A stretch of DNA of 64,000 nt. Origin: Terramyces sp. JEL0728 (Eukaryota > Chytridiomycota > Chytridiomycetes > Rhizophydiales > Terramycetaceae). Position 1 is the first letter of the stretch; every line of letters begins with the position of its first letter. The notes under the pieces were generated by a model. The model saw only the letters and a program-made list of their open reading frames with translations. It made no database searches and was not told the origin of the DNA. A program made the position numbers and the translations under genes. Of this stretch, positions 1 through 64,000 are shown piece by piece. The DNA lies in the NCBI GenBank assembly GCA_027603945.1, contig JADIIU010000031.1, positions 1-64,000 on the forward strand. Direction: 5' to 3'.

Positions 1-54
1 AACACAGGGCCTTCAGTTTACAAGACTGACGCTCTACCACTGAGCTATACGGGC
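1..54 (-). tRNA. tRNA-Thr (anticodon UGU), 3' part cut by window edge
   Basis: Read on the minus strand from 54, the sequence gives a 7-nt acceptor strand (GCCCGTA), positions TA, a D arm (GCTC-AGTGGTA-GAGC), a five-pair anticodon stem (TCAGT/ACTGA) around the loop CTTGTAA, a short variable loop, and the start of the T arm (CTGTGTT). The central loop triplet TGT is the threonine anticodon reading ACA. The 3' half of the T arm and the acceptor lie outside the window. No intron is seen in the anticodon loop. Confidence 0.9.
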
Positions 55-126
55 TTGAAAATCCGAATACTTTGATGTTCATGATGAAATCAAATGTTTG
101 AACAATGAGAACAATACGTAGAATAG

Positions 127-489
127 CTACTGTTCCCAAGGTTTCTTTATTGGCTTGACATTAGATGAACTACTGGATTCATGTACGGTGGTTGGTATTT
201 GCTTGATGCCTGGAATCTCTTCGCCTCTCTGGATTTTATCCATAATGTCTTGAAACGACAGCTTTGGCCCTTCATCTTCCTGTTTCTCAATCACCGGTGG
301 TTCTGTTGGCACTGTAGCAAGCGTATTCTTCCACTCCAAATACATTTGCAAATCAAACTTTTCAAAGAATTTCGAATAGTAGAAATGCTTGATCTGCATT
401 GCATTTCCAGTTAGCGTTGATTTTCCCTTTTGAAATCGTCCATCCGTTTCGAAATTGTATTCATCAAACCTCTCGAAAATTCTTTCCAT
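127..489 (-). CDS. KPWE-motif peroxisomal protein (PEX39/C6orf226-like)
   Basis: This is a single-exon protein of 120 residues, with the start placed at the ATG ending at 489 (MERIFERF). The C-terminal third carries the signature of the KPWE family: a short helix (LSFQDIMDKIQRGEEIPGI), then KQIP, a Ser-rich spacer, and the terminal KPIKKPWEQ. In this family (C6orf226 in animals, Yjr012c in yeast, recently named PEX39) the motif is linked to peroxisomal matrix protein import through PEX7/PTS2. The N-terminal half is lysine and aromatic rich without a known domain. It is divergent from the RING gene, and the two start codons are only 5 bp apart, so both 5' leaders must lie in the partner's coding region or be near zero. 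The motif match is visible; the PTS2 role here is inferred. Confidence 0.7.
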   Translation of the reverse strand: MERIFERFDEYNFETDGRFQKGKSTLTGNAMQIKHFYYSKFFEKFDLQMYLEWKNTLATVPTEPPVIEKQEDEGPKLSFQDIMDKIQRGEEIPGIKQIPTTVHESSSSSNVKPIKKPWEQ

Positions 490-494
490 TCGAA

Positions 495-1085
495 ATGGAA
501 AAAAATGGCATGGGGAGCACTGTAATGTCAGATACAGTCGAACCGGTAGAATGCTGCCCAATATGTTTATCGAATGAATCAAGAACTGTCCTTATACCCT
601 GCTTTCATTCTTTTTGCTTCTCCTGCATAGAGAAATGGCTGGTTACAAATCCAGTCTGTCCACTGTGCAAGCAAGAAACAAAACTGGTCTCAAACAATTC
701 AGAAATCGTAAAAGTGAAGGATTTAAAGAAACGTCCAAGTAAGTGGGGAAAAGGACCAATGTTTGGATTGGAATTGAGAAAGTACATGTACAGAAACAAC
801 AAGAAATCTATTGTTAGTAAAAAGGAGACTATGATTAAACCAGATCTAAAGGATTGGATATCCAGAGATTTGGAAGTATTAGGAATTCCCAGTGATTTAC
901 TTTCAAATTACATTTACACTTTCTTTATTCAAAACAAGTCAAATCCAAACATAGAAAAAGAATTAAACGCATTATTACGAGATTACTTGATGGAGAATAC
1001 AGAGTTGTTTGTTGGAGAAATGATTAGATTCAGCTGCAGCAAATTAGAAATCAAGACGTTTGACTCTTATATAAAACATGAATAA
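495..1085 (+). CDS. Topors-like RING-finger E3 ligase
   Basis: This single-exon protein has 196 residues from the first ATG; in-frame alternatives are at 510 and 525. Near residues 19-60 is a C3HC4 RING: CPIC, then CFHSFCFSC, then CPLC, in the spacing typical of the Topors/ICP0-like class. The rest matches the Topors C-terminal layout: a basic region (KKRPSKWGKG), then a helical block (DWISRDLEVLGIPSDLL, later LRDYLMENTELFVGEM) ending near FDSYIKHE, where Topors has its PWI-like, HEF-type helices. It probably acts as a nuclear ubiquitin/SUMO E3. The first-ATG start sits 5 bp from the start of the divergent KPWE gene; a start at 510 or 525 would leave 20-35 bp. Human TOPORS is far longer, so this is the minimal core. 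Confidence 0.75.
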   Translation: MEKNGMGSTVMSDTVEPVECCPICLSNESRTVLIPCFHSFCFSCIEKWLVTNPVCPLCKQETKLVSNNSEIVKVKDLKKRPSKWGKGPMFGLELRKYMYRNNKKSIVSKKETMIKPDLKDWISRDLEVLGIPSDLLSNYIYTFFIQNKSNPNIEKELNALLRDYLMENTELFVGEMIRFSCSKLEIKTFDSYIKHE

Positions 1086-1125
1086 TTATCCGCTGTGACT
1101 GTGGAACTAATAGCCCAGCGGGGAA

Positions 1126-1133
1126 TGACGTCA
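1126..1133. promoter_or_regulatory. CRE palindrome TGACGTCA upstream of seven-TM gene
   Basis: A perfect 8-bp ATF/CREB-type palindrome lies 170 bp before the start codon of the family-A seven-TM gene at 1304. The same octamer occurs beside the family-A copy starting at 20656. Binding of a bZIP factor is inferred, not shown. Confidence 0.4.
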
Positions 1134-1303
1134 AATTCGAATTTCAAGCAAATAGACTTGCTGTTGCGGATGGAAATGTATACCCGACAATTTTTATATA
1201 GACTTTTTCCGATTTAAATCCCTCAACTTGCCCGGATTTAATAATATGTTATCCGCCAAATAAACATCACATCAGCGATGATGACATTTTAAAGTTTTTC
1301 ACA

Positions 1304-2438
1304 ATGATATATTACGACCCTTTGCAGAGATTATCTGTCTACGTGGTTGCAATAGTCCTGCTGTTGGATTTCTACGGATTATTTGTATCAGTATGTCTAG
1401 CAATTGGTTTAATACGCGCTTATATGGCTAAAACATTCCAACCTATGCAATACAGCTCGATAATGCAATTGATCAATACCACTTTATTTGTTGTATTCTC
1501 AATCACCTCAAAGATTGATTTGCTGTATTATAATTGGGATGCTGGATCTTTGCACTATGATCATCCAGATATTAACACTACGCGTAGCAATTGGATTCAC
1601 TATTTAAACCCAACATTGTTCAATCTGGGCTGTTTGCCGATTTATATTGCTGGTCTGCTACAAATTCTTGCCTTGGATGCGATCATGAGTGAAAGGAACA
1701 CAGTGGTTAGGAGTTGGGTGCTTAAGCGGCCTTTTGCATTCTTTTCGCTAGGCATTATACCTGGTTTCATTGGTGCGATATTGTATTGGGTAGAAATGTA
1801 TGTCCGTGGTATTGATCATCCTTACTCTGTAAATGGTCAGATTATCGCACCATACAACCTTTCTTATGTCGTAATTTCTACATATTTGTTGTCGATGATC
1901 AGCACGATGTATGGATTGGTGGTTAGCCTGCGGACTTATGCGAAACTAAAGGCCAACTTTAAGATGATGATCGAAATAGCCCAAAAACGCGGTATCCCAG
2001 GGTATTTAGTGTTCCAAGTGTTGCAGATTGGATATACTATACCGATAATCGGATTTATCAAAGGGTTTGAACTACTCATATGGATCTTTCCGTCGGCGGT
2101 CAATGTCTATTATGGTAACTGTGATTAACTGTAGGTACGTATGGAATGGTCCTCGCAGCTTTGCCGCCAATCCTATCCTTCATTAATAATGGCAGTAACA
2201 AGAATATTCACTCTCTCGTTCCATTCTTTCGTAAAACCTTGGGTAAAGGAAAGCTAATTTAGGCGCTGTGTATATCAAATCATCGACCGAGAAAGCATGG
2301 AACCCATTCTATAGTGAAAAATCGAATGTAGCATCGAATATGTATACCGAATCCAAAGATGTTTCGATTAGTGTGAAACCAGAGCCAATTTCAAACTCTG
2401 CAATCGTGAACCCAGAGAAAATCGCTGTGCCTTTATAA
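1304..2438 (+). CDS. Family-A seven-TM receptor-like protein, copy A1
   Basis: Three exons (1304-2114, 2135-2242, 2263-2438) joined across two 20-nt introns give 331 residues. Seven hydrophobic segments can be counted, with short loops and a polar tail of about 60 residues. Hallmarks shared with the copies at 19.5-26 kb are MQYSS after TM1, an SKIDLLYYNW loop, YSVNGQIIAPYNLSY before TM5, GIPGYLVFQVLQIGY in TM6, and ELLIWIFPSAVNVYYG in TM7, followed by NNGSNKN. The tail has KAWNPFY, also shared. I do not recognise a named GPCR class; the topology suggests a receptor, and the paralogue number suggests a lineage-specific sensory family. Compared with copies A2 and A5 it lacks the first intron but keeps the other two at identical positions. 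Signalling function is inferred. Confidence 0.8.
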
Positions 2439-2490
2439 TTCGCTTATCATGAATAACAAGCTTGAACTTTTTTCCTTTTTGAATTTCAGA

Positions 2491-2865
2491 ATGTTGAAAG
2501 ACGCAAAAATAAAAACCAGTTCAGTTCTGAACAAGGATTCAAAGAACTATGGAAAGAAATTCCTAATAGACAACAATCCAGAAACGTGCTGGAATTCCGC
2601 ACAAGGAAATGGGCAGTTTGTGCAAATTGAGTTTGAAGAACCAAAAACAGTAACAAAACTAAAGATACAGTTTCAAGGTGGATTCTGTGGAAAAAATGTT
2701 CAAATTATAGCAAATGAAGAGTTTTTACAGAATATTTATCCTACTGATTCAAGTGATTTGCAGGTATTTGACTTGTCTTGTACTTTTCAGAAATTAAAAA
2801 TCTTGTTTGTTGATGGGACTGATTTCTATGGAAGAATAATTATTTATCATTTGGAGTTGGAATAA
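2491..2865 (+). CDS. NR2C2AP: NR2C2AP orthologue (F5/8 type C-like beta-sandwich protein)
   Basis: This single-exon protein has 124 residues. It is collinear with animal NR2C2AP (TRA16): SSVLN near the start, YGKKFLIDNNPETCWNS, GQFVQIEFEEP, KIQFQGGF, then near the end DGTDFYGRIIIYHLELE. The fold is a discoidin (F5/8 C)-like beta-sandwich. The animal protein was described as a partner of the nuclear receptor TR4, but such receptors are absent from fungi, so the ancestral role must be something else. An in-frame ATG at 2449 would add 14 residues that do not align with the family, and the sequence just before 2491 reads like a splice acceptor (TTTCAG), so 2491 is preferred. Confidence 0.85.
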   Translation: MLKDAKIKTSSVLNKDSKNYGKKFLIDNNPETCWNSAQGNGQFVQIEFEEPKTVTKLKIQFQGGFCGKNVQIIANEEFLQNIYPTDSSDLQVFDLSCTFQKLKILFVDGTDFYGRIIIYHLELE

Positions 2866-3359
2866 AGGGAATTGTGGTTTATAGCATCTATGCGTGTTTT
2901 TGAATCGAATTTGCCAGAAAGACTGAAAACACTCGTATCCTTGGTTCACTAGACCTGTGCTGCCCACATATGATATCATTGCAGGGGCATCTATGAAGTA
3001 GCCGTTCCGAACTGGATGAAATATTCTCAGTAGGCGAGTGTATAGTGTCGGATTCTCCAAGGATGCAAGAGAAAACAGGAAATGGGTTGCATGTATCGTT
3101 TCCCGCACATTGCGGATCATTGATATCACAATCCATGTCTGTGCGTCAAATATCTTGGTTTTTTTCTGGTTCAATATTTGAATTGCCAGCATTCCATTCA
3201 CGGTGGATTTCAATGGAACCGGCAAGTAAAATGTATTCCGCTTGCGGCTCCCAGAATTACTATCCGGCAATACTCTCTCTAGTCCTCTGTTTGGTTATCC
3301 TTTCCTTCATTAAAGTCGCGAACCACGTTTTTTCGAAAAAGGAAATACCCGAATCAAGG
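2866..3359. other. Intergenic, possibly containing a decayed reading frame
   Basis: No gene can be supported here. The plus frame of the following receptor stays open back to about 3045 and contains a hydrophobic stretch (ILSLVLCLVILSFI, 3279-3320), so a longer N terminus from ATG 3063 or 3213 is possible. On the minus strand two overlapping open stretches exist, one rich in Cys and Ser (about 3136-2888), but neither has a good start, a recognisable domain or credible introns. Confidence 0.4.
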
Positions 3360-4868
3360 ATGATAAAACGGCCATGTCAAAATTTTGTACTTATGATTTT
3401 GGCTCTGATATTTATCCAGTTGTGCTATTCATTGCAAGTCATCTCATCAGAATGGCTGGTTGAAGACTGTAGTGATTCTCCAGCAGTAATGTACACCTTC
3501 AACTTGGACACGACAGTTAATAATGCAACTAGGAAAAAGAGTGAAGCAACGCCTTGGCCAGTAATGCTACAGGTAGAGCTTACAACCAACCAATGGCCCC
3601 AAAGATGCCAGTCTGCCTTAAAAGCCCCGATTTCGAAAGGATGCTGCGTTACAGCTTCGATCCCAAAAAATACACAACCTTATAAAAGCGGTTCAACCGA
3701 AGCCGTTCAAGATCCAAATAATCCAACTTTTGCTGCACCTCGTTCTGCAAAAGGTGAAAGATACTGCCACCTTAAAAGCGCAAACTCTTCTGTTTTCGGG
3801 TACAAAGAAGCATGGTATAGAGCAGATGGCGGTTGCTATGACAAGGTCGTTTGCAACGCTAATGGCCAACTTGTTTTCTACGGGGATAAATCGTGTTCTT
3901 CTCCTGTCGAGAATTTCCAGCTGACAATTAACACTATTCCATTAAATTCCACTGCTCTTCAATCCGTCGAGGCTGCTTTTGTTGCAGTTTACAATTCCAC
4001 ACAAGATTATTCGTGGATCGCCAGCATTCCCACCAGTAGCGTCTATCCAGATTACCGATACACCTCTGACATACTTATTATTATTTGCTATACGTTTGCT
4101 TCTATTGCATTGCTGGTCGTCATTGTTTACATGGGTTACAACCTTTATGTCAAGAGAACTCGTTACATACTTGGCCAGTTCATCAGTCAAGTCCTTTGGG
4201 GTGCTTGGCTCGTTACTAGAATTTACTCTACCTTTTTCATTTGGAATCCAAATTTAGATGAAGCCCTGTATGCGCTGCAGAATTTGGCTTCCCTGGTTGC
4301 TGTGATCAATATCACTTGGTCCTTCCTGAACTTTCTCCGCACAAAGCTTTACCAAAACGTAATTATATATTCGGCCATTCTCGTTGTGCATTTAGGGTTA
4401 GCTGGCCCAAACTACTATAGATGGGATAGAACCCCAGCACACAATCCCGGGTGGTTAAACGATTGGAAAAAGACATATCTGCCTTACTGGTTGCTCATCA
4501 TGTTTATCTGGAACTGCTCTATCCCAGTGTATGTGATGCTCAATTTGCTGGCTTTCAAAGCTAGTTCATTCCGAAAGCAGCTGAAAATGATGGTAGATGA
4601 CCATGCCGCTTTCTGCATAGCACTTTTATTTCAATTGATGAACATGGCGCTTTATATTACGCTTGACCAGCTGCGAAATAATTCCGAGGTGCTGGGCAGT
4701 GATCGTACATGGGTAGCATCTTTCAGCTACATTGCATTCTCATTTGCCCTTCACGCAGTACTGAATTTGGTCCTTGCTCTTCAAATTGATAGGTTTATTG
4801 AAGAAAGGACAAACGCTTACAGTAAATCAAAGAAATCAAGCGAAATTGATTCTCGTCTTAGAGCTTAA
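3360..4868 (+). CDS. Seven-TM receptor-like protein with secreted N-terminal domain
   Basis: A single exon from ATG 3360 gives 502 residues. It begins with a typical signal peptide (hydrophobic core LMILALIFIQLCY). Next come about 200 residues of ectodomain with many cysteines (including a CC pair) and several N-glycosylation sequons (NNAT, NSS, NST), then seven clear membrane segments from about 4050 to 4790, and a short Ser/Lys tail. This is the topology of a GPCR with a large ligand-binding ectodomain. The ectodomain resembles nothing I can name, and the membrane part lacks class-A DRY or NPxxY motifs. It is unrelated in sequence to seven-TM families A and B of this window. Starts at 3063 or 3213 would add another hydrophobic segment; 3360 is preferred because it begins exactly at the signal peptide. 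Confidence 0.75.
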   Translation: MIKRPCQNFVLMILALIFIQLCYSLQVISSEWLVEDCSDSPAVMYTFNLDTTVNNATRKKSEATPWPVMLQVELTTNQWPQRCQSALKAPISKGCCVTASIPKNTQPYKSGSTEAVQDPNNPTFAAPRSAKGERYCHLKSANSSVFGYKEAWYRADGGCYDKVVCNANGQLVFYGDKSCSSPVENFQLTINTIPLNSTALQSVEAAFVAVYNSTQDYSWIASIPTSSVYPDYRYTSDILIIICYTFASIALLVVIVYMGYNLYVKRTRYILGQFISQVLWGAWLVTRIYSTFFIWNPNLDEALYALQNLASLVAVINITWSFLNFLRTKLYQNVIIYSAILVVHLGLAGPNYYRWDRTPAHNPGWLNDWKKTYLPYWLLIMFIWNCSIPVYVMLNLLAFKASSFRKQLKMMVDDHAAFCIALLFQLMNMALYITLDQLRNNSEVLGSDRTWVASFSYIAFSFALHAVLNLVLALQIDRFIEERTNAYSKSKKSSEIDSRLRA

Positions 4869-4933
4869 TATATGTCAATTGAAACGCGGCGCAGCTTTAT
4901 AATTTTTTTTTGTCTGAACAATTTTCATTCCAA

Positions 4934-6503
4934 ATGTCCAAACTTGAAGAATTCTTCAAATCCAACAATATCACATACGAAAAAGTCGAGATTGTCCAAA
5001 ATGACCAAGGATTCAGCGTTAGGGCAACTGAAGACATTGAAGAAGGAGCCAAAGGTAAGCTGCTTTTAACAAGTTTGTTCAATTCCAAAAGAATCCGTCT
5101 TATCCATTCGAAACACTGCCTGTGCTGATATCTTGGAAGAAAACGAATTGGGTGGGGTTCTAGGTTTGGCAATTGCTATCATGTTTGAATCGTCACTAGG
5201 CGAAAAATCACCATGGTTCAACTATTTGCAAAGTATTCCTCAATTCGAAAATGTCCCATGTTTTTGGGGTGATGAAGATGTAGCGTTTTTAGCAAACACA
5301 GATGTTGGCAGATCCTTGGCCCAGGATCTTCAATATTTGCACGATGATTACAAAGAACACCTTTTGCCTTTGATTGAAAAATATAGTGAATTTGATGGGA
5401 CATTCATGACTCTGGAACGATGGATGCATGCAACTTCTTTAGTTACTTCTAGGGCTTTCCAAGTTGATGAATTCCATGGCGAATCCCTTGTTCCTTTGGC
5501 TGATTTGTTTAACCACAAATCCGGAGCTGAACATGTACACTTTGAAGGTGTAGGCGATGTATGCCCAACTTGCGGTTCAAGTGATGGGTGCGATTGCGAA
5601 GGTGAAGAGTGGGAAGATGAAGACGAGGCACCAGAACTTGATACTATCGAAGAAGCCGAAGAAGAAATTCCTGAATTGGCAGAGATGGATGAGGCTCCTG
5701 AATTGGACGAAGAAACACCTATGGATGATGATATTCTGGAAATGGTCACTGTTAGGTCTGCAAAGAAGGGAGAAGAGTTGTTCAACACTTATGGGGACCA
5801 CTCCAACAGCTCTCTGCTTCGTTTGTACGGATTTGTGGATGATGTTTGTGAATTCTCTTGCGTCCGAATTGACAGAAAGGACGTTGTTGAACAATTCAAA
5901 CAGCTCGATGAAGAAAGTCTTGAAGATCGATTAGGATTCTGGGATCAAGTTGGAAAAGACATTGTCGACCAGCTGGGATCATTGAATGAAAACGAAGAGC
6001 AAGATGAAGATGAAGAATTTGAAGAAGAACACGAACATACTGGAGATTGCTGTGGTGAAGAACACGGCCATGACGGAGAAGGCGATATGTGCTGCGACGA
6101 TGAAAACTGCAAAGGATGCGACGAAGAAGATCCATTGATGGATGATTTCTACATTGAACAAGACGGCAAGCCTTCATTTGCCCTGGCTGCCTTTGTAAAC
6201 TTATTATCAATGTCTCAACAAGCATTTGAAACTATCGCTGTAGATTTGAACTTGGCCATCGAAGCTCTCGTCAAGATTAGAAACTCATTACAAGAAGCTC
6301 CAAAGCCTAAAAAGAAGGGGAAAGGAAAGATTGACAAATTACAAGCCGCTGTCGATTCCACCATCAAATCTTTAGTTGAAGCAAGATTAAGCGAGTATGG
6401 AACCCTGGATGCTGAAGCTGCAAATCAGAATCAAAAGTATGCGTTGATGTTGAGGAATGAAGAAATCTCCATCCTGCAAAAGTACTTGAAGAACAAGAAT
6501 TGA
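4934..6503 (+). CDS. SET-domain lysine methyltransferase (SETD6/Rkm4 class) with metal-ligand-rich insert
   Basis: Two exons (4934-5054, 5074-6503) joined over a 19-nt intron give 516 residues. The family pattern is clear: GFSVRATEDIEEGAKV at the SET start, IPKESVLS, LVPLADLFNHK (the NH motif), then ELFNTYGDHSNSSLLRLYGF with the catalytic Tyr, followed by a helical substrate-binding C-terminal domain. Relatives methylate non-histone targets such as ribosomal proteins or RelA. Unusual is the interruption between NHK and ELFNTYG by about 70 acidic residues that open with two CxxC-like clusters (CPTCG, CDCEG). A second insert near 6010-6130 is rich in His and Cys (HEHTGDCCGEEHGHDG, then MCCDDENCKGC). 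These look like metal-binding or charge-buffering loops. ATG 4910 is an alternative start adding 8 residues. Confidence 0.85.
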
Positions 6504-6552
6504 TTGGTATTTAAATAATAAAGTGTTATCATAAATTGATTTATTGAGGCAA

Positions 6553-8747
6553 TCACAATTTAGCAGGAGGTCTAATTTCATCCAACTTCTTGTACATTGC
6601 ATCAATGTATTGACGATATTTGTTTGCAGCTTCAGGTCTCTTCAACTTGAATGTAGGAGTCAAAAGCCCGTTATCTGCGCTGAATGCTTCACTCTCAACA
6701 TGGATTTGCTTCAAGAATTCAAATCCACGGAGTTTTTCTTTTTTGGCAATAGAGGTCAAATCCTTCAAAATAGCCCCCTTGAATTTGTCATTTTGACATA
6801 ATTGAACCAATAATGGATGTGGTGGAGCGCCAACTGCTGGTGGTGGTGGGGCTACGGTGGATGAAGGGAGTAGTCCGTTTTGGATTGCGTAGGAAATAGA
6901 GTATTCTTGATCTGGAACAATAATTCCAACCAATTCGGATTGCAATGAATCACCATGTACATAAACTTGCGCAACAAATCCGCTCTTCAAGTAAACATTT
7001 TCAAGCTGGATTAAAACCAATCTACCTTTTCAGGAGCAATGTATTCACCTTGAGCAAGTTTGAAAATGTTCTTTTTACGATCAACGATAAACAGACGTCC
7101 GTCCTTGTCCAATGTGCAGATATCTCCTGTCTTGAGCCATCCATCTGGGGTGATTGTGTCTGCGGTCTTTTCCTTGTCCTTCAAATATCCTTTGAATACG
7201 GTTGGTCCACGAATCCATACTTCGCCCTGATATTAAGAACAGTTACCTTCAAATCTTTGGCGTGATAGTTCATTTCAGGAACTGAAACCAACTTGATTTC
7301 ACAAGATGGTGACGGGGAACCAACGTGTCCAGGCTTCAAGTCAAACGGATGCATAAGAGTAGTGTTTGCAGTAGATTCGGTCTGGCCGTATCCTTCTACA
7401 CAGTGGCATCCAACAGCAATACGAAGAAAGTTTAGTACATTTGGGGAAATCGGAGCACTGCCAGTGACAATAGCCCTTACACGTCCACCTAATAGGTTTT
7501 TGACTTTGCTGAAAACAATTGGGTCCCAAATTGAATGAGTGAGACTTCCATCTTGTTTAAGGTAGTACAGTTTTGCTTCCATTGCTCTGTTGAACAAAGC
7601 AGCTTTCACAGCAGAGCCAGAGTTGGTAGCACCTTGAATAATCTTGTCGTGGATTCTGTTCAATAAACGTGGAACAGAAGCAAAAACAGTCGGTCTCAAC
7701 ACTCCAATATCTTCAACCAACAATGATACATCTCCTCTAAAGAAACCGGCAGACGCACCGCAGGCAATAACAGTGTTGATAAGCAATCTTTCAAAAATGT
7801 GAGCCAATGGAAGGTAAGAAACGTGAACATCGTCAGTTTCCATCTTGAACGAAGAGCAAGATCCTCTTACACCTGCAACAATGTTCATGTGAGTAAGCAT
7901 GGCACCTTTTGGGTTTCCAGTGGTTCCTAAATGTCAGATAGTAATTACCAGATGTGTAAGAAAGACAGTACAAGTCGTCCTTTGTTGGCAAACGGTGTGG
8001 GAGTGGTTTCTTTTTACCCAAATCCAAAACTTCACTCCAGGAGACGACTTTAACTCCTAATTGCGCACCCCAACTCTTGAAAATTGGAATTGGTGATGGT
8101 TGGTCTTTGAATAATGATTCCATGACAATAATAACTTTCAAGGTAGGGCATTTTGGAATAAGAGCCAGCAATTGGGCGATTTTGTCAACAGAAGACAAAA
8201 TAATAGGAACTTCAGCGTGATTGATAATGTATTCAGTAGTTTCTGCGCCAAGAGTGTCATATAGCGCAACGTTTGGAATAGAGTAGGCTCCGGCACCAAG
8301 ATCAGAAACCATCCATTCTTCACGATTAACTGAAAATACACCCAAGAACCACTGGGCAGCTTTTTCAGTTACATATTGGTCATAAAGGTGAACCAAACCA
8401 GATCCAAATTGAGTGCGTTCAATGTCAATTTGCTTATAAGTCTTGAATTGATATTCAGACCAAGTAACGACTCCATTTTTTACAATTGGATAACGTGATC
8501 CCAAGAATGGATTATTTGGGAATGATTTTACAGTATGGTTAAAGATGTCTTGTTGAGTACTTCTGCCTGGGAAATCTGTAAGCAGTTCATTCGGCGAAAT
8601 GGTTGATCTGTAAACTGCGGTTTCAAGAGGATTTGCTGGAGTTGTAACTGGGACAGCTTTCACTTTAAGGGTTCTGAATGCTTCTTCTTCGAGAATTGGC
8701 ACTCCAAGATAAGGATCAATTTGAGCTTTGACTTCTTGTTTTACCAT
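6553..8747 (-). CDS. Long-chain acyl-CoA synthetase with PTS1 tail
   Basis: Four exons (8747-7949, 7926-7247, 7226-7026, 7005-6553) with introns of 22, 20 and 20 nt give 710 residues. Removing the first intron restores the AMP-binding motif YTSGTTGNPKGAM. Also visible are GYGQTE, the hinge motif with GDI then DRKKNIFKLAQGEYIAPEK, and a C-terminal ANL domain. It activates long-chain fatty acids to acyl-CoA using ATP. The last three residues are AKL, an accepted PTS1 peroxisome signal ([SAC][KRH][LM]), so this copy probably feeds peroxisomal beta-oxidation. The first in-frame ATG is at 8747. The KPWE peroxisome-linked gene lies in the same window. Confidence 0.92.
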
Positions 8748-9005
8748 TGCTGATTGGAACTTTTTGTCACTTGATTTTTGATTTGGTTGAAAAATCACAT
8801 GATTCCTAATGCTAATTCACCACTTTCAAAACGACCAATAGTAGGCTAGGCAAAGTTATTACGAGATGTCATTATTCGCAAGCTGCTTCTTGCAGCTGTG
8901 TTCGCGTTCCAATAATTTGGCTAGGTCTCAGATTGCAAGTTCGGTTCGGCCGTGCTTTTAGAGATGGATTTAATAAAACAAGAGCTCCGAATTTACTTGT
9001 ACAAT

Positions 9006-10065
9006 TTATTTACGCTTAAACAAGTAGTGCATTACAACCCAATCATTGCCTCCGTTATACCCAAATACTTCTGCTACCCCAAGGTAAAACATTCGCCATC
9101 TCTGGAACCAAACAGCTGCATCTTTACCATAGGTCTTTGTAAAAATCTCCATAATTTCAGTCTTGTTTTCATCCATTAGCCTCAACCATTCGTTTGAAGT
9201 TTGTTCTAAATAAAAACAAGAATACCATAGTTGGCTCCGGATACTGTCCATCTGTCAAGAACTTGCAAGTCTTCTTGGAACCACATAAACAAATCTTGGG
9301 ATGGCATGGTGCCTCCAGTGAAAAAGTACTTGCCCATCCATCCAGAGTTGGAAGTAAAGTCGTATGGCATTGTTCTGTGCGCGAATATATGGACAAACAT
9401 GCGTCCAGTATCAGGCTTGACCCATTTCGACACCTTTTCAAATAGCTGGTAGTAGTTTTTCATATGTTCAAACATTTCAATTGACATTACACGGTCATAA
9501 ACTTTATCGGTTTGGAATTCGTTCATATCTGCCGTGATGATATTCAAATTCTGTAATCCTAGGTGTTCCGCCTTTTCCATGATAAACTCTCTTTGAGTGG
9601 AAGAGTTGGACAAGCCAGTGATCGTGCTGTTTGGATACTTTTCAGCCAAGTACAGAGAAAGAGATCCCCACCTACATAAAATAAAGAGTACCCACATCCT
9701 AGATCCAAGATAGACAATCCATCTTCCAATTGAGCTCTTTCACAGTACAATTCAAGCATGTGTTCTTCTGCTTCATCCAAATCCTTTGCTCCCCGCTCAA
9801 ATAACGAAGAAGAATATTTCAATCGTTTGCCCAGACACAGTTGAAAGAATCTAGTAGGTAGTTCGTAATGTTGTTCATTGGCTTCTTCGGTATTCAAAGC
9901 TATTTTTGCGGTTTTGAGGTTGAGGATATAATCTCGTTTTGCAGCATCTTGCTCGGTGGATGTTGCATAAGTGAGATCCTTTGTCTTTAGTCCAAGCATG
10001 TAGCGAGCACCTAAGCGAGTAACAAAGTCAGGAACGTAGCCTGTTTCAATCAATCCCTCGAACAT
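9006..10065 (-). CDS. SAM-dependent methyltransferase, CFAS / coclaurine N-methyltransferase-like
   Basis: Three exons (10065-9692, 9671-9226, 9205-9006), two 20-nt introns, 339 residues. The N terminus ([18 protein letters not shown]) matches the CNMT-like branch of the cyclopropane fatty-acyl synthase superfamily rather than bacterial Cfa. [19 protein letters not shown] is the family motif before the Rossmann domain. Splicing restores the SAM site [19 protein letters not shown], followed by EMFEHMKNY. Members methylate amines or unsaturated acyl chains, so the substrate cannot be decided from sequence. Position 10065 is the first in-frame ATG. It lies next to the acyl-CoA synthetase in the same orientation, which is consistent with, but does not prove, a lipid role. 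Confidence 0.85.
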
Positions 10066-10578
10066 GTGCAATTTTTCAAAAATGATTACAATTTATGTTG
10101 CTGATTTTTCCGCATTTGACTTATCTGGATGAGCTCATCGATTTCAAGCTTCTAGTAGAAAGGTTGATAAGCCGAGTTCATCTAATTTTAATTACTGCCT
10201 CAGCTGTTGCAAATGACAGAACATCTAAATTGTGCTCGCGGCTCTGTCTGCAGTGTAAGTCGAAGGATAGTACATTGAGCGGTATGGCTGAGGCTCACCT
10301 TACACATTCTCAAATAGTGATAACCAGTCTGAATGTGATTAATGGAAAGCCTGGCATGTCCCCTCTCTGTCGGAATGAAAAAAGAAATTCCAGTTCTCGC
10401 AACCAAAAATCCCAGTAGTAATTGAATATCAGTAATATGCTCATCATACTAGCACTACTTTTCGAAAGCTCCAGTTCGTCTGCCTATGATAGAAGGCACT
10501 GGATCTGTGCGACCACACTCGAATTTCAAGGGGCAAGGAGCATACTTTTTTGGAAGCGAATTTTGGATTTAGCTAATA
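10066..10578. other. Divergent promoter region, no gene seen
   Basis: This 513-bp stretch lies between two divergent genes, so it must hold both promoters. Short open frames on both strands show no domain, no start context and no small introns. I see no tRNA or strong repeat. Confidence 0.5.
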
Positions 10579-12584
10579 ATGACTCTTGAAGAAGATTCAA
10601 GGCTAAAAGAGTATCATACGATACTAAAGAAATTTGTGGATTCGGATGTAACCGAGGTAAAGCCAGTCCCCGTTGCGCTGCTAAACCGATTCAACCAACT
10701 TTCGCTTGATGCATTACTGGATTCCTCAAAAGATGTTGCAGATGAAATATATCGAAGGACCAACGATTCAAAAACCATGCTTCACTTGCCAGTAAGAATG
10801 GATTTTTCAGCAAAGGTGAAATACTTTTTAATATGAAGCGAAACCAAGTAAGACAGAAATTGGCTACATTTCAAAACGAGAGATTCAAAGAGTTTGTAGT
10901 ACAGCTAATGATGGAAATTGAAAAGAGATATCCGGGAATGAAATCCAGAATATCAATGTTACCCACAAGAACAAGTACCCGTCAATCCACATTAAGGAAA
11001 AAAGTCGCAGACAGAGAAAATGCAGCAAGTGAACCAGGACGTAGAAGAAGAGCTGAAGATAATCCCAGATCAAACTCTGTCAAACAGCAATCTGTCTACC
11101 AAGATAATTCTATGAGTGCACTTGACGCTCTAAGAAAGGAATATGAGCAAAAACTATCTCATATGGAGGCTCAAATAGCAAAGAAGGACGATGTTGTTGC
11201 CGCATTAAAAGAATCAGTAATGAAATTGGAAAAAGAACAATTTCAATCAAAAAGTTCAAACTCTCAAGTTGATCAAGAACGCCAAAGAGCCCAAAGAGAA
11301 ACCGACGCTCTAAACGCAAAGAATAGCAAGCTGCAAAGAGAATTGGACTTGTGTAGAAAAGAATTGCAGCAGGAACAAAAGATTGCTCAAGAAGCAGAAA
11401 CTCTGTGTGAAAAACTAGAAGCAAAGTACAACAAAGTATTCGCTGAAAAGGAAAACATGGCCCAAGAGATATTAAAGAGACGCGGTGATAATACAAAAAC
11501 AACCAAAGAATTCGATCTCATTTCAAAAGAACTGATGGTATGCCAAGCTGAAAAAACTGCGGCTATCCTTGCTAGAGATTCGCTCAAGGATGATGTTGCC
11601 AAGTGCAAGTCTGAAATTGACAATTTGAAATCGCAATTGAAAAAAGTAGAAGTAGATAGGCTCAACACTATGGTAATTATCATTAATTGCAGCCTAAAAT
11701 GACTAAAACTCTAGATTCAAGAGTAGGTTTGCTTTCGCCTAATTCAGCTACGTCTGGTGATACCGCAATTAATTATTCTGTTAATTCGTCAGTATTTGAG
11801 CAACACTATGCACAGTTCAAGACCTATGCAAATGATTTGATTTCTTCTTCTGGTAAAGGCAAGAAACACATGACAGTTCAATTGGCAAAACCCTTGGTAA
11901 TGCTCTGTCAAAAAATCACGGTAGAATGTGAAAAGAAGGAGGACGATCCCAAAGTGCATGACGATGACAAGGACAATATCGTTGATTGCAAAAACAAACT
12001 GGCTGCGTGCTTGGCTAAATTTACTGCAGCTATTAAATTACACGCCAGTGAAGGTACAGTAGATGCTGCCAAAGTATTGGAAATTGAAATCATTGCTCTA
12101 CAAAAATGTGTATCTGAATTGGTTGACATTATGCGCATCATCAATTCTGATGGCAAGAAGACTGATCAGGATTTAGAAATGACTCTACCTGAATTAATCG
12201 TAATTAATCATTAATCATCAGGATCACACCAAGCAGAAGATCGATTCAATCGCCGGGAACCGAAAAGGTTTGCTTGATCTCATAAAACAAAACTCCACAA
12301 ATGGCAAACAAATGTCTGACCTTGTTAACGATATCTACATTTGTGTCGATGATATTATCTACGAAACGCAAGGAACTCTCGATACCACCAACGACTTGAA
12401 AAAATCCGCTATAGAAGTTGCAGATCGTCAACTCGATGTAATGACTGATATTAGAACTGAATTATATCGATTGACGGATAAAATACTACAAAATCCTAAA
12501 GATCGCGACATTAAGCAACAAATTTCTGACTCGGTATCAGATGCCCTTCAATATTCAAAAGATCTCTTGGGCATATTAAAGTAA
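10579..12584 (+). CDS. Spa2-like polarisome scaffold (Spa2 homology domain protein)
   Basis: Four exons (10579-10815, 10839-11672, 11693-12199, 12222-12584) with introns of 23, 20 and 22 nt give 646 residues. The N terminus holds the two Spa2 homology (SHD/GIT) repeats: one around LLNRFNQLSLDALLDSSKDV, and the second, restored by splicing, around RQKLATFQNERFKEFV. A Lys/Arg-rich linker and a long coiled coil follow (about residues 190-360, from MSALDALRKEYEQKL on), then a helical GIT/Spa2 C-terminal domain ending in KDLLGILK. Spa2 proteins organise polarity complexes (formins, MAPK modules) at sites of hyphal or bud growth; in a zoosporic fungus germ-tube or rhizoid growth is the likely site. 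Fungal membership is supported by this gene. Confidence 0.8.
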
Positions 12585-12607
12585 TAAATGCAATATACTA
12601 TTTTTAT

Positions 12608-13522
12608 TCATAGTTTGGATAAACTTAGTTTGTTAAATTCATCTTTGTGTTCCTTGAAGAAATCTTCCAGGGAAATTGCCTTTCTGCCAGTTAACTGTAC
12701 CATGTCATTTGAAACAGAAGTAAAGAATCCTTTAGCAATTAAGCTGTACAGCTCCAGGTCCAAAAACTTTGCCCAGCTTGGTCCTGCAGCGGTTAGTGGA
12801 GACTTGTTAACAAATTTAACTGGTCTTTCCAATCCCTCTGAAGCTTTTCCAGCAATTGCTACCCCAGTCAACAATTCCGGTCCAGTTAATCGATACACTT
12901 TTCCTGAATGCTTTTTGATATCTGCTAATATAGCACCAGCTGCAGCAGCAACGTCTCGGGCATGTACTGGCGCAAACCCACCAGTGCTAATTGGAATTTG
13001 AATAGTCGCTAATGGTTTGTGGAATTGCGCCTTCATATCCAAAAAGTTTTGTTGCAATGGAGCGCATCTCATGAATGTATATGGAATACCAGTAGCTTCG
13101 ATGTCTACATTAGTAATTATTACATTGCTCAATGTAGCGGAATTGTGCAGCCAACATTCCCGAGCGGGTATGACAGTCCAATAACGATACCAAGCAAATG
13201 AATTTGATGTTTCTTTCCACAGCTACCGCAATCAATCTTTTAGCTTGCAATGCTCGTTCTTCTGATTTTGAAGGAATCAAGAATAAATAATCAATTTCAT
13301 TTTCAAATGCCTTGTTTACAGTAGTAACTGCATCGTAATCCAGATTCAAAACTGAATGGCATTTTTGTGCTAATGGTGGTGGGATGGTTTCGGTTGGGAA
13401 AACACCAGCGATAATTTTAAAGTTGGACTAGATTAGATTTGCTGTACTTGCGATAGTGTTTCCAACAGTGCTTGTCCGATATTCCCCGAAGCTCCTGTGA
13501 TTAGTACAGTTGGAACTGACAT
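12608..13522 (-). CDS. NmrA-like NAD(P)-binding Rossmann protein
   Basis: Three exons (13522-13448, 13427-13124, 13104-12608), introns 20 and 19 nt, 291 residues. The N terminus reads MSVPTVLITGASGNIG, a dinucleotide-binding GxxGxxG loop. After the second intron is removed the family motif IEATGIPYTFMRCAPLQQNF appears, as in NmrA and YwnB-type atypical SDRs, followed by a VHARDVAAAA segment. The Tyr-x-x-x-Lys catalytic pair of classical SDRs is not evident, so it is probably a redox sensor or a reductase of unknown substrate. Its stop lies 23 bp from that of the convergent Spa2 gene. Confidence 0.8.
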
Positions 13523-13933
13523 TTAAAAGGAATTGAAATTTTCTCCACGATATTCATCGCCCATCATCACCACATGATTAGTTCAGATCGCCAGGAAGCC
13601 AAGATAATATAATGCTTGGTGGTAGCTGCTAGCGCCATAGGAATTGTCATCGGTTATTTAATAACATTTTTATAAACAATTTATGGCTGCAAGCATGCAA
13701 TTGCTTTTGGAGGCTTGACGTAAGCAGCTTTCGTTGAATATGCAAGCTCTAAAGAACAGTCTGTAACCTCGCACTCGATGTTCTAAATGCAATCTGCCTA
13801 CTTCCCATAAGTACTTTTCAAGCCAATCCCCGCTGTAATTGTCGTATTTGACAGCAGTGAGGGATTGAAAGCATTAGGTCATGAAAACGACTGAATATCG
13901 CGTTCCTGTCATTGTTTCAATTTTACCAAGAGA
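13523..13933. other. Divergent promoter region, no gene seen
   Basis: This 411-bp spacer between the NmrA-like gene and the first family-B seven-TM gene has no open frame with recognisable content. A TGACGTAA octamer (CRE-like) occurs near 13716. Confidence 0.45.
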
Positions 13934-14871
13934 ATGTACACATATACCAAAGTAAACGTATTTCTAGATATACTCTATGCAGCTATACTCACAATCCTAG
14001 GTGCGCTCTCAGCATATTTCCTGTCAAAAGTATTATTTCATAAAACAATCAAATCATTCCAGATATCATTTATTTGCATTCTCCTGGTGAATCTTTTACA
14101 GTCAATCGGAGTTTTACTGTCGATTATAATATTTTATATTGATAATCACAAGTACATGTATTTACAATTTGGGCTTAACCTGGTGATTGTTGTCGTTTCA
14201 ATCATACAACTGCTGGCTATTTTACTGACCGACATTGAAATATTACGAGTTTATTCAGTTTTGAATCCTAAAATTACGCACAGAAAATTGAATTTATTCC
14301 GAACCTGTTGCATCGTGCTGTTCGTGGTATTTCCAACAAGTGGGATATTAATGAATTTTGTAACGCTCCCTGGCAATATAGGAATAGTTTCCTATCTATG
14401 TATAGGGGTTTATGGGCTGTTTGCGGTAGTGGTTGACAATTGCCAAAGTCTATATTTAATCTATGCAGTGTATAGATTCAAGGAATCAAAATTTCAAAAC
14501 CAATTATCACTGACAATAATAACAAAATTCAAGGAATTAATTAGATATATAATAATTACCTTGATTATCGATTGGGTGGTAATTTAAACTAAATACAGGG
14601 AATTGGATTTTACGTGCTATACACCGCTGGTCCGCTTGAAATTACTTTTAATATTTACTTTAGTATGACGAGTATAATATGTATCTGTATTCACTCTCTG
14701 GGGATGATTTACTGTTTAATCAAACTAAAAGAACTGTCCCTTGCAAACAATGAAGATACTGTAGAACCAGATGTGCCCTTGAAGAAATTGGTTGATCTTT
14801 CTGTCCCAAACCAATTACAAACAGTCGCGACGGTACATAGGCAGGACGAATTGAAAACAACATTAATTTGA
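13934..14871 (+). CDS. Family-B seven-TM protein, copy B1
   Basis: Two exons (13934-14578, 14599-14871) over a 20-nt intron give 305 residues. Seven hydrophobic helices are evident: near residues 8-30, 42-70, 78-105, 117-140, 146-178, 190-222 and 226-250. A tail of about 50 residues carries KKLVDLSVPNQLQ. Conserved with copy B2 are KTIKSFQ, ICILLVNLLQSIG, LTDIEILRVYSVLNP, HRKL, and after TM6 the pair TM7 CIHSLGMIYCLIKLKELSL. There is no signal peptide and no known receptor motif; it is unrelated in sequence to family A. I read it as an orphan seven-TM membrane receptor. The duplicate lies 146 bp downstream in the same orientation. Confidence 0.75.
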
Positions 14872-15017
14872 AATCCTTGTACTCTCGCATCAAATAATGG
14901 TATAACTAGCCTTTCCAACTACTATTCCAGCTGGTGCGCATCTCTTGCTGAAAACCAAATTCTTGCCGTCCGTCATTTTCTTTCATTGTTTGAAATATAA
15001 ATGCGTGTACAAAACAA

Positions 15018-15952
15018 ATGTTTACTACAATAAATTTATTGGATACACTGTTTGCAATTGTACTCGCAATCTTGGGAGGACTATCAGCGTATTTCCTGTC
15101 AAAAATCATCTGTCAAAAAACAATCAAATCATTCCAGAAATCATTTATTTGCATTCTACTGGTGAATCTTTTACAATCGATCGGATTAATATTTTCAATT
15201 ATTCTACTTTATGCCAACTATGAAGTGTATGTGTATACGGAAACTGGAGTCAATGAGACGCTGATTGTTATTTCCAATTTACAGTTATTGACGATATTAC
15301 TTACGGATATTGAAATACTGCGGGTGTATTCGGTATTGAATCCTAATATTACTCACAGAAAATTGGATTTATTTCGATGGTGCAGTATTATTTTGTTCAT
15401 TATTTTTCCTCTGTGTGGAATAGCGATGAATTTGATGGCTGGATCTGGCGAACTAGTCCTGATTGGAGACCTTGCTATAGGAATATATGGCCTGTTTGCG
15501 GTGGTGTTTGATAACAGCCAAAGTTTGTATTTGATATTTGCGGTTTATAGGTTCAGGGAATTCAAATCTCAAAATCAAATTTCAATTACTGTACTAACCA
15601 AATTCAAGGAATTAGTTGGGTATATAGTTGCTACTTTGCTTGTCGATTGGCTGGTAATCAAGACTAATGGCAGGGAGTTGGATTCTTTGTGGCTTACACT
15701 GCATCTCCGTTTGATGTGTCTTTGAATGTGTATTTCAGTATGGCTAGTATGGTCTGCATATGTATTCACTCGCTTGGGATGATTTATTGTTTGATCAAAT
15801 TGAAGGAACTGTCACTTGGCCACCACGAAGAAGCAGTACAGAGCCCGCAAATGAAGAGACTGGTCGATCTATCAGTTCCAAAGTACATTCAATCAACAAC
15901 GACCATGCAAAAGGACGAGACACTGAAAACTGCATTAATAAAAGCAAAATAA
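15018..15952 (+). CDS. Family-B seven-TM protein, copy B2
   Basis: Two exons (15018-15653, 15674-15952) give 304 residues. The 20-nt intron falls at exactly the same site as in B1, right after the Asp-Trp pair at the end of TM6, so the pair arose by direct tandem duplication of an intron-bearing gene. Helix sequences are very close in TM1-3 and TM7 and more different in the TM4-TM5 loop and in the extracellular loop before TM3, as expected if ligand contacts diverged. The cytoplasmic tail keeps the KRLVDLSVPK motif of B1, which suggests a shared partner. Function unknown. Confidence 0.75.
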
Positions 15953-16108
15953 TCAAAGTTGGTAGATATTGCTACCGCAACCAATGGCTGCGGATTAGTA
16001 TTAGACTTTGCACCTAATTGGAAATAAACAATATTTTGCAAGTAACAAAACCCCAGATCTAGTCTATCAACACTTTATTTACAATAAATTGGATATTCAG
16101 AGTGATTT

Positions 16109-16464
16109 CTAATTGTTACACAAAATTACTTTGGAATTATTGGGAGATTCAGAATCTGAAGGTGACTTTGGTGAAGATTTGTCTGGATTTTCTTGTGGGA
16201 GCTTTGTACCAATATGTGGTTTGTTTGTTTTTCTTGAAGATGTCAACGTGCGCAGGATATCCATATTAACGAGTTGGGAAAGCTTATTCCTGTAATGTTA
16301 TTTTGTTTTTATAAGCCTCACGCGATTGGTGATGAAAATACAATCACCTCACGCGAAAGAGTATTTATGCAAAGATCTGACCTTGGGATGTTTCCAAACG
16401 CCTTCTGTTTGAAAAAATAAAACTTTCTGGTAATCTGATAAAACGCTATTTCATTCAGTGACAT
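16109..16464 (-). CDS. Possible small protein (weak)
   Basis: The minus frame opens at ATG 16464 (MSLNEIAFYQ) and is free of stops to about 16322. A GTGAGG...ACAG segment (16290-16321, 32 nt) would then be an intron, and the frame continues to a stop at 16109, giving 107 residues. The C-terminal part is rich in Ser, Pro, Lys and Asn (KSSPKSPSDSESPNNSK) and looks like a disordered tail. No domain is recognised. The 32-nt intron is well outside the 18-23 nt range of every other intron here, which argues against it. From 16465 to 17031 I see nothing further. Confidence 0.22.
16316..16356. repeat. Direct repeat CCTCACGCGA flanking a short hairpin
   Basis: The decamer CCTCACGCGA occurs at 16316-16325 and 16347-16356. 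Between the copies GGTGAT (16328-16333) can pair with ATCACC (16343-16348). It could be a paired protein-binding site or a small structured element. Confidence 0.5.
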
Positions 16465-17031
16465 AGATTTGAAGAATGGATTGATCCGAGCCAGCTAGCG
16501 TTGATCAGGACTATTCAAATTTCACTGATGGGCCTATCCTTTGGAATCTTGTTGAGCTATGAATTTGGTGAATTAGTCCATTGGTGTGTAATGATGATGA
16601 TTCATGGGTTCCAAGTGTCAATGGCTAAGCCCCCACATTAACATCATGCGTGATTAATTGGAGAGCGAGGGCCGCCAGGTGAAAAGCCCTTTTGGTATAT
16701 CGTTAGTGGTATTCCTCCAGCTGGATAAATACCCATCCAGTCTGCATATTCGCTTTTTGTTTTACGAATTCTCCATAAACTCGCAGATTACAATCTAAAC
16801 TAATCCTCGGTCTGCAAAACCCTCAACGAAAATCGTTCCCATTCAGTTCGCCTCTATTTAAGGACAGATTTGGGTTCGGCCCGATCACGTTCGGACCGTC
16901 ATAGGCCCGTCAAACTACAATCTTGCCATTTGCTTGTCATTACCCTACGCCTTTTCAAAAGCAAGCAGCTTGTTCATAAAAGCTGTTTTGAGGATCGCTT
17001 GTATGCAGAGTAACTTTTTAGCGCCGCGGCT

Positions 17032-17220
17032 TTATCGCTTTTTCAAATACTTGTGCGCCTCCTGATCAAATCTACCTGTCCAAATTAGGAAGTGGGCAGC
17101 GACAAACAATGAAAAAATGAAAAAAACTGATAAAAGTGAGGAAAAAGGGAGCTGCAGTTTAGGAAACGGTCCAGCTACCATCGGGTAGCTATTTGCGGAT
17201 ATTCCTACCTTGAATGGCAT
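17032..17220 (-). CDS. Small single-TM protein, hypothetical
   Basis: An open frame of 62 residues starts at an ATG and contains one hydrophobic helix (SSLLSVFFIFSLFVAAHFLI), preceded by a Pro-rich segment (SYPMVAGPFPKL) and followed by a charged tail ending KYLKKR. This resembles the layout of small ER or mitochondrial membrane subunits, but I cannot match it to one. It is divergent from the zinc-finger gene and separated from it by 131 bp that hold a TATA box. An alternative reading removes a 20-nt GTAGG...ATAG segment right after codon 4, but that gives an early stop. Confidence 0.4.
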   Translation of the reverse strand: MPFKVGISANSYPMVAGPFPKLQLPFSSLLSVFFIFSLFVAAHFLIWTGRFDQEAHKYLKKR

Positions 17221-17314
17221 TTGTAACTGCTTTTTTCACTGCTTTTTTCACTCGTGTTTCAGATGCAACACCGCTTTTAGAACTCAAGTGGCTCTGGCCT
17301 GGCAAGTTCCTCGT

Positions 17315-17322
17315 TATAAATA
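17315..17322 (+). promoter_or_regulatory. TATA box of the zinc-finger gene
   Basis: TATAAATA lies 30 bp before the preferred start codon at 17352, leaving room for only a very short leader. That agrees with the short spacers in this genome and supports 17352 over the upstream in-frame ATG at 17214. Confidence 0.45.
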
Positions 17323-17351
17323 GACACCAATCCCCACTCTGTTCCTGTCAA

Positions 17352-17729
17352 ATGAAAATCACGGACCTGTTAAATCCCCAAGAAAAAGAAAATCAATACC
17401 AATCAACACATTTACCGTCACCTGCGTCATCAATAATTCTCGACACTCCAGTTAAAAAGTTTCCATGTACAGAACCCGGCTGTACAAAGTCGTTCACTAG
17501 AAGGTATAACCTATCAGCACATTTACGCTGTCACAGGTCAGAGAAACCATTCGCATGCACAGAATGTCCGCTGAAATTCGCAAGAAAGCATGATTTAACC
17601 AGACATATTCGATCGTTACATGAACATAAAAGGAATTATGGACCATGTCCTACTTGCCATGCATATTTTACTAGATCTGATGCGCTAGCGAGGCATTTGA
17701 AAGTCGAAGAGGAGCGGTTAAAGAACTGA
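17352..17729 (+). CDS. C2H2 zinc-finger transcription factor
   Basis: A single exon gives 125 residues from MKITDLLNPQEKENQ. After a Ser/Pro/Thr linker come two complete C2H2 fingers: FPCTEPGCTKSF...HLRCH and FACTECPLKF...HIRSLH. They are joined by a canonical-type RSEKPFA linker. A third unit (PCPTCHAYFTRSDALARHL) has both Cys and the first His, but the protein ends before a second zinc-binding His. The finger pair with an EKPFAC linker matches fungal regulators of the COM1/Msn2 type broadly, but no orthologue can be named. Starting at 17214 would add 46 residues without conservation and would place the start within 5 bp of the divergent gene's ATG. Confidence 0.8.
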   Translation: MKITDLLNPQEKENQYQSTHLPSPASSIILDTPVKKFPCTEPGCTKSFTRRYNLSAHLRCHRSEKPFACTECPLKFARKHDLTRHIRSLHEHKRNYGPCPTCHAYFTRSDALARHLKVEEERLKN

Positions 17730-18124
17730 CAATGGTGTATATGATAGATTTAATATATTTTATAATTGACACTTGGAGTTTCTATGATTTTTTTCTCGAT
17801 TGTTAAATTACTACGGCAAAAAGTACTTTGTGTAACTTGAACGAGAAAAGACTAATGTCAAATGTACCGTATACCTAGAGGTATTACCGGATAGATGGTG
17901 AGGGCTGCTTGCCCGCTCCGTGCCGTGCTAGTTACATCTATCTTCCCCAGTATTTTCACTCTTTCCCTCCGTTTTTCTTTCAATGCTAAGCCTTTAATTA
18001 GGCTAAATCGATTATCCAATCAGGCTACAGCTGATTCCGCAGTTTAATTTTGGATAAGATTCTCATTAAGTTTCCGTAAATGCAACCCAGTGCTTTCAAA
18101 CTGCGATGCGACAGTCAATTGGGT

Positions 18125-18183
18125 ACTTTTCGCATCAACACCTCAATTAGCCATATATGACTTTTCGCATCAACCACAATTAG
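18125..18183. repeat. Direct repeat ACTTTTCGCATCAAC ... CAATTAG, two units
   Basis: The 15-mer ACTTTTCGCATCAAC occurs at 18125-18139 and 18160-18174. Each copy is followed a few bases later by CAATTAG (18144-18150 and 18177-18183). The spacing is 35 bp. The repeat lies in the 505-bp stretch between the convergent zinc-finger and CCDC25 genes (17730-18234), where I see no gene. Confidence 0.6.
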
Positions 18184-18234
18184 CAATTCCAATATTTGCC
18201 TGCGAAACCCGTAATTTGATGATATTTTATTAGA

Positions 18235-18957
18235 TTACATGAAATCTTCTTCCAGTTCCTGCGCAGATTTGGTCATATCCAATCCTTTATTTGAATACAT
18301 GTACTCTTCCTTTAAAAAAGAAGAATAATTCTTGTTTTCTTTTTGCTTGCGTTTCTGTTTAATGTATTCATCCTGTTCCTTTTTCTAAATCAGTGGTAAA
18401 TTACCGCTTGCTCTTCTTCCTGTCGTTTGCTTTTGCGCTGCTCCTTTTCATATTGAATCTGGTTAATTTAACTTACTTTAAGCTCCAACAAATCCGGATA
18501 TTCTTCTTTTTTGGTCTTGTTTAATCTGTTTACGATTGCATTCTGCCTGGTTTCAACGTGTACTTTTTTGACCATCTTGTTCTTGTGGAATGCAACCTGT
18601 CCCGTTTCCATATCTGATGTCTTTTTCAAGTTACTCGATGGTGTATAAATAATCGTGAGGTTGTCTTTCTTGTTTCCTTCAATCGAATTCGCCTTTGTCA
18701 ATTGTGCCAGGTCATCCAATAGCTCACTAGGAATATTATCCCAGGCCTGATCTTGCTGCAGTCTTAAATAAACATGCGCAGAAGACAATTTATCAACATG
18801 AAACCTTTTTCAAATTTCAGTTACCTGTTGTTAATTCCAATCACCACACATCACAATCCCATGCGTACTTGATTAATTCCTCGTTTTCAAACTTGTCTTT
18901 TCCCACATAAATCAGTGCTGGCGGGTCAACTACTGTGCTTGTGAAATAGAATACCAT
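18235..18957 (-). CDS. CCDC25: CCDC25 (NFACT-R / DUF814 domain protein)
   Basis: Exons 18957-18845, 18804-18477, 18458-18405 and 18384-18235 give 214 residues (human 208). After splicing the chain aligns end to end: [77 protein letters not shown], then a Lys/Glu-rich coiled coil ending EEDFM. CCDC25 is known in animals as a surface sensor of extracellular DNA traps, but its NFACT-R domain and wide distribution suggest an RNA- or ribosome-related role. Two splicing oddities stand out. The gap between the first two exons is 40 nt and divides exactly into two 20-nt GT..AG introns. The next intron is only 18 nt. Confidence 0.93.
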
Positions 18958-19203
18958 CTGAAAAAAGTAAAACAAAAATTCAATACCAACTGGCATGATT
19001 TAACGACAATTTTAATTCATACTGGCGGATTATTGTCCATTATCAGCATTATAGTTCAACTGCAATGCTATTCTCAACAGCATTGGAGCTCAACCAAGAC
19101 AGAAAGCCTACCTCAGTGGAAAATTCTCCAAATAGATATTTAAGCTTTAATTTGAACAACATAATAATTTATTAGATACATGAGATTAATAGGAAAAGCA
19201 AAT

Positions 19204-19503
19204 TCATACGAAAAAGTGGACGGCAGGCCTCTTGTAACTGCTCTGTTGATTAGCAGACATTTTTTCCACTATATTTCCTTTTCCAAGTGGTGAAATCTTG
19301 TTCTTTGCGATATTACTTGTTGGTGATCTTGGCCGTTGCAAAGTTGTGAGGTAGCGTAAAACATCCATTTGGAAATAATGAGGTGAGAATAATTTTAATC
19401 TCAATTGCTTCAACATCTCCATCTCTTTCTGGGACCTCAGCCACAAATGCCAAAACGCTGGTGTGGAATAGTACTTTGTAAAACACTCGCTGTTAAACCG
19501 CAT
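19204..19503 (-). CDS. Hypothetical 99-residue basic protein
   Basis: An open frame from ATG 19503 (MRFNSECFTKYY) runs to a stop at 19204. It is basic and aromatic rich, with a possible amphipathic helix (LRSQKEMEMLKQLRLKLF) and a Ser/Pro/Lys-rich C-terminal half. No family recognised. It starts 35 bp beyond the stop of seven-TM copy A2, in the same orientation. It is short and unmatched, so it may be a chance ORF. Confidence 0.35.
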   Translation of the reverse strand: MRFNSECFTKYYSTPAFWHLWLRSQKEMEMLKQLRLKLFSPHYFQMDVLRYLTTLQRPRSPTSNIAKNKISPLGKGNIVEKMSANQQSSYKRPAVHFFV

Positions 19504-19538
19504 TGAGGTATCCAAATCTTTATTCCTTCAAAACACAG

Positions 19539-20656
19539 TTATTCCTGGACAGAGACGCTAACAGAAGTAAGCGGAGGCTTTTGTATGGAAGATTTCGCAA
19601 CACTCCTTTCTGCAGAAGAGCTCTTGCTGTAGAACGGATTCCAAGCTTCTTCTTTTGAAGATTTCTCGTAAATTACTCCTAAGGTCAGTCTAAATTACCT
19701 AGAAATTTGCCAAAGATAGGGACGAGGGGATAAATATTCTTGTGACTCCCGTTATTGACGAAAACAAGCAGAGGAGTAACTGAAGAAAGTACCAGCCCAT
19801 AAGTCCCTGAATTAATGTTAATTACCGTAATACACGTTAATCACAGACGGAAAGATCCAGATGAGTAATTCAAACCCTTTTACAAATCCAACAATTGGCA
19901 TGGTGTACCCGATTTGAAGTACTTGGAAAATAACATAACCAGAAATGCCGCTCTTTTGTGCAGTTTCAATCATTCGCTTGAAATTCTCCTTCAAATTATT
20001 GTAGGTTCTTAAAGAGCAGTAGAGTCCATAAAGGGTGATTAAAATCGCAAGGATATAAGCAATAATAACTACATCAATAACCATTTACCAACATAAGAAG
20101 TGTTGAAGCAGGTTATCATTGCTCCATTCACAGAGTACTCTGTTGTAATTCCTCTTACCCGTATTTCTATCCAGTACAGAATCAACATGATTATACCAGG
20201 GATCATACCTGCTGAATAATACATTGTTGGACGCTTTCTTAGCCATGAACGGACAATTGAAGGTTTATCAACCAAAAGTGAATCCAGCGCTGCAATTTGA
20301 CAAACACCGGCGACATAGATAGGCAGCATACACAAAATAGCCAGAGAAGCATTTAAACTATGAATCCAAGTAGACACAGTCACATTAACATCAGCATGAT
20401 CAAAGTACAACGATCCAGCATTCCAATTGTAGTACAGCAGCTCGTGTTTGGACAAGATACATATTACGCAAAAGCCTAGACTGCAGAGTAACTGGAAAAT
20501 ACAACTGTATTGCATTGGAGTGAAAGTTCGTCGTAGATACGCACGCACCAAGCCGATAATAAGACAGATGGAGAGGAACAGACCCATGTAATCAAAGAAT
20601 AGCATCACCAATACAAAGTAGTTTGATAAAGCTTGTTGAGGATCATGGTAGATCAT
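19539..20656 (-). CDS. Family-A seven-TM receptor-like protein, copy A2
   Basis: Four exons (20656-20089, 20068-19826, 19806-19699, 19678-19539) with introns of 20, 19 and 20 nt give 352 residues. The N terminus MIYHDPQQALSNYFVL is close to A1 (MIYYDPLQRLSVYVV). Family hallmarks are MQYS, SKHELLYYNW, YSVNGAMITCFNTSY, GISGYVIFQVLQIGY, IWIFPSVINVYYG and NNGSHKN, with EEAWNPFYSK in the tail. The intron sites are the same as in A5 (internal exons of 243 and 108 nt in both), so this is likely the ancestral gene structure. A perfect CRE octamer sits 38 bp before the start. Ligand and coupling are unknown. Confidence 0.8.
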
Positions 20657-21002
20657 TGATAAAAAATGATGATTTCCATAATGACATTTATATTGACGTC
20701 ACGATGTAAAATCTCAAACTAACCGCCTTCTGGTCAATCTAGGTATTTTATTTTCAATTATTTGGAGAGATTTCCCATCAGCAATATATTCCGCATATTT
20801 TTGTATTGAAACCTGCCAGTGCAATTGTTTTTTGGTTTGAGCGTGTCAATACGAAATTTCAGAAAATGAGCGCGCAAGCAATAGCGGATTTACTGTATCA
20901 ACTCAATACTGATCAACTACCATTTAAAGTAGATGCGGTAATTATAGAACCTTTAAATTGATATCCATACCAGCACTCTTATACACAAACGACTAGATTT
21001 AT
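20657..21002. other. Spacer in seven-TM array, with CRE palindrome at 20694-20701
   Basis: The spacer holds TGACGTCA at 20694-20701, just upstream of copy A2. A 31-codon open frame on the plus strand (20866-20961, beginning MSAQAIADLLYQLN) has no support beyond being open. No other feature is visible. Confidence 0.45.
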
Positions 21003-22010
21003 TTAGGCATTTCCATAGTAACTATCTATTGAATACGTTTCACTCTTACTCGCAACCTTGAACGGAGAATCCCAATTCTTTTCGTCAGATGCCATAAGAT
21101 GCACTTTTTCCAGCAAAGAGCCAAAGAGAGGTACCAAAGGGTAGACTGCTTTATGCGACCCGTTATTGAAAAACGTGAGGAATGGAACAATCATTAGTAT
21201 GAACAAGCCAAATATCCCCAGGTATACATTAAGGAATGAAGGAAATATCCATATAAGCAGCTCAAAAGCTTTGATAAATCCAACAAACGGCAGCAAGTAG
21301 CCCAACTGGAAGACTTGAAACACCACATACGCTGGAATACCAGATTGGTTTGTATTACCAAGACTTTTGCTTCGGTCCTCTTTCAAATGCTGGTAAGAAG
21401 TAACAGACCCATAGCAAGCATAGAGAGTAATGAATAGAGATATCCCATACATGAACGCTACAGTAAAACTCGTGTTGTTTGCTGCAATCACCGCCCCATT
21501 CACAGAATATATTTGTTCGTCTGTAATCAGCATTTCAGTCCAGTACATCCAAAAGCAAAGGACTCCAGGTACAAAAGCAAGTGAAAAATACAATGCCGGT
21601 CTTTCTAGTACCAAGCTTCTAATCATTGACGGTTTGTTCCGCAGTATAGCGTCCACACACAGTATTTGTAATAGTCCTGCCATGTACACTGGAACGCAAA
21701 AGAATATTAATAGCGACGGACAAATAAATTGAATGGCCGGATTAGTTGTCTTTGCCATGCCTGGTTTGTCGAATGGCAGGTATCCAACAGAGAGATTATT
21801 GCAGATTAATTCTTGCTTTGAAAGAATTGAGAATATTACAAATCCGACTGTACATATTATTTGAGAAACCCCAGAGTATTGCATTATGTGGTATTTTCTG
21901 CTTGTGAATGCTCTATACAGTCCTATTGAGAGGCAAATCATCAGCAACAGTCCTATGTAGTCGATTACTAGCGACACTGAAATGGCTGAAATCGGTACGT
22001 TCTGTCCCAT
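21003..22010 (-). CDS. Family-A seven-TM receptor-like protein, copy A3 (intronless)
   Basis: A single exon gives 335 residues from ATG 22010 (MGQNVPISA). Seven helices and the family motifs are present: MQYSGVSQ, SKQELICNN, YSVNGAVIAANNTS, GIPAYVVFQVFQLGY, ELLIWIFPSFLNVYLG, FFNNGSHK and VYPLVP. The intron sites of A2 and A5 are here filled by continuous coding sequence. The tail has KNWDSPF in place of AWNPFY. With A4, which is also intronless and adjacent, it forms a closer pair. Confidence 0.8.
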   Translation of the reverse strand: MGQNVPISAISVSLVIDYIGLLLMICLSIGLYRAFTSRKYHIMQYSGVSQIICTVGFVIFSILSKQELICNNLSVGYLPFDKPGMAKTTNPAIQFICPSLLIFFCVPVYMAGLLQILCVDAILRNKPSMIRSLVLERPALYFSLAFVPGVLCFWMYWTEMLITDEQIYSVNGAVIAANNTSFTVAFMYGISLFITLYACYGSVTSYQHLKEDRSKSLGNTNQSGIPAYVVFQVFQLGYLLPFVGFIKAFELLIWIFPSFLNVYLGIFGLFILMIVPFLTFFNNGSHKAVYPLVPLFGSLLEKVHLMASDEKNWDSPFKVASKSETYSIDSYYGNA

Positions 22011-22271
22011 AAGTCTCTTGATTCCTCGCACTATTTAAACAAAGTTGGTCTGGGTGTTAATCCAAAAGGCAATAGACGGTCGCACAAAACGGCTGCTTCA
22101 AATTTACATTTTGAAAAAAAGGAGGATTGTCTGGCTATTGTGGCTACAGAGATTGCATTAGGCATCAATATCTATTCCTATCTACAATTCTGACGGTCCC
22201 TTAATTCACTGGGGCATCAATGAACCCTGTGCAATGATGGCTGTCAAATGATTACATCTAGAACGGGTTTA

Positions 22272-23339
22272 TTAAAAATCAACTTGGGGGGTTTCCACCT
22301 TTGCAAAGACGTTGGGAATATCCGATTTGAGAGTTCCATGAGATAAGCTTGACAATGGCGTTGCACCGACTGGAGTGCCATTGGAATGATAAAAGGGATT
22401 CCAAGCGGCTTCTTTAGATGCTTTGAGGTACACTTTTTCCAGAACTCCGTTGAATATAGGCACATATGGATAGATGCCTTTGTGCGAGCCGTTGTTGAAA
22501 AATGTGAGGAAAGGAATGGTAGCCAAGATTACCACGCCAAACGTTCCGTAGTATACATTGACAGCAGAAGGGAAAATCCAAATGGCCAACTCCAAGCCTT
22601 TGACCAGTCCAACTAGCGGGAGCGTGTACCCTAATTGAAGGACTTGAAAAACCACATATCCAGGAATACCTGAAGTAGAAGCAGATGCCAGCATTCTACT
22701 GTGGTTGATTTGTAAGCTTCTGTAACAACTAACCGACCCATAGCAAGCCCAAACAGTCAACAAGAGCGAAATGATATAATTTGCAATCAGCACGACAGAT
22801 AAATTATGCGGGGCGATTATACAGCCATTGATGGAGAATACAGGCATATCCGGACGCAACAAAAGTTCAATATAGTAGCAAACGACAGAAAATATCCCTG
22901 GAATGATTCCAAGCGAAAAAAAGAATATCGGGGATTCAAAAAGTGTTTTCCTAACAAATGTGTTTCTGTCTTTGAGAATCGCATCTACCACCAACACTTG
23001 CAGCAGCCCGGCCGCATATATCGGCATACAAATCAGTATCAATATAGTAGCACAGATGTAATGGACGGTCGAATTGTTTGAATTTGCAAGGTCTGCCTGG
23101 TCGAAAAACAAGAAGCTTGAATTCGACGCTATCAATTCATGCTTGCCTATAATTGAATAGATACTGAATCCAATTGTGCAGAATATTTGAAGAATTGACG
23201 AGTACTGCATGATTTGAAAACGGCCTGCGTAATAGGCTCTTGTAAGACCAATTGTTAGACAGATATTGAGGAACATTCCAATGTAGTCTATTGCTAGTGT
23301 AGCCTCTACGAACAGCATTGGCACTTTTTGGTACGGCAT
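22272..23339 (-). CDS. Family-A seven-TM receptor-like protein, copy A4 (intronless)
   Basis: A single exon gives 355 residues from MPYQKVPMLFVEATLAIDY. Motifs: MQYSSILQ, GKHELIASN, FSINGCIIAPHNLS, GIPGYVVFQVLQLGY, LAIWIFPSAVNVYYG, FFNNGSHKGIYPYVP. The C-terminal tail, starting AAWNPFYHSNGTPVG, is longer than in A3. The loop before TM5 carries PHNLS, a possible N-glycosylation site, as in A1. The TM6 motif is nearly identical to A1 and A3, while the N-terminal helix and loops vary. Confidence 0.8.
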   Translation of the reverse strand: MPYQKVPMLFVEATLAIDYIGMFLNICLTIGLTRAYYAGRFQIMQYSSILQIFCTIGFSIYSIIGKHELIASNSSFLFFDQADLANSNNSTVHYICATILILICMPIYAAGLLQVLVVDAILKDRNTFVRKTLFESPIFFFSLGIIPGIFSVVCYYIELLLRPDMPVFSINGCIIAPHNLSVVLIANYIISLLLTVWACYGSVSCYRSLQINHSRMLASASTSGIPGYVVFQVLQLGYTLPLVGLVKGLELAIWIFPSAVNVYYGTFGVVILATIPFLTFFNNGSHKGIYPYVPIFNGVLEKVYLKASKEAAWNPFYHSNGTPVGATPLSSLSHGTLKSDIPNVFAKVETPQVDF

Positions 23340-23799
23340 TTGCTGCTTGTTTTCTTTGCCCTTTTTTATACTGGTTAGATGGTTACCTTCTAAATTAGGA
23401 GAGCCGAGATCAGCTTGAAACAGTGAATATGGATTTACACAAGCATTGGCCTAGCTTTCATGAAATGAGATATGCAGACAGCCATGAAGCCGTATTTCCA
23501 ACCAAATTTGCTATTCTAGTATTGGTATTTTCATAAAGTCGAACCAGACATGAGGCTCCGATTTTCTGTGAAACAGCGCCAAGGTACTGAGCAAGCCAAA
23601 CAAATAGATTATTGACGTTGAATCCGGGATAATCAAGGAATCCGGCAATAACGACATTTGATTTCACTGCTTTCATTTGCAAAGCGCGCCAATAATTGTT
23701 TCAAAGGTACAATGCTTCCAGCTTGCATCTAATTGGGAATTGATTGGTACGGATACCTCAATCAAGCTTGAACAAGTGAAAAACTGGTAAAACATTGTT
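23340..23799. other. Spacer in seven-TM array
   Basis: The 460-bp spacer contains one minus-strand open frame of 72 codons (23676-23458, MKAVKSNVVIAGFLDYPGF) with no family match and no paralogue; I do not call it a gene. Confidence 0.4.
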
Positions 23800-24852
23800 T
23801 TAATCTATACTTTGCATTGATGATTTATAGAATGGGTTCCAAGCCCTTTCCTCTGACGATTTGTTGTAGATATTTTCTGGTTAATCATCTCCTTACCCAA
23901 GGTCTTCTGTAATACTGGAACCAACGGATATAAATTCTTGTTGCTTCCAACATTGAAAAATAGCATTATCGGCGTAATGAATGCGAGTATCATACAGTAT
24001 GTACCTTAATTAGAACATCAGTACCGTAGTAAATATTAATCAGCGAGGGGAATATCCATATTAGCAATTCAAATGATTTTACTCCTCCAACAATAGGCAT
24101 CGCATATCCAATATGCAGCACTTGAAATATTACATGTCCAGGAATTCCTTGTTCTTTTGCAGACGACATCATAGGCAAGAAATTCAATTTGATCCTCTTA
24201 TAGGATTTGCTAGATCTATATAGCCCGTAAAAAGTTAGTAATACGTTGAGTGCATAGCTTACCATTTCTATTTTAATGCTAAATTACGCGTATATGACAA
24301 GTTGTACGGAACTATTGTTGTGCCGTTTATTGAAAACGGTCTTGCAATCCTCCTCAAATACATTTCAACCCAGTATAGTATCATGAATATTATACCTGGG
24401 ATTAATCCCAGTGAATATGTAAATATTGGATGTTTGATTAGCAGCCCAACTAATGTGTGTCCATCGTCTTTTCCCGACAAAAGAGCATCCAGCATTACAA
24501 TTTGAAATAGTCCTGAAATAAATATCGGCGTAACTAGCAGCATTATTATTGATGGGCACAGGTAGTGTATCCACGTTGTAGGAGAAATTGCGATATCAGG
24601 ATAATCAAAATACAATCCAGTGCTCCAGTTTGCGATTATTAGTTCTTGTTTCGAAATGATTGTTGCTACTGCAATGCCTCCCGAGCAAGTAAGCTGTAAG
24701 AGTGAGTTATACTGCATTCTTTGCAGGTTGTTGGTAAGCACTGCGCGTAATAGTGCGATTGCAAGTAGAAACAATAATAATACACCTATATAGTCCATTA
24801 TCAGTGTGAATAGGACAAAGTACGTGTTTAAATTCTGTTGTGGATCTGGCAT
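23800..24852 (-). CDS. Family-A seven-TM receptor-like protein, copy A5
   Basis: Four exons (24852-24288, 24267-24025, 24004-23897, 23876-23800), three 20-nt introns, 330 residues. It begins MPDPQQNLNTYFVL, like A2. Motifs: MQYNSLLQ, SKQELIIANW, FSINGTTIVPYNLSY, GIPGHVIFQVLHIGY, ELLIWIFPSLINIYYG, FFNVGSNKNLYPLVP and ERAWNPFY. The tail stops soon after that motif, so it is the shortest of the intron-bearing copies. Exon lengths of 243 and 108 nt equal those of A2. Confidence 0.8.
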
Positions 24853-25158
24853 TGAGTTTGTTTATCTCGAGTAAAGAATGCAACTGCGTCGCAATTGGAA
24901 AAAAGTAATTTATTTACTCACTATCTAGTCTTTTGCGGTATCATGATTCCTTCTGAATTAATTGGTACCTTGTTCTTGAGTGTTCTGTCCCAGCCAAGGT
25001 GTAATATGGCGACGGTCTTTAGTAATTGAGCAGGACGAATAAAAAGAAGGTTCTTGATTCATTAGGATAATTAGAAATGACGTAATAACAAATATATTCT
25101 TCTAATCCGCGTCTTAATATCACGGCATCCTAAGTCTAGTTTGAGATATATCCGCTCG
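24853..25158. other. Spacer in seven-TM array, no gene seen
   Basis: AT-rich spacer. A TGACGTAA octamer (CRE-like) occurs near 25077. No open frame with content. Confidence 0.4.
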
Positions 25159-26163
25159 TTATTGTACATTAACCGGTTCATTATTTTCTGTAAAATGAGA
25201 CTTTGTATGGTCAGAGCTTTGCGGTTTTGCCCAGTCATCTTCCGCCATTTTGGCATTAAAATATTTCAACAAACCGGAAAAGATTGGAACAAGCGGATAT
25301 ATGTTACTGGTGCTACCACAGTTGACAAAGTTGATAATCGGTGTGCTAAGCTGAAAGACTATTCCGAATACTGAAAAATAGATGTTGATTGGAGAAGGAA
25401 ATATCCATATCAGATATTCAAAGGCTTTAATCAAACCAACCGCTGGCAGTGCTATCCCAATCATGAGCACTTGCGAGACTAGAGCTTTAGGTATCAAATG
25501 CGGATTCAGTTTATTGAATCGCTTTTGATAACTTTGGATTTTCTGTCCAGTTCGAAATGATTTATATCCTGCATAGAATGTAATAAATAGAGATATACCG
25601 AATGTAAACCAGAGGGTGTAGGAATATATGGACGGTAGGATGATGAATCCAGCAGTGGTGTATCCTTGAATTCCCCTCAAACAGATCTCCAACCAATAAA
25701 TGCTACAGAGTACAATTCCTGGTATTATGGCGCTGGAAAAGAACAAGAATGGGTTGGTGATGAGGAACCGTTTCAGCCAAGAGTTCTTTGTGGACAAGAT
25801 ACAGTCCAAAGCTAATACTTGCAGCAATCCTGAAATGTAAATAGGCACACAAATTAAATGAAACAAGGATGCTGTTACATATTGGATCCAAACAGTACTA
25901 CTATTTGCAATATTTGGTCCATCAAAATACAAATATCCAGTTTGCCAGTTTTGCGGAATCAATTCATGCTTGGAGAGAATATCGTATATGCACAGTAATG
26001 CGACGCAGATCATTTGCAAACCCGCGCTGTACTGCATCGTATGGAAAGCCTCCAGTTTTGCAGCTCGATATAATCCAATCGCTACACATATTATCATGAA
26101 AAGCGAAATGTAATCCAATACGAGGACCACTAGCGCCAGTCCAATAGGTAATGGTTGCTTCAT
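25159..26163 (-). CDS. Family-A seven-TM receptor-like protein, copy A6 (intronless, most divergent)
   Basis: A single exon gives 334 residues from ATG 26163 (MKQPLPIGLALVV). Seven helices are retained with MQYSAGLQ, SKHELIPQNW, EYLIWIFPSPINIYF and NCGSTSNIYPLVP, but the GIPGY segment before TM6 is replaced by LIPKALVSQVLMIG, and the AWNPFY tail motif by DDWAKPQ. These changes fall at the intracellular ends of TM6 and TM7, where coupling would occur, so this copy may have a different partner or be relaxed. A near-CRE octamer (TGACGTTA) lies 18 bp before the start codon. Confidence 0.78.
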   Translation of the reverse strand: MKQPLPIGLALVVLVLDYISLFMIICVAIGLYRAAKLEAFHTMQYSAGLQMICVALLCIYDILSKHELIPQNWQTGYLYFDGPNIANSSTVWIQYVTASLFHLICVPIYISGLLQVLALDCILSTKNSWLKRFLITNPFLFFSSAIIPGIVLCSIYWLEICLRGIQGYTTAGFIILPSIYSYTLWFTFGISLFITFYAGYKSFRTGQKIQSYQKRFNKLNPHLIPKALVSQVLMIGIALPAVGLIKAFEYLIWIFPSPINIYFSVFGIVFQLSTPIINFVNCGSTSNIYPLVPIFSGLLKYFNAKMAEDDWAKPQSSDHTKSHFTENNEPVNVQ

Positions 26164-26239
26164 TGAGAGAAATTTCTGAATGACGTTATCCAAAGTTCTC
26201 GTTTTAAAATATGCGCGCAAAGGATTGACATGTCGCGAT

Positions 26240-26461
26240 TTACCTGATGCAATAACTAAATCTATTTACCAAGCTACTCGTTGCAGCTTCACCGCTGCCA
26301 GTGTCATAATAGATCCAATTTAAGCAAGTGAAGCACAAAACCACCATTCTTCCGACAGCAACTGCGAATCCAATTCCAGCTGTTCGGTACTTTGCAGGGA
26401 ATATTTCAGAGCACATTGGGCAAGTGTCCCAAGCCATAGCATAAGCAAGTTGATAAAACAT
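26240..26461 (-). pseudogene. MFS transporter fragment
   Basis: An open stretch reads WDTCPMCSEIFPAKYRTAGI then GFAVAVGRM, the conserved signature between TM10 and TM11 of MFS sugar/organic-ion transporters (SEIFP...R..G.G...A.GR). Only about 70 codons exist. No upstream transporter exons are present, because the ABCC gene's stop is 8 bp away, and the frame ends in non-homologous codons. It is best read as a relic of a deleted transporter gene. Confidence 0.5.
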
Positions 26462-26468
26462 AATTTAT

Positions 26469-29400
26469 TTATACGCCTAGCTGTTTCTTAAATAATTCCA
26501 TATTTTGCTCACCAGTTTCTTGCACCATCGAGTAGAACCTTCCTTCCGAATCCTTCAATAGGTTTGCAGGAGTATCGAATTCAACTAATTTTCCGGCATC
26601 AAGAACCATGATTCTGTCGTAATCAATTACGGTGTTCTAAATTAAATAAAAGTTACCAATCTATGAGCAATGGTCAAGATAGTTGCATGAGAAAAGTCTT
26701 TTCTAATGCAAGCTTGGATAATAGAGTCGGACTCAAAATCGACATTGGCAGTAGCTTCATCCAAGATCAAAATCTTTGGCTTCTTTAACATTGCACGAGC
26801 AAGGCACAGTAACTGACGCTGTCCAACAGACAAGTTATCACCTCCACCCAAAACAGTCCCATCTAGTCCTCCACATTCTACTACTTTGGTCTTAATATTC
26901 GCTCTTTCTAATGCATCCCAAATTTCTGCATCTTCGTGTTCGTTGAACGGATCCATGTTTCTTCTGAATGTACCAGAGAATAAAACTGGATCTTGAGGAA
27001 TAATTCCAAGAACAGACCGCAAATCCTTCAATCCGATCTCCTGAATGACTTTTCCGTCAATTAAAACATTTCCATTTGCTGCTTCAGTCATTCTAAATAA
27101 AACTTGAAGGATAGAAGACTTGCCAGATCCTGTTCTGCCAACTAGCCCAACCTTTTCTTGATGTTTAATTGAAAATGTCAAATCTTGCAATACTAACGGC
27201 AATTCAGGTCCGTATTTCATGTCTACATTTTCAAACTGGATGGTTCCTTTGACTGGCCATTCTTTCTCTGGTCTGTGGGTTTCTATAACTGCAGGGGCTT
27301 CTTGTTCGACTTGATCTCCATAATAGGCAACCCTTTCCACCGAATTCATCGCAATTTCAGTTTGAGTAAATTGGTTGACGCAAAAGTTGATGCTCTGAGT
27401 AACTTGCAAAGAATAAGTCAATGACAATCCCAATAGCGCACCAGAGAACCTATCATTTGTTCTAGAAAATATACCCAGCATTGCTGCAAAGAAAACTAAA
27501 ACTGCCCCAAGAGATTCGTATCTGATACCCAACCAACGGGAAGCAGAGAAAAGCAAGAATGACGGCGAAATATTTCTTGCAATGTAATTTTCGCTGACCT
27601 CAATAAATCGTTCCTGCACGCCAAATGCTCTAATGGTCGGCAATCCGTTTAATGTTTCGCCCAAGAATGCGTACAGTGGCGATCTGGTTAACGAATCGAG
27701 TCTTTTTAATTCTCTCGAAGTTGATCTGTAAACTTTTTGAACAAAGTAATACACCCCAAGAACTGGAAGCAGCGGTGCCACAAATAGGGGAGTTGCGTAG
27801 ATAATAGTAATAAAAGTGATGATTGCGCCGGAAAATGTAGTCACGAAAATTCTGAACGAATCCATCAAACCATTGTCAATACTATCTTGGTCTTTGGAGA
27901 ATCTATTGATAATCCTACCTAATGGCGTAGAATCAAAGAATGAAATTGGTGCAAGCAATACTCTGTCTAGCGCGTTCTTGTGCAACAGCTTGGCCGCTCT
28001 AACACCAGCAAATGCCATCCAAGCACTGTATGAATAAGTGAAGAGCGAGTTGGCAACACCAAAGGCAATGTAGACTGCAATATACCGGTTTTGGTCCCAA
28101 GTGGAAATGTCCTTGTTTGTCCAAATTACCAACCACAAACTGTTTCCAAAGTTGCAAGCTTGCAACAATACAATAAGAGTAAGCAACCCGATCCCAAAGA
28201 ACGAACCACCGGCTGAATTGATGTAGGTAAACCAAATATTGGATTTGACTGATCCAGTAGCTCTATCTTCTTTTTGCATTAATTCTCTTGTGTCTCCCTC
28301 GGCCTTTACCGCCAACATGTTTCCAATCCTCTCTGCATCAGATGCATCCATTTCTTTAATTTCGGTTTCCTCTGTTTCTTCAATTGCTTCATTGACACCG
28401 CCATAGTCAGTCATCAAACTGGCAAATGCACCTTTGGAGCTCATCAGCTCTTCAAATGTGCCTTGTTCAGCAATTTCTCCTTCCTTCATCACCAAAATAT
28501 AGTCAACTTGTGGTAAAAAGTGGAGCTGATGGGTAACCAAGATTCTGGTCTTTTGTTTCAAAGCATTTTGAAGGCACACTTCAAACAAGTAGCGACCTAC
28601 GTGTGCGTCAACAGCAGAGAGTGGATCATCCAATAAAACAATCTCTGGATTAAAGTATACTAGTCTTGCAATGTTGATTCTTTGCTTTTGCCCACCAGAC
28701 AAATTGATGCCTAGAATTAACGAAATAGCACACCTCTTTCACCAATTTGAGTAGCATCGCCATTGTTCAGCATTTGCAAATCCTTTTCTAGTGCACAAAC
28801 TCTAATAGTGTTGATGTAGCGTTCTTCTTCATATGGGCTACCAAACAGAATATTCTCCTTGACAGTAGCATTTTGAATCCATGCTTGCTGTGGGGCATAC
28901 CCGAACGACCCAGAAATCTTGACTTCCCCAGACACTCTTCTAGTTTCTCCAATTAAACTGTTCAGCAATGTAGATTTTCCAGATCCAACCGCACCGACAA
29001 TCGCTACCAATTTCCCTTTTGGTATTTTGATGTTTATATTTTTAATCCCAACAGCCTTCAGTTCTTCAGTATTCAAAGTTTCCGCTTCAGATTTAACTTT
29101 TGGCTGTTTTGCTGGTTTCCCTTTGGATTTCCCAGTTGCTTTAGCACCTTTAGGTTCTTCCTTCTTTGGCGGTTCCGAATCCCAAACAAATTCACCATTA
29201 GTAATATCAAGTGCTATGTCACTATCAACATTCTCATACTTTGCATTCAATTCTTCAGCCAACATCAACCCTTCAGAGCGCTCAATGGCAATTTGAAAAT
29301 CAGCATAGGACGCCAATATCATTGGGAGAACCATCAACGGGAAACGCAATTGCCCAAACAATGCTAACGAGGCAAAGATACGGCCTGCATCCAATTCATG

Positions 29401-30525
29401 AAACAGTGAATAGATTACAAATGAGATTGAAGAAGCAAACACAGGGATAGCAAATGCAATCGTAGAGACAAACGCCTGAATCAAACTTCTCTTGAGAGCC
29501 AGCTTTACTTCTTGATCTCTTAATTTTTCAACCTCCTTCTTGAAAGGTAGTTCCCAAGTAAAGTATTTGATGACTCTAATGCCTTCCAAAATTTCTTGAG
29601 TCAGTTTAACTCTGGAATCGGTAATTGGAGCACTGTTTTTCCTGATGGTTCTCAACTTTTGCATTAATGTTTTTTGAAGTGGGCCGAGTATTATCAACAG
29701 CCCTATACCAGCCAATGCTGCAGGTCTACAGTAAGAAAGTAATTACCCTAGCAATATCAACAGAAAAGTAGAAATAAAAGTAATTTGAATTGGCGCTGTC
29801 CAAGACGCATTGATCATTAAAAAGAAATTCTCGATCCTCCCAACATCGGTAGAGATGATATTAGTAACTTTTCCGGAGTTGTAGTTTTGTCTTGCTAAAG
29901 CGGAAATGCGAGTTGACTTTTTAAAGATTACACTATATAATGAAGCCCTAATTGCCAATGTCTGTGTATACGCAAGCTGGAAAAACTGGTGGGAAAGCAG
30001 CGAGCTGCTGATAGAAATCAAGAACATACCGCCAGCATAATAGAATCCGTTTATCAACGGCGGCAGATCCCCACCATTTTGATGTTGAATCTTTGACAGA
30101 GACACAAAATTGACCAAACCTTGAAGCAGCAATGGTGAGCAGGTATTTGAGACATCGGCAATCAACCGCATAACACCAAGCGCCATCAATTCTTTCCAAA
30201 GCAATACTCTAAGAATGCGGAATAGCGACGGTTTGACACCGGATTCAACTTCCTTTTTCCATGCTTCTTCCAGCTTGTCGCTGGTAGCCAACCCCTTTGA
30301 CATGTCCATCTTCCACATATCGGTTTCTTCCAGAGGCCGGCTGTATCCGAGACGAAAGATGATATCCATCCATGTAAACGTAAGTCTGGAGAATATGTTT
30401 GCCTGATTAATTGGACATTCCAAGTCGGAGAGGTTTACTTTTTTTGTTTCCTCCTCTTCGACTTCATTTACTTTTTCAAGGACTTTCTTTTCCTCTTCTA
30501 TATTTTCGCTTTCCTTCCCTTCCAT
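26469..30525 (-). CDS. ABCC-type (MRP/Yor1-like) ABC exporter
   Basis: Four exons (30525-29747, 29725-28734, 28710-26657, 26636-26469) with introns of 21, 23 and 20 nt give 1330 residues: two TMD-NBD halves without the extra N-terminal TMD0. NBD1 has Walker A GAVGSGKSTLL, a signature LSGGQKQR restored by splicing, and Walker B LLDDPLSAVD with the degenerate Asp typical of ABCC. NBD2 has GRTGSGKSSIL, LSVGQRQLLCLARAML and LILDEATANVD with an intact catalytic Glu, so one ATP site is canonical and one degenerate. It probably exports amphipathic anions or xenobiotics at the plasma membrane. Odd: a Lys/Pro-rich insert of about 40 residues (PKKEEPKGAKATGKSKGKPA) interrupts NBD1 just before the Walker A strand. 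Confidence 0.93.
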
Positions 30526-30585
30526 GTCATTCCAAAATTATCCAATGTTTTATATTAAGCTTAGCCGACGTTTTGCCGGTCTACA

Positions 30586-31320
30586 TCAGTGGTTTTGGCA
30601 GATATTATTGACTAATGGTCGGTTTTCGAGGAAACAAAGCGGAAACAGCCGACTAGAGAAAAAGACGAATGCAGAGATGAGGTATGCAGCTGCCTTCCTT
30701 GGTCTGCTTAAAACTTGTAATTTATGGCGCTGGGACAAATGATCTTGGTCTGGGACTTTCGGGTGAACTTTGCTTATATTTCCGAAATGAATAGATCCTA
30801 ATACCAGAGATGAGAGGTGCAAGTAAACCCCACTTGTAAGGAATGACATTGCTCTATTTTCCGTTGCCAGAGTAGTGGTTGTTGCATGGTGTGCGTATTT
30901 AGATTGCTCACGCCAAACCGAGACATTTATCAAGAAGCAAAATATCAAGAAACTGAAATAATCCCTGGGTACCGCCATGGCCGAAAAGATGATGTCGAAT
31001 TGGACAAGAATCCGGAGCATAATTCACCACGACTGCTGGTGCACTAGGAACGAATAATGCACCACATAGCCAGTATGGATACAAAAGTCCAATGCCCACA
31101 GCATCTGGAGACATATGACTCTAACTATCGAACCAATCAAGATAAAGGAAGCCATAGCCCCGAATTTAATCAAAGTGCCAAAATCAACCAGGAAACTCTG
31201 AATTATTATCAGAAATATAATAAATAATCGTGTGCATTGCCTCATGCCTTTCAATCCAATCACCGAGAGAACAATCGCGCAAACGTAAAAGGAAGTACCC
31301 AGACTCGGCGACTTGAAGGG
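30586..31320 (-). pseudogene. Decayed polytopic membrane-protein gene (no start, one in-frame stop)
   Basis: The minus frame is open from about 31350 to 30586 apart from a single TGA at 31026-31024. It encodes several hydrophobic helices (SFYVCAIVLSVIGL, LFIIFLIIIQSFLVDFG, FSFLIFCFLINVSVW) and the segment LQMLWALDF, which faintly recalls fungal wax-synthase-like proteins. There is no ATG near the beginning, where it runs into the P2X promoter. I found no 18-23 nt intron that removes the stop while keeping a frame. It could be a pseudogene or a gene whose splicing I failed to solve. Confidence 0.4.
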
Positions 31321-31364
31321 AAACCATCGTATAAAAAAGTGAAAATTCAAAATTCAAAATATAA

Positions 31365-32620
31365 ATGGGGTGTCTGGATTTCATTGCATACCAATCAGTC
31401 AAAGTCGTCGTCGTAAGGGATTACAGATTGGCGCTATTATACTACCTCAGTTTAATTGGTATCGCTGCCTACATTATTTGGAATTCGCTGACAACAGGCT
31501 CTTATTTGGATAAAGCACCGCCAGTCGCTGGTTCGGTTAGAGCGACAGTTCAATTCGATTCAAGGTACTTTGTTCCAAACCCACCGTACTGCCAACCAAA
31601 TGGCAATCCTAAAAAGTTTCAATATGGATGCTTGTTTTGGTCAGAAAATCAAATCGTATATCCATACCAGGGCGAATTGAATACCATTTTTATCACTACT
31701 AGAGTTTCCATCTCTGATGTACCTGCTGTCACTGGCTGTAACTTTTTGGTAAACTTTTGTTGATATCAGGAAGCCAATTCTACTGGATGCACTGTCCCCC
31801 AGCCCGGTCCAAAGAGAACATACTATATAGCCAACATTGAAGCCTTGTCTTTTAGAGTTGACCATTCAGTTAGAGTCCAAGCTTCATTTTCTTTTGGCCA
31901 GACGCAATTGTTTTCAATGCCGCCGCAAAATATGAACGGTACAATGACAAGGCAGTGTGGGAAAGTTCAAAATGATTTAATCAGCTTTAATGGTGCTTAT
32001 CGTGATGCAGAGTTAGCTTCAAACGGGACTCGATTAGACACTTTTCTGCTTGGCGATATCTTGCGCGCTTCTCAAGGAGGAAACAGTGACGGTAGCTGCC
32101 CTGATATCAATGCTCCTTATGATATGAATACCGTTTCTACTGCTGATGGAGCTAAACCTGGCGAACCAGTTCGCTCAGCTGGCGGAATCATTTCAACCCC
32201 GATTTTCTACACAAACAAGCACCAATCTGTCGCATTGAGCGGTGATATTAGCTCCCTGGATTACAAATACCTCCCTTCATTCAGTAATTATCATTAATAC
32301 TAGTTAACGGATCTGAATTTAAAGTTGTTGAAACTGTTGCGAATGCAGATGGATCCCTGACATATGTTGACAGACACGGGTTTAGGGTTGTGTTTGCACA
32401 AACAGGGTCCATTGGTATTTTCAACATGATCAATGCTTTATTGAACGTTGTAGCTGGTTTTGCATTGTTCAGTGTTGCTGCTGTTATTGTTGACTCTATC
32501 ATGCTTTACATGCTACCAAAAAGAAAAGAGTACCAGAGTGCAAAGTTCCAAGAAACCGAGGTTTTGCATCCTACAAATGAAAACAAACATGCTTTGCCCC
32601 CTCTCCACTTCAATTACTGA
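31365..32620 (+). CDS. P2X-type ligand-gated cation channel
   Basis: Three exons (31365-31748, 31770-32283, 32304-32620), introns 21 and 20 nt, 404 residues. The P2X plan is clear: a short cytoplasmic N terminus, TM1 (LALLYYLSLIGIAAYIIW), a large ectodomain with several Cys, and TM2 preceded by FAQTGSIGIFNMINALLNVV, as in animal P2X (GKFDIIPT.LNIG.GLAL). The C-terminal stabilising motif YxxxK is present (YQSAK). The ATP-site positions are altered. Where animal receptors have KxK near TM1 the sequence is SVRATV. Where they have NFR it reads YKY. The final Lys before the GFRVVF strand is not obvious. So the ligand or affinity may differ. In amoebae P2X acts on the contractile vacuole; basal zoosporic fungi are known to keep P2X. 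Confidence 0.9.
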
Positions 32621-32684
32621 TTGCTATTGTATCAGCGCATTAAATAGAATAAAACATTGCTGAATATAAGCTGGATAAACTTGT

Positions 32685-34953
32685 TTATTGCATTTCAAAA
32701 TCTTCGTGCTCTTCTTCATTCTTGAACAGTCTGGTATTCCATTTTGGAAAGACTCTCTTGTACAGATTCATACAAATAGTATCGTGCGCTTTAATACCAG
32801 CATCAAATATACACTTCATATACCCATGAGTACCTAAACTTTCCTTCATATGCCCAGTTCTACCAAGTTTAGTAACCAATTGGACAGGTTTAAAGTAATC
32901 GACATCTTGAGGGTTAAAGAACATGAATCTAATTACGGCACCACGTTTGTGAATCTTGTATGGGTGACCAGTCAACACGACGCGTTTAGCAATAACTCGA
33001 AGGGGCTGTGGATCTAATAACGTGCCAGAACCAACTAGTGGTAAACAAGAATCTAGATTAGTCAAATGTTACTTTCATCCCAAGTAGGGGTTGGAGAATA
33101 TTTAAACATCAACACTGGAGCTGGCCCGTACTGGATTGGCGCATAAATAGTTCCCATTGTCATTTTGTCTAATAAATACCTATTGAATTTAAACACATTA
33201 TTTGGACCACCTCTGGTAAATGTAGAGTAAATAGGCGAGACAATTAATGTCCTAAATCCGCACATAAGGATCATTGGATCTTTGGATTTTACCGGATCAG
33301 AATAATCATTCTGCTTTTGCACACAGAAATTCAATACAGAGACCTTTTGTTCATATGGAAGTAATCCAAAAATGGTTAATAATTCATGCTTCTTTTGCAA
33401 GAAAGAATCAGGAACATTGAGGATTTCTACAACTACTTTTCTTCCTACAGAAATACCTTCTTCAATAGAATCAAGGGCTTTCTTTTTGCTTCTCTTGAAA
33501 TTGTGGAATTGAAAGATTCTTGAATAGTCAATAGGCAAGTTTTCATATGGATCCCACGGCGAGTTACGGAAAGATTTCAATCCCCTGTACTTTGAGAATC
33601 TCTGGGACGCCGGCATAAATTGTGGTGTATCTACTTCATCAGGGAATTCCATTTCATCTCTGGATTCTTTTTGTCTTTCAAGATATTCTTTTAATCTATA
33701 TTAAAATGGAATACTGTTGTTGATTTTCTTCATCATCTAGCAGATCATATTTTTCAGATTTGTTGTCCATTTCAATATTTTCAAATTCTTCAGGTTCGTG
33801 CTCCTCTTCATCGCTTGGAGGTTCAATTTCAATATCATCATCTAATTCTTCTTCTTGCTGTTCATCTTCAAGGATCCACGATGCTTGATATGAAGATGTA
33901 CCTTTAGGAACTCTTTTTAATTGTTTTTGCTGCTCAACCAATTCCTCTGCTTGTTGAATTTCTTCATCTGTAGGCCATGTCTGTTCTTGATCCAACAAAT
34001 CAGGCTCGTTTTGATCAACCAAATCTTGCCTTTCGTCATTTGGTTCGTCCAATAATTCTCCCTTGTCGTCATAAATCCTTCCCAGTTGGAAATCACCATA
34101 TTCTGGAATGTGGATCAAATGATTTGCTTTCAGATTGTTTCCTCTAATGTAGCCACTTACTTTTAGGACATTGTTTTCAAACTGGTAATCTTCAGCCAAT
34201 AAATATGGACGCCTTTCCCTCCATTGAATTCCTTTTGGTAACTGGGTAGTCAAGAATCTTTTTAGTTTCAAAATACCTTAATAAATTCAAAGACTCGTTC
34301 TTTTCATCAGAGTACAATTTGTAGTCGCCAGGGAAATGATGATTCATGTAATAATTTAAACTTTTTCTAATTTCCAATTGTTTCTTTTGAGGATATCCAG
34401 CTAGATATTGAACACAGGTTGTCACATTAGGAATCCCTTGAATCTTCATTACAGACATTATTTTTTCACCAAATTCGTCCACTTCTTCGGTGCTTGAGAG
34501 AACAAAGACTACCAAATCACTGATCTTGAGGGCATTTAAGATGGACAAAATATTTCTATTTGGAGTAATGAAATTCAATCTTTGTTTAAATCTTTCGCAA
34601 TCCAAAATATTTTGAAATTCATTCTTGTATTCTTGCTCCATGCAATCAAATACGGATGTAAGAAAAAGGTCTTTTTGGTAATCAGGGCATAAACCAACCA
34701 CAAGGACATTTTTTGGGATTGCATTCATTCCACTAAATAATCTTGTATTCATTGAATGTTCCATTCTCTTTTTCTGCTGCAATAATTTCAGTTGGTTTCT
34801 TCTATCTTGTTTCAAAAGAGTATTGGAATTTTGCTTGATTGAATTCCTGTTAACTTTGCCCTTGTTTTTCGTTTTAAGCGCTCCTTTCGATGCATGCTTG
34901 GACTTGAAGGGCTTATTTTGCTGCTTTAATGAAGACCTGTGAGAGTGCTCCAT
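32685..34953 (-). CDS. TSR1: TSR1, 40S ribosome maturation factor
   Basis: Four exons (34953-34277, 34257-33715, 33695-33073, 33052-32685) with introns of 19, 19 and 20 nt give 736 residues. The start [20 protein letters not shown] matches the basic TSR1 N terminus. A Bms1/Tsr1 G-domain-like part follows without a GTPase P-loop, as expected for Tsr1. Splicing restores [19 protein letters not shown], a signature of the family. Then come a long acidic stretch (about 34000-33750), [19 protein letters not shown], and the EF-Tu-like C-terminal barrels ([20 protein letters not shown]). It binds pre-40S particles in the nucleus and cytoplasm and blocks premature subunit joining. It is slightly shorter than yeast Tsr1 (788). 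Confidence 0.95.
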
Positions 34954-35091
34954 AATTTTTTTTGAAAAAAAGAAAAAATTTCAAACGAGTTTTGGATAAT
35001 TGTTTGATTATCAAGTTATAGTTTGATTATGTAATCAGACTATAAACCTTAATAACATACTTTTCGTTTTTGACTCTACAATCTTGGATAG

Positions 35092-35159
35092 AAATAGATG
35101 ATGAAAGAAAAGAGAGAATACATAGTATAATGATGCTCTTAATCTTCTCTCTGATATTT
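35092..35159 (+). ncRNA. Candidate C/D-box snoRNA
   Basis: A C box ATGATGA (35098-35104) and a D box CTGA (35151-35154) are bracketed by a 5-bp terminal stem: AAATA at 35092-35096 against TATTT at 35155-35159. A C'-like ATGATG lies at 35129-35134. The spacing of about 46 nt between boxes is normal. The guide would be the bases just 5' of the D box (AATCTTCTCT). It lies in the 318-bp spacer 34954-35271, between divergent TSR1 and CACTIN, where nothing else is seen. The rRNA target was not checked, so this is only a structural candidate. Confidence 0.35.
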
Positions 35160-35271
35160 AAATTACTTGGATTTAGTTGGCTGAAATAAAATTAGCTCTG
35201 ACCAGCCAGTTTTAAAGCATAATTAGAGCTCCTAGGCGTTTAAAGTTGGCATTTCAAAAAGTGATCTAAAA

Positions 35272-36452
35272 ATGAGAGAGGATGATGATGAATTCTTTTA
35301 CAAACAGGCAAAGCTGAGAGCAGAAATCAGATTAAAGGAAAACAGACCTCAGCCAATAGATTTGATTGTAATCAACCTCACGATAAAAAATATCAATATT
35401 CTAGAAATTTTGGATTCGTTAAAAGCAGAAGAATTGACTCAATTATTATCTGATTTACAATTATTTATCAAGTACGACGAGCAGGATGAATATTATAAAT
35501 CAATCAAAGAAGTTGTAGAGTTTAGATTATCAAATACAAGAACAGGAATCAGCAAGAAAATCAAGAATGAAATCACTGATCTTTACTCTACAAAAACTAT
35601 AGGTCACCGAATATTAATAGCTAGAAGAATTGATTGAATTGGAGCACCAAGTCAAAGACAAAATGAAACAAGACTTCATCGACTTGGATTACTGGGAAAA
35701 CATCCTCAAGATCCTGAATGTGTATAAAGCAAGGGCCAAATTACAAAAATACATTAAAACTGTAATATTGGAAAAGAAGGAATTCAAAAGACAAGAGTTT
35801 AAACCATACATGGAACCAGAAATAATATCGACAACAAATGAGGAAGAATTAGTATTTACTCAATCACAAAACCAACAGTATATTCAAGAATCAAGAAATG
35901 AAATTCTACAAAAATATCAAATTCAGCAAACCACTGAATCGCTATTTCAAGAGACTATTGAACAACGGCAAGCACTTTATCAGCAAATGGTGCGAGATGC
36001 CTCAGTTGATACAGAGGATGAAGAGATTTTCAAATCTAACTTTGATTTTGGAGAAAAATATAAACCCAGAAAGCCAGATTATTATAACCGCATAAAGCAT
36101 GGAATAGAGTGGAACAAGTATAATACTGTACATTATAACCAAGGTAACCCACCGCCAAAATCTATTCTAGGATACAAGTACTTTTGTATTAACGAGGTTT
36201 AATATTTTTTATCCTGATTTGATTGAAAAGATACCGCCAACTTATAAAGTACTAGAGAAAGCTGATTGCTTTGTAGTTGTGTTTACCGCCAGTCCACCTT
36301 ACGAAGACATTGCTTTCAAGATTATCAAAAAGGAATGGGAACATAATCACAAGAAGGGATTCAAGAGTAGTTTTGATGGGAAAATGTAATTTCGTTATTG
36401 ATTTAGGTTGCAACTATGGTTTGACTTTAGAAAGCCGTACTACAGGAAATAG
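35272..36452 (+). CDS. CACTIN: Cactin, spliceosome-associated factor (short form)
   Basis: Four exons (35272-35602, 35625-36177, 36197-36385, 36407-36452), introns 22, 19 and 21 nt, 372 residues. The conserved Cactin core starts at once (DEFFYKQAKLRAEIRLKE), runs through KPDYYNRIKHGIEWNKYN and HYNQGNPPPKSILGYKFNIF, and ends in the diagnostic C terminus PPYEDIAFKIIKKEWEHNH ... LQLWFDFRKPYYRK. The last exon of only 46 nt is needed for that ending. Metazoan cactins (about 750 residues) have a long Arg/Ser-rich N terminus that is missing here, as in the short fission-yeast form. Cactin stabilises late spliceosomes and proper 3' site use. The first intron has an unusual donor, GTCACC. Confidence 0.93.
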
Positions 36453-36466
36453 TAATAAACCGTTTA

Positions 36467-36727
36467 TTAGTACTCCATTTCTTCCGACCTCGTGGAATAC
36501 ATTCTTTCCAGTTTCTCCAGCATTATTTGCGGTGAATCATCTCCCTTGATACTAAAAGTGCATTTAGTATCAACGGATTCCAAAATCATTTGCTGGGCTT
36601 CCATAATCATGTGTGGATTATCAGACCATACCAGTGCTCCATCATCGTACTTGCAATACTTTTTCTGTTGCATTCGGTGCTTAATCTTTTTTACCCAAGT
36701 TGGATAATTTGAAGTGCCTTTCAACAT
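36467..36727 (-). mobile_element. Ty1/copia gag-like (UBN2-type) fragment
   Basis: This 86-codon open frame starts at an ATG: MLKGTSNYPTWVKKIKHRM, then VWSDNPHMIMEAQQMILESV and PQIMLEKLERMYSTRSEE. That is the N-terminal part of copia gag (UBN2/DUF4219: GxNYxxWxxxM, Wxxxxx..A...I, A...W..L...Y). There is no zinc knuckle, protease, integrase or RT nearby, and no LTR was seen. It ends 14 bp from the convergent CACTIN stop. It is either a relic of a retroelement or a small gene captured from one; the intact ATG and frame leave the second option open. Confidence 0.6.
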
Positions 36728-37268
36728 TTTTGGAAGGGTGGATATCGTTCAACGTGATGTAATCGCAAAGAAATACAATGATAAATAACTCAGTATTTGA
36801 ACATCAACCAGCGGTTATTTATCCTTGGCGTTCTATCGATAATCTGAGGTGTGGTAAAATCACCATCAATGATAAGAGTGCATCACAGAGATGCATCCTA
36901 AATATGCACACTACACCGCACTCGCATTTATTATTAATCCCTTGGTACGATACTTTGTGTTGGCGTGGAATCTCAACGCACTTTTGCACCTGTCAACCTG
37001 TCAAATCCGAATAATTGAATTATTTATAAATCAATACACAATTATCAAATATAAATAAATCGGTTGTTGACAATTGGCAATGATAAATAAATCGCAGTTG
37101 ATAATTTCAATCTTTTGTTCACTGGGGTGGAGATTTTGTGTGTATTGTCTGCCGGGCTTTGTTGGTCATCAACACATTTCATTATTTTCTCGAGCACAAA
37201 GACAAGAACCAAATATTTATATTGTTTCAAAAAGTTCTCAAAAGTCTACTTTCATTAATCTTTTTAAA
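36728..37268. promoter_or_regulatory. Forkhead gene upstream region with ATAAATA motifs
   Basis: The 541-bp region has no gene I can support. It holds three ATAAATA heptamers (36781-36787, 37051-37057, 37083-37089), each fitting the forkhead core RTAAAYA. The last two sit in an imperfect tandem unit built on AAATAAATCG and GTTGAYAATT. Autoregulation of the downstream forkhead gene is a guess from motif content in AT-rich DNA. Confidence 0.3.
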
Positions 37269-38359
37269 ATGTCCGCTGAATCAAATCGTTACAAACCAAC
37301 AAGTCAATTCACAGCCAAATATATTTCGGATCAACTTGCATGGGAGCCTATTCAGCAGACTAAAATAAAGGAATCTAATCAAGACTTTAAAAATTGCGGA
37401 CGACCTCCTATTCCGTACGCTCAATTGATCTCTCAGGCAATTGAAAATGCACCATCAAGGAAAGTAACGCTATCCGGCATCTATCAATATGTTATGACTT
37501 ATTATCCCTACTTTAAAACTGCCGGATCCGGATGGAAGGTAATATTGATTAATATAAGAACTCTGTTAGACACAATCTCTCTCTAAACAAGAGTTTTGTT
37601 CGCGTTCCTCGTCCGCCACTAGAAAAGGGAAAGGGTGCTTACTGGACCAAATCCGAGGAAGCTACTGAAACAAAAAAGACTCAAAGACGATCACATCGTG
37701 ATTCGCCATACTTTTCTGATTCTTTCCACGAGCCTAAACCATCACACAATGAGCTTTTAGAGGCATTTTCTTACACTAAAGATGTGTTTGATTGCAAACC
37801 ATCAAGTTACACCCAACAGTACCCTGACCCTAGACAACAGCTATCTACCACTTCAATGACTACTTTGCTGGATGGTGAAACAGAACAAAACCTTGGTAAA
37901 TATTCCATTGATGCCAAACAAGAGAGCCAGCTATATTTCGAGCCATCCAGCTACTTCCACCACCAAACTTCAATGGACGATCTTGGTGTGTCCCAGCAAG
38001 TGTCCGAATCAAACTTGTCTAATAGTTCATTCATGACTGTAAATCAAAATATTGACCAAACCAACTTTATCAATAATTCGGCATTCCAATCAATGGAATT
38101 TCCAAGCTCTAGTTCCATCGATAATTCCGAACAATATGAAAGAGGCATGTATCCAATATTTAACCACGACCAATTCTCTTTCCAGGATTTCTCTGGCTCA
38201 TTCAGCTGCCAACAATCATACATGCAAGATTACACCAGCCAATATCCCAGCTCGCTTGAAGAACCTAGCCATTCCATGCTATTAAATGAAAACTGGCCCG
38301 AAGGCAGTGAAGCTGCAATTGAGTGGGAAGGATTAAATGAAGAACAATCAAATCAATAA
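37269..38359 (+). CDS. Forkhead (winged-helix) transcription factor
   Basis: Two exons (37269-37538, 37559-38359) with a 20-nt intron inside the forkhead domain give 356 residues. The domain spans about residues 45-130: [37 protein letters not shown], then, across the intron, [16 protein letters not shown] and FVRVPRP with GKGAYWT. The recognition-helix residues N-SVRH-NLS are intact. No FHA domain is present, so it is not a Fkh1/Fkh2 or Fkh-FHA type. The remaining 220 residues are low-complexity Ser/Gln/Asn-rich with aromatics ([14 protein letters not shown]), like an activation domain. Likely a nuclear regulator; its targets are unknown. Confidence 0.92.
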
Positions 38360-38389
38360 ACATCATAAGATATATTAATTTTATTAATA

Positions 38390-39205
38390 TTATGTTAAAA
38401 ACCGAGGCTGGGTTAGCAACGAATACCTTTTCTATAATCTTCTTCAATTTTCGAGGTTTCTGCTGCTGCTCCATCAGCTTTAATTTATTAGCATATTCAT
38501 TCATTCGATTTCGTTTTAGTTTCTAAATTATTCAGTGTTTACCTCGTAGTGCCATTGTTCTCCCTCAAAGTGACCTAATCCTCTTGGTAGCTTCATGTGC
38601 ATATCTCTGGATTTAAGCTTTCTATATTCAGCCTGTGTGTATGGCTCGTATTCCACTGATACCTGAGAGTTTGAACGGTGCAGACGGTACCTTTCATTTG
38701 TCGTCAGCGTTGGCCTGATAATCACAGGAGTGGATGGACGAGAAGATATGGTCCAGGTTCTAGAGTGCTGCGATATCTCGGACGGCGCAGGGGATGCGGA
38801 TCGCTGATGATAACTTTGATTAGCTGGAAAGTTGTAGAATTCTTGGTTTAGAAGCGGCAGGTTAGGAGCTCTCTGGGGAGGAGCGTACACATTTTGTGCA
38901 TACATAGGCATGCTGTATGGCGAAGCCTGTCTAATAGGTGGAATAACAAATCTACCGTTTGGCATCCCATTCTTTGCAATATTTGGTGGATATTGGTGGG
39001 GAAAAGTGTTGGGGGGAAAGGCATACGCGGGTTGTGCCAATTGCGGATATCCTGCGTTTCCATCTGGTCGTATTGCATATTTTTGAGGTCGAAATTGCTG
39101 CGTAGGGTATGGTTGAACATTCTGTTTCGCGATGACGTATCCATACTGATTCCCATACACGTTTCCATTTGCGATTTCTGGATGTCCAGGATATCTACCA
39201 TACAT
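38390..39205 (-). CDS. Pro/Tyr/Gln-rich protein with JHY-like C-terminal motif
   Basis: Three exons (39205-38543, 38522-38427, 38407-38390), introns 20 and 19 nt, 258 residues. The first two thirds are disordered and rich in Pro, Tyr, Asn and Gln (YPQLAQPAYAFPPNTF). The conserved-looking part is at the C terminus: VEYEPYTQAEYRKLKSRDM, then LPRGLGHFEGEQWHYE, then, after the intron, KLKRNRMNEYANKLKLMEQ. This pattern (PYT..EY..LK ... GLG ... W ... K..EYA) resembles ciliary proteins such as JHY. The family call is from memory of motif shape only. The last exon of 18 nt is chosen because reading through it would make the gene overlap the forkhead coding region; spliced, the stops are 31 bp apart. 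Confidence 0.5.
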
Positions 39206-39297
39206 TTTATTAAGAATACAAAAGCAAAATCCTTTGTTTGGTCATATTTGTTTATTTTTTGTATATGAATTAACTATCAGCATAGTGAATGAAATGA

Positions 39298-42200
39298 CTA
39301 TTCTGAAGGAACAGCTGCAGACACAGGCTTCTTTTTCTTCTTCTTCTTTTTATTCGCAGTTTCTTCGGTGGAAATCAACGATAAGCTGGAAACTGTTACT
39401 GGGATACCCTGGAATGCAGAAGTTGCTGTATTTTGTTCTACTGTAGTAGGCTTAACAGATTTTTTCCCAGGATTCACTGTTTGCCATTCATCAACCACAG
39501 TTTCCGTATGGATATACTCTGGAGCCTTGGGAAGCGGAGCTATTGGCTTTTCGATATGTCCATTTGTTTGAGGAGCTTCTGGTTTCTTTTTTGGCTTTTG
39601 AATAGGGGTGGTGCTGGCACCAACAACTCCATTTGCCTGAGGCTCGGATTGAGCTACGTGCACTTCGGCTACCTTTTTATTTCTTACAGGAACAGATTCC
39701 CATTCTTCTTTGGCAGGTGCATCAACTTTACCGTTGGTACCTGGGGTTTCGCTTAGTGTAACCATAGAGGAAATTTTATGCCCATGTTTTGATTTGCCAT
39801 GAAATCCATTTGGGACTGCTTTGGAAACCCCAGTTTTACCGACCACTACATCATCATCTACTCTGGCAGCGACTTGAGTTGACTTTTGACTATCTTGCAA
39901 AGTTCTCTGCGATTCCAAAATGTCACCAACAGATTTCAATGCAATATCTAGAGAAGTTTCATTTGCTGCCCTGATTGTCAAATTTCTGGTTTTGGTATTC
40001 TTGTTTACATGTTGATCAAGATCTAAATGAGCTCCAGATTCGTCACGGATTCTATTGATAGTCTGTCCTTTTCTCCCGATTATATGTGCTCCAAACTCTT
40101 CCGGAATTGCAAGTTGTTTAACGTATTTAAATAATTCCTGTTATAAGACATTCCTTACCAATTGCTTCAGTTGATTGTTTAGCATTTTTACAATTTCAGA
40201 AACTTTCCCTTTATCGCCTTTAACAAGTACATGACCATCCGTTTCTCCTTTAATGGCACTAGCAGACAGATTTACGGAAGAGTGTCCGGTGTTGATCTTC
40301 TTTACTACATCTTGCAGACCTTGAAGAACTACAGGGTTGCCCTTAATAGACTCCAAGATGGCAGCTGGAACGGGAACAGTCTGAGAAACGCGGATTTTTG
40401 AGGAAATATGAGCTTTGCAAGCTTGGATTTCCTTATCATCATAACCTAATATTGTGTAAGTTACAGAATCAGCAGATTCAGAAGGCCAAATACTTGCACC
40501 AAATCTTCTCATTAGTTCGTACAATCCATCCCTGCTCCTTCCAAAGGCAATATTCGCATCAGACTTTGGAATGCTAACGGATTGTTTTGGTGCATGATTC
40601 AAATCCAAGAATTTGACAAACTTTGATTTCTCGTGGCCTTTGTTGATCAATTCCGTGATTAAAACTGAAAACTTTTCTCTGATTTCTCCAAACGAATTAG
40701 AGTTGGCGGTTACGACGATAATGTTTGGATCATGGCCATCATTTGGTTTTGGGAAATTGATCCTGATCTTTTCAGCACCTCCATTTTCTTCAATAAATTC
40801 TCTGATGACACTCCCAGCAGGTCCAATAATGAGCTTGTGTAGGTAAGTCGGAACTGGAATATCCAAGGTGGTGGTGTTTGCCTAGAATTAAATTGAATTT
40901 ACAATATCGTTTCCGATACTCTCTAAAATTCTTTGAACTTTGTCACATCCACTCTGGTTACCTTCGATAGCGCATTCGATCATATCTTCCTCCAATTCTA
41001 TCCCAAAATCAATTCTCACTTTGTGCTCTTCAGATAGTTTTGCCATATTTGAGCCACCTCTCCCAACAATAACTGACATAGAAGCCCTAGGCAAAACGAT
41101 TTTCACTGAATACGAATTTAAAATCTGAAATTAACGAATTAGCTTGCCTTTTCTTGGATCGTTGCAATAAAAATCCTCTTTGCCTCCAAGACACCCGCTT
41201 TGTTTCCATGAATGTGGACATAGCCAAGTCCATTCTCTTCTTCGTCTTCCTTTGAGAAATGGGCTTGAACACTGCAGGACTCCAAGATTTTTTTGAGGGC
41301 TTTTCCTTCCTTGCCAATCAAAAATTTGATCATTTGCTTCTTCATATCTTCATCTTCATCCAGGATTTCTTTGGCCGCTTTGCTGATGGAATCAAATAGA
41401 TTGAATTTGACTTCATCGGTATCAAGCAAAATAACAAGCTTATCTTGCAAGATAGACTTGGCTGCAACGACAAATGATTTTGGGCCCTTAATTGTGATAT
41501 TTTCTTCGTTATTTGGATTGGCAACGTCAAAGGACAAATACAAAGTGCCAGTGCCAGTCAAATCCTTTTCAAATGATTTTTCATTTGCTCCCAACTTGAA
41601 TTTCTTGTTGGCAAATTGCTCTCTGACCGTTTTTGTTATCCAGTTAATATCTCTTCCTCCAGTCCCACCAGTTCCAACTAACTGCTTGGCATAGCCTTCT
41701 GGGACTTTAATCGTTTCAGTGAAGCTAGCCATAACTTCTATGTGTTTCCATTCAGCTACCAATTCGTTGATACGATTAGCAATTTTTGCAACATCATTTT
41801 GAGGACCTCTAATAGTGATCGAGTTTGCAGTATTCTTCTCAGGGCTGCCAAAGCGGACAATCATCGTGTTGCCGTACGGCGCAAGCATCTCCTTCAAAGC
41901 AGCACCTCCACTGCCAATAAGCCTTCCGTGATATTTTTGATCGACTTGTAAAACGTTTGTAGTTAAATCTGCAGAAGCGTTTGCTTCGTCAACAACAAAC
42001 TTTTTAATTTGGTTTGCAAATTCTAGGGCTTCTTTGTCTGCAGTGGCAGTCTTTGCCTTCTTGACCACGACTACAATCTCGTTTATTTCTTCATCTTCAG
42101 CCGGAACCATAATATCAATCAACTTTCCGTTCCACTCTTCCTTTGCTTTCAACTTTTGGATATTCTGTCCACCTTTACCTACTATATATCTGTGGAGTTC

Positions 42201-43587
42201 GTTTGGTACTGCACAAACCGCCAAGTACAATGCTTGAGAGGCTTCTTTGATAAACTTGCCCAACTTGTCTTTGATGCTATTCAAGTCAGCCAAAGATTTT
42301 GCTTGTACTTCAACCAATAGCGTGGCCAACTGGAATTGGATAGTTGCATTATGTTCAGTTTCCAATGACTTGATAAACGCTCGTTCCTTTTGTAACAAAT
42401 ATTTGACAAAGAGCGTGGCATCCACGGTTGGTGGAAGAATTGCCTTTAATTCAAATTCTCCAATTGAAATCGAATTTGCGCGCTCTAAAACCAAGGCAAG
42501 AGCAACACTAAGGCTGCCTTGTGGACCACGAACAAGTACATCTTCAACCGGATTGTTGATTGACGGTACCTCAACAACACACCCACTCTTTTGCATAATA
42601 TCTTGTAAACCAGAGCCTTTTGGACCAATAATCAAACGATGTTGCTTCTTAGGAATGGCAATGTTCAGGGTCTTTGTTGTTTGTTTCTACAATTAGTAAT
42701 TGGCTACAAAGTCGTGATATAGAGAGAGCAGTTTGGCTTCGCACTTTAATACTTCAGCTCGTTCACCGACAAGCAAAATTTCGTCCGCTTTCTTTTCTGT
42801 GCTTTCAGCATCATAAGGTGGGATATGTATTTTGATACCAAACTCTTCTTGTAATTGGCTGATATTACTCTTATTTGCCCCTGCCAAAAATGGATGGAAA
42901 GAGCGCTCAATGGTAACTCTGTGATAGTGGTTGCTTGTCTACTATTAGCTAAAAGTACTCTTTGGGCGACTAGTTGATCAATTTCCTTTTTCGCATCTTG
43001 AATGGCTTCGAAATGGCCAGTAATTGAAATTTGAATGTCTTCATCTGTTTCATTATTTTTGTCAAACTTTGGAATTTGGATATTTGTAAGAGTGCGACTG
43101 GTTAAATCCTTCAAAGCAGCACCTCCTTTTCCCAACAAAAAGGGACGCACCATAACTGGGATTGTGATCGTTTCAGAAATCTTGGTAAATCTAAAATTAC
43201 CTTCACTGCCAAGATATTTAAAAGCTGCTTGCGTGCAACTTTGACATTCTCTGGCAATCCAGTAACGATAAAAGTCAAGGATTGCGTGTTCTTATTTGTA
43301 GAAAATTCAATACTGGTCTTGTGTTTTTGCATCAAATCTTTGCAAACTTGACTTGCACTTGTTTGCTTTCCAAGCTGCTGTCTAACCTGCATATTCAACG
43401 GGATTTCCAAACGTTCTGTAGTCGTCCTTACAGTAGATTTAGGAGGTTTCCATTGATTCAATGCCTTCGGTTGACTCTTTGGCAAACTGGGAAACAAATC
43501 CACAGAATTCAAATCAACGTCCTTTTCAGTCACTCTGGCAGTATGTTGATTTTGCAATTGCTCTATAAAATCTGTTTCTTCAGTCAT
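39298..43587 (-). CDS. SCP160: Vigilin / Scp160 multi-KH RNA-binding protein
   Basis: Seven exons (43587-43201, 43180-42959, 42938-42708, 42686-41148, 41124-40903, 40881-40159, 40137-39298), introns 20, 20, 21, 23, 21 and 21 nt, 1387 residues. Many KH units follow one another, with GxxG loops visible as LLGKGGAALK, IIGPKGSGLQ, IVGKGGQNIQ, LIGSGGAALK, LIGKEGKALK, IVGRGGSNMA, IIGPAGSVIR and IIGRKGQTIN; others are degenerate (AGANKS, GRSRDG), as is normal in vigilins. Vigilin binds mRNAs on ER and polysomes and affects translation and chromosome stability. The C-terminal 230 residues are a disordered extension rich in Pro, Ala and Val ending in a poly-Lys run. Position 43587 is chosen because a conserved-looking acidic start (MTEETDFIEQ) begins there. 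The fourth intron begins GC instead of GT. Confidence 0.92.
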
Positions 43588-43875
43588 TTCTTTAAAACGA
43601 TTTGGATCAAAAGCAGAAAAAAAGCAGTGTCTGGTCGCACAAGAAATTTTTAAATTTGCCAGACAGCTCAGTAACTTTGGGATAGTTACTTGATGTGTAT
43701 CGGCGAGAGGGTTAATACCGCCGCAGATTAAATTCACAAATATATCCCCGATATCATGGAAATATCCGCAATCGCCTCTTCAGTTATATTCAAACGCCTA
43801 CACTTGAATTGTTATCAAGAACTATCTAGTCAACGCTCTTTTTTTTTGTTGTGATTTTTCCCAAACAAAAACAAC

Positions 43876-45261
43876 ATGCCGCCTGAAATGAGCAAATTCC
43901 AGCAAATGATAGAGGCAGCCAAAATGAATTTGCCAAAACCGACGCAGGAATCAGTTAAACCAAAAGATACCAGCAAAATCAAAGAGTTAAAAAGGAAACT
44001 GGCAGAACTGCCGTCGGAAATCAAAACCAAATCTGGCGTAAAGATAAATGAACTGATTGCTGCAAAGAAAGTGGAAAGTGAAAAACGTAAATCGACATCA
44101 GAGTCGAGGAAAAGGGAGTCTGGACGAACTGAAAGATCCAAAGAGAGGCAGCCTTCACCACCAAGGAAACCAAAAGCACTTTCTTACGAGCAACTAATGA
44201 AAATAGCAAAAACCACAACTGTTGAAGGATTAATTAAACCAGTTGAAAAGAAGGATGCGAAAGATAAATCAAAGGACTCAAAAGATCGGACTTCCGAATG
44301 GGAAAAGGACAGACGTCCCCATTCAGCAGACAGGGATCGATATACCTATTCGTCAGACCAGGATCGATTTACCCATTCGTCAGGAAAGGATCGGTATTCT
44401 CAACCATCAGACTCAAATCGCGATAGATATTCATCCGAAAGAGACCGATATACGCATTCGTCGGATAGGAATAGAATATCTGAAAGGCCAGTAGGTAGAC
44501 TGTCGGACCGCCCATCCGAACGGTATATATCTGACAGAAACCAAGACAGGCTTTCGTCTCTCGTTGTCCCACAGTCAAGAGTGCAGTCCAAAGGCGGTAC
44601 CGCTAGCAGAAAGAAAGGATTAAAGAATCCTCCGCCTGAATTAATAAAACTACAAAAGCAAAAAAGAGATTTGGCGACAATCGAAGAAGTTCAAAATGAA
44701 ATCGCAAGAAAGAAAGGAAAGCCGGAGCCTGTTCGTGAACGCAAAGATGACCGTTATATGAATTCAGACAACAGAGCTCGACACGAAATACGAGACAGAT
44801 ATGATTCAAAGTACGCAGGTTCAGAACTAAAGAAATCCATTTCTAAAGAATCTCTAAAGAAATCAGGATCTAGAGATAAGCTAAATAAGGTGCTTTTTGC
44901 TAACGTAGAAACCTGTTTATTCTGATGGAGAATCGGGCTATGAGTACAGCAGAAAGAGGCAGTATTATTCAGATGAAGATGACTATGATTACCCAAAGAA
45001 AAGAAAGCACGATCTGACAAACGAATCATATGTGGACAGAAACGTATCTTCAATCATTGGGGATATGTTTGGCTATAATCGCAACAAGTACCGCGACGAA
45101 TATTCGGATGATAGTAGTGATATGGAGGCCGGCTATGAAGATGTATTAAGAGAAGAAAAGAGAAGGTTCATTTTACTAATGGTAGTTTGAAAATTGGAAA
45201 AAAGGAAGATTTGGAAGAAGAAATGAGGCAGGAAAGGGAAAAGAGGAAACATAAACGCTAG
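43876..45261 (+). CDS. SPT2: SPT2 chromatin protein
   Basis: Three exons (43876-44889, 44909-45165, 45186-45261), introns 19 and 20 nt, 448 residues. The C-terminal SPT2 domain is recognisable after splicing: VSSIIGDMFGYNRNKYRDE, SDMEAGYEDVLREEKRS, then LKIGKKEDLEEEMRQERE with the usual basic end. It is known as a histone H3-H4 tetramer chaperone acting in transcription. The N terminus is Lys-rich (LSYEQLMKIA, resembling the N-terminal YDDLMKLA-type motif). The middle holds a degenerate decapeptide repeat, RYTxSSDxDR (about 44325-44480), that is still visible as a roughly 30-bp repeat in DNA. An in-frame ATG at 43888 is an alternative start. Confidence 0.88.
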
Positions 45262-45354
45262 CATTGTAATAATAAACACATAATTACCCACCTTACTCCA
45301 ACTAGAAGGATACTTGGCAATATCAAAATGTATAACTTGGTTTATTACAATTGA

Positions 45355-46609
45355 CTATTGCGCAGCAGATTGGAATATAAATCTGGCCATTTCAAACAGA
45401 GCCCGGTTCGCTTTTCCATGAGCACTGGATGGAACATTGTGCAAGGCAAGAGGAAAATCGTGAGGCATGTCTACACCCAGTATGATCTGCATCAAAAACA
45501 GTTACCTTTAGTTTGGCTCTAACATCTTTTTGTTTTCTAATGGATTTCACCCAGTCATCAATTTCAGGCGCAAATATTTCAGTGCTTCCGTAAATAAGTA
45601 GCATTCCATCTTCGGGCATGACTATTGGCGACAAATCAAAGAAAGGCGACATTCTGGGGTCGCGCGGATGCATGCTTGGATTAATAAAATGTACCTATGA
45701 GGTATAGTATTATCCCTCCATACTTCAAGCATTGTATACGGCAAGTAGTCAGAAGTAGCGCTCAGGGAATCTAGAATATGAGGTGGTGTATGAGAAAGGG
45801 ATAGATCTAGCCACGGCGATATAATAATAACACTTTTTGGCAAGATCAAATGCGGATTAGCAGACTGTTGTTTGACTAGCATCTGGTGAAGGGAAAGCAT
45901 CAAATTGGCACCAGCAGAATCACTAAATAAACATTCAAATACCCTCCTATAATAATATTTCTTACACCTACATGTTGTACAAGCCAAAGGTAAGCAACGT
46001 ATACTGAATCCAACTGTTGAGAGTATTTGACTTCAGGAGCAAGCGGGTATTGAGAACAAAAATACAACAATGGTTTTGAATTAGCAGATTTCAATCGGTT
46101 GTACTGATTCATTATTTGGGCATGTCCGGTAATAAATGAATACGCACTTCCAGATCCAAATCCTCCGCCGTGTGCCCAAAATACGACAACACGTTCTTCC
46201 CAGTCCTCTGAGCTTACAGAAGGAAGAATGTCTTTATTGCTGATCATCCTGCATTAATAAAGATTACCATGCTCCGTTAACAATTCTTTCATCAAACTTT
46301 CTTACTATTCGCTCCACTTGGCACCCAGTAAACCACAGCCTCAACCTTTCAATCAAGTCATATAACGCTGTCAGTTTCCTTATTCTGATCCAGTCTCCAT
46401 TTGCCATGGCAAACCTAATGATATGCGCATATATCAACAATAATACATTCCAGCTTGGCGGTACGTTGGGCGACCCGAATATCCTTTGAATTACAGCTTG
46501 CGGAACAGCAACAAATACTAAATTAATAAAAAATACAAGTGTAGAGAGTAATGGCCAGTAATCCCCGTGGAAACAAGTAAAATTCAAACCATTCCAAGAA
46601 TGATGACAT
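45355..46609 (-). CDS. HSL-type alpha/beta hydrolase (steryl acetyl hydrolase Say1-like)
   Basis: Six exons (46609-46537, 46517-46268, 46248-45943, 45922-45695, 45674-45506, 45486-45355) with introns of 19, 19, 20, 20 and 19 nt give 385 residues. The N terminus holds a membrane-anchoring helix (GLLAITLYTLFVAVPQAV). The oxyanion motif HGGGFGSGSA, the nucleophile GDSAGAN (restored by splicing), the acid in YGSTEIFAPE and the His in DMPHDFPL complete an HSL-family site. Relatives deacetylate sterols or hydrolyse lipids on the ER. The start at 46609 appears only when a 19-nt intron (46518-46536) is removed; it leaves 25 bp to the divergent YARS2 start. Confidence 0.88.
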
Positions 46610-46634
46610 GCGGAATTTTTTTGAAAAAGACTAA

Positions 46635-48015
46635 ATGTTGAAAAGACTGCATTCGCAGGTGATAAAGAATTTAGAGTCAAGATTTCAAATTACATGCACA
46701 AGGGAAATCAATCTAGCCAAACCAACTACGATTTATACTGGATTTGATCCGACCGCAAAATCACTCCATGTTGGAAATTTGCTGACTATCATGGCCCTGT
46801 TACAATTCCAAACCACCGGGCACCAAGTAATTGCTTTAATTGGCGGGGCCACAGGGTCAATTGGCGATCCATCGGGGAAAAAGAGTGAACGACAAGCACT
46901 GGATAAACACAAAGTGCTGCAAAATACAGATTCGATATCCAGCCAATTAAATATATTATTCGAAAACGCGAACAACTATTGTAATACCAGAGGATATAAA
47001 ATTGAAAAGCCAGCTAAAATATTGAATAATCTCGACTGGTTTAAAGATATGACCATGCTTGAATTTGTTGGTAAAGTTGGCCGTAATGCACGGGTGAATC
47101 AAATGGTAAAATGAATTAACTCAAGCTCGGCAAGGATAGTGTCAAGGGGAGGATGCATGGCGACGGGATATCATTTGCCGAATTTGCTTATCAGTTGCTT
47201 CAGGGATATGACTTTTGGCATTTGTACTCTCAGCATGAATGTAGAATTCAAGTACTCTTTGTTAATTTAGTTGGGCGGGTCAGATCAATGGGGAAACATA
47301 ACCACTGGTTTAGATTTGATAAGGAGATTTAACCTGGAACAGGATTACGAGCCTGCATTTGGCATTACCATTCCTCTAGTTACCACGCCAACAGGAGAGA
47401 AATTTGGCAAGAGTGAAGGTAATGCTATTTGGCTGGACAAGGATATGCTTTCGGTGTTTGATTTCTATCAGGTAATTCCACCTTATTCTAGTTTTTTAGA
47501 AAAGCTCCAGATGCGAATATCCAGCAGTTGCTAGAATATTTTACCTTATTACCAGTAGAAGAAATCAAGATCTTGATGGATAAACATCAAAAATCGCCCG
47601 AAGAGCATTTAGCCCAGAAAGTGCTTGCTTCAGAAGTAACTGAATTGGTTCATGGTAAACAAGAAGCGATAAAAGCAACTGTAATGTCCACCGTGCTCTA
47701 CGAAAGCAGTTTTGAGTCGCTGGAATCCAATGATATCCATTTGGCGTTCGCCGGCTCCCCAAGACTTGCTAGAGTCAATTTAATTGAAATGCCAATTAGT
47801 GATTTTATTATTCAAACAGGGGCTTTACCATCCAAATGTACCTGGATATTAACTTAGCATCTGTACGGAAAATGATTGCCGGTGGTGGTTTGTACATCAA
47901 CAAAAAGAAGGCTGCCAGTGATCAAGTAATTACCAAGAGTGATTTTGTTATCGACAACAAATTCTTGCTTGTTAGCGTAGGAAAAAGCAACTACAAACTG
48001 GTAGAGCTTGAGTAA
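46635..48015 (+). CDS. YARS2: Mitochondrial tyrosyl-tRNA synthetase
   Basis: Five exons (46635-47105, 47126-47251, 47271-47471, 47492-47837, 47858-48015), introns 20, 19, 20 and 20 nt, 433 residues. It is bacterial in type: [17 protein letters not shown] contains the HIGH-like [13 protein letters not shown] binds tyrosine and tRNA, and [11 protein letters not shown] is the KMSKS loop. The C terminus has an S4-like domain ([17 protein letters not shown]). The short N terminus ([17 protein letters not shown]) is positively charged and can serve as a mitochondrial presequence. It charges mitochondrial tRNA-Tyr. Each of four introns is needed to keep alignment with the family. Confidence 0.95.
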
Positions 48016-48062
48016 ATCAAGCTCGCCAATTCAGATTAAATGACACTTTTACAATGGGTTTA

Positions 48063-49418
48063 TTAGCATGTTTTTGGTTCGCCATATATAAAGTTGTGAA
48101 TGGATAATACTGTCGAGAGTATCATGATCACCACACCAAACCCAACTAGTAGCAAGCATTGAATCCTCTTTGGGTCCCCTTCTTTGGATAATTTTAAATA
48201 GCACAAGGCAGGCAAGATAAATGCCAGCATTGTAGCTGCAAACCCTCCCTATATTAAATAAGATTACAGTCAACTCGAGCACAAATCCCAAGTCACAAGT
48301 GGATAGAGCTATAAACATAGCAGATAATACAAGTGCCAAGGTGGTACCGTAGTGTACTTTGTCACTCGTCACCTGGTTAATATCAACATTTGAACTGTAT
48401 TGATCAGACCATAGATAATGAAAGAATACCTCTCTACAAACAAACGCCTCCATGGGAAAAGTAAGAAACATGTTCATTCCAAAGAACAATCTAACCAGAT
48501 TGATTAAATGCGAATCCTTTGGGAAACTTGTTAGAATATTTGCAGATGTTTCTTCCCCAAATCCCAGGTATCCAGATAAAGCCATAATAATACAGAAAGA
48601 AAACGAAGCGCTGATTAATAATACATTACAGTATGGATATATGGGTGACCATGCTGAATCGTTCTATTGACTTGTTTTTTAAAGAGCCATAAATCATAAA
48701 TGTATTATGGTGACAAACAAATGCAAATGAAATCACACCTATGGCTTGGAATACCTCTCCATTGACAAAAGTCCAGGGATTACTATGTGTTTCCAGCCGA
48801 GTGCTTTCAAACATTACTGACAAAACAATAAATAAAATCATTATCAAAGACACCAGGGATGTCTTTGATAGTGAGGATATGTCTCTATAGCTGGATAGCG
48901 GTAGTGAAATGCAGAGCGTGCAAAAAACTATGATGAATGATCTTGAATTAAACAATGGCGATAGAAATGATTGTGGAAGCAAAGACAGTACTGTTGGTAT
49001 TGTATCTCCTAGTATGACTGTGTATGCGCACATTGCTCCATAGGCAAATACAAATTGAAATATCGATATTAATAGGAATCCCTTTTGTCCGTAGCAATGC
49101 CTAAGTAATCCTAATATTAAACTTATAATACCTATAGATTAACCAGCAAGGACCTTGGTATGTGTACTGGCCAGACATTTTTCCGTTCAAAACAAGTAGT
49201 AGCACAGTCTGGTCGACTAGATACGCAAGAAACCCCAACAAAAACATACCCGTGAATAATCCAGCCTGCTTAAAAGCATATGGTAATCCTATTATCCCAG
49301 CGCCTACGATAGAATTTGTAAAATTAAAAGAAGCATCCAGTATTCCTGATTTGGCTTCCTCTAAATCTTGTCCCAGCTCTTCCATTTCAATTTCATCTGC
49401 CGCTACTTCAGAATACAT
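48063..49418 (-). CDS. Vacuolar-type amino-acid transporter (AVT / SLC38 family)
   Basis: Exons 49418-49154, 49110-48630, 48610-48268 and 48248-48063 give 424 residues with about 11 membrane helices. The AAAP signature is at the first helix: SFNFTNSIVGAGIIGLPYAF. Further support comes from SFAFVCHHNTFMIYGSL and MALSGYLGFGEET. Closest in style are AVT5/6/7-like and SLC38A11-like members that move neutral or acidic amino acids across the vacuole or plasma membrane. The gap between exons 1 and 2 is 43 nt and splits exactly into two GT..AG introns of 22 and 21 nt with no exon between them. ATG 49457 is an alternative start, but it would overlap the divergent CHCHD5 coding region by 13 bp; 49418 leaves 26 bp. 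Confidence 0.9.
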
Positions 49419-49444
49419 TTTTGATTTCCAAAAAACTTTGAAAA

Positions 49445-49763
49445 ATGGACGATACATTGGAGAGAGTGCAGAAATACTGTTCAATCCAATTGCATTTATA
49501 CGGGTAACCAAATGCTAACAAGACAATGCATAGACAATAATCCCAATGACTGGAATGTAAAATGCATCCAGGAAAGAAAGGAATTAACTAAATGCGCTGA
49601 AGATAATAATCCTAAATTACTTGGAATCAAGAAGCATTGTAATCAATTTATTCAAATGTACAAGTTTTGCGTAGACCACCACAACAACGAAAAGTGCCAG
49701 GACCAGTTGGATAAAGTGCTGCAGTGTCATGAGCAATACAATATTTTGAATAAAGATAACTAG
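49445..49763 (+). CDS. CHCHD5: CHCHD5-like twin CX9C mitochondrial protein
   Basis: Two exons (49445-49503, 49523-49763) joined over a 19-nt intron give 99 residues. The spliced product has four CX9C units: CSIQLHLYGQC (formed across the intron), CIQERKELTKC, CNQFIQMYKFC and CQDQLDKVLQC. That is the CHCHD5 pattern of two coiled-coil-helix pairs, with the family spacing NPNDW after the first. Such proteins are imported into the mitochondrial intermembrane space and oxidised by Mia40. The first 20 codons are easily missed, since the second exon alone carries an in-frame ATG at 49512 inside the intron. CHCHD5 is little studied. Confidence 0.85.
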
Positions 49764-49940
49764 ATAATCGAATTTAGCAGAGATAATACTGCTGTATCAA
49801 ATCCAAATGTTCAGATTGAAATAGACTTGAGCCGCATAAGATAAAAGCCTTGTTATATAGATATCCAGGAAGAGAAATGCAATCATTGTTTAACCACAAA
49901 AAATTTCTTTTTCAAAAATTGATCTACACTCCAAATCAAA

Positions 49941-52900
49941 ATGGAGCCAAAAGATCCTCAGAGATTACTGGAAAAAGCGCAGAGATGGAAAGCAATGAAT
50001 TCAAAACGCTATTCGGAAAAGAAAAAGTTTGGATTTGTTCAAGCTCAAAAGGAAGAAATGCCTCCTGAACATTTAAGGTTGATTTTACTAACTGTAGAAA
50101 GATTATCAGAGATCACGGAGATATGTCTACTTCACGATACCAAAAAGACAAGCGAGTTTATTTGGGTGCTTTGAAATACCTTCCTCATGCTGTCCTGAAA
50201 CTATTGGAAAATATGCCCATGCCTTGGGAACAAGTAATTCTGATTAATGTAGGTGCGCGAAGTTAAAGTGCTTTATCATGTTACTGGAGCAATTACCTTT
50301 GTGAATGAAACACCAAAAGTAGCTGAACCTCACTTTATTGCTCAGTGGGGTTCAATGTGGATTATGATGCGAAGAGAAAAAAGAGATCGTAGACATTTCA
50401 AAAGAATGCGATTTCCTCCGTTTGATGATGAAGAACCGCCGTTGGACTATGGTGACAACGTGTTGGATGTTGATCCATTAGAACCGATTCAGATTGATTT
50501 GGATGAAGAGGAGGACAGCGCAGTAATGGAATGGTTCTATGAACACAAAGCGTTGATTGACACTCCGTATATGAATGGTTCAACGCAGAAGAAATGGAAT
50601 TTCTCTTTGCCTATCATGACAAACTTGTATAGATTATCAAGACAGCTACTCTCTGATTTAACTGATCCAAACTACTTTTATTTGTTTGACAAGAAAGCAA
50701 TGTTTACCTCAAAGGCGTTGAATATGGCTATTCCTGGAGGTCCTAAATTCGAACCGCTGTTTAGGGATGTGGATATTGCTGATGAAGATTGGAATGAATT
50801 CAATGATATCAACAAAATTATTATTAGACAGCCGATTAGAACTGAATACAAAATTGCATTCCCATACTTGTACAACTCTATGCCTAGATCAGTTCATCTA
50901 TCATGGTATCATCATCCTGCAGTTGTTTTTATCCGTGCTGATGATCCAGATTTACCTGCATTCCACTTTGATCCAGTCATTAATCCAATTTCATCAAGAG
51001 CACTTCAAACTGATGAAAAGGTTACTCAGGAAGAAGAGCTATTCGGGGATATGGACGAAGATGAGGAATTCCATTTGCCTGAAGCGGTCGAACCATTCTT
51101 AGCTACGACTGAGTTGGAAACAGACAATACTGCATCTGCAATCGACTTGTATTGGGCACCTCATCCATTCAACAAGAGAAGCGGGTATACCAGAAGAGCC
51201 TGTGACGTGCCTTTGGTTAAAACTTGGTATTTGGAACATGCACCACCTAACCAGCCAGTTAAAGTCCGTGTGTCGTACCAAAAATTGTTGAAATACTACA
51301 TCTTGAACGAATTGCATCACAGACCGCCAAAAGCTTTGAACAGAAAGTATTTGTTCAAACAGCTGCACAGCACGAAATTCTTCCAAACCACAGAAATAGA
51401 TTGGATTGAAGCTGGGCTGCAAATTGAACGTCAAGGGTTTAGCATGCTCAACCTTTTAATTCACAGAAAGAACTTGAACTACCTGCATTTGGATTATAAT
51501 TTCAACTTGAAACCTGTAAAGACTCTAACTACCAAAGAACGTAAAAAGTCTCGATTTGGAAATGCATACCACTTGATGCGTGAAATCCTGCGATTGATGA
51601 AGCTAGTCGTGGATTGCAACGTTCAATATAGACTGGGTAATATTGATGCCTATCAACTGGCAGATGGTTTGCAGTACACTTTTGCGCACGTTGGTCAGTT
51701 GACTGGAATGTACAGATACAAGTACAAACTGATGAGACAAATCAGAATGTGCAAGGATCTCAAACACTTGATATATTACCGGTTTAACACTGGACCGGTT
51801 GGGAAAGGTCCTGGTGTAGGGTTCTGGGCTCCAGGATGGAGGGTGTGGTTATTCTTTTTGCGTGGGGTAGTCCCATTGCTTGAGAGATGGCTAGGAAACT
51901 TGCTTGCGCGTCAATTTGAAGGACGTCAATCCAAAGGAGTTGCAAAAACTGTCACTAAACAAAGAGTAGAGTCCCAATATGATTTGGAGCTTCGTGCTGC
52001 TGTTATGCACGATATCATGGATCTGATGCCAGAAGGGATTAAAGCAAACAAATCCCGCACTATTTTGCAGCATCTTAGTGAAGCTTGGAGATGCTGGAAA
52101 GCAAATATTCCATGGAAAGTGCCTGGACTGCCTATCCCAATTGAAAATATGATTTTACGCTATGTTAAATCCAAAGCAGATTGGTGGACCTCGGTTGCTC
52201 ACTACAACAGGGAGCGTGTACGCAGAGGCGCAACCGTGGACAAGACTGTTTGCAAAAAGAATTTGGGTCGATTGACTCGGTTGTGGATTAAAGCCGAACA
52301 AGAGAGACAGCACAACTACCTCAAGGATGGTCCCTATGTATCTGCCGAAGAAGCTGTTGCCATTTATACCGCTACTGTCCACTGGCTGGAATCTCGAAAA
52401 TTCTCTCCTATTCCGTTTCCACCACTCTCTTACAAACATGATACCAAATTATTAATTTTGGCTTTGGAACGACTAAAGGAAAACTATTCCGTTCAAGGAC
52501 GTTTGAACCAAAGTCAGAGAGAAGAACTTGGTCTAATTGAACAAGCGTATGACAACCCTCACGAATGTCTTTCCAGAATCAAGCGTTTGCTGCTAACTCA
52601 AAGAGCTTTCAAAGAAGTTGGGCTGGAATTCATGGATCTTTACTCTCACTTGATACCAGTCTTTGATATAGAGCCGCTGGAAAAGATTACTGATGCGTAT
52701 CTCGATCAATATATCTGGTATGAGGCTGACAAGAGACACTTGTTCCCTAACTGGATCAAGCCTAGTGATTCTGAACCACCGCCACTTTTGGTATTCAAGT
52801 GGTGTCAAGGAATAAACAACTTGGCCGAGGTTTGGGAAACCAGTGATGGCCAATGCAATGTTTTGATGGAAACCACTCTCAGCAAGGTGTATGACAAATT

Positions 52901-55900
52901 GGACTTGACTTTGCTCAATAGATTACTCAGGTTGATTGTTGACCATAATATTGCAGACTATATGACTTCAAAGAACAATGTTGCGCTGACTTACAAGGAT
53001 ATGAACCACGTCAATGCTTATGGTTTGATAAGAGGGCTCCAATTTGCTTCCTTCTTGTTCCAGTATTATGGATTGGTCCTGGATTTACTCATTCTGGGAA
53101 TAAACAGAGCAAGCGAAATGGCTGGTCCGCCTTCCATACCAAATGACTTTTTGCAATACCGTGATGTCGCTACAGAAACAAAGCATCCAATTAGGCTATA
53201 CACCCGTTATGTTGACAAAGTATACATGTTGCTGCGGTTCGACGCTGATGATTCTCGTGACTTGATCCAAAGATACTTGACTGAACACCCTGATCCCAAC
53301 AATGAAAATATCGTTGGGTATAATAACAAAAAGTGCTGGCCAAGAGATTGTAGAATGCGCCTGATGAAGCATGATGTTAACTTGGGCAGGGCAGTCTTTT
53401 GGGATATCAAAAACCGACTTCCTAGATCATTAACAACCATTGAATGGGACAATACTTATGTCTCGGTATACTCTAGAGATAATCCAAACTTGCTTTTTAG
53501 TATGTGTGGATTTGAAGTCAGAATTTTACCCAAAGTTCGATCTACCATGGAAGAATTCACCCTTAATGAAGGCGTATGGAATTTGATCAACGAGGAAACA
53601 AAGGAAAGAACAGCCCAGGCATTCTTGCGCGTGGATGAAGAGTGCGTTACAAGGTTCAGCGACAGAGTGCGACAAATTTTGATGTCTTCTGGCAGTACCA
53701 CCTTCACCAAGATTATCAACAAGTGGAATACAGCCTTAATGGGGCTAATGACATACTTCCGTGAAGCTGTTATTCACACCAGAGAATTGTTGGATTTACT
53801 GGTCAAGTCTGAGAATAAGATTCAAACCAGAATTAAAATTGGGTTGAACTCAAAGATGCCTTCCAGATTCCCTCCAGTGGTGTTTTACACTCCTAAAGAA
53901 TTGGGCGGTCTGGGTATGCTGTCTATGGGCCACGTATTGATTCCTCAGTCTGATTTGCGTTGGTCCAAGCAAACTGATACCGGCATCACCCATTTCAGAT
54001 CTGGGATGTCGCACGAAGAAGATCAGACTATACCAAACTTGTACAGATACATTCAACCTTGGGAGTCTGAATTTGTTGATTCGCAACGTGTTTGGGCTGA
54101 ATATGCGTTAAAGCGCCAAGAAGCTAATGCGCAAAACAGAAGATTGACTCTTGAAGATTTAGAAGACAGTTGGGACCGCGGCATACCCAGAATTAATACT
54201 CTCTTCCAAAAAGATAGACATACTTTGGCTTATGACAAAGGATGGAGAGTTAGAACTGATTTCAAACAATACCAATTGCTCAAGAACAATCCGTTCTGGT
54301 GGACACATCAGAGACACGACGGTAAGCTGTGGAATTTGAACAACTATCGTGTTGATATGATTCAAGCACTGGGCGGTGTTGAAGGTATTTTGGAACACAC
54401 GCTGTTCAAAGGAACTTATTTCCCAACTTGGGAAGGTCTTTTCTGGGAGAAGGCATCTGGTTTCGAAGAATCGATGAAGTAATTATATAGTTAACCCTAG
54501 ATTCAAAAAGTTGACAAACGCTCAAAGATCTGGTTTGAACCAGATTCCAAACAGGAGATTTGTTTTATGGTGGTCTCCAACGATAAACAGGGCTAACGTG
54601 TATGTTGGTTTCCAAGTTCAATTGGATTTGACTGGAATCTTTATGCATGGTAAAATTCCAACCTTGAAGATTTCGCTAATTCAAATTTTCAGAGCTCACT
54701 TGTGGCAGAAGTGTCATGAATCGGTCGTTATGGATTTGTAAGTTTTTTGTGATTGTAGGTGTCAAGTATTTGATCAAGAATTAGAAGCTCTTGAAATTGA
54801 GACGGTACAAAAAGAAACGATTCATCCAAGAAAGTCTTACAAGATGAATAGCAGTTGTGCTGATATCCTTTTGTTTGCTGCGTATAAATGGAACGTGTGC
54901 AAGCCATCGCTCTTGAATGACCAAAAGGATGCATTTGACGGAGCTACTACGCAAAAGTATTGGCTTGATGTTCAAGTTCGTTGGGGAGATTTTGATTCCC
55001 ATGATATTGAAAGATACACACGAGCAAAATTCTTGGACTATACGACTGATAATATGTCCATCTATCCTTCTCCAACTGGGCTGATGGTCGGTGTGGATAT
55101 TGGATACAACTTGCATAGGTAATTTTATGGTAATTGTAGTGCTTATGGTAACTGGTTCCCTGGTATGAAACCTCTTGTGCAACAAGCAATGGCAAAGATT
55201 ATGAAATCAAACCCTGCTCTGTATGTTTTGCGTGAGCGTATCCGAAAGGGCTTGCAATTGTACTCTTCTGAACCTACCGAGCCATATCTTAATTCTGCAA
55301 ATTACGGTGAACTGTTCTCCAATCAAATTATTTGGTTTGTCGATGATACAAACGTCTATCGTGTCACTATTCACAAAACCTATGAAGGTAACTTGACTAC
55401 AAAGCCCATTAATGGAGCAATCTTTATCTTCAATCCAAGAACGGGCCAATTGTTCTTGAAAATCATTCACACCTCTGTCTGGGCCGGTCAAAAGAGGTTG
55501 GGTCAGTTGGCAAAATGGAAAACTGCCGAGGAAGTTGCAGCTCTGATCAGATCTCTACCTATTGAAGAACAACCGAAACAAATTATTGTCACAAGAAAGG
55601 GCATGTTGGATCCACTTGAAGTTCATTTGCTCGATTTCCCAAATATTGTCATCAAAGGTTCCGAATTACAACTTCCATTTGCAGCTTGTCTCAAAATTGA
55701 AAAGTTTGCCGATATGATTCAAAAGGCAACAGAACCAGAAATGGTGCTGTTCAATTTGTTTGACGACTGGTTGAAAAGTGTTTCTGGCTACACTGCATTT
55801 TCCAGGTTGGTTTTGATTTTACGTGCGATTCATGTAAATAACGACAAGACTAAGGTCATTCTTAGACCAGACAAAACTATTATCACCGAAAAGCACCATA

Positions 55901-57054
55901 TCTGGCCGACAATGACGGATGAAGAATGGATTAAAGTCGAAGTTGCACTCAAAGATTTGATTCTCTCCGACTATGGAAAGAAGAACAGCGTAAATGTTTC
56001 ATCCTTGACCAGCTCTGAAATCAGAGATATTATTCTTGGTATGGAGATTGCCGCACCTTCTGCGGAACGTCAAAAAGTTATTGAAATTGAAAGACAGCAA
56101 GCGGAGCAATCTCAATTGACTGCTGTTACTACGATGACTCAAAACAAAGCCGGGGACGATATGATTGTAACCACCACTTCCAACTATGAAACCCAAACTT
56201 TCTCCTCCAAGACAGAATGGAGAATCAGGGCCATTGCCGCTACCAATTTGCACTTGCGCACAAATCATATTTTTGTCAATTCTGATGACATCAAAGAGAA
56301 TGGCTTCACGTACATTTTGCCAAAGAACATCTTGAAACGATTCATTACAATTTCTGACTTGAGAACGCAAGTTGCAGGCTATTTATATGGTGTGACGCCT
56401 CCAGATGCTCCGCAAGTAAAGGAAATCAGAGCAATTGTGTTGGTGCCACAATGGGGAACCCATCAGCAAGTCACTCTTCCTACCATGCTGCCTAACCATG
56501 AACTCTTGAACGAATATGAGCCTTTAGGTTGGATCCACACTCAGCCGAATGAACTGCCACAGCTCAGTCCATTCGACGTTACAATGCATGCAAAAACTAT
56601 GGCTGACAACAAAGGAGCTTGGGATGGGGATCAAACTATTGTTTTAACTGCATCCTTCACACCAGGCTCTTGCTCGTTGACTGCAAATAAAATCACGCCG
56701 TTAGGGTTTGAATGGGGAATAAGCAACAAAGATACCAGCGCAAATCCACAAGGTTACAGCCCTGCCCATTATGAAAAGGTGCAAATGATTCTCACTGATA
56801 AATTCCTTGGGTACTTTATGGTTCCAGAAGGAGAAGGGATTTGGAATTACAACTTCATGGGGGCAAAGCACCATCCGGACATGAAATACGCTCTTACAGT
56901 TGATCAGCCAAAGGTAATTTTTGTCTTAACTTAGGAATTTTATCACGAAGTTCACCGTCCCAACCATTTCTTGAACTTTAGTAGTTTGGAAGAAACCGGG
57001 TTTGGAACTGCTGGAGTGGGTGTTGATGTTGACAGGGATGATCAATTTGCATAA
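49941..57054 (+). CDS. PRPF8: PRPF8 (Prp8), catalytic-core spliceosome protein
   Basis: Seven exons (49941-50077, 50098-50233, 50253-54478, 54501-54737, 54759-55118, 55140-56913, 56935-57054), introns 20, 19, 22, 21, 21 and 21 nt, 2329 residues (human 2335). Conservation is very high throughout: [57 protein letters not shown], then the RT-like, linker and endonuclease-like regions, the RNase H-like domain, and the C-terminal Jab1/MPN domain with its tail ([22 protein letters not shown] is shortened here). Prp8 cradles U5/U6 and both splice sites. In this genome it must accept introns so short that donor, branch point and acceptor nearly touch, so its loops near the branch helix and 3' site are worth comparing. 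The extreme N-terminal Pro-rich part of other Prp8s is absent. Confidence 0.97.
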
Positions 57055-57143
57055 TACATAGTATTTTTTAGCTTAGTCAATGTGACGCAACAGTGATAAA
57101 AATTTTGAGAGCTTTCATCTTTTTTCAATTTTGAAATTTCCAA

Positions 57144-57643
57144 ATGTTGGTTAAAAGAATCAGTTCAAATTTCCTAAAATGCCGTCAGTTCTCAGCTATC
57201 AGCTTCCTTCGCTCTGCAGCACCATCTCCAGCTGGAAAATCAAATGTTAAATTGGATGAAACTATTCCAGGTTTTAGAGAGCCAGGAGCTATTGCAACAG
57301 ATTACGAAATTGCAACTGGTGTTGAACGTTATGAATTGCTCAAGGGTTTAAAAGGAGAAGATCCGTGGGAGGACTTGCATCCAATTGAAATCACCGCATT
57401 AGGAACTACCAAAAAACCAATTGAAGTTAAAGGAACTGATGTAGAGCGTTATATTGGATGCACTGGTATATATATTTAATACTAGGGTTCCCAGCCGATT
57501 CCCACCCACCTATTTTCTTGACTGTTAGAGATTATGGCGGCAAACACTTTGACCGTTGCCCAGATTGCGGAAATGTCTTCAAGGTAGTTGATAATTAATT
57601 CTAGTATACTCAAGAGCATGATCACCACGACGCTCATCATTAA
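57144..57643 (+). CDS. COX4: Cytochrome c oxidase subunit (yeast Cox4 / animal COX5B)
   Basis: Three exons (57144-57465, 57486-57583, 57605-57643), introns 20 and 21 nt, 152 residues. A mitochondrial presequence (MLVKRISSNFLKCRQFSAIS) is followed by PGFREPGAIATDYEIATGVE and DPWEDLHPIE. The zinc fold is then restored by splicing: YIGCTGFPADSHPP supplies Cys and His, and RCPDCGNVF two more Cys. The protein ends in a His/Asp-rich tail (HDHHDAHH). It is a nuclear-encoded complex IV subunit of the matrix face. Its presence implies an aerobic respiratory chain. Confidence 0.95.
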
Positions 57644-57675
57644 ATAAAAGGAAATGCTTTTTTATTCGTCGTTAC

Positions 57676-58926
57676 TCATTTAGACGGAAAGCTTTCTAAC
57701 CAAGATTCGATAGTATCTTTAACTACCAAATGTCTGGCTAGATCGTTGTGCCCGGCATAGGCTACGCGAAGAAACCACACTGGGTTTTCATCCGAGTTCA
57801 GAGACCACAGCTCCCCTTCATGATCCAAATGGGTAATCGATAGTCCCTGTACGTCTTTATGGTCAAATTTTGTTTTGTGTGGCCTGTTTCGTATTTGCCA
57901 GTAGCCGTCATCTAGCACTTTGTTTCCTGTTCTCCCACTAATAGCCTCCAAGAAATTGGCTTCTGCCTGCCAAGATTTGATTTCAAAATCTTTTAATCCA
58001 TGCATGATGAGAATTGGCGTGGTTATGGATGACATTTTAAGATGAGATGACCACTTATCCACTATTTTTGACTTTATCCATTTCTCTAGCTGGGGAAACC
58101 CATGGAATGGCAGTAACACCGGCACCATTGGATATCCAATAGCTGCATCTGCAATACTAGCATATCCTACGTTAGTAAGTAGTTCCCTGAGAGTAATATT
58201 AGTCCAGCACAGGGCGGAGTACCTAATTGTGTCTGTTTTAAATCCAATGTATAGGCTAAATCCGTTGCTATTCCAGATCCTACTATTATATCCAAGAACC
58301 TAGAGAATGGCCAACAAGTACAATCTTCCTAGGATCGACTCCTTGGTCAACAATCCAATCGTAAGCCGACATTGCATCAATTCTTACTGTTTTTTCTGTT
58401 GGAATCGCAAATGAAGAATCTGCAAACCCTCTGTAATCGATTGCAATCACATGAGAGTTGATTGATAGCGAAGTCATCATTTTATAAAAGTCGGTACGAT
58501 GAAATGTTGCTCTATTCCCAGCGTTTCCGTGGAAATACTTTTTTAAATCAAGTCTACCAGAAACACAATATCTGCCTGATCCAGCTCCAAGTTTGAATCC
58601 TGTTCTTGCTGATACTGCTGGGGATTCGGTTTTGGGACAAATCTGTGCGGTGAAATATGCCAAGCTCCTAATAGCAGATTATCTTTTGTTTTGATTTTGA
58701 ATGATTTTACGCTCCCACCTGTGCTTTAGTCATCTGTTACTTCGAAATCCAAATTCTTCGGCCCTATTGAAATCAACGAAAAACGGAAATTTGGCGAAAT
58801 TGAGATACATGGCCCAGTGCTGGAAAGGGAATGGGATTAGTATTAATATTGCTAATATGAGCTATGTAAGTATTAAAATACAATGTAGAATATGAGGCCA
58901 AAAAATACAGCTGACAAGATTGACAT
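57676..58926 (-). CDS. ABHD12: ABHD12-like lysophospholipid lipase
   Basis: Six exons (58926-58882, 58861-58741, 58718-58558, 58537-58300, 58279-58187, 58166-57676) give 382 residues (human 398). After a membrane anchor (SAVFFGLIFYILILAIL) it reads YLNFAKFPFFVDFNRAEEFG, as in ABHD12, then LLLGAWHISP and LYFHGNAGNRATF. The nucleophile elbow is GHSLGSG, the acid is in MHGLKDFEI and the His in AYAGHNDL. ABHD12 enzymes hydrolyse lysophosphatidylserine and related lipids at ER membranes. Introns 1-4 are 20-22 nt. The fifth (58186-58167) must be removed to keep AGLILLS-GYASIADAA in frame, yet it begins GG instead of GT; unspliced it gives a stop. Confidence 0.88.
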
Positions 58927-59044
58927 TTTCGCAAACAAAAATTTCCATATTTCCAGATTCTTGGAGGGATACTGGCTAGTGTAGGAAGCGGAATAAGAAT
59001 ACGCACAGCAATAGTGAATTATTTTTTATTTTATAAAAAGCAAG

Positions 59045-59718
59045 CTACAGATTCCTGGCTTTCAAGTCATCCACTTGTTGGGAGAAAATCTTCATCAACT
59101 CAGAAGGTTTCGTTTTCCCCGGGAATTGCTTTGCAAGATATACATCGAATACGTCTGAAAAAATTGCATTCGCGACCTGAGTTTCTTTAAACAATGTTCC
59201 TTCATCGGGACTAATATTAGCAAAGATTACTTTAAAAGATTTACAAGGGTAAATAGGAATCTAAACTGCCCTGCCTTTCGAACCGCTAAATCAGGGAAAA
59301 CAAAAAAACAGCCAAGTGCTCCAGCAGCATCGAACAAAAACCTCCCTTCCGAAATGAGGTTTCCAGCTAAATGCGCTTGCTCTTGCTTTACTGGGCTGTT
59401 GCTTTCGTCTATAGACCATAGGGTAGCGCATAGCACCCAATTAAATTCCCTGTTGGGTCTATATTAGTAATATTTCACTTGATATATTTTGTTGGATCTT
59501 CTGGATCCTGTGCCCATAATTGAATAACTGGAGGCTAATATTAAAGAGTTCTTTACTGGGTCGACTGATCTGAAATCCTTGGTCCCATTCCCACAACTTC
59601 TGGCTCGATTTGGTTGTTGAACCATTACCAGCTTGTAGGGCATATTCTGTTGACTCTCTTCATTTATAATTGTTTCTGCGCTAGGGTTAACTTGGAAATA
59701 CTCTTCTCTTGAGAACAT
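59045..59718 (-). CDS. Velvet-domain regulator
   Basis: Four exons (59718-59557, 59534-59479, 59458-59231, 59210-59045), introns 22, 20 and 20 nt, 203 residues. The chain is one velvet domain: YKLVMVQQPNRARSCGNGTK, VDPPPVIQLW, FFVFPDLAVRKAGQFRFLF, then FDVYLAKQFPGKTKPSELM with a final basic helix. It has an NF-kB-like fold and binds DNA as homo- or heterodimers. In moulds it links sporulation and secondary metabolism; in a zoosporic fungus it would be an early member, possibly of the VosA/VelB type. No extra domain or long tail is present. Velvet proteins are a fungal hallmark, so this gene bears on the identity of the organism. Confidence 0.9.
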
Positions 59719-60157
59719 GATTTCTTTTTGGGAAACAGTTCAAGAATTTTTTGGTTCTAAAAGTCAAAAGAATCACCCCCATACCACTGAAAATGGGAAC
59801 AGAAAATGAGTTTGAGATTTGAAAAACATGTTTGATTTACCAAAAATGTTTGGTTTTTGTAATTCCTCAAGTTCATCGATAACTAACACGATCGGAAATG
59901 CAAGAGCGGTTTTTTTTCCGTTAGCCCGCTTTAAGCAAGTAATCTTGGAATTTTATTCCAGCGGTCTATGCTGTGCTCAGAGCGTGTATCTTTACCGTAA
60001 CAATCAAGTTATAGCCCACAAAGTCTTGCGATAAGGATTTTTGTCTGATTTCAAATTTAGTCCAGCGACAATTATCTGTAACCGTACAAAATTAATTTAT
60101 TGAGAGCATTTAATGCAGTTCTCGTTGATATTCTTTTTACTTTAATACGTCACGACA
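59719..60157. other. Divergent promoter region, no gene seen
   Basis: The 439-bp spacer lies between velvet and CYB5D1, which are divergent. No open frame with content. The CRE-like TACGTCAC lies just before the CYB5D1 start. Confidence 0.45.
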
Positions 60158-60883
60158 ATGGCGACAACTACTATCACAACCACAGGCAGCATTTCTGCAA
60201 TAGGAACTCAAAAAAAGACTTATCCATACTTTACGCCAGAGCAAGTACTTGCGCATGACTCGCCAGACGACTGTTGGTTATCATGGTTAGGATGCGTGTA
60301 TAATCTTACAGAATTTTGCCAGAAACACGCGGGAGACCCTCAATTAACCCCGATATTGGCCAATGCAGGACAGGATATTTCCCACTGGTTTGATCCCGAA
60401 ACTGGAAATGTATTTTTGTTCTTATTCTAGCTCAAAACGCAAATCAACCTCCTTACAGATTGTAAAACCTATGCAAAACCATATGGCAGGCTAATAAATG
60501 TATCGCCTCACTTGCCTCAACATAATTGGGATGTAGATGAAGGCACCAAGCCATGGTGGATTGACCAATCCAATTGCATGGGTTACTTGTCAAAGAAAAC
60601 GAGAAAAATCAGAATCCAAAATACATTAACAAAGGACGAGCATATCTTGGAGGTATGTACCGAGGATTCTTTGTCGGCCATTCAGGAGCGTTATTCGTTG
60701 ATCAATGCCCATGCCAAGGGATACATGTGGAAGAGACTTAATGTTCTATTGGATATGAATTTGACATTAGAAGAAAATGGAATTCCCGATGAGGACGAAC
60801 TATTCAATGATTTAGGAATCAATAATGACCAATGGCTGCCAGTCATTCACTTGTATTTCAGCGACGACCTAACTGTTGCTTGA
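60158..60883 (+). CDS. CYB5D1: CYB5D1 (cytochrome b5 domain-containing, cilium-associated)
   Basis: Two exons (60158-60409, 60431-60883) with a 21-nt intron give 234 residues (human 228). After a Thr-rich start, the heme-type domain reads YFTPEQVLAHDSPDDCWLSW, with ILANAGQDISHWFDPET. The second half is the diagnostic part: LPQHNWD, KPWWIDQSN, YLSKKTRKIRIQNTLT, LDMNLTLEENGIPDEDELF and HLYFSDDLT. CYB5D1 locates to cilia and influences beating in algae and vertebrates, and its distribution follows flagellated eukaryotes. Its presence argues for a flagellated zoospore stage. Confidence 0.93.
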
Positions 60884-60956
60884 GAAATTATTGTAATAAA
60901 GGGAAATTGAGCTTGAAGCTTATTTCTTTGTGCTGTATAAAAAAGTTGCCATTGAA

Positions 60957-63380
60957 ATGGGTAATCCAAATCTCGTTGCCGTTCTTCAGTCATGCTCAAA
61001 CGTTTCGTTTCAAAGAAATCAGGAGATGGATGGAGTACTCGCACTAGTGACTGACAAGGTCAATATCACATTAGCATGGATTGCCTTGGAGTCGCTAAAT
61101 AGGGAACAACTCAATTTATTTCACATTCCTAAGCAAACAGGACTTGTAGACTTGAAACAAATTGAATCATTCATTACTCCAGTTGATTCAATTGTCAGTG
61201 TTTCTTTGGAACCAGAGCTGTCTGTATATAATAACAAAGCTTGTTGTTTGGTCGCAATTACTGTGTTCTTCACAACGGAAGCAGGAGAGGATTCGCAGTG
61301 GCCTGCATTAGTATTTAATCCAACTTCGCTGGGTATTCAGTCAGTTTCGGATGTCCATTCAATGCTAAGAAGGTGGTTGCGTCCATTCAAAAGGGATTTA
61401 ATGTACCTGGACGACGGAAAGAATCGATATTATCTAACAGATAAACTGCAAAATATTGTCACGGACAAATGGCCAGCAGGAATACCTCAGCCTCCAGAAG
61501 ATTCCAGTGTATATAAGATCGGGGCATTTGGGTTTGGCGTTGTATCTTCTTTACTAGGGTCTCCTACCGCACATGTATCCATATGCTAATTGTAGAAATT
61601 GGAAGATGTTGGGTGGGATGTGTTGGAGAGATTTGCCCAGGTTACCATTTTTGCAAAAGACAAAACAAGTAACTTTAATTAATACAGCCCAAGCATTAGA
61701 ACACCCTCTCGCCAGGCCGCTACTTCCCCTTATTCCTGACAAGATTAGATCTAATTTCTTGACTTCAGCCGAAGCAGAAGCGCTCATTGAAGACTATGAT
61801 TCTGCCCACAGGTATCTGGCCCAATTTGCAGATGATATCCAAAGAAAAATTGGAATTAAAAAGGAAATCGAAGTGGTAAGACAGGAACCGGATACCACAT
61901 GCGACTTTGAAAATTTGAAAGGGCACTATGTTTCCCACTTTACTGGAACCCCTGTCACCACAGAAAAATGGTCATCTTGGCTGGATGAACAGGGAAAGCT
62001 TACGATATCTTCATACAAGGTTGCTTGTCATGTTTTTTGCGGAGTAATATGATCTTATGATAGGGTATTGAACCTGCTCTGCGACCAAGCGCGTGGAAAT
62101 ACATTTTGGGGGCCATATTGGTATTTTATATTAATTCAAGTGGACAGAAGACGAAAAAACAAATGATAACCTCTTGCAGCAAAAGAAAGACACATATTAT
62201 CAGATGAAAAATTCGTGGATGGTAATTTTACAAGAAGCTGGTAACCGCTCTCCCACAAAAATCAAAGAGCCACACAATGGTCCGGTCGGCGACGAAGATG
62301 AAAATTCGGATGTAATATCAAAGCTGACGGAACGCAAATACAGAATTGGTAATTTTTCTTAACAAAGATAAGGATGTAATCAGAACTGACCAGACAATCG
62401 CGTTCTTTGCCGTGGGTGAAATAAACCCAAAGTCCACTTTGCACCAGACCATTGAAACTCAGCCAAATTTAGTAACGCTTCGAAATATTTTGATGACGTA
62501 CACCATCTTGAACTTTGAGCTGGGTAATATTAAGTAACTCTCAGGTTATGTGCAAGGTATGAGTGACTTGGCAGCTCCGATTTTAGAAATTGTTAAAGAT
62601 GAAGCCGAGGCATTTTGGTGTTACGTCGGCTTGATGGAAAAGATGAAGCAGAATTTCCAAAGAGACCAAAGTGGAATGCAAAGCCAATTGCGCAAGCTGG
62701 AGTTGCTCCTCAAGGTGCTTGACCCTCCACTCTACAACCATTTTGGTACTAATATTTAATGTAGAAAACTGTGACTCTGTTAATATGTTTTGCTGCTTTA
62801 GATGGTTGCTAATAGCTTTCAAGAGGGAATTCTATTTTGAAGACATAAAGACTCTTTGGGAAATCATTTGGATGTCTCCTTTAACCGCACATTTCAATCT
62901 CTTTGTAGCTGTTGCTGTTTTAAATCAGCACCGTAAAGCTCTTTTGGAAACCCAGGCATTCGATGAGGTTTTAAAGGTACTCGTACATCTAAAAAGTATA
63001 TAAACAATCTATCGCAAAACATTAATGTTCCGGAAGCAGTTCAGAGGGCTGAAGTGCTCTACTACGTCCTAAGAGATAAACTCGCCACTAGCGGTCCTGA
63101 AGGTCTTGGCGAAAGCGTAGGGAAAACTGTCAGCTCAATTATTACTGATTCCGATCTCAACGTTATCTCGGGGCGAGAAAACAAAATCCTTGTCCTTGAT
63201 CAAACAGAATACAAACAAGAGTCAAATTTAACATCGGAAGAGTGGTATGAATTAGTCCAGGTGTTTGAAATTGATCACGCAATCGCCAACAAAGAGCGAA
63301 TGAGCACAAAGGTGGAAGTTGAAGATGGAGCTGATCTTCAAATGTCAGGGTTGGAATCTGTAACAAATATCGGTCAATAA
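60957..63380 (+). CDS. Gyp7/TBC1D15-like Rab GTPase-activating protein
   Basis: Nine exons (60957-61574, 61596-61668, 61688-62043, 62064-62120, 62141-62348, 62368-62523, 62545-62745, 62765-62976, 62997-63380) with introns of 21, 19, 20, 20, 19, 21, 19 and 20 nt give 754 residues (yeast Gyp7 746). The N-terminal DUF3548/Rab-binding region comes first (ITLAWIALESLNREQLNLF to about residue 230). The TBC domain then starts at FCGGIEPALRPSAWKYILG. The catalytic arginine finger is in RIDKDVIRTD and the glutamine finger in GYVQGMSDL; both are intact. The targets would be Ypt7/Rab7-type GTPases of late endosome and vacuole. This gene has the most introns in the window, including exons of 57 and 73 nt. 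Confidence 0.93.
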
Positions 63381-63386
63381 ATCTCT

Positions 63387-63998
63387 TTATTTCAAATATC
63401 TAGTGATTTTTTCGAGAATGATAGCCAACTCGTGAATGATAGATTTCGCAAATGTCTGGAGAGGCTGATGTTCCCCTTCCATAAATAATAGAACCGTTTC
63501 CCCAAATTGCACAGCGATATGATAGGTTTTAATGATGAATTCCCAAACCAAAATGAAATAATCTTCAAAATATAGTGTGTATACTTCGACAACCTTCAAA
63601 AAATACACATGATGAGTAAGGAAAAACCAATACTGGTTGGCATGGAGGGACGAAAGAAAACGGTGGTGAATTTCATGGACGACTTCCAAATGTGTTGATG
63701 CAGAGTCTATGATATATCTAATCACCGATGCCAGAATTTTCAACATTCGCAAGAAAGTCTTGTACAACTGAGGAAATACAATATCCACCATAGTTTCTGC
63801 TTGAAAATGCACAAATAGCATGATATCGCCACAGACTTGCCCCAAGTAATTTAGCAACACATCCCAGTCGAAAGTTTGTGAAGCATATGTTGCTGTATGT
63901 TGGTATCCAGCCAGTTCCAGACCTTTCAAAAGTTTTTGACTGATCATATGGAGGTAAGGTTCGACGTAATCCTTGAAACTTTTGATTAGAAATTGCAT
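63387..63998 (-). CDS. Hypothetical amphipathic-helix protein (start may lie beyond window)
   Basis: An open frame runs from an ATG at 63998, 2 bp from the window edge, to a stop at 63387, 203 residues. It is almost entirely helical, aromatic and His-rich, with repeating amphipathic units (YLHMISQKLLKGLELAGYQH, HHVYFLKVVEVYTLYFEDYF). There are no long hydrophobic helices, no coiled-coil heptads and no known motif. The pattern recalls perilipin- or apolipoprotein-like lipid-surface binding, but that is only a resemblance in periodicity. The true start may be upstream. Its stop is 6 bp from that of the convergent RabGAP gene. Confidence 0.5.
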   Translation of the reverse strand: MQFLIKSFKDYVEPYLHMISQKLLKGLELAGYQHTATYASQTFDWDVLLNYLGQVCGDIMLFVHFQAETMVDIVFPQLYKTFLRMLKILASVIRYIIDSASTHLEVVHEIHHRFLSSLHANQYWFFLTHHVYFLKVVEVYTLYFEDYFILVWEFIIKTYHIAVQFGETVLLFMEGEHQPLQTFAKSIIHELAIILEKITRYLK

Positions 63999-64000
63999 AA

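Follow-up and report, generated by a model that had tools for sequence, protein, structure and literature searches.

Putative spliceosomal introns of about 20 nucleotides, single and in abutting arrays, in the chytrid Terramyces sp. JEL0728

Genes and introns of the window

The window, i.e., the whole 64-kb stretch of DNA analysed here, belongs to Terramyces sp. JEL0728 (Chytridiomycota); as the initial annotation had it, the host is a fungus. Independent gene modelling yielded 35 gene models with 82 intron sites and 83 units. Hand curation added one unit (49132-49153), dropped another (23147-23164) and left two doubtful 22-nt calls on the reverse strand uncounted, 26256-26277 (score 7.1), which may join two genes, and 58300-58321 (score 6.7). 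The accepted set comprises 81 introns of 18-24 nt. About 86 introns in some 28 genes had been annotated initially; the tiny introns stand. The gene model permits lengths of 17-25 nt only, and therefore the modelled length range is not itself evidence. Below, the basis of a call is the gene model unless stated otherwise, bracketed figures after intron coordinates are lengths in nt, and m marks introns also chosen by an earlier motif-free run.

The left part of the window opens on the forward strand with a gene for a 7TM-like paralogue (1304-2438; introns 2115-2134 (20, m) and 2243-2262 (20)) and a SET-domain gene (4934-6503; 5055-5073 (19)). Two reverse-strand genes follow, an AMP-binding gene (6553-8747; 7006-7025 (20), 7227-7246 (20) and 7927-7948 (22)) and a CMAS methyltransferase gene (9006-10065; 9206-9225 (20) and, with the motif LDLGCGWG, 9672-9691 (20)). 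The 22-nt intron lies within the motif YTSGTTGNPKG, and its removal gives SYTSGTTGNPKGAM. The forward gene 10579-12584 has introns at 10816-10838 (23, score 7.5), 11673-11692 (20) and 12200-12221 (22), the reverse NmrA-like gene 12608-13522 at 13105-13123 (19) and 13428-13447 (20), and a forward membrane protein gene (15018-15952) at 15654-15673 (20). In the reverse CCDC25/NFACT-R gene (18235-18957) the introns 18385-18404 (20) and 18459-18476 (18) are gap-free in five homologues. Two more 7TM-like paralogues lie on the reverse strand, 19539-20329 (19679-19698 (20), 19807-19825 (19), 20069-20088 (20)) and 23800-24852 (23877-23896 (20), 24005-24024 (20, m), 24268-24287 (20)); for the last intron the motif-free run favoured the overlapping 24279-24298. 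The reverse gene 26469-30525, an ABC transporter by eye, carries 26637-26656 (20, m), 28711-28733 (23, m) and 29726-29746 (21). A forward P2X-receptor-like gene (31365-32620) contains 31749-31769 (21) and 32284-32303 (20, m), the latter also found by the genome-wide pattern search, and the reverse Tsr1 gene (32685-34953) contains 33053-33072 (20), 33696-33714 (19) and 34258-34276 (19, score 6.8).

Further to the right, the forward cactin gene (35272-36452) has introns at 35603-35624 (22, m), 36178-36196 (19, m) and 36386-36406 (21, m), and the forward forkhead gene (37269-38359, GWKNSVRHN) at 37539-37558 (20, m). Three reverse-strand genes follow, 38390-39205 (38408-38426 (19), 38523-38542 (20)) and two of KH type by eye, 39298-41079 (40138-40158 (21), 40882-40902 (21)) and 41139-43587 (42687-42707 (21, m), 42939-42958 (20), 43181-43200 (20)). 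The forward gene 43876-45261 carries 44890-44908 (19, m) and 45166-45185 (20). Five introns interrupt a reverse alpha/beta hydrolase gene (45355-46609): 45487-45505 (19), 45675-45694 (20), 45923-45942 (20), 46249-46267 (19) and 46518-46536 (19). The forward tyrosyl-tRNA synthetase gene (46791-48107) has 47106-47125 (20), 47252-47270 (19), 47472-47491 (20), 47838-47857 (20) and, at the 3' end of the model and outside the Pfam match, a weaker call at 48012-48034 (23). The reverse Aa_trans transporter gene (48063-49418) has single introns at 48249-48267 (19) and 48611-48629 (19). To the right of PRP8 lie a forward COX5B gene (57144-57643; 57466-57485 (20), 57584-57604 (21)), a reverse velvet-factor gene (59045-59718; 59211-59230 (20), 59286-59309 (24), 59459-59478 (20), 59535-59556 (22), 59681-59701 (21)), the forward gene 60158-60883 (60410-60430 (21)) and a forward TBC (RabGAP) gene (61026-63380) with eight introns, 61575-61595 (21), 61669-61687 (19), 62044-62063 (20), 62121-62140 (20), 62349-62367 (19), 62524-62544 (21), 62746-62764 (19) and the weak 62977-62996 (20, score 6.4).

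PRP8 itself (49941-57054, forward) was compared with seven homologues. With its six introns removed, 40 of 42 site-by-homologue checks are gap-free. Introns 2 (50234-50252 (19)), 4 (54738-54758 (21)), 5 (55119-55139 (21, m)) and 6 (56914-56934 (21, m)) are gap-free in all seven homologues, and the last three contain an in-frame stop; introns 1 (50078-50097 (20)) and 3 (54479-54500 (22)) are so in six of seven, P0001 showing seven additional residues at the former and a gap in P0006 adjoining the latter. The initial annotation had also claimed that removal restores conserved motifs, and the YTSGTTGNPKG, LDLGCGWG and GWKNSVRHN genes are indeed modelled with tiny introns there. Near-identical duplicate loci point the same way: all three indels within gene models fall in called introns, which make up 535 of 7,831 aligned genic positions. 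Substitutions number 10 in these 535 positions versus 75 in 7,296 exon positions, i.e., the introns diverge little more.

Length restriction

A motif-free search was run over 264 kb; it uses coding potential and a flat penalty, favours neither length nor motif, and covers the coding sequence of genes whose coding signal is clear. GT..AG gaps of 19-22 nt number 85, against 6-12 in seven control dinucleotide pairs, which upholds the tiny GT..AG introns first noticed in the window. Gaps of exactly 20 nt, in a run confined to lengths of 10-28 nt, number 86 for GT..AG versus 4-17 for eleven other pairs. Solely GT..AG, and solely at 19-22 nt, stands clear of the controls. Between 23 and 150 nt GT..AG exceeds the highest control in no bin. 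From 30 to 400 nt its total (320) equals those of three controls (294-328), and it tops all three by 1 to 4 in 3 of 13 bins (90-119 nt, 26 versus at most 25; 240-269 nt, 18 versus 16; 270-299 nt, 21 versus 17). The background is about 2 per length because the search bridges many gaps. A dominant longer class was looked for in these 264 kb and none was found up to 400 nt; the earlier suggestion that tiny introns are the only class agrees with longer GT..AG gaps showing no clear excess. Of the introns in the gene models, roughly one in four is recovered by this search. An earlier motif-free run in the window chose 16 gaps of 17-24 nt; 13 belong to the accepted 81, and three, starting at 1178, 2231 and 24298, lie outside.

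The motif-aware model of the 264 kb contains 357 single introns, about 2.5 introns per modelled gene, distributed over 17 nt (2), 18 nt (7), 19 nt (82), 20 nt (163), 21 nt (63), 22 nt (25), 23 nt (8), 24 nt (6) and 25 nt (1). Genome-wide, the pattern GTAATTN5TTAATNNTAG has 51 matches, read backwards none. With the total length relaxed to 17-47 nt the consensus pattern yields 188 matches versus 30 backwards, and 91 of 100 listed matches among these are 20-23 nt long. At 48-78 nt there are 33 matches versus 15 reversed, without a peak. By eye, complete tiny introns lie within at least six of the 33, and two pairs of matches come from duplicate loci.

Anatomy and splicing machinery

The 357 modelled introns begin most often with GTAA (176), followed by GTAC (57), GTAT (54) and GTAG (32); they end in TAG (231), CAG (80), AAG (42) or GAG (4). 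These tallies match the ends initially described (mostly GTAA/GTAN; TAG, CAG, AAG). A TTAAT-like branch motif is visible in column counts of the introns from the earlier motif-free run, in the finding of which it played no part; the branch element first seen near the acceptor reappears here as a TTAAT/CTAAT-like block. After refinement with TTAAT as the seed, 4-5 nt separate the end of the pentamer from the exon in 70 of 85 motif-free introns. Of the 357 introns, 296 hold NTRAY, and in 251 of these the branch-like A is nucleotide 14 or 15, a figure from the motif-aware model, which rewards that spacing. The U2 snRNA, singled out earlier for inspection, is canonical (140 bits), and the Prp8 match inside the window is nearly full-length. 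U1 and U6 genes gave no match in the searches tried. Together with the GT..AG ends and the TTAAT/CTAAT element near the 3' end, U2 and Prp8 agree with the initial view that the introns are spliceosomal.

The tiny introns would accordingly be described as U2-type with a near-fixed geometry: a GTAA-like donor, a branch-like A that is nucleotide 14 or 15 and belongs to a degenerate YTAAY pentamer (TTAAT in most cases), a tail of 5-6 nt and mostly YAG. The pentamer could pair, G-U wobbles included, with the branch-recognising stretch of U2, which is canonical. If the marked A is the branch A, as appears probable, the lariat loop would be 14-15 nt. Such a geometry, with its tail of 5-6 nt, would leave a polypyrimidine tract after the branch no room.

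Tandem arrays

No long intron had seemed to be needed anywhere in the window. This holds except at two sites, where 40 and 43 nt must be removed, and each of these is made of two complete tiny introns. The initial annotation overlooked that several tiny introns stand end to end at some sites. Such arrays, a new observation, consist of 2-6 complete introns of 19-23 nt with zero exon between them. In the CCDC25/NFACT-R gene (reverse strand) the first unit (18825-18844 (20)) abuts the second (18805-18824 (20)); the frame is open only with both removed, and four of five homologues are gap-free at the site. The corresponding GenBank model from this genome is 8 residues short at this pair. In the Aa_trans gene (reverse strand) the hand-added first unit (49132-49153 (22)) abuts 49111-49131 (21), which, if kept alone, leaves the frame open; minus both units, the gene gives a single Pfam Aa_trans match at residues 23-412.

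A tandem pattern has 46 matches genome-wide versus 3 reversed. At score 8, abutting intron pairs number 12, whereas the other offsets average 1.8 pairs each; at the lower score of 6 the excess is weak (25 versus 6-20). PSMA6, USP7 and PI synthase homologues span the array site, and the junction is without a gap. With all units kept, six of seven arrays tested have no open frame. Among 20 loci picked via the array pattern the gene model, which recognises intact units only, needs the array in seven. The motif-free search recovered no array; it chose 278 gaps between 34 and 150 nt long, none of which is divisible into units.

In L024, the proteasome alpha array, three 20-nt units are identical, which means that unit duplication occurs. 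In four other arrays unit similarity averages 0.559 (37 pairs) versus 0.583 for random introns, and all 19 units possess GT, a branch-like motif, AG and a length of 19-23 nt. Apart from the identical trio, units are unrelated in the five arrays compared, and this suggests, without proving it, that each unit is spliced singly.

Interpretation

Length restriction, motif, restored conserved frames, intron-confined indels and abutting complete introns are read directly from the DNA; the segments are presumably spliced from RNA. Very probably, the best explanation overall is that these are true U2-type spliceosomal introns, that the tiny class is the only one detected and that arrays are removed unit by unit. 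The machinery would then also have an upper intron size limit, about 24 nt, and therefore arrays of 2-6 introns would go unit by unit, resembling recursive splicing on a very short scale in which the exons have zero length. This makes the chytrid a test case for minimum intron size, and for whether introns can be too long.

Conceivably, at a lesser probability which we nevertheless take seriously, the tiny introns are real and arrays leave in one step as ordinary introns of 40-130 nt, their internal sites being relics of duplication or insertion. The identical trio in L024 fits, array sites are rare, both routes lead to an identical mature mRNA, and decayed arrays would have escaped the gene model. 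Yet one-step removal would permit undivided gaps, of which 23-400 nt shows no clear excess, and units no more alike than random introns have all kept splice sites, branch-like motif and length. The identical trio, and the AG/GT that abutting units recreate, would also suit a mobile intron-like element (introner) whose copies insert at AG/GT junctions; we regard this as improbable, since in the four remaining arrays of the comparison the units are unrelated in sequence.

That some longer introns of the ordinary kind exist but went unnoticed, whether located in UTRs, located in genes whose coding signal is weak, or too few against the background of about 2 per length, is unlikely, if less so than introner copies. 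The three bins in 90-299 nt lying 1-4 over all controls, the 48-78 nt pattern counts and the restriction of the search to coding sequence speak for it; the bins of 23-150 nt, the control-like totals of 30-400 nt, and the tiny introns and duplicate loci among the 48-78 nt matches speak against it. For segments read from DNA, assembly frameshifts, pseudogenes or translational bypass could be invoked instead of introns. Such origins are hardly credible in view of the GT/branch/AG anatomy, the single length peak, the involvement of essential genes such as PRP8 and the confinement of indels to the segments.

Relation to known systems

According to the excerpts of PMC4035089 and PMC6461891 used here, chlorarachniophyte nucleomorph introns are numerous, mostly GT-AG and mostly 18-23 nt, 19 nt being commonest. 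Numerous tiny, mostly GT-AG introns are thus common to Terramyces and the nucleomorphs of Bigelowiella natans and Lotharella oceanica. However, the latter are relic nuclei of less than 1 Mb, and B. natans has shrunken U1 and U5, whereas Terramyces has a 15-Mb fungal nuclear genome and 20 nt as the commonest length; abutting introns are not mentioned in those excerpts. Stentor coeruleus shares one narrow length class, GU-AG ends and a 5-nt tail behind the branch A; its introns, as given in part of PMC9505925, are 15-16 nt with a branch A at nt 10-11 and no strong branch consensus, unlike the 19-22 nt, branch A at 14-15 and clear TTAAT consensus proposed for Terramyces. Mikrocytos and Paramikrocytos have uniform, sequence-conserved introns of 16-17 nt (PMC10245619, in part), yet in these parasites the spliceosome is reduced and introns are few, M. 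mackini having 224 annotated ones, in contrast to the intron density found here.

In recursive splicing (ratchet points, dual-specific AG/GT sites) an acceptor is directly followed by a donor, in long introns or coding repeats (polyubiquitin) in the cases excerpted from PMC8605326 and PMC10809524; in Terramyces every segment is a complete intron of about 20 nt, up to six consecutively. Fungal stwintrons, as outlined in part of PMC9024468, likewise involve several splicing reactions at a single intron position, but they are nested, in that a splice element of one intron is split by a second intron, whereas the Terramyces introns are complete and abutting.

Intron length

The length of the introns was examined with a coding model based on dicodon scores and trained on long open frames; the motifs of the initial annotation were deliberately not used. 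The model was decoded over 264 kb, i.e., the window and 20 stretches of 10 kb from elsewhere in the genome, and jumps of 12-150 nt between chosen dinucleotide pairs were permitted at a flat cost. Jumps of 19-22 nt numbered 85 for GT..AG versus 6-12 for seven control pairs composed of the same letters, and over 12-150 nt this is the only bin in which GT..AG exceeds the highest control. At lengths of 10-28 nt, 86 GT..AG gaps of exactly 20 nt stood against 4-17 for eleven other pairs. The GC..AG and AT..AC classes displayed no 19-22 nt peak in the motif-free search. Of the 16 short gaps picked by an earlier motif-free run over the window, 13 belong to the 81 accepted introns, and the 19-22 nt peak is already visible in a crude count of motif spacings in the window.

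Between 30 and 400 nt the GT..AG total (320) equals that of three controls (294-328). In ten of thirteen bins GT..AG lies within or below the control range; in the bins 90-119, 240-269 and 270-299 nt it surpasses each of the three controls by 1 to 4. Across the genome the pattern GTAATTNNNNNTTAATNNTAG has 51 matches and none when reversed. With a gap of 1-31 the pattern yields 188 matches versus 30 reversed, and 91 of 100 among the matches listed are 20-23 nt long. With a gap of 32-62 there are 33 matches versus 15 reversed, without a peak. Part of this excess is explained by complete tiny introns enclosed in at least 6 of the 33 matches and by duplicate loci, which make up two pairs (by eye). 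In the 264 kb sample and, by one consensus pattern, genome-wide, the introns constitute one narrow length class and a longer class was not detected, while small unexplained excesses remain. The proposal of the initial annotation that tiny introns are the only class is supported within this scope.

Intron anatomy and spliceosome components

In introns found without the motif, column counts reveal a block resembling T-T-A-A-T close to the 3' end. Refinement from a TTAAT seed in 85 introns resulted in TTAAT (30), TTAAC (14) and CTAAT (13) as the most frequent pentamers, and in 70 of the 85 the pentamer stops 4-5 nt short of the exon.

A motif-aware model of the 264 kb comprises 143 gene models, 114 of them with at least one intron, and 360 intron sites, i.e., 2.5 per gene, with phases of 157/125/78. 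As this model rewards branch spacing, the counts of branch position and tail are a description and not a test: among 296 introns with an NTRAY motif, the branch A falls on nt 14 or 15 in 251, and 257 have a tail of 5-6 nt. The motif is absent from the expected place in 61 of 357 introns; its background is 13% of exonic 20-mers. Position +5 of the introns is a T in 48% and a G in just 16%. Similarly, an in-frame stop is present in 52 of the 76 single introns with a length divisible by three, a count not used as a test because the model favours stop-containing introns.

The GT..AG ends fit U2-type spliceosomal introns, and so does a branch motif near the 3' end which appears complementary to U2 (by eye). 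TTAAT differs from CTAAC in having a T in place of each C and would pair with U2 via two G-U wobbles around a bulged A (by eye). A loop of 14-15 nt and a tail of 5-6 nt would leave no room for a pyrimidine tract between branch and acceptor. The U2 snRNA, examination of which had been suggested initially, is canonical (140 bits, GUAGUA stretch present). U2 and Prp8 are the core spliceosome parts found. A U6 gene was not found in the genome by covariance model, two patterns and BLAST, an empty result which shows nothing, and the covariance-model search for a U1 gene was likewise without a match and is inconclusive. The 27-bit U6 matches were discarded: they represent a duplicated gene that looks coding and carries introns of 21 and 20 nt.

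Conserved proteins and indels

PRP8 is located at window 49941-57054 and carries six introns. The protein matches human Prp8 over residues 6-2311 of 2,329 with 4,573 bits. When the six intron sites are compared with seven homologues, 40 of 42 alignments are gap-free over 25 columns after removal. One exception, at site 1, is the Boothiomyces sp. JEL0866 protein as modelled in GenBank, with seven extra residues (RLSFTNC before RK), which would fit a retained 21-nt intron ending ACNAAYTGYAG, back-translated by hand. The other is a Batrachochytrium model with a gap adjoining site 3. In eleven proteins, scored on spliced versions only, single Pfam stretches continue across intron sites: AMP-binding, CMAS, NmrA, Tsr1, cactin, tyrosyl-tRNA synthetase, Aa_trans, COX5B, forkhead, TBC and velvet. 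The earlier claim that removal of the introns restores conserved sequence is confirmed at these sites.

A different line of evidence is provided by four aligned pairs of near-identical loci. Within gene models these duplicates have three indels, each of one base, and all three are in called introns. As introns occupy 535 of 7,831 aligned genic positions, the chance of three-of-three is, by our own arithmetic, about 3 in 10,000. The 7,296 exon positions contain no indels; fourteen more are outside the gene models. Substitutions affect 10 of 535 intron and 75 of 7,296 exon positions, therefore introns do not clearly evolve faster.

Of our own intron calls, one was dropped and two were set aside. 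The dropped segment, 23147-23164, reads, when kept in, IGFSIYSIIGKHELI like the VGFVIFSILSKQELI of a paralogue (by eye). The two set aside are 26256-26277 and 58300-58321.

Tandem arrays

Complete tiny introns also occur end to end with no exon between them. In the 264 kb, introns with a score >8 abut (offset 0) 12 times versus a mean of 1.8 at offsets 1-30; at a score >6 abutting pairs stand out only slightly (25 versus 6-20), and in these counts alternative donors of one site may be counted twice. An array-aware gene model of the same sample has three arrays, at loci L004 and L014 and at window 18805-18844 (minus strand, CCDC25/NFACT-R gene). A fourth was added by hand at window 49111-49153 (minus strand, Aa_trans transporter gene). 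Genome-wide the tandem pattern TAAYNNYAGGTAN{7,12}TAAYN{2,3}AG has 46 matches, several of them from the same array or from duplicated loci, versus 3 reversed.

Twenty loci were fetched by this pattern; in 7 (6 distinct) the model needs an array, in 13 it does not. Arrays are needed at L032 (20+23 nt), L040 (21+22+22+21+23+21 nt), L045 (22+22+19+20 nt), L047 (21+20+20+20 nt) and L048/L049, which is identical with L024 (21+20+20+20 nt). The sixth is the PI synthase array (L039, identical with L026) at C8:174282-174386, with 21+20+23+22+19 nt. A further array, L025, in a karyopherin-like gene on the minus strand of contig C26 has 20+20+21 nt, its third unit being GC..AG. One of the 13, L042 with its duplicate L043 (karyopherin-like by eye), has a 42-nt pair that is undecidable by frame alone because it has no stop. 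An earlier strict tandem pattern had 3 matches versus 0 reversed; at the match outside contig C30 (L029) the array model did not choose an array. In a motif-free search for arrays none of 278 gaps could be divided into units (chance rate 6 of 60,000), and this search is therefore not evidence for arrays.

Are whole arrays removed? Seven arrays were compared by frame. With no unit kept the frame is open in all seven; with all units kept it is not open in six of the seven; with one unit kept it is open for some unit in four (for longer arrays single units, none and all were compared). Proteasome alpha-6 and USP7 can be aligned to solved structures straight through the array site, and no gap falls at the junction. 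All six PI synthase homologues shown read FGAVLDMVTDR straight across the five-intron site; a 175-residue part of PI synthase had no match in the PDB. The GenBank model of CCDC25 (P0122) lacks 8 conserved residues at the tandem pair which are present in the other four homologues compared; this is a mis-joined annotation. The PI synthase annotation may also be broken, because neither Terramyces nor Boothiomyces is the named source of any of the 16 matches at E <= 1e-60 (three, with 67-69% identity, are without a source name). On the practical side, gene annotation is affected in CCDC25 and perhaps in PI synthase.

If longer introns were spliceable, one would expect an undivided longer class and decaying units. 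No such class stands out, and the argument from non-decay is weakened because the gene model would have missed arrays whose units had decayed. These observations suggest an upper size limit and a removal of arrays unit by unit. We consider the chances evenly balanced that intron length is quantised, i.e., that upper and lower limits would both be near 20 nt, that growth would proceed by whole head-to-tail units, and that arrays of up to six with zero-length exons would be removed singly. The abutting arrays could serve as naturally occurring substrates on which to test stepwise splicing and an upper intron size limit.

Comparison with known systems

In the consulted literature, reports of uniformly tiny introns concern ciliates, relic nuclei and one lineage of parasites. 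Like the introns of the nucleomorph/Stentor/Mikrocytos type, those of Terramyces form one narrow length class. The geometry is similar to that of Stentor, for which PMC9505925 gives a 10-11 nt loop and a 5 nt tail; here the loop would have 14-15 nt and the tail 5-6 nt. No title or abstract found among open-licence papers, a set perhaps without the genome's own paper, deals with tiny introns in chytrids, Terramyces and Boothiomyces included. Excerpts of a study of introns in 644 fungal genomes (PMC8476143) and of a Rhizophydium genome paper (PMC13391722) name no such introns either.

A literature search on abutting introns led, in excerpts, to ratchet points, stwintrons and polyubiquitin. In recursive splicing an acceptor also abuts a donor with no exon between. 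Ratchet points, however, sit inside a long intron, whereas the arrays total 40-130 nt and are made of 19-23 nt units. A stwintron consists of an external intron with a splice element that is split by an internal one; here the units abut, and donor, branch-like motif and acceptor are present in each. Introners are families of similar introns. Within-array comparison revealed none in four of five arrays, where unit likeness is 0.559 on average (37 pairs) versus 0.583 for random introns and the unrelated units still keep the intron geometry; the fifth, L024, has three identical units.

Genome and neighboring genes

Terramyces sp. JEL0728 is a chytrid of the Rhizophydiales, presumably a free-living saprobe. 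JEL numbers are, according to source excerpts, those of a strain collection. The assembly has 231 contigs and 15,016,339 bases, and the window corresponds to C31:1-64000. The CCDC25-like protein agrees with one of Terramyces sp. JEL0728 at 206 of 206 aligned residues. The window Prp8 shares 98% identity with its counterpart in Boothiomyces sp. JEL0866 and 81% with the Prp8 of several animals. A chytrid from a strain collection, with a 15-Mb genome and such a Prp8, would open the physics of minimal introns to experiment.

On contigs C3, C4, C26, C36 and C86 the same intron pattern is repeated about 7-46 kb apart on one contig; where the surrounding 3 kb were aligned (C3, C4 and C26), identity is 97.5-99.4%. 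The repeats are either segmental duplications or assembly artefacts. Paralogous genes for seven-helix-like membrane proteins are clustered at window 1304-26461 (by eye); the one paralogue checked had no Pfam match at E <= 1e-4. A P2X-receptor-like gene, in a chytrid, is located at 31365-32620 (PF00864, 58.9 bits). The cactin gene (35272-36452), the product of which we take to be a factor of the step-two spliceosome, lies 13 kb from PRP8. At the window edge (1-54, minus strand) there is a partial tRNA gene.
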